Below, piece by piece: positions 1-26,074 of a stretch of 26,074 bases of DNA. The stretch covers positions 1-26,074 of the forward strand of contig JAUSPT010000052.1 of assembly GCA_030652805.1 (NCBI GenBank). The letters run 5' to 3'. Made by a program: the position numbers and the translations under genes. How positions within the stretch are numbered: position 1 is the first letter of the stretch; each line of letters opens with the position of its first letter. The notes beneath the pieces are model-generated. The model was given only the letters and a program-made list of their open reading frames with translations. It ran no database searches and had not been told where the DNA came from. The DNA comes from a bacterium (GTDB taxonomy: Bacteria; JAHJDO01).

Positions 1-107
1 ACGCCCAAAAGGAGTACAATGCGGTTATTAAGGATTTTCCTGTATGAGGCTAGATTAAGTTCCTACTCTGTGCGATATTCAGTACTTTTTTGTATGAAAA
101 CAGCCCC

Positions 108-698
108 ATGGCCAAAATTTGGCTTTCTCTAGCATTACCCCATATAGAGGAGGAAGAAGGGGAGAATACTCTGGATGTATGGTTAAATCTTTTGGATAAA
201 TATGAAGTTATTGATACATGGATAAGCCATGATAAAAAGAGATATCAAGAGCTTATAGATTTTCGGCACAAGCTTCCGGAGAAAGTGAGAGATTACTTCA
301 AAGAGATTAAATCACATAAGATTGCTCTTGATATTGCTGTGCCTGATGAATCATTTGGGGAGCTTTTCTGTTTTTACAAACATGCTTTGAATAATGGGAA
401 GATTCAATTTGTTCTCTATGGACATATTGGAGAAAACCATCTGCATCTTAATTTTTTTCCAAAGAATGAGAAAGAAAAAACGATAGTTAATGATATATGC
501 AACGAAGCTGTCCATAAAGCAGTGAAAATGGGAGGGACAGTGTCTGCGGAACACGGCATAGGAAAGATAAAACATAAATATTTGGAAGTAATGTATGGTA
601 GAAAAGGAATCTTGGAAATGGCAAGAGTAAAGAAAGTATTTGATCCGCATTGTATTTTAGGGTTAGATAATATCTTTTCGAAGGAATTATATCTTTAA
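108..698 (+). pseudogene. FAD-linked oxidase (GlcD/D-lactate dehydrogenase type), C-terminal fragment
   Basis: The product matches the C-terminal half of FAD-linked oxidases of the glycolate oxidase GlcD/D-lactate dehydrogenase family. It carries the motif GHIGENHLHLNF and, near the end, GGTVSAEHGIGKIK, which are the conserved His/Asn and AEHGIG signatures of the FAD-oxidase C domain. Intact members have about 450-500 residues and an N-terminal PCMH-type FAD-binding domain. Here only about 196 residues remain and the reading frame is closed by a TAG at 51-53, so the FAD-binding domain is missing. Bases 1-89 show no continuation in any frame. ATG 108 and TTG 90 are both possible starts and neither has a Shine-Dalgarno sequence, as expected for a remnant. 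It converges on the deacetylase and overlaps its 3' end by 12 bp. Family assignment is firm; calling it non-functional is inference. Confidence 0.7.
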
Positions 699-1508
699 AA
701 CTTCTCTTATTGACCCAAATTTGAACTCGCCAATTAGTCTTTTCAGTCGCTCTTTAACATTACCAATATCTGCATAGCACACAAAATTTTTAAGAAATGG
801 GATCTTTTCCAGCTTTGGATGTTCGAGGTCAATCTCCCATGGATGAACATATATGAGTGCAGGAATATTCTTTTTGTTTAATTGCTTTATTCTATTTTTA
901 ATATCCATATAAGGCATTAATCTTAATCCCCATCCCCCTCCAATTGGTATGTTTCCCATGAATGTTGGCAGCATAGTAGGTGGAAATTCAATAATTTCCC
1001 CTTTCTTATTTTTGATTAAATGAGGATACGGATTCTCATCCGGCTTGCCAATGATTCTTACAGGATTTATGCTGGAATCATATTTAAGTCCCTGTTCGCA
1101 GAGAATATCAATTGCCCAAAAAGAATCCTCTCTAATTGACCACTCTGGTGCTCTGTACCCAATAATATTTTCTCCAATAATATCTTCTACTATTTGTTTT
1201 GATCTAATCAAATCCTCTCTAAATTCCTCTTTATTTTGTTTATATACCTGTTTGTGATAATAGCCATGAATGGATATCTCATGGCCATATTTATGGATCT
1301 TTGTTATAAGTTCAGGGTTTATCTCTGCAATATATCCCAAAACAAAGAATGTAGCCTTTGCATTACATTCATTTAAAATAGCCAGAATTGTATTTACGTT
1401 TTGGCTAATAGTACTTTCAAAGTGTTTCCAATTTGCTGGATTTTCGGCTTCAGGAATATCGCAGATATGAAACCACTCTTCTACATCTATTGAAAGCGCG
1501 TTAAGCAT
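687..1508 (-). CDS. Polysaccharide deacetylase, XrtA/PEP-CTERM-locus type
   Basis: Carbohydrate esterase 4 (NodB-type) deacetylase of 273 residues. It opens with the short N-terminus typical of the exosortase-associated subfamily (NALSIDVEEWF), with the metal/catalytic Asp at residue 8 and acidic residues at 10-11. The metal-binding HxxxH is H81-G-Y-Y-H85, the GYRAP motif has R119, and a late VHPWEID supplies the last catalytic His. No signal peptide is visible, as is usual for this subfamily, whose members modify envelope or exopolysaccharide glycans. No exosortase or glycosyltransferase gene is in the window. The ATG lies inside a 44-bp direct repeat whose other copy sits at the 3' end of tsaC, so this gene probably once overlapped tsaC and was separated from it by the island. 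Its present upstream sequence offers GAGGG about 12 nt before the ATG. It could be transcribed by read-through from the island operon, 49 bp away. Confidence 0.85.
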   Translation of the reverse strand: MLNALSIDVEEWFHICDIPEAENPANWKHFESTISQNVNTILAILNECNAKATFFVLGYIAEINPELITKIHKYGHEISIHGYYHKQVYKQNKEEFREDLIRSKQIVEDIIGENIIGYRAPEWSIREDSFWAIDILCEQGLKYDSSINPVRIIGKPDENPYPHLIKNKKGEIIEFPPTMLPTFMGNIPIGGGWGLRLMPYMDIKNRIKQLNKKNIPALIYVHPWEIDLEHPKLEKIPFLKNFVCYADIGNVKERLKRLIGEFKFGSIREVLKI

Positions 1509-1511
1509 GAT
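1468..1511. repeat. 44-bp direct repeat, left copy (island boundary)
   Basis: This segment is identical, base for base, to 21803-21846. Identity stops abruptly on both sides (1467 a versus 21802 t; 1512 c versus 21847 t). On the minus strand it encodes the deacetylase start from the ATG through the WF of its N-terminus, plus 3 upstream bases. The two copies bracket 20,291 bp. It contains no strong inverted repeat, only an imperfect palindrome around AAAGCGCGTT. Confidence 0.95.
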
Positions 1512-1557
1512 CTTTTAAATCCCTCAGCATAATAAGCTGTGTCAAAGAAATAAGCTA

Positions 1558-2607
1558 CTACTTTTGGAATTGTCTGTAGTTAAGATGTTCCAGAAAATAG
1601 CAGCACTGGTCGCGGACAGCAGAAAACCATGCATCGCGGCGAGGAGGGTTTGCAACATATTTAAGTTTAGGTTGTTTAATGGGAGAACAGGTTTCTCCAG
1701 AATCAGTATGAGGAACATTTCCTCCGAGCACCTTTTGATTAATCAGGTCTTTTAACTGGTTTTCACTGAATATATTTCCCAGATTATTCAGCACATTATA
1801 TGCTACTGCTTGTCCGCCATGAACAGCAAGAGAAGTATAGATATTGACCTTTATAAATCCATCATCAGGAAGGTAGTTAATATCCTCTGGTTTGAGAGAG
1901 GAAGTACCGTGTAAGCAGAGGATTTTGCCAACAGCTTTACTGATCTCTCTGGCACGATTACCACAATATTTTACACTGTTCACAGTGGCGCGGTGTTCTG
2001 TTCCAACATTAGGCACAATTATATCAACGCCAGTTTGGGCCAAAAACCTTTCGGATTGCTCAACAGTAGTTGCTTCATTTTTTTGTTTATTGCTACCTGC
2101 TTCAAAGATTTCATCAACTGCCCCTTCAACAACCACTTTATCTTTAACTTTTTCAACATATTGAGCAGTCAATCTGATATTTTCTTCAAAAGGTTTTTCA
2201 CTAGCATCACACATAACAGAAGCAAAACAATCAACATACTTTTCCAGAATATCGCCATCCAGCCACGGAAACGCATGATCAAGATGGGGTAGAACCCGAA
2301 GCTTTCGATAAGGACTAGTTTGTCCCATAAAAGCTTTTAAATCAGATAACATGAGATTCATTCCAAGAATAGGGTCTCCACAAACAGTAAGTAGTTTCAT
2401 TTGACCTCTTGGGGGATATCTACATGTCCATGCAGGAATAATTGGAATATCTTGAACTCCAGTAACTTTCCCCATCTCCAGCGCAGAAGCAAGAATTGCC
2501 TCAAGCGTTTCCCTGTCTTCGGCACAGAATGTTGGCAAAGCAATTCCTTGCTCAGAGGTCTCCATATAGATTTCCTTAACATGTGTATAATCAGTGATCA
2601 AAGGCAT
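1558..2607 (-). CDS. Class II (zinc-dependent) aldolase, fructose-/tagatose-bisphosphate aldolase superfamily
   Basis: A 349-residue protein that retains the class II aldolase signature. D110-H111 in the HLDHAF motif correspond to the catalytic Asp and the first zinc His. H205 in VGTEH and H233 in CLHGTSS supply the other two zinc ligands. E161 (VVVEGAVDE) and N255 (VNIYTS) sit where the family binds substrate and phosphate. The local sequences differ from canonical Fba (GTEH rather than GNxHG, LHGTSS rather than LHGGSG), so the substrate need not be fructose bisphosphate; IolJ-like or keto-sugar-phosphate aldolases are alternatives. The gene overlaps the upstream PfkB kinase by 10 bp, which points to kinase-then-aldolase cleavage of a sugar phosphate to triose-level products. 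The ATG has AAAGGAG 7 nt upstream. It is the last gene of the island operon, and no clear terminator follows it. Confidence 0.82.
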   Translation of the reverse strand: MPLITDYTHVKEIYMETSEQGIALPTFCAEDRETLEAILASALEMGKVTGVQDIPIIPAWTCRYPPRGQMKLLTVCGDPILGMNLMLSDLKAFMGQTSPYRKLRVLPHLDHAFPWLDGDILEKYVDCFASVMCDASEKPFEENIRLTAQYVEKVKDKVVVEGAVDEIFEAGSNKQKNEATTVEQSERFLAQTGVDIIVPNVGTEHRATVNSVKYCGNRAREISKAVGKILCLHGTSSLKPEDINYLPDDGFIKVNIYTSLAVHGGQAVAYNVLNNLGNIFSENQLKDLINQKVLGGNVPHTDSGETCSPIKQPKLKYVANPPRRDAWFSAVRDQCCYFLEHLNYRQFQK

Positions 2608-3548
2608 TTATGTCTCCTTTCATTAATAAATGTTAAAACTTGTTCATCGGTTGGTATGGCAGTGGTTGCACCAATGGCCTGCACACAAAATGCTGCTGTT
2701 GCATTGGCAAACAATGCTGTTTTCTCAAGGTTCCATTCTTGCAAGGTTCCATAAAGAAATCCTGCAACAAAAGCATCTCCTGCACCACATGTATCTACTA
2801 CTGAAACTTTGAATGCAGGCAAACGTAGTGTATCTCTTCCATTTCCAACTAACACGCCGTCTTGCCCGAGCTTAATGCCTACTACTTTTGCACCGGCGTC
2901 AAGGTAGAAGCGCAACTGATCTTCAGGACTTCTAAGTCCTGTTATATGCACAGACTCATCATTGTTTGGGAGAAAGATGTCAAGATGCGGCAGACATGGG
3001 AGTATCAAATCAGCAATATCTTCGCGTACAACAGGATCAAGACTTGTTAGAATCTTATTCTGTTGCGCAAAACGTAAAAGTTCAACTGTTGGCTTGCCGT
3101 CTAAAGCAGGAAGAAGTGAGGCGCCAGCTATATGAAATACTCGTGAACACTTTATAATATCTCTGGATACCTCAGTATTGGAATAAGTACGATTAACTCC
3201 AAAGGTATGAAAAAGACGTCGCTGGCCATCTTCTGGTATCATGACAAAGGAAAAGGCTGTATTGGTTTCATCCGAGCAACACACTCCTGAAGTATTCACT
3301 CCTTCTTTCCGGAGAGACTGCACCATGATATCTCCAAATGAATCTTTTCCAACTTTGCCAAGAACACTGACTCGCATACCTAGCCTGGCTCCATCTACCC
3401 CTGTATTATATGCACAGCCACCAGGGTGTATCTCCATGGTATCGAAATATCCGGAAGTACCCTTTTTCGGAAACCTTTCTATGGGTTTTCCAAAAACATC
3501 AAGTACCAGGATGCCTAAACAAGCAAGATCATATTTCTTGTTTTTCAA
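2598..3548 (-). CDS. PfkB-family carbohydrate kinase
   Basis: Ribokinase/PfkB fold of 316 residues. The N-terminal signature is G43-G-C-A-Y-N-T-G, matching the GGA-N substrate-binding region, followed by ARLG. The C-terminal signature DTCGAGDAF (252-260) carries the anion hole and catalytic base D258. The family phosphorylates sugars or deoxysugar acids (ribose, fructose, 2-keto-3-deoxygluconate, 5-dehydro-2-deoxygluconate); the substrate cannot be read from sequence. Translation appears to begin at TTG 3548: no ATG or GTG lies in frame nearby, and a GGAGG sits about 15 nt upstream, which is long spacing. The stop overlaps the start of the class II aldolase, so the two products are probably made together and act in sequence. 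Confidence 0.87.
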   Translation of the reverse strand: MKNKKYDLACLGILVLDVFGKPIERFPKKGTSGYFDTMEIHPGGCAYNTGVDGARLGMRVSVLGKVGKDSFGDIMVQSLRKEGVNTSGVCCSDETNTAFSFVMIPEDGQRRLFHTFGVNRTYSNTEVSRDIIKCSRVFHIAGASLLPALDGKPTVELLRFAQQNKILTSLDPVVREDIADLILPCLPHLDIFLPNNDESVHITGLRSPEDQLRFYLDAGAKVVGIKLGQDGVLVGNGRDTLRLPAFKVSVVDTCGAGDAFVAGFLYGTLQEWNLEKTALFANATAAFCVQAIGATTAIPTDEQVLTFINERRHKCL

Positions 3549-3569
3549 ATTTTTTGTTTTATTCCTCCG

Positions 3570-4346
3570 TTAATACATTACTGCGCCACCAGATATATTT
3601 ATGGCCTGTCCTGTAATATATGCTGCGTCATCACTGGCAAGAAACACAGCAGTTTTGGCAACATCCTCCACTGAACATAATCTTCCAATTGGAATTTTAC
3701 TCTCAAGATATGGCTTAACCTGTTCGGGCTTCATATTGCGTTTTTTTGCATAATCATTAATCATGCTATCCCACAATGGCGTGAACACAACGCCTGGACA
3801 AAGAGCATTGATCCTAATGCCTGTCGAAGCGAATTCAACTGCCAGAGATTGAGTAAGACCAATAATGCCAAATTTACTGGCACAATAGGCTTCATACTGA
3901 CTATTACCTACTTTGCCGGACTGAGACGACATATTCAGTATAACTCCCTGCTTGTTAGCCAACATGTGCTGGATTGCCACTTGACATCCATTAAATGTAC
4001 CTTTGAGATTAACCTGCATGGTTTTATCCCAAATTTCCTCTGTGCATTCTAAAAAAGGCATGACATAGGAAATGCCGGCATTATTTATCCATATCCCGAT
4101 ATTCCCAAATTCTTTTTCAATTTTATCTGCTGTGGTCATAACCTGTTCCTGCAAAGAAACATCAAATGCCCATGCTTTTGCTTTTCCTTTTGAACTACAA
4201 ATCTCATTAGCAATTTTTTTTGCGCTGTCAAATTGCAGATCTGTAACCGCTACACAGGCGCCTTGTTTGGCAAATTCCCGACATATCTGAGCACCAATGC
4301 CACTGCTCCCACCTGTTACAACAGCGACTCTATCTTTAAGCTTCAT
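3570..4346 (-). CDS. Short-chain dehydrogenase/reductase (SDR)
   Basis: Classical SDR of 258 residues. The cofactor-binding TGGSSGIG is at 11-18 and NNAG at 88-91, with catalytic S140/S141 and the Y154xxxK158 pair in YEAYCASK. The C-terminus is the usual YITGQAINISGG. A D-L pair after the second beta strand (VTDLQFD) favours NAD(H). It likely oxidises or reduces a sugar or polyol hydroxyl. The start overlaps the alcohol dehydrogenase stop as ATGA, with GGAG 6 nt upstream. It is one of four SDRs in the operon; the reaction is not predictable from sequence. Confidence 0.87.
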   Translation of the reverse strand: MKLKDRVAVVTGGSSGIGAQICREFAKQGACVAVTDLQFDSAKKIANEICSSKGKAKAWAFDVSLQEQVMTTADKIEKEFGNIGIWINNAGISYVMPFLECTEEIWDKTMQVNLKGTFNGCQVAIQHMLANKQGVILNMSSQSGKVGNSQYEAYCASKFGIIGLTQSLAVEFASTGIRINALCPGVVFTPLWDSMINDYAKKRNMKPEQVKPYLESKIPIGRLCSVEDVAKTAVFLASDDAAYITGQAINISGGAVMY

Positions 4347-5392
4347 TTTTTACTCCATGGATATACTAGAACTTTAAGAGATTCTTTGTTTTTCATAAGT
4401 TCAATCCCTTCATGTATTTCATCAAGAGATACGTGATGTGTTATAATTGCTTGTGTGCTAATTTTCTTTTCAGCCATCAGACTCACTGCTTTACGAACAT
4501 GTTCCGGCCGAGAATCAGATGCTCCAATAATGCGGAGTTCATTATAGTGAATTATACGGCTGTCAAAAGTTGTATCAGATGCACCTTTTGGAAGGCTTGC
4601 AAAAAGACTGACAGCACCACCTTTGCGAGCATACTGTAGAGACGATTCCTGTGCTTCCCGGCTGGGTGCACAAACTATTACAACATCTGCTCCGAGTTCA
4701 CTTGTAGCTTTTTTCACCACATCAGAAGTATTTTCATTAGTGCCATCAATTACAGTAACATCTCTTAACCTGCGCAGCATTGACAACCTTGGTTCAGAAC
4801 GCTGTACGATCATAACATTCTTTGCTCCTCTTGCTTTAGCAAGTTCAGCATGAATAGCACCTAACGGCCCGCCGCCAATAATAAGAACGGAATTATCTGC
4901 CTTTAATCCAGCGAGTTCCTGGGCGTTGATTGCGCAACTGAGAGGTTCACTCAATGAAGCAGTCTCGTCCGGAACTGAGTCTGGAACTTTAATCACATTA
5001 CCGTCTGAAAGTGCCTGTGGAGGAATTGTTATATATTCAGCAAAAGCGCCGTCAAAATCATAACTGATAGGCATGGCATTAGGACACATATTGCTCAGAC
5101 CAAGAGCGCAAATTTGACAGGTTCCACATGCAATTGTTGTAGCAAGTGTAATGCGCTCCTTAACAGAAAATCTCTCAACATCTTTCCCCACATGCACAAT
5201 ACTGCCTACCATTTCATGCCCGATTATTCTTGGAGGATGACAACGAGGATTTCCCACAGTTGCCAGTTTCAGATCAGTACCACAGATTGCGCAGCAATGC
5301 ACCTTGACAATCATGTTTTTATTCGTTGGCTCTGGATCAGGTCTCTGCTCAACACGGATATCACCTGGTCCATAATAAACAGCTGCTTTCAT
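4343..5392 (-). CDS. Zinc-dependent alcohol/sorbitol dehydrogenase (MDR superfamily)
   Basis: Medium-chain dehydrogenase of 349 residues from the ATG at 5392. Catalytic zinc ligands are C37 (CAICGTD) and the H59-E60 pair in GHE. The structural zinc site is complete: C89, C92, C95 and C103. The Rossmann glycine motif is IIGGGPLGA. Family members (threonine, sorbitol, galactitol-phosphate and related dehydrogenases) oxidise polyols or amino alcohols with NAD(P). The frame extends upstream to a TTG at 5410, but ATG 5392 is preferred because AAGGAAGAG stands just before it and it starts one base after the DHDPS-family stop. The stop overlaps the next SDR by 4 bp. A keto-sugar or keto-cyclitol role in the pathway is inference. 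Confidence 0.87.
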   Translation of the reverse strand: MKAAVYYGPGDIRVEQRPDPEPTNKNMIVKVHCCAICGTDLKLATVGNPRCHPPRIIGHEMVGSIVHVGKDVERFSVKERITLATTIACGTCQICALGLSNMCPNAMPISYDFDGAFAEYITIPPQALSDGNVIKVPDSVPDETASLSEPLSCAINAQELAGLKADNSVLIIGGGPLGAIHAELAKARGAKNVMIVQRSEPRLSMLRRLRDVTVIDGTNENTSDVVKKATSELGADVVIVCAPSREAQESSLQYARKGGAVSLFASLPKGASDTTFDSRIIHYNELRIIGASDSRPEHVRKAVSLMAEKKISTQAIITHHVSLDEIHEGIELMKNKESLKVLVYPWSKK

Positions 5393-5393
5393 A

Positions 5394-6326
5394 TTATCTC
5401 TTCCTTTCAACGAGTTCTCTTGCTTCTGCGCAAATCTCTATCGCCTTCAATGCGTTGTCTTTAATCCAATCGAGACACTCTCCCTCGTGTTCAAGCAGAA
5501 TATTTTCACATATCCCCCGATGTCTAAGCGCAGTATTGATAAATTGAAAAAGCGTGGATACTTCCGGCCTGCGCGCAAAACAAGAGTTCATCAGATTTAT
5601 TAATTCAGTTATTTTCCCCTGTATGCTGCGAGCAAGATCATATTGCTTTTTCCTTACAGAGCGATAGAGTTCAACAAAAGGAATAGGATCAATATGAATA
5701 AGACTTGCAACAACACCTGACGCCCCGGCAATCAAGGAATCAGCTACAAGATTTTCTTTGCCCTGAAGAAGATAGAAATCATGCGCGTTTTCCAGAAGCT
5801 TAAGCAGGGTTTTAAACCGTTCCATATCAGCGCTGGAATCCTTAAACCCAATGACATTTTCATGTTTGGAAAGGCGTGATACCATTTGCACATCCAGCTT
5901 TATTCCAGCAAATACAGGTATATCATAGATTACAACTGGAAGCGGGCTGGTATCTGCAAACTGTAAAAAGATAGACTCAATTTCTTTGTGGTTATAATTG
6001 AAATAACCTGGTGCAGTCAGAACAGCAACTTGTGCTCCAGCATCTGCCATTGACCGTGTGTTCTCAAGCATTTCAGACAGACCTGACGCCATACAGCCTG
6101 CAAAGAGTGGAACATGTTCGTCAATGTACTGCTTAACAGTTTTGCAGATTTTGGTTTTAGTCTTCAGGTCAAACCACGGACCACGGCCAGTACTTCCTGC
6201 AACAAAAATGCCTTTGCATCCAGATTCCAGAACATAAGTGCATACAGCTTTCAGTCCATCAAGGTCAACTTCTCCTGTTTTTGAACACGGAGTTACAACT
6301 GGTACTAACACACCAAAGTCTTTCAT
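5394..6326 (-). CDS. DHDPS/N-acetylneuraminate lyase-family aldolase
   Basis: Class I (Schiff-base) aldolase of the DapA/NanA superfamily, 310 residues. The carboxylate-binding loop is G44-S-T-G, closer to the GSTGE of N-acetylneuraminate lyase than to the GTTGE of DapA, but with R48 in place of the usual Glu. Y134 (VVIYDIP) and the Schiff-base lysine K162 (GFKDSS) are in place. These enzymes cleave or form 2-keto acids with pyruvate or a related keto acid as one partner. True DapA is unlikely, since the gene sits in a catabolic operon. N-acetylneuraminate lyase, keto-deoxy-sugar-acid aldolase or a dehydratase-type member remain possible. AAGGAGGAG lies 5 nt before the ATG. It is followed after one base by the alcohol dehydrogenase. 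Confidence 0.83.
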   Translation of the reverse strand: MKDFGVLVPVVTPCSKTGEVDLDGLKAVCTYVLESGCKGIFVAGSTGRGPWFDLKTKTKICKTVKQYIDEHVPLFAGCMASGLSEMLENTRSMADAGAQVAVLTAPGYFNYNHKEIESIFLQFADTSPLPVVIYDIPVFAGIKLDVQMVSRLSKHENVIGFKDSSADMERFKTLLKLLENAHDFYLLQGKENLVADSLIAGASGVVASLIHIDPIPFVELYRSVRKKQYDLARSIQGKITELINLMNSCFARRPEVSTLFQFINTALRHRGICENILLEHEGECLDWIKDNALKAIEICAEARELVERKR

Positions 6327-6344
6327 CGCTTCTCCTCCTTATTC

Positions 6345-7124
6345 TTAATCCATTCTCAATCCGCCATTTATTGAAATAGTCTCTCCGGTTATATAAGAAG
6401 CTGAATCAGAGGCCAAAAACAGAACCGAGCCTGCTATATCCTCTGGTTGACCGAGTCTGCCCAGAGCTGTCTGAGATTTCAGCTTTTCAAGATCTTCAGG
6501 TGTTGAGAATTTTTTATGTATATCCGTAAGAATCACCCCCGGTGCAATAGCATTAACTGTAATGCCATAAAGACCAAGTTCCTTTGCCAATCCTTTGGTA
6601 AAGGTGCTCATGCCTCCCTTAGCACTGGCATACGATGTGCCCCCAGGTCCGCCGCCAGACCGGGCAGAGATTGACGAAACGTTAATAATCCTGCCCCAGC
6701 CTTTTTCTTTCATGCCTGGTATAGCATATTTGGAGCATATCATTGTGCTAGTCAGATTGAGAGCCAGAGACTTATTCCAAATATCCATAGGCATCTGCTC
6801 TACACTACTAAGCGCTATCTGAGTTCCAGCATTGTTAATCAGAATATCAACTGTGCTTCCTAGCTGTTTTTCTATCTGATCAAACATGTGCTCAACATCC
6901 TCTGGCACAGTAATATCAGCCTTAATAGCAACAGCTTGGATACCATTAGCTTGAAACTGCTCAACCAGTTCTTTAGCATTTTTTTCACTAGTCAGATAAT
7001 TTACCGCCACAGAGGCGCCACTAGCTGCAAAACCCTTTGAAATAGCCTGACCAATTCCTTTTGCGCCACCGGTAATAAGCACTACTTTTTCTTTGAGATC
7101 AATAGAGATCATATTTTTTACCAT
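6345..7124 (-). CDS. Short-chain dehydrogenase/reductase (SDR), FabG-like
   Basis: Classical SDR of 259 residues with TGGAKGIG at 18-25, NNAG at 97-100, catalytic S150/S151 and the Y165xxxK169 pair (YASAK), ending SYITGETISINGG. The start at ATG 7124 overlaps the previous SDR stop by 7 bp and has GGAGG 9 nt upstream; the internal ATG at 7112 is worse placed. It resembles FabG and glucose-1-dehydrogenase-type members, but sits directly behind another SDR and ahead of the aldolase, so a sugar dehydrogenase role is more likely than fatty acid synthesis. The specific substrate is unknown. Confidence 0.87.
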   Translation of the reverse strand: MVKNMISIDLKEKVVLITGGAKGIGQAISKGFAASGASVAVNYLTSEKNAKELVEQFQANGIQAVAIKADITVPEDVEHMFDQIEKQLGSTVDILINNAGTQIALSSVEQMPMDIWNKSLALNLTSTMICSKYAIPGMKEKGWGRIINVSSISARSGGGPGGTSYASAKGGMSTFTKGLAKELGLYGITVNAIAPGVILTDIHKKFSTPEDLEKLKSQTALGRLGQPEDIAGSVLFLASDSASYITGETISINGGLRMD

Positions 7125-7936
7125 ACTGTTAAGCCTCCATCAATTACCAAATTATGTCCAGTGCAATACGACGATGCTTCTGATGCAAGAAAAACCACTG
7201 CACCTTTCATTTCTTTACCATCTTTTCCCATACGTCCCATGGGAATAGTTTTACTATAGGCCTTTACAAAAGCATCCGGTTGATTCCTGAAAAAACCGCA
7301 TGGACTGATACAATTAACACGGATACCAAAAGGGGCAAGGTACACAGCCATATCACGGGTCATGCTAATGACACCTCCTTTGGCAGCGTGATAGTCAAGA
7401 GTTGCGCCCCCCATATCAGTGTCTTGATAAACCCGTCTATCCTTGCCTATAATACCGACAGTCGACCCAATGTTGATGATGACGCCGGTCTTTTTAGGCT
7501 TCATGGACTTGGCAACCACGTGTTTACTGCAAAGAAAAACCCCAGTAAGGTTAATGCTGATAACCTCTTGCCAGAGTTTGAGTTGACGCTTTTCAAAGGG
7601 TACTGTATCCGGAGTACTATAAACGTTGCCGGCATTATTAACCAGGATGTCAATTTTACCGAATCTCTCCATCACAGCATCAACCATAGTCTCAACCTTG
7701 GTCTCATGTCTCACATCCAATTTTAGTGGCAAAACAGTACGTTTCGTAAGTTCAGATATTTTATGGGCTGAAACCTTGGCGCTGGATAACTTACGGCTAG
7801 TAATAACTACATCAGCTCCAGCTTCGGCAAGCGCCAATGCCATATCAAAACCAAGATTGTGTGCAGCGCCTGTAACAACAGCCACCATGCCCCTCATATC
7901 AAATAACTCTTGAACTGTCGGTCCTAACTTATTCAT
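7118..7936 (-). CDS. Short-chain dehydrogenase/reductase (SDR), gluconate 5-dehydrogenase-like
   Basis: SDR of 272 residues with a short N-terminal extension before the cofactor motif TGAAHNLG (22-29). NNAG is at 100-103, S158 follows INIGS, and the catalytic pair is Y182xxxK186 (YHAAK). An insertion (KDRRVYQDTDMGGATL) between the Ser and the Tyr is longer than in the neighbouring SDRs and would line the active site. A near-ideal AAGGAGG precedes the ATG. The basic residues after the second strand (TSRKLSSAK) suggest NADP(H), unlike the SDR at the operon end. It overlaps the next SDR and so may be translationally coupled to it. The gluconate 5-dehydrogenase likeness is a family-level guess. 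Confidence 0.85.
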   Translation of the reverse strand: MNKLGPTVQELFDMRGMVAVVTGAAHNLGFDMALALAEAGADVVITSRKLSSAKVSAHKISELTKRTVLPLKLDVRHETKVETMVDAVMERFGKIDILVNNAGNVYSTPDTVPFEKRQLKLWQEVISINLTGVFLCSKHVVAKSMKPKKTGVIINIGSTVGIIGKDRRVYQDTDMGGATLDYHAAKGGVISMTRDMAVYLAPFGIRVNCISPCGFFRNQPDAFVKAYSKTIPMGRMGKDGKEMKGAVVFLASEASSYCTGHNLVIDGGLTVW

Positions 7937-7972
7937 AATGCAACCTCCTTGTAAAACTAAAGTACACGTACC

Positions 7973-9268
7973 TCAAGCAAAATAGCGGATCGTATCCGCC
8001 AGTGCATTAACCTGTGCATTGACTTTACTAAGTGTCTGCATGCCTGTTTTAAACAGACACATGTACTTGCGATATTTTTCAACGTTCGGACAATCGACCT
8101 CTTTATAGCTTTTGACTTTACCCTTATAACGCGGGTCAAAGTTTGGGGAACGATCCTTTGAACCAAAAAAGGCCATGTTCTGAAAAGCGGGCTCAAGGTG
8201 AACAGGCATCCAAAGTCCGTATAGACCGTCGCCACCATGTTCAATAAATACCTTCCGAAACCGACGCCAATCTACATCAAGTTTCTTTTCGTCAAGTTTA
8301 CACGGATAACACCAGTAGGAATGGGTGTATTCTTCAGGAACGACCGGCGGAATAAGCCATTCACACTTCTCTTGGCGGATAACGGTCTCATATTGATGGG
8401 CAATATATCTGCGTGCAGCTACCAACCAGTCTAAACGTTCGAGCTGTGCTAGTCCCAGTGCTGCCTGCGGCGCAGACATACGAAAATTATACCCCATCCG
8501 CTCATGTCGCTCGAATGACCAATCTTGGCGAATATCCCGCGGAATCATAGTGGAACCAGGCTTGGCATCAAGAGTGCGATACCCTTGCACTGCGATTTTT
8601 CTGATATTACGAGCATAAACCTCATCATTTGTAATTACCATACCACCATCACCACCACTAGTCATATGCTTCGAACCCTGGAAACTAAAACTCGCCGCAT
8701 GGCCAATTGTTCCCACAAGTTTGCCATTATACAAAGAGAGAAAACACTGTGCATCATCCTCTATAATCGTAAGATTATTTTTCTTAGCAAGAGTCAAGAT
8801 AGCATCGAAATCAGGTGGCAGACCGAATAAACTAACGGGGATAATCGCCTTAGTAAACTCTGTGATTTTACGTTCAATATCAACAGAGTCAATGGTAAAC
8901 GTATTCGGATCACTGTCAGCAAAAACAGGCACTGCTCCGCATTGAACTACAACAAAGGCTGTGGCAGCCATGGTAGATGTAGGTACAATGACTTCGTCAC
9001 CAGGTCCAATACCTGCGGCAATCAAACAAGATAACATTGTTCCTGATCCCGAGTTGTGTGAAATAGCGAATTTGCTCCCGAACTTCTCGGCAAAAGCTGT
9101 TTCAAAACGGGCAATCATATTTGCCGACTCCTTATTGCCAAATCCGTCCTCAAACACTTCATTCATATATTTGCGATCAGAGTCTCCGCAACGATTAGCA
9201 GGCAAGTGACTGAATATCTCAGCAGGATCTAATTTTTTAGGGTCCATTGTTACAAGAGGATTGATCAT
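7973..9268 (-). CDS. DegT/DnrJ/EryC1/StrS-family PLP aminotransferase
   Basis: Fold-type I sugar aminotransferase of 431 residues. The internal aldimine lysine is K200 in FQGSKHMTSGGDGG. The cofactor is also held by the D171-D172-A-Q174 segment of IEDDAQ and the HNSGSGT loop at 71-77. Family members transaminate keto-sugars or keto-cyclitols; a minority act as dehydratases, but those replace the Lys with His. The frame extends further upstream, but ATG 9268 is chosen because AAAGGAG is 7 nt before it and it forms an ATGA overlap with the M81 gene stop. A decayed copy of codons 14-40 lies at 10875-10954. With an upstream dehydrogenase it could carry out oxidation followed by amination, or the reverse deamination, of a sugar ring. 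Confidence 0.87.
   Translation of the reverse strand: MINPLVTMDPKKLDPAEIFSHLPANRCGDSDRKYMNEVFEDGFGNKESANMIARFETAFAEKFGSKFAISHNSGSGTMLSCLIAAGIGPGDEVIVPTSTMAATAFVVVQCGAVPVFADSDPNTFTIDSVDIERKITEFTKAIIPVSLFGLPPDFDAILTLAKKNNLTIIEDDAQCFLSLYNGKLVGTIGHAASFSFQGSKHMTSGGDGGMVITNDEVYARNIRKIAVQGYRTLDAKPGSTMIPRDIRQDWSFERHERMGYNFRMSAPQAALGLAQLERLDWLVAARRYIAHQYETVIRQEKCEWLIPPVVPEEYTHSYWCYPCKLDEKKLDVDWRRFRKVFIEHGGDGLYGLWMPVHLEPAFQNMAFFGSKDRSPNFDPRYKGKVKSYKEVDCPNVEKYRKYMCLFKTGMQTLSKVNAQVNALADTIRYFA
9161..9240. repeat. 80-bp segment of the DegT gene duplicated at 10875-10954
   Basis: Aligned without gaps by eye, 9161-9240 and 10875-10954 agree at 67 of 80 positions. Several differences are silent or conservative in the DegT frame, so the second copy diverged for a time as coding sequence. 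The two copies are in direct orientation and flank the M81 metallopeptidase gene. Confidence 0.85.
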
Positions 9269-10803
9269 TGCTTTTCTCCTTTCAGATTTAACTCTTTTTG
9301 CATGCCCGGCTCCCACTTAAAATATGGGTCAATCGGAAAAATCGGGCGCAGCACACGCTTGAATTCATAATTACGGAGATTGTACGACAAGGCTCCGGGA
9401 CAATCAGCCGCAAAAACATTTTTTGCAGCATGGGCGTAGGTTACCTTGTAGCCGATGCCCGTTTTTAACGCCACAATCTTTGCATCAAACGGCTCGAGAC
9501 CGACTTTTCTGAAAAGCGATGGCTGCGGCCCCATGATGAGACGCTCGGTTATTACTAATCTGACATTGTCTATGCCAAGACAGACTATCGCCCCAACCTC
9601 GACTAGCGGCTTGGGGGTAAACTTGCCGTCATTGCTAATGAAACCTTCCGTAACACAGAGGATTTCTCCCGTTACAGATACAGGCTTACAGAAGCGGGAA
9701 TCGCGCTTACCGCCGACCCTTACAGTGACAGTGTCTCCGACCTTTGATACCTTCAAGATCGAGACAGTTTCTGCATCCGGGATATGATGGAGTATCAAAC
9801 CTTCTGTCTCGCCGCGCAATTTCAACAGAGCTTCCAGCATTACCGTGTTGTCTCCACCAGCTCCCCCGCCAACGTTATCAGCCGAATCGGTGATAACTAT
9901 AGGGCATCCGGGAGCAGCGGCAGCTTGGCGAACAGCAGACTCAGGCGATAGCATCGGCTCAGGCATAAACATGTGGCGGGCTTCCCAGCACATCTCGGCA
10001 AGCTCCCGCGCAAGCCTGCAGCCAAGCTCTTTGTTATTGTCTGTGACAGCCAGTGCTGCCCAGCCCTGTTCAGGGACATCCTGCCACGCAAAAGCCGGAC
10101 ACAGTGAACAAGCAATCACACCATCAACATGATCCAAGTCGATTAATTTATCAAACAGCTCTTTAAGTGGACCTGAGTCGGTGCCATCATTAGGCGTGGG
10201 AAAGATCATCGGTATTTTCTGACAGTGCATCACAGGCCTTGTCTTGCCTGCCAATACATCCAAAAGGATGCTGGCTGCCAGCATACCAGTTTCGACAACA
10301 TCTTTGTGTGGGTGGGTGCGGTACGCTACAAGGGCCGTGGTAAGATCAACCATCTGTTGCGTCACCACAGCGTGGCAATCCAGGGGACACACAATGGGAA
10401 TGTCTGATCCCAATTCCTCGCGGAGGACCTGCAGGAAATAGCCATCAAGATCCACAGCCGATTCAGCACACATGGCTCCGTGTAACGCAAAACAGATACC
10501 GTCAAGCTGCCCCGCCTTTCGCAACTGTCCACGCAGAATATCCTCCAGATAACTAACAGCGTGGTCTGTAATATACCCTGCAGGCAGCGCTTCCGCACTA
10601 AGCAGGGGAACAATGTCAACCTGGCCGTTCCGACGAAAAACATCCACAGCGCCCGCCATTTCATCGCGACTTTCCGATTCCAAAATGTCATTGCCGATAC
10701 GTATTCCGTTGCAGGAGGAAAAATCACTTAGCGGTGTTTTCGCAGGACAAAAGGTGTTAGATTCGTGCCAAAATTTACCGATACCGATTCGAAAAACAGG
10801 CAT
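9265..10803 (-). CDS. M81-family (MlrC-like) metallopeptidase/hydrolase
   Basis: Protein of 512 residues with the two-part architecture of M81 (MlrC N-terminal catalytic and C-terminal domains). The N-terminus holds F-W-H13-E14-SNTF. The metal site reads H108 (ALHGAM), D142-x-H144 (PLDCH) and H166 (THPHKD), and the spacing follows the MlrC ligand pattern as I recall it. Around residue 305 comes the glycine-rich DSADNVGGGAGGD motif of the family. The only characterised member, MlrC, cleaves linearised microcystin, but most M81 proteins are environmental amidohydrolases of unknown substrate. Here, between sugar aminotransferases and dehydrogenases, amide or peptide-like bond hydrolysis on a sugar derivative is plausible inference. 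AGAGGAAA precedes the ATG. The gene lies between two copies of a DegT segment, so it was probably placed here by a rearrangement. Confidence 0.85.
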   Translation of the reverse strand: MPVFRIGIGKFWHESNTFCPAKTPLSDFSSCNGIRIGNDILESESRDEMAGAVDVFRRNGQVDIVPLLSAEALPAGYITDHAVSYLEDILRGQLRKAGQLDGICFALHGAMCAESAVDLDGYFLQVLREELGSDIPIVCPLDCHAVVTQQMVDLTTALVAYRTHPHKDVVETGMLAASILLDVLAGKTRPVMHCQKIPMIFPTPNDGTDSGPLKELFDKLIDLDHVDGVIACSLCPAFAWQDVPEQGWAALAVTDNNKELGCRLARELAEMCWEARHMFMPEPMLSPESAVRQAAAAPGCPIVITDSADNVGGGAGGDNTVMLEALLKLRGETEGLILHHIPDAETVSILKVSKVGDTVTVRVGGKRDSRFCKPVSVTGEILCVTEGFISNDGKFTPKPLVEVGAIVCLGIDNVRLVITERLIMGPQPSLFRKVGLEPFDAKIVALKTGIGYKVTYAHAAKNVFAADCPGALSYNLRNYEFKRVLRPIFPIDPYFKWEPGMQKELNLKGEKQ

Positions 10804-10859
10804 GTTTGTTTCCTCTTTTAAGTATATGCCATTTTCAGGCTTTCACAATTAGAAATAGT

Positions 10860-10946
10860 TTAACTAAATATCTCATTCATATATTTGCAGTCGGTCTTTC
10901 CGCAACGATTAGCAGGTAGGTGACTGAATATCTCAGGAGGATTCAA
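10860..10946 (-). pseudogene. Decayed DegT aminotransferase fragment (28-codon remnant)
   Basis: Read on the minus strand from TTG 10946, this encodes a 28-residue peptide containing EIFSHLPANRCG and KYMNE and closes at a TAA at 10860-10862. It matches residues 14-40 of the DegT protein downstream, which has the same EIFSHLPANRCG. A strong GGAGGAGG stands 8 nt before the TTG, inside the sialidase-like gene, so the remnant may still be translated. It overlaps the sialidase-like 3' end by 14 bp. The true DegT N-terminal extension is absent, so the copy began internally. It fills most of the gap between the sialidase-like and M81 genes. Confidence 0.8.
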
Positions 10947-12252
10947 TTTTATTGCCTCCTCCTTTTATCTGATTTGCTTTAAACTGTCGTTCTGCCATAC
11001 CAAAAGTCATCTTCACAAATGGCTGTCCTGACGGGTGTAACCATGGCAAATCTCCTTCCGGAAAAAGGATACAATCAGAACGGGTTACAATATAACCTCT
11101 GATATGCGCCAGGGGAGCATCATCATTGATGTAGTCAACCACGTAGATATCTCCGGAATCCAGCTGGACCCAGCCAGAATAGCCGCCGTCCCTGTGCACG
11201 CTACGGTCGATGTCTATGACATAAGTAATACCGGGATAATAGGAAGTCATATATGATGGACGTGAAGAATCATTGACGTCTATCCAATCCTCAGGAATTG
11301 GCTGTCGCTTGACCCTCGGAGACGCACCCTCATGTTTTGCCGCTTCCTGGGTCATTAGATGAAGCGCCAGCATCTCATTAGGGACCCCCATACGATAGGT
11401 AATACAGATTTCCCCTGAACGAAGTAATCCTGTCTTGGGACGACCTTCAAGGCCAATGAGTTGTGTTGGGAACGGACCTTTCCATGTCTGCCCGCCGTCG
11501 TATGACAATGTCTTGTAGGCTCGTCCCAGGTTATCGTCGCGAAGAATACCTAAGATTGTTCCGTCATCAAGTTCGACAAAACTGCCTTCGGAGAAATTCT
11601 GGCCTGATTCGGAGGGTATCTCTACAGGATCCGACCAGCTCTTACCCTTGTCATCAGAGAAAAAAACAAGTTGTATCTCTTTCGAAGCTCCCTTTTTATC
11701 TTGCTCAGATCGCGCAAGACCTAGCATAAGCCGACCATCACGTAACTCATTCAATGAGGGTACAAGAGCATTGGAAATGCCGGGGTCTTCCGGACCAACC
11801 CAGGTTACGCCGGAATTAAAGCTCCGGTAAATCAGATTGATCCACTTATAGTCACGGTTGCCAGTTGCGTAGTGCACCGCATAGTCAGCTATCATAATCA
11901 GCTGACCGTCGCTCAGGCAAAGAAGTCGCATGCAGTTGATAGAAGCACCGTTTTTCCATGATTCAGTAATACGAGCCTTGCTCTCCTCATAGCCACTGAT
12001 TTCATCATCAGACAGCCACGAACGGTTCTTGTCAATATGTTTCTCAGGAGATACACACTCGTCAATAATCTGTTTTGGCAACCATGTTCGCCCGCCGTCA
12101 AGACTGCGACGGACGGCAATACGAGAGAACGGAAAGGGAGCATGCTGCATAGACTCCCTGTAGATGCAAACGAGCGTTCCATCCGGTGTCATCGCAATGT
12201 CCGGAAAACATTCGTAAATGTGGTCATCACGAGAAACAATTAATTTTATCAT
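10933..12252 (-). CDS. Sialidase-superfamily (BNR/Asp-box) protein, probably intracellular glycosidase
   Basis: Six-bladed beta-propeller type protein of 439 residues. Four Asp-box-like repeats are visible: SLDGGRTW (50-57), SFNSGVTW (144-151, degenerate), SDDKGKSW (199-206) and SYDGGQTW (250-257). There is no signal peptide and no clear FRIP motif near the N-terminus, where canonical sialidases place the first catalytic Arg; an Arg is present in IYRES (residue 32). It may act on a glycoside other than sialic acid. The start is well supported by GGAGGG 5 nt upstream. Its last five codons overlap the DegT remnant, so the original C-terminus may have differed. Family assignment is good; catalytic activity is uncertain. 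Confidence 0.78.
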   Translation of the reverse strand: MIKLIVSRDDHIYECFPDIAMTPDGTLVCIYRESMQHAPFPFSRIAVRRSLDGGRTWLPKQIIDECVSPEKHIDKNRSWLSDDEISGYEESKARITESWKNGASINCMRLLCLSDGQLIMIADYAVHYATGNRDYKWINLIYRSFNSGVTWVGPEDPGISNALVPSLNELRDGRLMLGLARSEQDKKGASKEIQLVFFSDDKGKSWSDPVEIPSESGQNFSEGSFVELDDGTILGILRDDNLGRAYKTLSYDGGQTWKGPFPTQLIGLEGRPKTGLLRSGEICITYRMGVPNEMLALHLMTQEAAKHEGASPRVKRQPIPEDWIDVNDSSRPSYMTSYYPGITYVIDIDRSVHRDGGYSGWVQLDSGDIYVVDYINDDAPLAHIRGYIVTRSDCILFPEGDLPWLHPSGQPFVKMTFGMAERQFKANQIKGGGNKIESS

Positions 12253-12268
12253 TTTCTCCCTCCATTTT

Positions 12269-12712
12269 TTAGTTTTTTAACATCTGGACGATCTCCAAAA
12301 AGGTACCGTCCGGGTCCTGACAGAAAAACAATTTTGCTTTACCGTCAGGCGAAACAATAGGCTTGGAGTTACATCTTATCCCTTTTACAGACCAGTCCGC
12401 ATAAACTTTCTCAACATCCCTAACAGTAAAAGCAACATGCGTAGGTCCAAGTTCACAGAGTTTATTCTCACCACGCTTGGACTTAGGGTGTGAAGCGTAA
12501 TGTAGTAGTTCAATCATGCCGCCGTCTTCAGCAACAAGTTTGACCATTCTCAAACGCACACCTTTCAGGTTGCTGATAGTATCTATAAAATTACCTTCTT
12601 CGGTAAAATCTATCACCTGCTTCAGCCCCATAATGTTGCGATAAAACTTCAATGACCTTTCCATGTCAGAAACCACTATTCCAGTATGCCGAATATTTTT
12701 TATTGTGTTCAT
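12269..12712 (-). CDS. VOC-superfamily (glyoxalase/epimerase-like) metalloprotein
   Basis: A 147-residue protein of two beta-alpha-beta-beta-beta modules. The four expected metal ligands are all found: H9 (IRHTGIVV), E68 (MIELLHY), H92 (THVAFTV) and E140 (FLEIVQM). The family includes glyoxalase I, methylmalonyl-CoA epimerase and extradiol dioxygenases. The size and ligand set fit glyoxalase or an epimerase. In this operon it could epimerise a keto-intermediate or detoxify a reactive aldehyde, both inference. The ATG follows the UroD-like stop after two bases, with AGAGGG upstream, so the pair is translationally linked. Confidence 0.82.
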   Translation of the reverse strand: MNTIKNIRHTGIVVSDMERSLKFYRNIMGLKQVIDFTEEGNFIDTISNLKGVRLRMVKLVAEDGGMIELLHYASHPKSKRGENKLCELGPTHVAFTVRDVEKVYADWSVKGIRCNSKPIVSPDGKAKLFFCQDPDGTFLEIVQMLKN

Positions 12713-12714
12713 GC

Positions 12715-13866
12715 CTATTTCCCTCTTTCATTATATCTGTCGACGACTTCAATGGCGTCATCAATATTCTCTGTGTGATACAGAAATACCACACCAGTCG
12801 GATAATCACGTATCGCCTTACCGCTGATAAGATCCTCCCTTGAAGGCTTTAGATTGGTTATAGCCACATTCTTTTCGGTGCACCTTCCATAAATTTTCTT
12901 TATATCCATCATCTCCGACTGGCCAAGGTCAATACCACAAAGGTCGGGAATTTCAAGCATTGGTTCAATCAGATGTTGACCATTGCCGCAAAAATGAATT
13001 GAGCCAGTGCCAATTTCCTTGAGAAGCCTAGCATCATGCGGCAAAATCATCTCACGATAAGTGTCAGGTGAAACCATAATTGATGAATCATTGCGGATAA
13101 GCAGTCTGCCCGGAATATTATAGCCGTGCTGGGTATTGGCAAACGGCTCAAGCCTGTCATATGCAAATCGACGGTAGTATTCCGCTACAGTTATCATTGT
13201 ATTCGCTATCTTGTTCATAAACGCAGTTACCAGTTTCGGATTTGCCAGAAGCTCGGCAAAAATCTCCGAGCCCCAGAGAATATCAGCAGTATCAATCGGA
13301 CCCTGCAAATCAGGCAGTGATATCTGAACAGCCTGTTTGCATAGCGTATACTTTGAAAATTGCTCAGTGTAAAATTTAAGAGTTTTTATAGACTGCGGCA
13401 TAACCCCACCCTGTAGGTCAACCTCATTATCCTCTTCAACCAGTTTTTTGACAGTCTCTATAGAGCCTAATGAGCCAACCCATGGATAATTATCTTCATG
13501 CATATGCCACTGTCCACCTAAAAGACTAGCAATCTGAATTGTGCCGTGATCGTTCCGGATAGCCAAAGGATTATCATCTTTCAGTATCAGACCAGGCACA
13601 ACCCGGTCCAAAAGCTGGTTCTGCATCATAGCAACCGGATCATTAAATGTCAGACAATAGGGATATTGTTTAAACTTGTCCCAGGGTGCAGGCAGTTTCC
13701 AGTTTTTACCAAGTTCTGACTGAATAACCAGTGGCGGTCGCTCTATTGCCTCATAAGAAAGAGCCGCACGATAACGCGCATCAACCTTCTTGCAATGCTC
13801 CAGGTCAATCCGCTCTTCGATGAGTTTCAATAATTCATTTAATTGCTTCAAATCTGCTGGGCACAT
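12715..13866 (-). CDS. Uroporphyrinogen decarboxylase-like (UroD/MtaA superfamily) protein 2
   Basis: A 383-residue protein whose C-terminal half has the UroD-fold signature, including H291-x-C293 in IHFCGNGQHLIEPM. The HxC motif is the zinc site of MtaA/CmuA-type methyltransferases and is absent from haem-pathway HemE. The N-terminal Arg-rich loop of HemE is also missing. The N-terminus diverges from the other UroD-like protein in the operon. ATG 13866 has GGAGG 9 nt upstream and starts four bases after the SDR stop, so the longer upstream frame, which would overlap the SDR, is rejected. A methyl-transfer role on an O- or N-methyl sugar is inference; no corrinoid protein is in the window. 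Confidence 0.8.
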   Translation of the reverse strand: MCPADLKQLNELLKLIEERIDLEHCKKVDARYRAALSYEAIERPPLVIQSELGKNWKLPAPWDKFKQYPYCLTFNDPVAMMQNQLLDRVVPGLILKDDNPLAIRNDHGTIQIASLLGGQWHMHEDNYPWVGSLGSIETVKKLVEEDNEVDLQGGVMPQSIKTLKFYTEQFSKYTLCKQAVQISLPDLQGPIDTADILWGSEIFAELLANPKLVTAFMNKIANTMITVAEYYRRFAYDRLEPFANTQHGYNIPGRLLIRNDSSIMVSPDTYREMILPHDARLLKEIGTGSIHFCGNGQHLIEPMLEIPDLCGIDLGQSEMMDIKKIYGRCTEKNVAITNLKPSREDLISGKAIRDYPTGVVFLYHTENIDDAIEVVDRYNERGK

Positions 13867-13870
13867 ATAA

Positions 13871-14665
13871 TTAATCCTCCACAAGTCCCGTCTTTGCAAA
13901 TCCTCCATCGACAAATAGGTCATTTCCACTGATGTAGCTGGAAGCGTCTGAGGCAAGAAATATAACCGGTCCAACAAGTTCGGTTGATTCACCCCAACGT
14001 TTTAAAAAAGAGTGACTTACTCGCTGGGCTTTAATCCTTGGGTTTGACCAGCTTCTTTTTGTCATTTCAGTCCTGAAATAACCCGGACACAGATTATTTA
14101 CACGAATATTGTATTTTGACCAATCACAGGCCATGGCGCGTGTAAGCTGCTGCAGAGCGCCTTTGGATGCCTGATAAGCAGGATTATTGGGAAAACCTCG
14201 TACAGCTCCGATGCTGGTAATGTTTATAATGTTTCCTGATTTCTGAGCAATCATGTGCTTGGCAACCAGTTTGCTTAATCGGAAAACCGCTTTTACATTC
14301 ACGTCAAGCGTTTTCTCCCAAGCCTCTTCAGGATAATTTTCAGATCGTTCCTCAATATTTACCGCAGCACAGTTTATCAGAATGTCAATCCTGCCGAATT
14401 CGTCAATTGTCTGCTTGACAAGTTTTTTTAAGTCCTCAGGTTTACAGAGATCAGTTATTATCCCATGGGCTTTTTGTCCACGTCCACAAATTGATTGACA
14501 AGCACGCTTAAGTTCGTCAGATAGGATGTCAGCCAATACCACTGAAACTCCGACAGCAGCCAGTCCTTCCGCAATCGCCCGTCCGTTTCCTCGAGCAGCG
14601 CCGGTGACAATGGCAATCCGTTCATTCAGATTAAACAGTTTTGTAGCATCAAAAGTATTTACCAT
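13871..14665 (-). CDS. Short-chain dehydrogenase/reductase (SDR) with NCAA in place of NNAG
   Basis: SDR of 264 residues with TGAARGNG (21-28), catalytic S151 and the Y164xxxK168 pair (YQASK), ending SSYISGNDLFVDGG. The usual NNAG is NCAA (98-101) and the cofactor loop has N27 where Ile is common. Both changes are tolerated in the family. An Asp after the second strand (LADIL) suggests NAD(H). It sits between two UroD-like genes, so the three probably serve one step or substrate. AAAGGAG stands about 10 nt before the ATG. Confidence 0.87.
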   Translation of the reverse strand: MVNTFDATKLFNLNERIAIVTGAARGNGRAIAEGLAAVGVSVVLADILSDELKRACQSICGRGQKAHGIITDLCKPEDLKKLVKQTIDEFGRIDILINCAAVNIEERSENYPEEAWEKTLDVNVKAVFRLSKLVAKHMIAQKSGNIINITSIGAVRGFPNNPAYQASKGALQQLTRAMACDWSKYNIRVNNLCPGYFRTEMTKRSWSNPRIKAQRVSHSFLKRWGESTELVGPVIFLASDASSYISGNDLFVDGGFAKTGLVED

Positions 14666-14683
14666 ATCAACTCTTCTCCTTTA

Positions 14684-15787
14684 TTATTTATATGTCCCTA
14701 ATTTCCTGGCTTCTTGTAGAATGAACATATAATCCTCAAAACTTACTCCCGTGGGGATGGAATGGTCAGAACTAAAAATATATCCGCCGTTTACCATAGC
14801 CGCCGGAATTTTACGCGTTATTTCATCGACAATGGCTTTTTTATCGTGCATTATACGGGAATTGATGTTCCCGCAAAAACTGAGCTTGTCTCCATATTCT
14901 TTTTTAAGGTCAACTATGTCCATCTCGGTAGCCTGTAGTGGATTAAGAACATCTATGCCAATCTCTATATACATTGGGATGATACTCTTGATATCTCCAC
15001 AGGAGTGAAGAAAAAAATCTATATTGTGAATTGTAAGAAACTCACCTAATCTCTTATAGGCCGGATAAAACAATTCGCGGATTACTTCAGGAGAAAACAA
15101 TAAAGCATTATTTCCGCCAAGGTCATCCAAAAGGAAAACTCCGTCTGGATGAATCCCGTTATCCAAACCTTTTTTAATCACTTCCATAAGAAAAGTTGTG
15201 TAAACCTCAATAATATCCTCTATCATTTCTTTGTTCAAACATAAATCCATTAAAGCATTTTCATATCCCCTCAACCTCCATATAATTTCCCACGGTCCAT
15301 ATACACGCACAGTGATGTAACGACCAGTGTCCTGTTTACGGGCAAATATCTCTGTGGCTTCCCGCCATGTTGGCCATACTTCAAACGGTTTGAAATAACT
15401 TACTTCATGAATTCTGCTGCGCTGGCCAAAATCAACGTGGAGACGCTCTTTATAACGTTGCCAATCATCTATATTTTTAATAGGGTGTTCATTATAATGA
15501 ATTCCTGGTATCAATTTATTTCTGGTTGCTACGAAACCGTATTTATCGGCTACTGTCATTGTTTCATCATTCTCTTTTATCAACCTTTCTTCAAACCGCA
15601 TTGAAGAGTCAATAAATAAGTCAGTACAATCATAACCAAACAAATCTTCCTGCGCAGTTCGGCTTTTAGGAAGTCCATCTTTAAGCCATCGGCTCTCTGT
15701 ATCTACAAATAATTCATCACAATAAAAGGGTATCCTATCAATTGGTCTGTGTCCCATGGCTCCCTTTACCCGCTCTCTTCCGTTCAT
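14684..15787 (-). CDS. Uroporphyrinogen decarboxylase-like (UroD/MtaA superfamily) protein 1
   Basis: A 367-residue protein with the typical opening of UroD-like methyltransferases (MNGRERVKGAMGHRPIDRIP). H261-x-C263 is in FFLHSCGDI, followed by SFCGN (C305). The HxC motif and lack of the HemE arginine loop point to the corrinoid/CoM methyltransferase-like branch rather than haem synthesis. The spacing of C305 is shorter than I would expect for the third MtaA zinc ligand, so the metal site may differ. GGAG lies 7 nt before the ATG. Neighbours are a class III aminotransferase and an SDR. Whether it transfers methyl groups or decarboxylates cannot be told from sequence. Confidence 0.82.
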   Translation of the reverse strand: MNGRERVKGAMGHRPIDRIPFYCDELFVDTESRWLKDGLPKSRTAQEDLFGYDCTDLFIDSSMRFEERLIKENDETMTVADKYGFVATRNKLIPGIHYNEHPIKNIDDWQRYKERLHVDFGQRSRIHEVSYFKPFEVWPTWREATEIFARKQDTGRYITVRVYGPWEIIWRLRGYENALMDLCLNKEMIEDIIEVYTTFLMEVIKKGLDNGIHPDGVFLLDDLGGNNALLFSPEVIRELFYPAYKRLGEFLTIHNIDFFLHSCGDIKSIIPMYIEIGIDVLNPLQATEMDIVDLKKEYGDKLSFCGNINSRIMHDKKAIVDEITRKIPAAMVNGGYIFSSDHSIPTGVSFEDYMFILQEARKLGTYK

Positions 15788-15803
15788 TTATGTTCTCCGG
15801 TAT

Positions 15804-17228
15804 TCATTTTTCTGCATCTGCATATTTGCGCCAGACATCGACAAATACCATAAAACAATCCCGTATTACATTAACAGCCTCTAAAGCCGCCTCTAGATCT
15901 ATACATAGCGGCGGCGTTATCTTCAGAAATCCCCGGCCTGTGGGAAACATCATCACCCCACGACGAACCGCTTCATAAACAATTGCATCCGCAAGACCTA
16001 TATCACAGACATACTTTCCGTCTTTGATCTTTTTAAAATGTGCTGAAATAAATAAACCTTTGCCATGAATAGAAAAGAAATGCTCGGGAAATTCATTCTG
16101 CAAATTTTTCAGTTGTTCTAAGACCGCAGCGCCTGTTTTTGCCGAAGCGTCTATCAGCTTTTCTTCTTCTATAACCTCCAGACAGGCCAGAGCCGCGGCT
16201 GCACAAACGGGGTTGCCGCTGTGTGTACTGGACATTTGACCCGGAGCAGGTTCATCCATTATCTCTTTAGTGCCTATTACTGCGGAAACAGGCAAAGACG
16301 ATGTTAACCCTTTACCCAATGTTATTAAATCTGGAATTATGCCAAGATGTTCAAAAGCGAAAAACTTGCCTGTCCTGCCACAGCCTGCCTGAATTTCATC
16401 AAAGGTCAGAAGTATTTTGTATTCTTCTGCCCATTTTTTTAGAGCTTTACAGAAATCTTTTGGCATTGGCCATGTGGCCCAGCCAGGAAGAGGTTCTGCA
16501 ATTATACCTGCAATTTTATCAGGACATATACCTCGCTTTTTTAAATCATTTAAACATTTTTGAAAACAAAACTCACCGCAGTTATCATACTTTTCTTTTC
16601 CCCACGGGCATCGTGGACAAAAAGGAAATGGAATCTGGTAATGGCCGACCTGTTCTTTTTGAATCCAGTCATCAGCATTGGGAAAGCCGGCGGCAAGTTG
16701 AGCTCCCAGCGTTCGGCCGTGATAAGAATCCATAAAGCTGAGTATACCCACCTTGTAGCTGGATATGTTTTTGCCGTAACGCCGCATAAGCGACATAGCG
16801 CATTCAGTGGCTTCTGTGCCGGCACTGAACAGAAGCGCTTTGGAATCGGCAATAGGCGATAAAGCTACCAATTTATGCAACAATTTGCTTCGTGCTTCTG
16901 CCGGAAAAGCATAACTAAAAAGCAATTTGCGGTCTACAGCCTCATGGATAGCCTGTCTGATTTTAGGATGGTTGTGTCCCGCATTAGCCATAACTATTCC
17001 GCTGGTAAGATCAATCCATTGATTGTCATAACCATCGCGTACCAGAAAACCCTCTGCCTCTTTCCAGAGGATTGGAGGCATACCCTGCATAGAAATAGGC
17101 TCCACTGCTCTCAATGCCTTAATTGCAGGCAGTGAGTCAGGAGCAGGGATATCCGTTACAATTTTGCGCCATTTACTCTGAATCTTTTTGACAGATTGTG
17201 CTTTTAACTCAGTTACTGAAAGTGCCAT
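15804..17228 (-). CDS. Class III PLP aminotransferase (4-aminobutyrate/acetylornithine type)
   Basis: Fold-type I omega-aminotransferase of 474 residues. The cofactor Lys is K306 (ITLGKGL), the DEIQ acidic pair is at 277-280, and FSAGTEA (134-140) and SYHGRTLGA (168-176) bind the phosphate and ring. A cysteine cluster (C204, C207, C217, C221, C225) sits in an insert before the large-domain core; similar clusters occur in a subgroup of GABA-type aminotransferases. Substrates of the class are terminal amines or amino acids with 2-oxoglutarate or pyruvate. It starts 19 bp after the class IV aminotransferase stop, so two transaminases of different folds are made together. The exact amino donor is unknown. 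Confidence 0.87.
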   Translation of the reverse strand: MALSVTELKAQSVKKIQSKWRKIVTDIPAPDSLPAIKALRAVEPISMQGMPPILWKEAEGFLVRDGYDNQWIDLTSGIVMANAGHNHPKIRQAIHEAVDRKLLFSYAFPAEARSKLLHKLVALSPIADSKALLFSAGTEATECAMSLMRRYGKNISSYKVGILSFMDSYHGRTLGAQLAAGFPNADDWIQKEQVGHYQIPFPFCPRCPWGKEKYDNCGEFCFQKCLNDLKKRGICPDKIAGIIAEPLPGWATWPMPKDFCKALKKWAEEYKILLTFDEIQAGCGRTGKFFAFEHLGIIPDLITLGKGLTSSLPVSAVIGTKEIMDEPAPGQMSSTHSGNPVCAAAALACLEVIEEEKLIDASAKTGAAVLEQLKNLQNEFPEHFFSIHGKGLFISAHFKKIKDGKYVCDIGLADAIVYEAVRRGVMMFPTGRGFLKITPPLCIDLEAALEAVNVIRDCFMVFVDVWRKYADAEK

Positions 17229-17247
17229 TTTAATTACCCTTGTCTAA

Positions 17248-18243
17248 TCATTTATCCTTTGTTTTCACGCCAAACCTGTACATTGTGGTTCCCTTATATG
17301 CAGTGGAACCCATTTCTTCCAGGTATTGCTTTGCCTGTCCCATTATATTAAGACCTACCATTTTGTCCCATGCTTTAAAGAGTTTTTTTGTAATAGTACC
17401 CATTTTATCATCACCTAACTCATATCCATTGACCTTTACGCATGGCATCATAGTAAAAGCGGTTGAAGTGAAAAAGGCTTCATCTGCTGTAATAGCATCA
17501 TATGTATTAAGATTACATTCAATAACCTCAATACCAAGCTCTCGAGCAAGCTCTATTGTATACTTACGCCTTATTCCTCGTAATATGTTCCTTGGTTCTG
17601 GAGTAAGCAGTCTCCCATTTTTAACAATAAAAAAATTAGAACCTGTTCCCTCAGTAATAAATCCATCAGGGTCAAGGAGCAGGGCCCATGCGTTCGGATC
17701 ATTAACAAGTGATACTTCCAGATTCGCCATGAGATAGTGCATTCTACTTCTGTTTTTGATCTTTGGTTCCAGAAGATCTGCTGGAATTGCCCTCTGTGAA
17801 GGGATAACAGCATGCACACCAGTCTCATAAAGAGGAGCTAAAGGAGCAATTGTCCATTTAAATGGGAACACGCTTATAATTACCGTTGGTTCAACCTTGC
17901 CGCCAAACACATGCGCATACATAGATAAAGGGCCACGCGTGACATCTATCATCACACGGTGTTCATCTGTCTGACCGAAAGAATGCTTATTTGCTTCAAT
18001 GGTTGCATAAACTGCATCTTCCATGTCTTTAGGCGTCATTTTTATGGGAATCCTGAGTATTTTGATGCCTGCATACAAGCGCTCAATATGCTCACCTAAC
18101 TTAAATTGAACTCTATTAAAAGATCTGGTCATATCAAAGACCATATCCCCAAACATAAGAGCTGAATCAAAGATTGAGATCTTTGCCTCAGCCTCTGGTA
18201 CAAAATTGCCATTAAGATATACCAACCGTTTTTTCTCAGGCAT
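17248..18243 (-). CDS. Class IV PLP aminotransferase (branched-chain/D-amino acid type)
   Basis: Fold-type IV transaminase of 331 residues. The likely Schiff-base lysine is K163 in EPKIKNRSRMHY, and the conserved glutamate is E198 in ITEGTGSNFF, which binds the pyridine nitrogen. The N-terminus (VYLNGNFVPEAEAKISIFD) is typical of the family. The C-terminal 35-40 residues extend beyond the usual fold. Branched-chain aminotransferase, D-amino acid aminotransferase or aminodeoxychorismate lyase activities are all possible; the catabolic context disfavours folate synthesis. AAAGGA stands about 9 nt before the ATG. The 104 bp between it and the GH127 gene show no convincing gene or terminator. Confidence 0.86.
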   Translation of the reverse strand: MPEKKRLVYLNGNFVPEAEAKISIFDSALMFGDMVFDMTRSFNRVQFKLGEHIERLYAGIKILRIPIKMTPKDMEDAVYATIEANKHSFGQTDEHRVMIDVTRGPLSMYAHVFGGKVEPTVIISVFPFKWTIAPLAPLYETGVHAVIPSQRAIPADLLEPKIKNRSRMHYLMANLEVSLVNDPNAWALLLDPDGFITEGTGSNFFIVKNGRLLTPEPRNILRGIRRKYTIELARELGIEVIECNLNTYDAITADEAFFTSTAFTMMPCVKVNGYELGDDKMGTITKKLFKAWDKMVGLNIMGQAKQYLEEMGSTAYKGTTMYRFGVKTKDK

Positions 18244-18347
18244 AATGTTGTTCCTTTCTTTTCTTAAATTTTCTTATCTTTCGTCTCACCTGGCTCATTG
18301 CAGTTTGAACCTGTTTCCTTTCTCGCAGATAGCAGGATCATATAAGG

Positions 18348-20303
18348 CTACCATCGGGGGATTTCAGAGACGAGATTGTGGGTAACTTTTTTCATAGGCG
18401 TGTGTCCTCCCTTCTTCAGATGGTTGCGTCGGTAGAATTGATAGTGTTGCGGCTTTGTATCACGGGGCGAGATATCCACTACAGTGTTGCCACGCACCTG
18501 AATCGTGTATTGCGTCTCAAATTTTGTTTTTGCATGCGCCGTACGATTGAAAGTCTCTTCCGCCATAGGGAAATCCAACTCGACGGTGTCACCCGGCTTC
18601 AGATTATTAGTCAGGCAGTATTGCCCTGCGAAACTAGTGTGTCGGTCAATGCCGTTCACCTGCAAGTGAACGCAGTTCAAGCGCACCCAGGCAGGAATAC
18701 GAATAAAAATACGGCGGCATTTCTTATTGTGAACAACAACCTTGCCTTCATAAGGAAGGTGGCTTTTCACGTCTAGCCATGGCGCAGCGCGGTTCAGTAG
18801 TAGATTCACTTGCCCGTCTTCGCCACAAATACGAGTGATGGCTTCCCAAGCATAGAATAGTCCGCGGGCGCCGTTGGCCGTGCAGCACTGCATAGTCCGA
18901 TCGTTTGTGGCGCTGGTGGGAAGCAGATAGGATGTAAAGATGCCGATTGAACGCTTGAGCACATTGTCAGTGCAAATCAGGTTGTCTGTGCGATTCCTGT
19001 CTTCTTCGGAGAGGAACGTCTGCGTTGCTCTGGCGGTGGCGGGCAATCCACTGTCATCCTTCTCATTGCTGCCAATATCGTTGTATACAAGTCCCTGTAT
19101 ACGTTTGAGCTCCGCCATGTTAGTAATCTGGGCTTCGACGAGGTGATTGCGGACAATACGATCCACATCCTCCCAGTAATCTGCGATCCCCGTAACGCTC
19201 ATTTTTATACCCAGCGCCACCAAGTCACCAAGAAAGCATGTTTCCATTTCCAGGCGGCTAGTGCGGTTTACCCATGTCGGGATCCAACCTATTCGGTTGA
19301 TACCCCAACTCCGCATGTGCTCGTAGCTTGAACGTACAAAGTCAACCGCATTACGATCACCTGCTACCAAGCCGTATCTCAGAAGTCCCCGTAGGAAAAT
19401 ACAGCGGCAATGAAAATGGGAATCGACATGTCCCTGTTCATAACCAGCCATCTCGTGGGGGTCACCTGGGTGTCCCCAGAACTTCGGCTTCATGCCAAAT
19501 CGTGCAAACCGTCCTGCTAATTCAAGAGCCTGCTCATCTCCGGACTGATCAGCCCACTTCGACAGTCCCTGAAGGACAGAGCCGAAATAGCCGACGACAG
19601 ACCCCTCGCCTGAATCGTGTTCATCAGCCGGTTCCGTGGTATGCAGCCAACCACCCCTCGGCATGCAGAACGGGTGTCCAACCCTGCAATCCGGAAAGTA
19701 GGCATAGTCATTCTGTTTAATCGCAACCGATTCCATTCCGCGCGCCATCTTACGCAATATATCGTTATAGCATCCATTTTCCTCCGAAAGCTGATTACGT
19801 ACTGCGAGTACGCTCATCAGCCCGCCTGTAGCGGACGGCAAAGCCATGTCAACCTGCTTGGCATTGTATCTGTCGTTGCCGTGACTTGCGTAGGCGCTCA
19901 TGTGCCAGGGTCTCTTGTCCGAATAACGTGCCCAGAAGAGACCATCCTCTTCCACACAGGACAACAGGAACGTGAGTAACCCCTCTTCTTTTTTGCGGTA
20001 GTCCTCACAGCCTGAGGCATAGCGCAACTGGCAGAAATTGTCCAATGTCTTAAAAGCAATTTCGATGTCAACGCCAGAATGCTTCATATACGGTGGATTG
20101 GCGTTCCAGTAGATTTCGAACCATAACAGGTTATCGTCTTCTGGATCGCTGGTGTTTGCCACACCTTGCAGCGCCAGATAGCAGCGTTCGGCAAGGGCTA
20201 GAGTGTCAGGAATGACGGTATCGTAAATAGTGGCCTTGTGACCGGAGCCAATGGTTTTAACCAGATGGTTCGTATTTCTTTGTGCTCTTTTATTAATTTC
20301 CAT
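18348..20303 (-). CDS. GH127-like glycoside hydrolase (DUF1680, beta-L-arabinofuranosidase fold)
   Basis: A 651-residue protein with an (alpha/alpha)6-type domain followed by a beta-sandwich (FIRIPAWVRL ... QVNG ... LKPGDTVELDFPM). The zinc-thiolate site known from GH127 is recognisable: E354-T-C356 (EMETCFLGD) and the cysteine pair C473-C474 (QCCTANGARG). In that family one Cys of the pair is the nucleophile. Sequence elsewhere is divergent, so L-arabinofuranosidase activity is not assured; related GH families act on other glycosides. No signal peptide is present, so it is probably cytoplasmic. It is the first enzyme gene of the operon. The Shine-Dalgarno is weak (GAAGA about 12 nt upstream). 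A possible promoter lies at 20337-20366. Confidence 0.75.
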   Translation of the reverse strand: MEINKRAQRNTNHLVKTIGSGHKATIYDTVIPDTLALAERCYLALQGVANTSDPEDDNLLWFEIYWNANPPYMKHSGVDIEIAFKTLDNFCQLRYASGCEDYRKKEEGLLTFLLSCVEEDGLFWARYSDKRPWHMSAYASHGNDRYNAKQVDMALPSATGGLMSVLAVRNQLSEENGCYNDILRKMARGMESVAIKQNDYAYFPDCRVGHPFCMPRGGWLHTTEPADEHDSGEGSVVGYFGSVLQGLSKWADQSGDEQALELAGRFARFGMKPKFWGHPGDPHEMAGYEQGHVDSHFHCRCIFLRGLLRYGLVAGDRNAVDFVRSSYEHMRSWGINRIGWIPTWVNRTSRLEMETCFLGDLVALGIKMSVTGIADYWEDVDRIVRNHLVEAQITNMAELKRIQGLVYNDIGSNEKDDSGLPATARATQTFLSEEDRNRTDNLICTDNVLKRSIGIFTSYLLPTSATNDRTMQCCTANGARGLFYAWEAITRICGEDGQVNLLLNRAAPWLDVKSHLPYEGKVVVHNKKCRRIFIRIPAWVRLNCVHLQVNGIDRHTSFAGQYCLTNNLKPGDTVELDFPMAEETFNRTAHAKTKFETQYTIQVRGNTVVDISPRDTKPQHYQFYRRNHLKKGGHTPMKKVTHNLVSEIPRW

Positions 20304-20336
20304 GATTTGTCAATATCTTCTTTCGCTTAAGAGTTT

Positions 20337-20366
20337 ATTATAAAACATTTTTGGATTTAGTCTTAA
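20337..20366 (-). promoter_or_regulatory. Candidate sigma70-type promoter ahead of the enzyme operon
   Basis: On the minus strand a perfect TATAAT (20342-20337) stands 18 bp downstream of TTAAGA (20366-20361, 4 of 6 matches to TTGACA) and 34 bp before the GH127 start. The -35 is weak and AT-rich DNA makes chance matches common. Read-through from the regulator promoter is the alternative. Confidence 0.3.
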
Positions 20367-20378
20367 TTCTTTCATGGT

Positions 20379-20537
20379 TTACCTCTGTACTTTCAAATCA
20401 TAACGCCACTCCTGAGACATTCCAGTGAAGGCAGTCCGCGGTCTTTTACTGGGATCGCTTCCCCATTTAAAAAACATCTGGGCAATAATTTGCCTTGACC
20501 AGAACACCAGCAGATAAGCAACAGACCGAATAATCAT
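20379..20537 (-). CDS. Unrecognised small reading frame (52 codons) between regulator and GH127 gene
   Basis: The 415 bp between the regulator stop (20719) and the GH127 start hold the out-of-frame tail of the regulator, this frame and a possible promoter. The frame runs from ATG 20537 to TAA 20379. Its N-terminal 20 residues are hydrophobic (MIIRSVAYLLVFWS), followed by a basic, aromatic tail (KWGSDPSKRPRTAF, EWRYDLKVQR). A GGGAAAGATG run precedes it. I recognise no family. It may be a small membrane-associated peptide, a gene remnant or chance. Confidence 0.25.
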   Translation of the reverse strand: MIIRSVAYLLVFWSRQIIAQMFFKWGSDPSKRPRTAFTGMSQEWRYDLKVQR

Positions 20538-20555
20538 TTTTTCATCTTTCCCATG

Positions 20556-20738
20556 TTATCTATTCTTTGGCTTTGTTTGCGGCTTGAAACGCATCCTGCT
20601 AAAAACAGCATTTATTTTATTCCGCATGATGATGCTCTCACCACCAATCTGGGTTTTAACACATGCTACTGAATTCCGCACTGTTTCCTCTCTATCCTGT
20701 CTAAAAGTATCTCTGCCGCTAATATCTACCGGTCTCAT
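20556..20738 (-). pseudogene. Out-of-frame C-terminal tail of the island regulator
   Basis: The regulator frame stops at TAG right after PSYETGRY, where LacI/GntR-type effector domains normally continue for another 30-40 residues to a final P-x-L-I-x-R-x-S stretch. The shifted frame encodes ISGRDTFRQ, EETVRNSV and then VKTQIGGESIIMRN, which has just that character. One single-base indel near 20720-20735 would join the two. Whether it is a real mutation or a sequencing error cannot be told here. Confidence 0.55.
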
Positions 20739-21726
20739 AAGATGGATAAGCGACAGTAGTCAGAGGCACAGGCAGTGATATGGCTATAAGAGAATCATCA
20801 TATCCGACTATAGCCACATCTTCCGGTACTCTTAAGCCAGCCTCAACTATTGCTTCGTAGGCCTCCTCTGCTATACGGTCGTTAAAGGCAAAAAGTGCTG
20901 TCGGACGATTATTTGATTTCATAAACTCTTTCATATATTTATAACCTGGTCTTTCCTCACATGAACCGGCGAAACGGACCAGTGATTCGTCAAAACTTAT
21001 CCCCCTTTCAGCCATGGCTTTTTTATATCCTTCCAATCTCTGCTCAGCAACAATGTATTTCGGATCTGATATATAGGCGAGTTTTTGATGTCCTAACTCA
21101 ATCAGATGAATTGCTGCCAGATAACCACCCATAACATTGTCACTAATAACATAATCTGTTTTCATCTCAGGGATAAACCTGTTAATAAACACAAAAGGGA
21201 TATCGTCTCTTTGTAGCTGCTGGTAGTGCTCTACAGATTCTGATGCGTGGGCAATAGGGGTAATGATTAAACCCGATATTTTCTGCTCTCGTATTCTTTG
21301 AAGATATTCAACCTGTTTTTCTGCCCGGTCCTCCGTATTGCAAATAATAACACTATAATCCCTATTGTGGGCTACATCCTCAGCGCCTTTGACAATTTTG
21401 GGAAAGACATCGCTCATAATATCAGGAACAATAAGTCCCACGCTTTTAGTCATCAAATGCCCTGTGCCACGGCTTGCCTTTTTTAGATCAGCCACGAAGG
21501 TGCCTTTGCCATGTTCGCGAAACAAAAGACCTTCGTTTACTAACTCTGTATAGGCATGCCTAATAGTCATAGGACTAACCCTGCACATCCTGGTCATTTC
21601 AGGAATTGAGGGGATACGATCAAACGGGTTTAATTGTTTATTTTTTATTTGGGCTTTTATCTGCTGTTTTATCTGGACATATACAGGCAGAGGATTTTCT
21701 TTATCTATACGTATTATATTCTCCAT
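20719..21726 (-). CDS. GntR-type winged-helix regulator with LacI-like sugar-binding domain (AraR-like architecture)
   Basis: Transcription factor of 335 residues as read. Residues 8-78 form a GntR-family winged helix: LPVYVQIKQQIKAQI, the RIPSIPEMTRMCRVSPMTIRHAY recognition region (split here at residue 57), then GLLFREHGKGTFVADL. From about residue 88 (SVGLIVPDI) a periplasmic-binding-protein/LacI effector domain follows, with VDVAIVGYDD-like EDVAIVGYDDS near the end. Such proteins repress sugar operons and release DNA on binding the sugar. The C-terminus stops at ETGRY, about 35 residues early, through a probable frameshift. If real, ligand binding or dimerisation may be lost and the operon could be constitutive or uninducible. 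The start has only AAGAG upstream. It is the first gene inside the island and carries its own promoter at the island edge. Confidence 0.82.
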   Translation of the reverse strand: MENIIRIDKENPLPVYVQIKQQIKAQIKNKQLNPFDRIPSIPEMTRMCRVSPMTIRHAYTELVNEGLLFREHGKGTFVADLKKASRGTGHLMTKSVGLIVPDIMSDVFPKIVKGAEDVAHNRDYSVIICNTEDRAEKQVEYLQRIREQKISGLIITPIAHASESVEHYQQLQRDDIPFVFINRFIPEMKTDYVISDNVMGGYLAAIHLIELGHQKLAYISDPKYIVAEQRLEGYKKAMAERGISFDESLVRFAGSCEERPGYKYMKEFMKSNNRPTALFAFNDRIAEEAYEAIVEAGLRVPEDVAIVGYDDSLIAISLPVPLTTVAYPSYETGRY

Positions 21727-21741
21727 TATTTCTCTTACATT

Positions 21742-21755
21742 TATAGTTATCTATA
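21742..21755. promoter_or_regulatory. Candidate operator palindrome upstream of the regulator
   Basis: TATAG-TTAT-CTATA is a perfect 5-bp inverted repeat with a 4-bp spacer. It lies between the predicted -10 box and the regulator ATG, where a repressor site would block its own transcription. It is AT-rich, so chance is possible; a second copy ahead of the GH127 gene was not found. Confidence 0.35.
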
Positions 21756-21768
21756 TAAGTTGATTATA

Positions 21769-21797
21769 AAAGTAGCATATCTTAGAAAAGCTGTCAA
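21769..21797 (-). promoter_or_regulatory. Sigma70-type promoter of the regulator, at the island's right edge
   Basis: On the minus strand a perfect TTGACA (21797-21792) is followed after 17 bp by TACTTT (21774-21769), and TATAAT comes immediately after. The regulator ATG is 43 bp downstream. The -35 box is only 6 bp inside the 44-bp repeat, so the promoter belongs to the island and drives inward. Confidence 0.6.
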
Positions 21798-21802
21798 GTG
21801 TT

Positions 21803-21846
21803 TGAAACCACTCTTCTACATCTATTGAAAGCGCGTTAAGCATGAT
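21803..21846. repeat. 44-bp direct repeat, right copy (island boundary, tsaC 3' end)
   Basis: Identical to 1468-1511. Here the segment contains the last seven codons and stop of tsaC (21822-21824) and, in another frame on the same strand, an ATG (21843-21841) followed by the first 13 codons of the deacetylase, which are cut off by island sequence at 21802. It therefore preserves the ancestral tsaC/deacetylase overlap. Confidence 0.95.
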
Positions 21847-22442
21847 TTTATCTGACTTGCTAGGGCACCTTCACGTAATATTGAGGGTGGACTAACACTA
21901 CAGTCTACAACAGTGGATTCTATTCCAGTTGGTATCTCATTATCGTCAATACATAAATCTGCTTTATTCTCAAATATCTTCTCTAGCACCTTAATTGAAG
22001 TTGCTTGATGGTTATATCCAGAGATATTAGCACTTGTTGTAGCAATAGGCACTCCTAATTCCTTTACTAGAAATCGCGGTATTGGATGATTGGGTATTCT
22101 AAAACTTATTGTATTGAAATTATCTGTTTTAAAGATACATGCTTGAGATATTGGAATATTTTCCTTTGCTCTTAAGATAATTGTGAGCGGACCGGGCCAA
22201 AACTTGTTCATAAGCTTTCTTGCTATTGGCTGGATGTCACAAGCAATATCTTCTACTTGCTTTAAGTCTGAAATAAATAAAATTAAAGGTTTTCTACGGT
22301 CTCTGTTTTTTAGGTCATAAATCCTATCTACGGCTTGTTCGCTGCTGCACATGCATCCAAGACCATAAACAGTATCAGTTGGAAAGATTACAACTCTGCC
22401 TTTTCTTAAGACTTTAACCGCCGAGTATCTGTTTATCCTCAT
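21822..22442 (-). CDS. tsaC: Threonylcarbamoyl-AMP synthase (Sua5/YrdC/YciO family)
   Basis: YrdC-domain protein of 206 residues. It makes threonylcarbamoyl-AMP from threonine, bicarbonate and ATP for the t6A modification of ANN-decoding tRNAs. Family hallmarks appear in order: VVIFPTDTVYGLG (17-29), KNRDRRKPL (45-53), FWPGPLTIIL, SFRIPNHP, PIATTSANISG and GIESTVVDCS followed by ILREGAL. Only the single YrdC domain is present, as in TsaC, with no Sua5 C-terminal domain. The start overlaps the end of pilT by 29 bp. The last codons lie in the 44-bp repeat, so the island left the protein intact. YciO-type paralogues without proven function are the alternative. Confidence 0.9.
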   Translation of the reverse strand: MRINRYSAVKVLRKGRVVIFPTDTVYGLGCMCSSEQAVDRIYDLKNRDRRKPLILFISDLKQVEDIACDIQPIARKLMNKFWPGPLTIILRAKENIPISQACIFKTDNFNTISFRIPNHPIPRFLVKELGVPIATTSANISGYNHQATSIKVLEKIFENKADLCIDDNEIPTGIESTVVDCSVSPPSILREGALASQIKSCLTRFQ

Positions 22443-23502
22443 TAAGAAAGATTCCTTCCAGATTCATTTTTAACGCCTCAGGATTTGTTGCATTGGCCAT
22501 AGCCTGCTCTCTGCTTATAACCCCATTTTTACATAATTCAACCAGAGACATATTAAATGTCTGCATACCATCTTCCTTTCCGCCTTGAATGGCAGGTATT
22601 ATCTTATTCAGTCTGTTTTCCCTTATTAATCTGGAAACCACAGGAGTATTTATCAATATTTCCACTGCAGGTGTTAGTCCCTCCTTGTCCATTCTTGGTA
22701 TAAGTCGCTGGCAAATGACAGCTTTAAGATTAAGAGAAAGTTGCATTCTGATCTGATGATGTTGAGACGGAGGGAAAAAATCAAGTATTCTGCTAAATAC
22801 GCCTGATGTGTCAGTTGAATGAAGTGTTGTAAAAACAATATGTCCTGTTTCTGCCGCACCTAGAGCAATATGAAAACTTTCGATATCTCTCATTTCGCCT
22901 ATCAGGATAACATTTGGATCCTGGCGCATGGCATGGCGTAATGCGATAGCGTATGAAGATGTATCTATATGTACTTCTCTCTGATTCACAATGCTTTTTT
23001 TGTCTTTATGGAGAAACTCAATAGGGTCTTCAACTGTGATAATATGACGATTCAAGTTCTCGTTTATATAATTTATCATAGACGCAACAGTTGTTGATTT
23101 CCCGCAACTTGTTGTGCCAGAAACGATAACTAAACCTCTGTTTGATAAGGATATCTTCTCTAACGTAGAAGGCAAATTTAGCTCTTTAAATGACCCTATC
23201 TGTGTTTTTACCCTTCTCAAAACTAGTCCTATCGTTCCTCTCTGATAGAAAATATTAACCCTGAAGCGTCCTAAATTCGAAACTCCATATGAAATATCCA
23301 TCTCAAATTCTTTATTAAACTTTTGCTTTTGTTCGTCATTCATTAACTCAAGAGCAATTTCTCTGGTGTCTTTTGAAGAAAGTATTTCGCCATATGAACA
23401 TAACTCTCCATTTGTTCTAATTTTAGCAGAGCTGCCCGCTTTCAGATGTAAATCCGTACCGTTTTTTTGAACCAGTTCTTTGAGATATTTTTCTATGTCC
23501 AT
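22414..23502 (-). CDS. pilT: Type IV pilus twitching-motility (retraction) ATPase PilT
   Basis: Hexameric secretion-type ATPase that depolymerises type IV pili at the cytoplasmic face. Numbering from the upstream ATG at 23523: Walker A GTTSCGKST (136-144), Asp box ITVEDPIEF (162-170), Walker B VILIGEMRD (205-213), His box TGHIVFTTLHS (226-236) and the C-terminal RLIREN stretch of PilT. The preferred start is ATG 23502 (MDIEKYL), which matches the usual PilT N-terminus and has AAGGAG 4 nt upstream. ATG 23523 adds seven residues and lies at the base of a hairpin. No other pilus gene is in the window. It sits between ftsZ and tsaC with a 29-bp overlap into tsaC. PilU is a close alternative. Confidence 0.9.
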   Translation of the reverse strand: MDIEKYLKELVQKNGTDLHLKAGSSAKIRTNGELCSYGEILSSKDTREIALELMNDEQKQKFNKEFEMDISYGVSNLGRFRVNIFYQRGTIGLVLRRVKTQIGSFKELNLPSTLEKISLSNRGLVIVSGTTSCGKSTTVASMINYINENLNRHIITVEDPIEFLHKDKKSIVNQREVHIDTSSYAIALRHAMRQDPNVILIGEMRDIESFHIALGAAETGHIVFTTLHSTDTSGVFSRILDFFPPSQHHQIRMQLSLNLKAVICQRLIPRMDKEGLTPAVEILINTPVVSRLIRENRLNKIIPAIQGGKEDGMQTFNMSLVELCKNGVISREQAMANATNPEALKMNLEGIFLNEDKQILGG

Positions 23503-23519
23503 TTTTCTCCTTGTATTAC

Positions 23520-23559
23520 TCATCTTTCCCTCTCTTTTTAAGAGAGGGAAAGGGGATGA
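23520..23559. promoter_or_regulatory. Strong hairpin between ftsZ and pilT
   Basis: A 12-bp perfect stem (TTTCCCTCTCTT at 23525-23536 with AAGAGAGGGAAA at 23540-23551) closes a 3-base loop. It is extended by TCATC/GATGA arms after a 3-base GGG bulge, and fills almost the whole 40-bp ftsZ-pilT gap. In the minus-strand transcript no U-run follows, so it is not a standard terminator. It buries the upstream pilT ATG (23523) and its GAGAGGG. Confidence 0.7.
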
Positions 23560-23563
23560 AATT

Positions 23564-24676
23564 CTAACCTGGTTTAGTTCTTAAAAATGTTGGTATGTCT
23601 AAATTGCTGTCACCTCCTAGCTCTCTATTCACTTTTTCTCGCATAACTCGATCCTTTATTGTAGCTTCCTTTCTATGAACTCCTGAGACATCTGAGATGA
23701 ATTTTACTTCCTTTTTTTCTAGAGATGGGATATCAGTGGCAATAATTGTAAGTTTCAGCTTATTATTTACTTTTTTATCTATAATAGCTCCAAATACTAT
23801 ATTGACACTGTGTGTAACCGCCTTACGAACATTATCAATGATTTTTTCAACTTCTCCAAAGCTGAGATCTTCGTCGCCTGTTATATTAACAAGCATTGTC
23901 TTTGCACTCTTAACATCAACCTCTTCCATGAGCGGACATAAAAGAGCATTTTTTACAACAGAGGATGTTCTCTCTTCACCATATGCAATTCCTACTGCTA
24001 AGGTAGCCTCTTTGCCATGGGCTATTACCTGCCGAATGTCTGATATATCAAGATTTATTATTCCTGGGGCAGTTACCAGGTCAGAGATTGCACTGATAGC
24101 GTCAAATAGAGTATTATTTGCAAATTCAAATGCTTTTAAAAAAGATGATTCTTTGTCAATTGTTCCAAAAAGCTTCTGGTTCGGTATGGAGATTGTTGCA
24201 TTGGATTTTTCTTTTATTACTCTTAATCCGTCTTTAGCCTGCAAGCATCTTTTTTTTCCTTCAAATAGAAAAGGACTTGTAACTATTGCTATTGTTAGCG
24301 CCCCCAGTTCCTGGGCAATTTCACAGATTAGTGGTGCTGCTCCTGTGCCTGTTCCACCTCCAAGTCCACAGGTCACAAATACAATATCTGAGTTTTTTAA
24401 TGTTTCAGCAACTTCTGCTCTACTTTCATTCAGGCTGCGACGTCCTAAATCTATATTAGAACCTGTTCCAACTCCTTTTGTTGTCTTTAGCCCGATTTGA
24501 ATTTTATGGGGAACAATAGATGCTTTAAGAGCCTGTATATCTGTGTTAATATTAATACATTCTACACCAGAGAGGCCTTTTTTATATATTGCATCTACAG
24601 AATTATTACCTCCTCCACCAACTCCAATCAGTTTGATACTTGCACCCGCTGTCGTCTCTTCAACTATTTCAAACAT
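23564..24676 (-). CDS. ftsZ: Cell division protein FtsZ
   Basis: Tubulin-like GTPase of 370 residues that builds the division ring at mid-cell. Visible elements are GVGGGGNNSVDAI at 18-30, the tubulin signature GGGTGTGA at 106-113 and the T7 loop NLDISDIRQ that completes the neighbouring subunit's GTPase site. The C-terminal tail ends in LDIPTFLR, the peptide bound by FtsA/ZipA-type partners. Length is normal for FtsZ. It lies outside the usual dcw cluster: no ftsA, ftsQ or mur gene is adjacent, and it is followed by pilT and tsaC. The start comes three bases after the stop of the secreted-protein gene, with GGAG about 13 nt upstream. Confidence 0.97.
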   Translation of the reverse strand: MFEIVEETTAGASIKLIGVGGGGNNSVDAIYKKGLSGVECININTDIQALKASIVPHKIQIGLKTTKGVGTGSNIDLGRRSLNESRAEVAETLKNSDIVFVTCGLGGGTGTGAAPLICEIAQELGALTIAIVTSPFLFEGKKRCLQAKDGLRVIKEKSNATISIPNQKLFGTIDKESSFLKAFEFANNTLFDAISAISDLVTAPGIINLDISDIRQVIAHGKEATLAVGIAYGEERTSSVVKNALLCPLMEEVDVKSAKTMLVNITGDEDLSFGEVEKIIDNVRKAVTHSVNIVFGAIIDKKVNNKLKLTIIATDIPSLEKKEVKFISDVSGVHRKEATIKDRVMREKVNRELGGDSNLDIPTFLRTKPG

Positions 24677-24679
24677 TGG

Positions 24680-25495
24680 TTATATTCCGCTCCGTCTAAC
24701 AATTCTCGCCATCATCCACCAGAAGGCGTTCCCTTTCATGCTGCAGCTTTCACGAGTAGTATGCGCCGCCTCATTTCCACTGTATCGGGGATGTTCTACA
24801 GGGATACCATTAACCAGATGTTGTTTTCCATTATACCAGCAATCAATATCGGCAAAATCAAATAAAACCTTCTTATTCACTCTGCAATATTTTCTGATCT
24901 GCTCATTGCGAGCATACCGATTATGAGAATGTTTCTGGGCATTGCCTGTCATATAGATAAATACTACTCCGGGATTTGCTTTTTCAAAAGCATTCATTGC
25001 ATCAAGATATTTTTGGGTCGTTTCCCGCGAATTTTGGTCTTGTTGACAACACCATGACCACATTGATACGTTAATTCTCTTGTTGTGATCAAGAACACTT
25101 TGAGTTGCCCTCCTGCCTGCTTCCGAAGCCCAGTATTTTTCAGGGGTAATATAGGTAGCGTTTTCCTGTCCATCAAATATGGCTAAAGAATTTATGGTAA
25201 TTGGAAGGCTTCCACGTCTATTAATAAAACTGTATATAGGTCCCAACTTTGCTATTTCCTGCATTCCTACTAAGATTTGGCCTCCATGCGAAGTATGAGC
25301 ATAGTGAAGTTTAATCTTTGCCTTGGCAGCTTCAATCCATTTCATTGGAATTTTGGAAAGGTCGGTGCAGGTATGGTCAATGATAATTGCTGATTTATCT
25401 GCTGCCATGGCACTGTCTAAATAACCGTCATAAGCGAACAATACCGTCAGGAAAATTATTAACCCTAAATATATTCTCACTGTTTTTCTTTTCAT
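24680..25495 (-). CDS. Secreted protein of unknown function (HTSHGGQ family)
   Basis: A 271-residue protein from ATG 25495. The N-terminus is a signal peptide: basic MKRKTVR, a hydrophobic stretch to about residue 22, and a likely cleavage after SAMA (about 31), so it is exported. Conserved-looking blocks are H67-TSHGGQ, a WSWCCQQ segment, VVFIYMTGNAQ, and IRKYCRVNKKVLFDFADIDCWY. I recall similar hypothetical proteins in environmental bacteria, perhaps of SGNH-hydrolase-like character, but cannot name a family. The frame is open up to 25621, but that extension would overlap the toxin gene and run through a dispersed repeat, so the internal ATG is preferred despite a weak Shine-Dalgarno. It directly precedes ftsZ. 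Confidence 0.7.
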   Translation of the reverse strand: MKRKTVRIYLGLIIFLTVLFAYDGYLDSAMAADKSAIIIDHTCTDLSKIPMKWIEAAKAKIKLHYAHTSHGGQILVGMQEIAKLGPIYSFINRRGSLPITINSLAIFDGQENATYITPEKYWASEAGRRATQSVLDHNKRINVSMWSWCCQQDQNSRETTQKYLDAMNAFEKANPGVVFIYMTGNAQKHSHNRYARNEQIRKYCRVNKKVLFDFADIDCWYNGKQHLVNGIPVEHPRYSGNEAAHTTRESCSMKGNAFWWMMARIVRRSGI

Positions 25496-25512
25496 TCTAA
25501 AAATGCCATTTC

Positions 25513-25543
25513 CGTCATTGCGAGCCGAAGGTGTAGCAATCTT
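25513..25543. repeat. Dispersed intergenic repeat unit (GTCATTGCGAG...GCAATC type)
   Basis: The segment begins CGTCATTGCGAGCCGAAG and ends GTAGCAATCTT, with ATTGC/GCAAT inverted ends. I recognise this as a repeat type found in many copies in various environmental bacterial genomes. It fills the gap between the toxin gene stop and the secreted-protein gene. Only one copy is in the window. Confidence 0.6.
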
Positions 25544-25802
25544 ATTTATAAGTAGATTCTTTTCTGCGTTTAATATAAATAATTTCAACTGATCTTTTAG
25601 CCGCATTAAATCGATAGCCAATCCTAAAATTACCTTGCCTTATTCTATAATAGATCTCTTTGCCTTTTTTTATTTTTTTTGCCCCTGGTGGCAACGGATC
25701 AAACTTGAGAGACCTGATATCATTTGCAATTCGTTGAAGATCTTCTTTGGGGAAATTTTTAGTATCTTTCTTAACACCTGATTTTACCTCAAGCTTAAAC
25801 AC
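25542..25802 (-). CDS. RelE/ParE-family toxin of a type II toxin-antitoxin pair
   Basis: An 86-residue basic protein with the RelE-fold pattern. Helical KEDLQRIANDIRSL is followed by KKIKKGKEIYYRIRQGNFRIGYRF and a final strand VEIIYIKRRKESTY; the paired YRIR/RIGY strands and C-terminal R-x-x-x-Y residues are typical of RelE mRNA interferases. Translation starts at GTG 25802 with AGAGGG 4 nt upstream and overlaps the antitoxin stop by 8 bp, the normal antitoxin-first arrangement. RelE-type ribosome-dependent mRNA cleavage is the usual activity; ParE-like gyrase poisoning is less likely. Confidence 0.82.
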   Translation of the reverse strand: MFKLEVKSGVKKDTKNFPKEDLQRIANDIRSLKFDPLPPGAKKIKKGKEIYYRIRQGNFRIGYRFNAAKRSVEIIYIKRRKESTYK

Positions 25803-26034
25803 TTATCCCTCTACCTTTTAGATATCCATTCCACTCAGTCTCACTCATAGATGATTCATTCTTTCTAGCCTCTATGGTAAGAATATCTTCTTCGTCTTCC
25901 TTTTCTTCTTTAAGCTTTTCTATAACTGCCTTAGCAACAAAGTGGTTTATTAATATCCCGCGTGGTTTACAAAAGCTTCTTAATTCTGTAATTAGATTTA
26001 CAGGCAATCGTGCCCCTAATAATGCTTTTTCCAT
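25795..26034 (-). CDS. Antitoxin, ribbon-helix-helix-like
   Basis: A 79-residue protein. The N-terminal half (ALLGARLPVNLITELRSF, then INHFVAKAVIEKLKEE) fits a ribbon-helix-helix DNA-binding domain. The acidic C-terminal half (KEDEEDILTIEARKNESS) is suited to wrapping a basic RelE toxin. ATG 26034 is chosen because GGAGGTG stands 6 nt upstream; the frame continues to a TTG at 26049 that lies within that ribosome-binding site. It would repress its own promoter, which lies at or beyond the window edge (26035-26074). Confidence 0.8.
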   Translation of the reverse strand: MEKALLGARLPVNLITELRSFCKPRGILINHFVAKAVIEKLKEEKEDEEDILTIEARKNESSMSETEWNGYLKGRGISV

Positions 26035-26074
26035 GGTTTTCACCTCCAATAGCTAATGATAGCATATGATAACT

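Follow-up and report, generated by a model that had tools for sequence, protein, structure and literature searches.

Gene-end repeats that look like recombination scars bound a 20-kb sugar-metabolism operon in an uncultured bacterial lineage

Introduction

In an E. coli conjugation assay, linear DNA that had re-circularised entered the chromosome by a single crossover and left gene-end duplications of 109-950 bp, by a route that required RecA but no integrase (PMC3240628). The loci described here resemble those products in that part of a homologous gene end is duplicated beside the added DNA. That assay, however, used a laboratory construct, whereas here the events are natural, the cargo is mostly operon-sized, the repeats are shorter and the pathway is read back from the scars.

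Homology-facilitated illegitimate recombination (HFIR) is known from Acinetobacter, S. pneumoniae and P. stutzeri, as cited in two papers (PMC3240628, PMC5361080). As those papers present it, HFIR is like the process considered here in that one homologous anchor and one illegitimate joint, possibly with microhomology, add non-homologous DNA. The criterion for true HFIR in the E. coli assay was that recipient sequence had been deleted, not duplicated (PMC3240628); unlike such cases, ours show duplication and are known from scars, with neither anchor nor donor seen. An HFIR-like mechanism without an integrase has also been proposed for the orphan immunity-gene arrays of the Vibrio cholerae T6SS (PMC5361080), in which, as here, pieces of displaced genes remain from repeated additions at a single locus. 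Those arrays are confined to effector/immunity loci, whereas the additions described below lie at unrelated housekeeping gene junctions and carry varied cargo. Finally, 10-18% of the small variable segments between bacterial strains have flanking direct repeats, which have been explained by recombination (PMC2884548); those repeats are mostly shorter than 30 bp, in contrast to the 43-177 bp found here, where the repeats are gene ends and several come from diverged alleles.

The process is already known. The loci reported here add a record of it that is natural and spans the genome, at junctions of housekeeping genes in a lineage that has not been cultured; a direct precedent for duplicated gene ends at islands lacking an integrase did not emerge from the open-access literature. 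The stretch analysed (the window, 26,074 nucleotides) is the entire contig C52 of G000, a 102-contig metagenome-type assembly, and was compared within a set of five genomes of this phylum-level lineage, namely G000 and four relatives of the same genus, G001-G004.

Results and Discussion

The 44-bp repeat and the genes it touches

The cargo is bounded by an exact 44-bp direct repeat (Table 1). Allowing one mismatch extends the repeat by 3 bases (47 nt, 98%), and its edges are sharp, since the similarity of the two copies drops to 23-32% in the adjoining 60 bases. The number of such pairs expected by chance, from base composition in a simple model, is about 3e-18, and a search of the 2.0-Mb genome that tolerated up to 3 mismatches gave no third copy of the 44-mer. 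The orphan deacetylase start in the right copy (MLNALSIDVEEWF) comprises 41 nt, at 21803-21843.

Both genes touched by the repeat are complete. The tsaC product is 78-87% identical over its full length to homologues in three relatives, and the DUF3473 profile matches the deacetylase over profile positions 1-129 of 130. An earlier note on this DNA had described 44 identical bases with sharp ends, two genes left whole, a right copy holding the tsaC stop with an orphan deacetylase start, and a left copy forming the start of the complete deacetylase; the analysis confirms it on each point.

Table 1. Features of the window (contig C52) and of comparable loci on other contigs of G000. Cargo names without a Pfam basis were read from the sequence.
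Contig	Feature	Coordinates	Strand	Details
C52	Polysaccharide deacetylase with DUF3473	687..1508	(-)	Whole, 273 aa
C52	Left 44-bp copy	1468..1511	(-)	3 nt 5′ of ATG and first 41 nt of intact deacetylase
C52	Cargo	1512..21802	(-)	20,291 bp; co-directional gene cluster, regulator at tsaC end
C52	Three short-chain dehydrogenases, DapA-family protein, zinc alcohol dehydrogenase, PfkB kinase, class II aldolase	1558..7936	(-)	
C52	DegT/DnrJ aminotransferase	7973..9316	(-)	5′ part (9152-9245) is resident copy of inner repeat
C52	M81/MlrC-family protein	9265..10803	(-)	G+C 51%; inner insert of cargo
C52	Orphan 5′ end of diverged DegT aminotransferase allele	10866..10959	(-)	94 nt, 81%; scar within cargo
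C52	BNR/sialidase-like protein	10933..12252	(-)	
C52	Two URO-D-like proteins, short-chain dehydrogenase, glyoxalase-fold protein	12269..15787	(-)	
C52	Class IV and class III aminotransferases	15804..18243	(-)	
C52	GH127-like protein	18348..20303	(-)	
C52	GntR/LacI-type regulator	20719..21726	(-)	First cargo gene
C52	Right 44-bp copy	21803..21846	(-)	Last 25 nt of tsaC with stop, and orphan deacetylase start
C52	tsaC/Sua5-type gene	21822..22442	(-)	Whole, 206 aa
C22	lolD 3′ end			Cargo: IS110-family transposase gene and TIM-barrel protein
C24	Amidohydrolase-like 5′ end			Cargo: DUF4143 ATPase
C34	Two-sided junction repeat			
C54	Weaker case			39 nt, 85%
C55	dprA 5′ end			Cargo: phosphate-type (pst) operon
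C88	Radical-SAM activase 3′ end			43 nt, 95%; cargo: restriction-modification system
C96	fmt 3′ end			Cargo: RNA methyltransferase-like gene
C99	pepQ 3′ end and efp 5′ end			Cargoes: helicase and Eco57I-type methylase; small toxin-antitoxin-like pair

Cargo of the island

The cargo is a 20-kb sugar-metabolism operon. Its G+C content is 43.6%, against 34.6% and 37.2% in the flanks, but the GC3 of its genes is mixed (0.28-0.56), so that the cargo is not uniformly foreign despite being richer in G+C than its surroundings. Within it, an inner repeat (81% identical) brackets the G+C-rich M81 gene and forms a further scar of the same kind. A Pfam search of the cargo ORFs returned no recombinase, transposase or integrase, in agreement with the earlier remark that the block contains no recombinase, and no excisionase, phage or plasmid gene; among the inverted repeats listed, no pair lies at the cargo ends. 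The cargo is absent from the four genus relatives except for stretches of ~67% identity. No donor of the island was found among 289 sampled genomes, in which the closest relatives of the M81 protein are only 29-35% identical.

The tsaC-deacetylase junction in related genomes

The cargo sits exactly at the junction of tsaC and the deacetylase. In G001, G002 and G004 the tsaC tail still encodes, out of frame, the deacetylase N-terminus over 35-44 nt, and past the tsaC stop a further 9-18 bases keep the deacetylase frame (MLNxLSIDVEE/D). In G003 just MLNAL is left of the deacetylase start, ahead of the end of the FAD oxidase. Because the relatives' tsaC tails retain this N-terminus, we conclude that the genus inherited tsaC and the deacetylase as an overlapping pair.

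Behind tsaC itself no deacetylase was found in the four relatives, the best match (E 1.7e-10) being a fragment. In its place stand a URO-D gene followed by a convergent FAD oxidase (G001 and G002), the FAD oxidase directly (G003) or gltX (G004), so the spot is one of high turnover. The URO-D gene of G002 was considered as a relic of the island and rejected, its similarity to both island URO-D proteins being weak and partial (30%).

An intact single-copy junction of the two genes was found neither in the relatives nor in GTDB genomes, in a search that left aside the neighbourhoods of 15 distant tsaC loci. The empty site is accordingly deduced, not seen. Of the earlier proposal that an insertion split an overlapping pair, the splitting of an ancestral pair gains support from these fossil tails, whereas the single-copy 44-mer joining tsaC to the deacetylase, which was to be sought in relatives, did not turn up. 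Nor was a donor allele, with tsaC, the 44 nt and the cargo in succession, found.

Similar insertions elsewhere in the genome

Recurring gene ends were searched for in 1.77 Mb of the 2.0-Mb genome, so the count of scars is a lower bound. At least eight further cargoes have the end of a resident gene on one side and an orphan copy of that end on the other (Table 1), one of them inside the island. These cargoes are ~0.8-10 kb long and comprise restriction systems, a toxin-antitoxin-like pair, a pst operon and an IS110 gene. The orphan copies measure 43-177 bp at 81-97% identity, and their sequences are unrelated between loci. A single orphan match was obtained for 17 of 2,914 gene ends, and 11 of these 17 lie on the same strand within 30 kb of the parent, where a simple model expects 1.7% per match. 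At the window and at the other loci alike, a direct repeat of a resident gene end bounds the added DNA and the parent gene is whole. The locus on C88 is a close structural twin of the window, with the radical-SAM activase gene parted from its neighbour by cargo.

The most elaborate arrangement is found on C99, where positions 5888-17809 read pepQ, cargo, efp 5′ orphan, pepQ 3′ orphan, second cargo, efp. In G002 and G003 pepQ and efp are adjacent, ~10 bp apart. The two orphans meet at a 6-base microhomology, ATGGGG, common to both parents; through it two alleles that each carried cargo seem to have been joined, one behind the other.

Repeats of other kinds were kept out of the count: a LamG pair on C36, paralogous pairs on C43 and C67, and a dispersed repeat on C32, C26, C34 and C36. 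The dispersed repeat, ~130-150 bp long and 80-91% alike, lies near gene ends across G000, at 77005-77141, 90207-90346, 93976-94114 and 122093-122242 of C32 and also on C26, C34, C36 and C55. On C43 a 1.3-kb direct repeat (1-1311 and 16327-17649, 93%) bounds ~15 kb of genes.

Source of the orphan gene ends

Where orphans differ from their parents, the third codon position is affected preferentially (28 of 42 differences, p 1e-5). With the inner scar of the island added the count is 37 of 60 (p 7e-6); taken alone, that scar has 9 of 18 at third positions, which is not significant. The genes behind the excess are fmt (11 of 13) and that on C24 (7 of 9), and lolD has two differences only. Comparison with the relatives, in which each place was reported with the best-scoring part of the query, shows that pepQ of G002, G003 and G004, and dprA of G001 and G002, match the G000 orphan better than the resident G000 end. 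From the third-position bias and these better sister-species matches we conclude that several of the orphans at the other loci are pieces of diverged functional alleles and not products of target duplication. Neither the bias nor the sister-species match would be expected of copies made at the time of insertion and decaying afterwards. The same test is inapplicable at the window, because its two 44-bp copies are identical.

Orphan fmt and lolD ends also occur in the relatives, where they are known by coordinates (~12874-12969 of C122 in G003; ~6606-6664 and ~9840-9876 of C136 in G002). The fmt-end orphan of G003 begins at nearly the same base as that of G000, which suggests either shared descent or a preferred breakpoint.

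Origin of the 44-bp repeat

Taken together, the repeats look like scars left where imported DNA was recombined into the genome, and not like the signature of a dedicated mobile element. For the window, we think it probable that the 44-bp repeat is such a scar, left when DNA from a relative was taken in through homology at one end and illegitimate joining at the other. A fragment of a relative's DNA, with cargo adjoining a tsaC tail and deacetylase start, would have entered the cell and paired within the shared gene end, its other end being joined illegitimately. This could have happened by HFIR directly on the linear DNA or, alternatively, by circularisation of the fragment followed by a single crossover into the chromosome. 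Both neighbouring genes would stay whole because a copy of the shared stretch would come to lie at either end of the cargo. ComEC is encoded in all five genomes, and from ComEC alone the genus is presumed to be competent; Ku was found in none of the five. Against the recombination scar count the length of the repeat, as 44 bp is short for RecA-dependent pairing, the identity of its two copies, the failure to find a donor allele or an empty site in the genomes searched, and the fmt-end orphan of G003 with its start at nearly the same base as in G000.

Insertion of the cargo at one staggered cut 44 bases wide, with the junction copied in the process, is possible but unlikely, whether an enzyme acted in trans or a staggered break was repaired by fill-in. 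The exact identity of the two copies and the wholeness of both genes are what such a cut would leave, and G000 does encode tyrosine and serine recombinase-family proteins outside the cargo. A duplication of 44 bp is nevertheless far above those usual for transposases, the repeat lengths at the other loci vary from 43 to 177 bp, the orphans there are diverged alleles and not copies of the resident gene, and the lack of a detectable Ku also speaks against it.

Identical copies and whole genes would equally result if the tsaC-deacetylase overlap had first undergone a small tandem duplication and the cargo had later come to lie between the copies, at a spot that turns over in the relatives too. 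We regard this order of events as quite improbable: it takes two independent events, the second exactly at the border of the duplication, would have to recur at eight or more other loci, and leaves the diverged orphans with their closer resemblance to sister species unexplained.

Very doubtful, in our view, is a dedicated integrase-free system of this lineage that repeatedly adds operon-sized DNA at core-gene junctions, copies or carries the adjoining gene end and always preserves the neighbours. There is hardly any likelihood that the island is a site-specific integrative element whose 44-bp att core restores a gene end, its integrase lost or acting in trans. Direct repeats at the ends, a restored gene and Phage_integrase-family proteins elsewhere in G000 would fit such an element, but the cargo has no integrase, excisionase, phage or plasmid gene and the other scars share no common sequence. 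The att-type core suggested in the earlier note finds no support, each repeat at the other junctions being unrelated to the rest and drawn from the adjoining gene. The search proposed there for the 44-mer beside other cargo gave no further copy in the genome, and the related pattern is absent from viral contigs.

If the repeats are scars of imported DNA, a genome can gain whole operons with no integrase involved and with both neighbouring genes intact. Orphan ends of diverged alleles beside cargo would then be a signature by which additive transfers can be counted from assemblies alone in uncultured bacteria. The att reading would place the island among mobile elements, where it probably does not belong.

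Soundness of the assembly

In G000, 22 prefix pairs and 9 overlap pairs of contig ends have precisely 141 bases in common, from which we take the final k to have been 141. Two of the relatives belong to a cold-seep catalogue that was assembled with MEGAHIT and whose contigs carry k141 in their names (PMC10491686). The earlier note cautioned that a misassembly would look the same, yet it is extremely unlikely that two loci or strains were joined through the 44-mer: although the assembly is of metagenome type and strain mixing could in principle yield orphans of diverged strains, a 44-base repeat shorter than the final k should not join unrelated contigs at that stage, and the efp/pepQ joint shares just 6 bases.

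At the left end of the window, the FAD-oxidase gene (90-698) resembles its relatives only from base 144 onwards. As bases 1-143 of the window are unrelated to them, an interruption or rearrangement of this gene lies roughly a k-mer's length away from the end of the contig.

Follow-up and report, generated by a model that had tools for sequence, protein, structure and literature searches.

In the window (the whole stretch of 26,074 nucleotides that was analysed), a sialidase-like BNR gene is followed by a short DegT-like stub, an M81/MlrC gene, an intact DegT aminotransferase gene, two short-chain dehydrogenase genes and more genes of sugar type, all on the minus strand. The stub and the intact DegT gene stand on either side of M81, and the junction comprises the following features:

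7973..9268, minus strand, intact DegT/DnrJ/EryC1/StrS aminotransferase gene (PF01041), whose ATGA start overlaps the stop of M81
9265..10803, minus strand, M81/MlrC-like gene (PF07364, PF07171), between both DegT copies
10804..10865, minus strand, junction DNA from the stub to M81, with no detectable DegT homology and carrying the ribosome site of M81
10860..10946, minus strand, residual stub frame of 28 residues (LNPPEIFSHLPANRCGKTDCKYMNEIFS) with a TTG start and a TAA stop
10866..10959, minus strand, DegT 5' stub, homologous to codons around residues 10-39 of the intact DegT
10933..12252, minus strand, sialidase-like BNR gene (PF13088), whose stop falls within the stub
10935..10963, minus strand, predicted hairpin of 7 + 4 pairs (-14.9 kcal/mol), covering the ribosome site and start of the stub frame
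10955..10962, minus strand, GGAGGAGG, Shine-Dalgarno-like, within the final codons of the sialidase-like gene

A preliminary description of this DNA had reported that the stub repeats part of the DegT gene in direct orientation, with 67 matching positions and a peptide encoded in both copies. Our comparisons confirmed the direct repeat and moved the limits of the homology to 10866-10959, which pairs with 9152-9245 over 94 nt (81% identity, spacing 1714). Self-blastn aligned 9159-9236 with 10873-10950 (85.9% identity, E 2e-19), finding the same 67 matches over 78 bp, and this pair was the top-scoring repeat of the window. The peptide EIFSHLPANRCG is indeed encoded by both the stub and the intact DegT gene. 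A search of all 2.0 Mb of the genome with the stub DNA matched only the stub itself and the intact DegT gene (E 5e-20), and the local alignment score of the stub was 120 vs. a maximum of 60 among 1870 random window segments. Other DegT genes of the same genome were considered as the source of the stub and rejected, the best being just 42% identical.

Read in register from TTA/TTG to TTT, 67 of 81 bp are identical between the stub and the DegT gene. Over the next 42 bp the identity drops to 13/42, a chance-level value that 26% of random segments reach, which indicates that the homology ends abruptly at 10866. An extension of the stub to 10824 by a six-frame search was rejected, since past codon 27 of the block the DNA shows the same 13/42 identity. 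At the upstream edge the similarity fades around position 10959; GGAGGAGG and GCAAT upstream of the stub look like the DegT leader in an alignment that is gapped and ambiguous there, and the stub is without the MINPLVTMD with which the intact DegT starts. The ribosome site, TTG start and 28-residue frame of the preliminary description are present, with the frame now placed at 10946-10860 (TTG at 10946, TAA at 10862-10860). With the frame closing there, the homology ending at 10866 and ~30 codons of DegT left vs. 431 in the intact gene, the stub cannot encode the enzyme. On sequence grounds, 10866-10959 is a real and significant DegT gene remnant (86% over 78 bp, E 5e-20 genome-wide) of an ordinary kind. 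Like other truncated-gene remnants (PF01041), it shares homology with the N-terminal region of an intact gene, here 1.7 kb away; it retains only ~30/431 codons.

The 14 differences between the stub and the DegT gene fall on codon positions 1/2/3 as 7/0/7. Eleven are transitions, six amino acids are changed, and there is no stop and no indel in the matched codons (dN 0.12, dS 0.61). Under purely neutral change, the probability of seeing no position-2 difference would be 0.0017 and that of six or fewer amino-acid changes 0.05. Position 2 is also the least changed between the DegT of the window and its four relatives. The 7/0/7 pattern, together with the lack of indels, suggests that most of the divergence probably arose while both copies were coding, although the sample is small (14 differences). 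Such coding-like divergence speaks for a second DegT gene rather than for a duplicate that arose on the entry of M81. The stub is altered at residues kept by the family (e.g., R to C in GxxDRxYM), as would be expected of a decaying piece. Sliding identity across DegT revealed no mosaic switch, a comparison to which four distant relatives lend little power.

We scanned 84,980 species genomes for DegT matches. Only four loci with >60% identity were found, in Chloroflexi (L029, 73%), Spirochaetaceae (L030, 69%), Lentisphaeria (L031, 68%) and Planctomycetota (L032, 65%). All remaining matches were at 47% or below, and ~1570 further genomes from the same four phyla yielded no additional close relative; this DegT type is rare. 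In L031, an M81 gene (60%) overlaps DegT by the same ATGA with the same first bases, ATGATCAATCC, and the contig ends just upstream of that M81. M81 and DegT therefore form a unit in a distant phylum as well, and the earlier suggestion that M81 was newly wedged in front of a lone DegT does not agree with an old unit that keeps the same 4-base overlap. In L030, a BNR gene (4601-5947) is followed by a short spacer and then DegT, with no M81 between them. This BNR aligns with that of the window over 96 residues only (35%), whereas the ortholog-like BNR of L030 (39% over the full length) is oriented divergently at 4783-3569. BNR and DegT keep company, and the sialidase-DegT pair lacking M81 that the preliminary description had proposed to look for exists in kind, though not at the same locus, its BNR not being the ortholog. 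The full second copy of this DegT that it had also proposed was found nowhere. The neighbours of DegT differ in L029 and L032.

The sole other strong repeat of the window is likewise direct (1468-1514 and 21803-21849, 47 bp, 97.9%). Its sequence is that of a polysaccharide deacetylase gene (687-1508, PF01522/PF11959) at the 5' end, reading MLNALSIDVEEWF, and at once, in another frame, that of a Sua5/YrdC gene (21822-22442) at the 3' end. The two copies enclose the entire 20 kb metabolic cluster, including the stub and M81-DegT. M81 and this DegT are absent from all four congeners, which argues that the cluster is accessory. Its other contents (1515-21802) include a GntR-type regulator, two aminotransferases besides DegT, two UROD-like genes, four short-chain dehydrogenases, a DHDPS-like gene, a PfkB kinase and an aldolase, along with M81. 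Outside it, an imperfect palindrome of 29 bp (23524-23552) lies between FtsZ and T2SSE-type genes. A phage origin was rejected, with no viral contig carrying a relative, as was a plasmid origin, with plasmid matches all at <60% identity. The window was also searched for a tRNA-type insertion site and contains no tRNA.

Three of the congeners keep MLNALSIDVEE, MLNTLSIDVEE or MLNALSIDVED behind Sua5 and then continue into other sequence. In G001 and G002 this stretch is followed by a UROD-type gene, and in G004 by an opposite-strand gene that by eye looks like a glutamyl-tRNA synthetase. In G003 the FAD-oxidase region, which sits past the deacetylase in the window, comes within ~15 bases after Sua5. 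A close relative of the deacetylase is missing from all four congeners. Insertions and losses thus appear to have recurred at the site behind Sua5. UROD-like genes (~30% identical to that of the window) stand at this same place in two congeners (L105:2161-3243, L108:808-1422), which is another sign of an insertion spot.

As to the origin of the stub, we consider it somewhat probable that a second DegT gene stood behind BNR and that the stub is its 5' end, cut off when the M81-DegT unit was spliced in. A functional DegT would once have stood directly downstream of the sialidase-like gene, with its ribosome site in the last codons of that gene. The incoming segment would have carried M81 and then its own DegT. 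On one side of the join, homologous exchange would have occurred within DegT; on the other, an illegitimate join would have fallen past about codon 39 of the resident DegT, at 10865/10866. The short stub of the resident gene would then be followed by M81 and a complete DegT, and has presumably drifted since as a scar. This is consistent with a highly significant repeat found nowhere else in the genome, with homology that ends abruptly as at a join, with the M81-DegT unit of L031 and the BNR directly before DegT in L030, and with the deacetylase 5' end (47 bp, 98%) as the same kind of scar around the whole cluster. Against it, no genome was found in which a BNR ortholog runs into this DegT, sliding identity gave no switch within DegT, and in L030 the BNR before DegT is another paralog. 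No relative with the same BNR-stub-M81 junction was found among the 84,980 species genomes, the ~1570 phylum genomes and the four congeners, so that the order of events is one that we infer, as we do the resident gene and the one-sided homologous exchange.

It is possible, though unlikely, that a single DegT followed the sialidase-like gene and that insertion of M81 duplicated ~100-150 bp of its 5' end, the upstream copy then decaying neutrally. Direct repeats do flank M81 exactly, and the changes at family-shared residues, such as the R to C replacement, would fit such decay. However, 0/14 second-position changes (0.0017 if neutral), a dS of 0.61 vs. a dN of 0.12 and the lack of indels all speak against it, as does the fact that M81-DegT forms a unit elsewhere too. 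The decayed DegT fragment of the preliminary description is therefore retained, and its fresh duplication at the M81 insertion is leaned against on these figures (7/0/7 by codon position). That description had alternatively supposed that a second DegT gene was deleted. In its full form, with two complete DegT genes once standing before and after M81 and an internal deletion taking most of the first, we regard this as improbable. The coding-like divergence and the many DegT paralogs in the same genome agree with it, but no relative has two close DegT copies and the best other paralog of the genome is that of 42% identity. Our data are closer to a second DegT that was present and then cut off.

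With regard to a function of the stub itself, the predicted hairpin at 10935-10963 ends at the stop codon of the sialidase-like gene. Its energy ranks in the top 0.9% of 41-base windows, while 19 other predicted starts range from 0 to -5.3, and the region 10790-10965 folds moderately better than shuffles (z -2.2). Given that the ribosome site and TTG lie inside this predicted hairpin, the 28-residue frame is probably poorly translated and its peptide poorly made. At the end of the BNR gene, the hairpin may act in coupling or mRNA stability. Nonetheless, it is very unlikely that the stub has been retained as a functional element, in which a 28-residue leader or coupling frame and the hairpin tune translation between the sialidase-like gene and M81. 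The strong ribosome site before the frame, a hairpin that is alone among 20 starts and the low dN/dS would be in line with such an element; yet the stub codons are DegT residues altered at family-conserved positions, M81 has its own ribosome site, the stub frame stops 56 bases before M81, and a conserved counterpart was not seen. Rfam gave no family match in the window at gathering scores, and a search of the stub for promoters and terminators gave one promoter-like match (1.1 expected) and no terminator. That the DegT leftover was secondarily co-opted as a hairpin-controlled coupling element at the BNR end, regulating expression of M81 and DegT, seems extremely unlikely; if true, it would be a gene fragment turned regulator of both genes. 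An assembly artefact, by which two strain variants would have been joined into a chimera in the draft genome (102 contigs, 2.23% estimated contamination), is scarcely credible, since the copies differ by 14-19% and hence offer no long identical word for a false join, and frames and start signals are intact on both sides.

The proposed splicing of an M81-DegT unit into a resident DegT has a parallel in homology-facilitated illegitimate recombination (HFIR). In transformable bacteria this is an established process in which DNA is inserted by homology on one side only, a deletion of similar size is linked to the insertion, and the joins usually show 3-10 bp of microhomology (PMC3240628). HFIR products have homology at one end, an illegitimate join at the other and a loss of resident DNA (PMC3240628), and a truncated resident gene is predicted beside the new segment, which the stub here would be. 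The sharp loss of homology (67/81, then 13/42) corresponds to the abrupt illegitimate side of such a product. Unlike those products, the present case is known only as an old scar. For displaced type VI modules, an HFIR-like process has likewise been put forward (PMC5361080). In the effector modules of Vibrio cholerae, a new module similarly displaces the resident one and pieces stay beside the new copy (PMC5361080), although what remains there is for the most part entire immunity genes and the 3' ends of effectors, in contrast to the metabolic-gene 5' end seen here.

The two scars of the window share one form, namely an upstream gene, the 5' end of a gene X, inserted DNA and a complete gene X, which is what a one-sided homologous integration of "insert plus X" with an illegitimate join inside the resident X would leave. 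The stub may thus be read as a scar of metabolic cluster assembly in a little-sampled bacterial lineage, and both scars suggest that insertions between tightly packed or overlapping genes survive if the downstream gene has its 5' end in duplicate.
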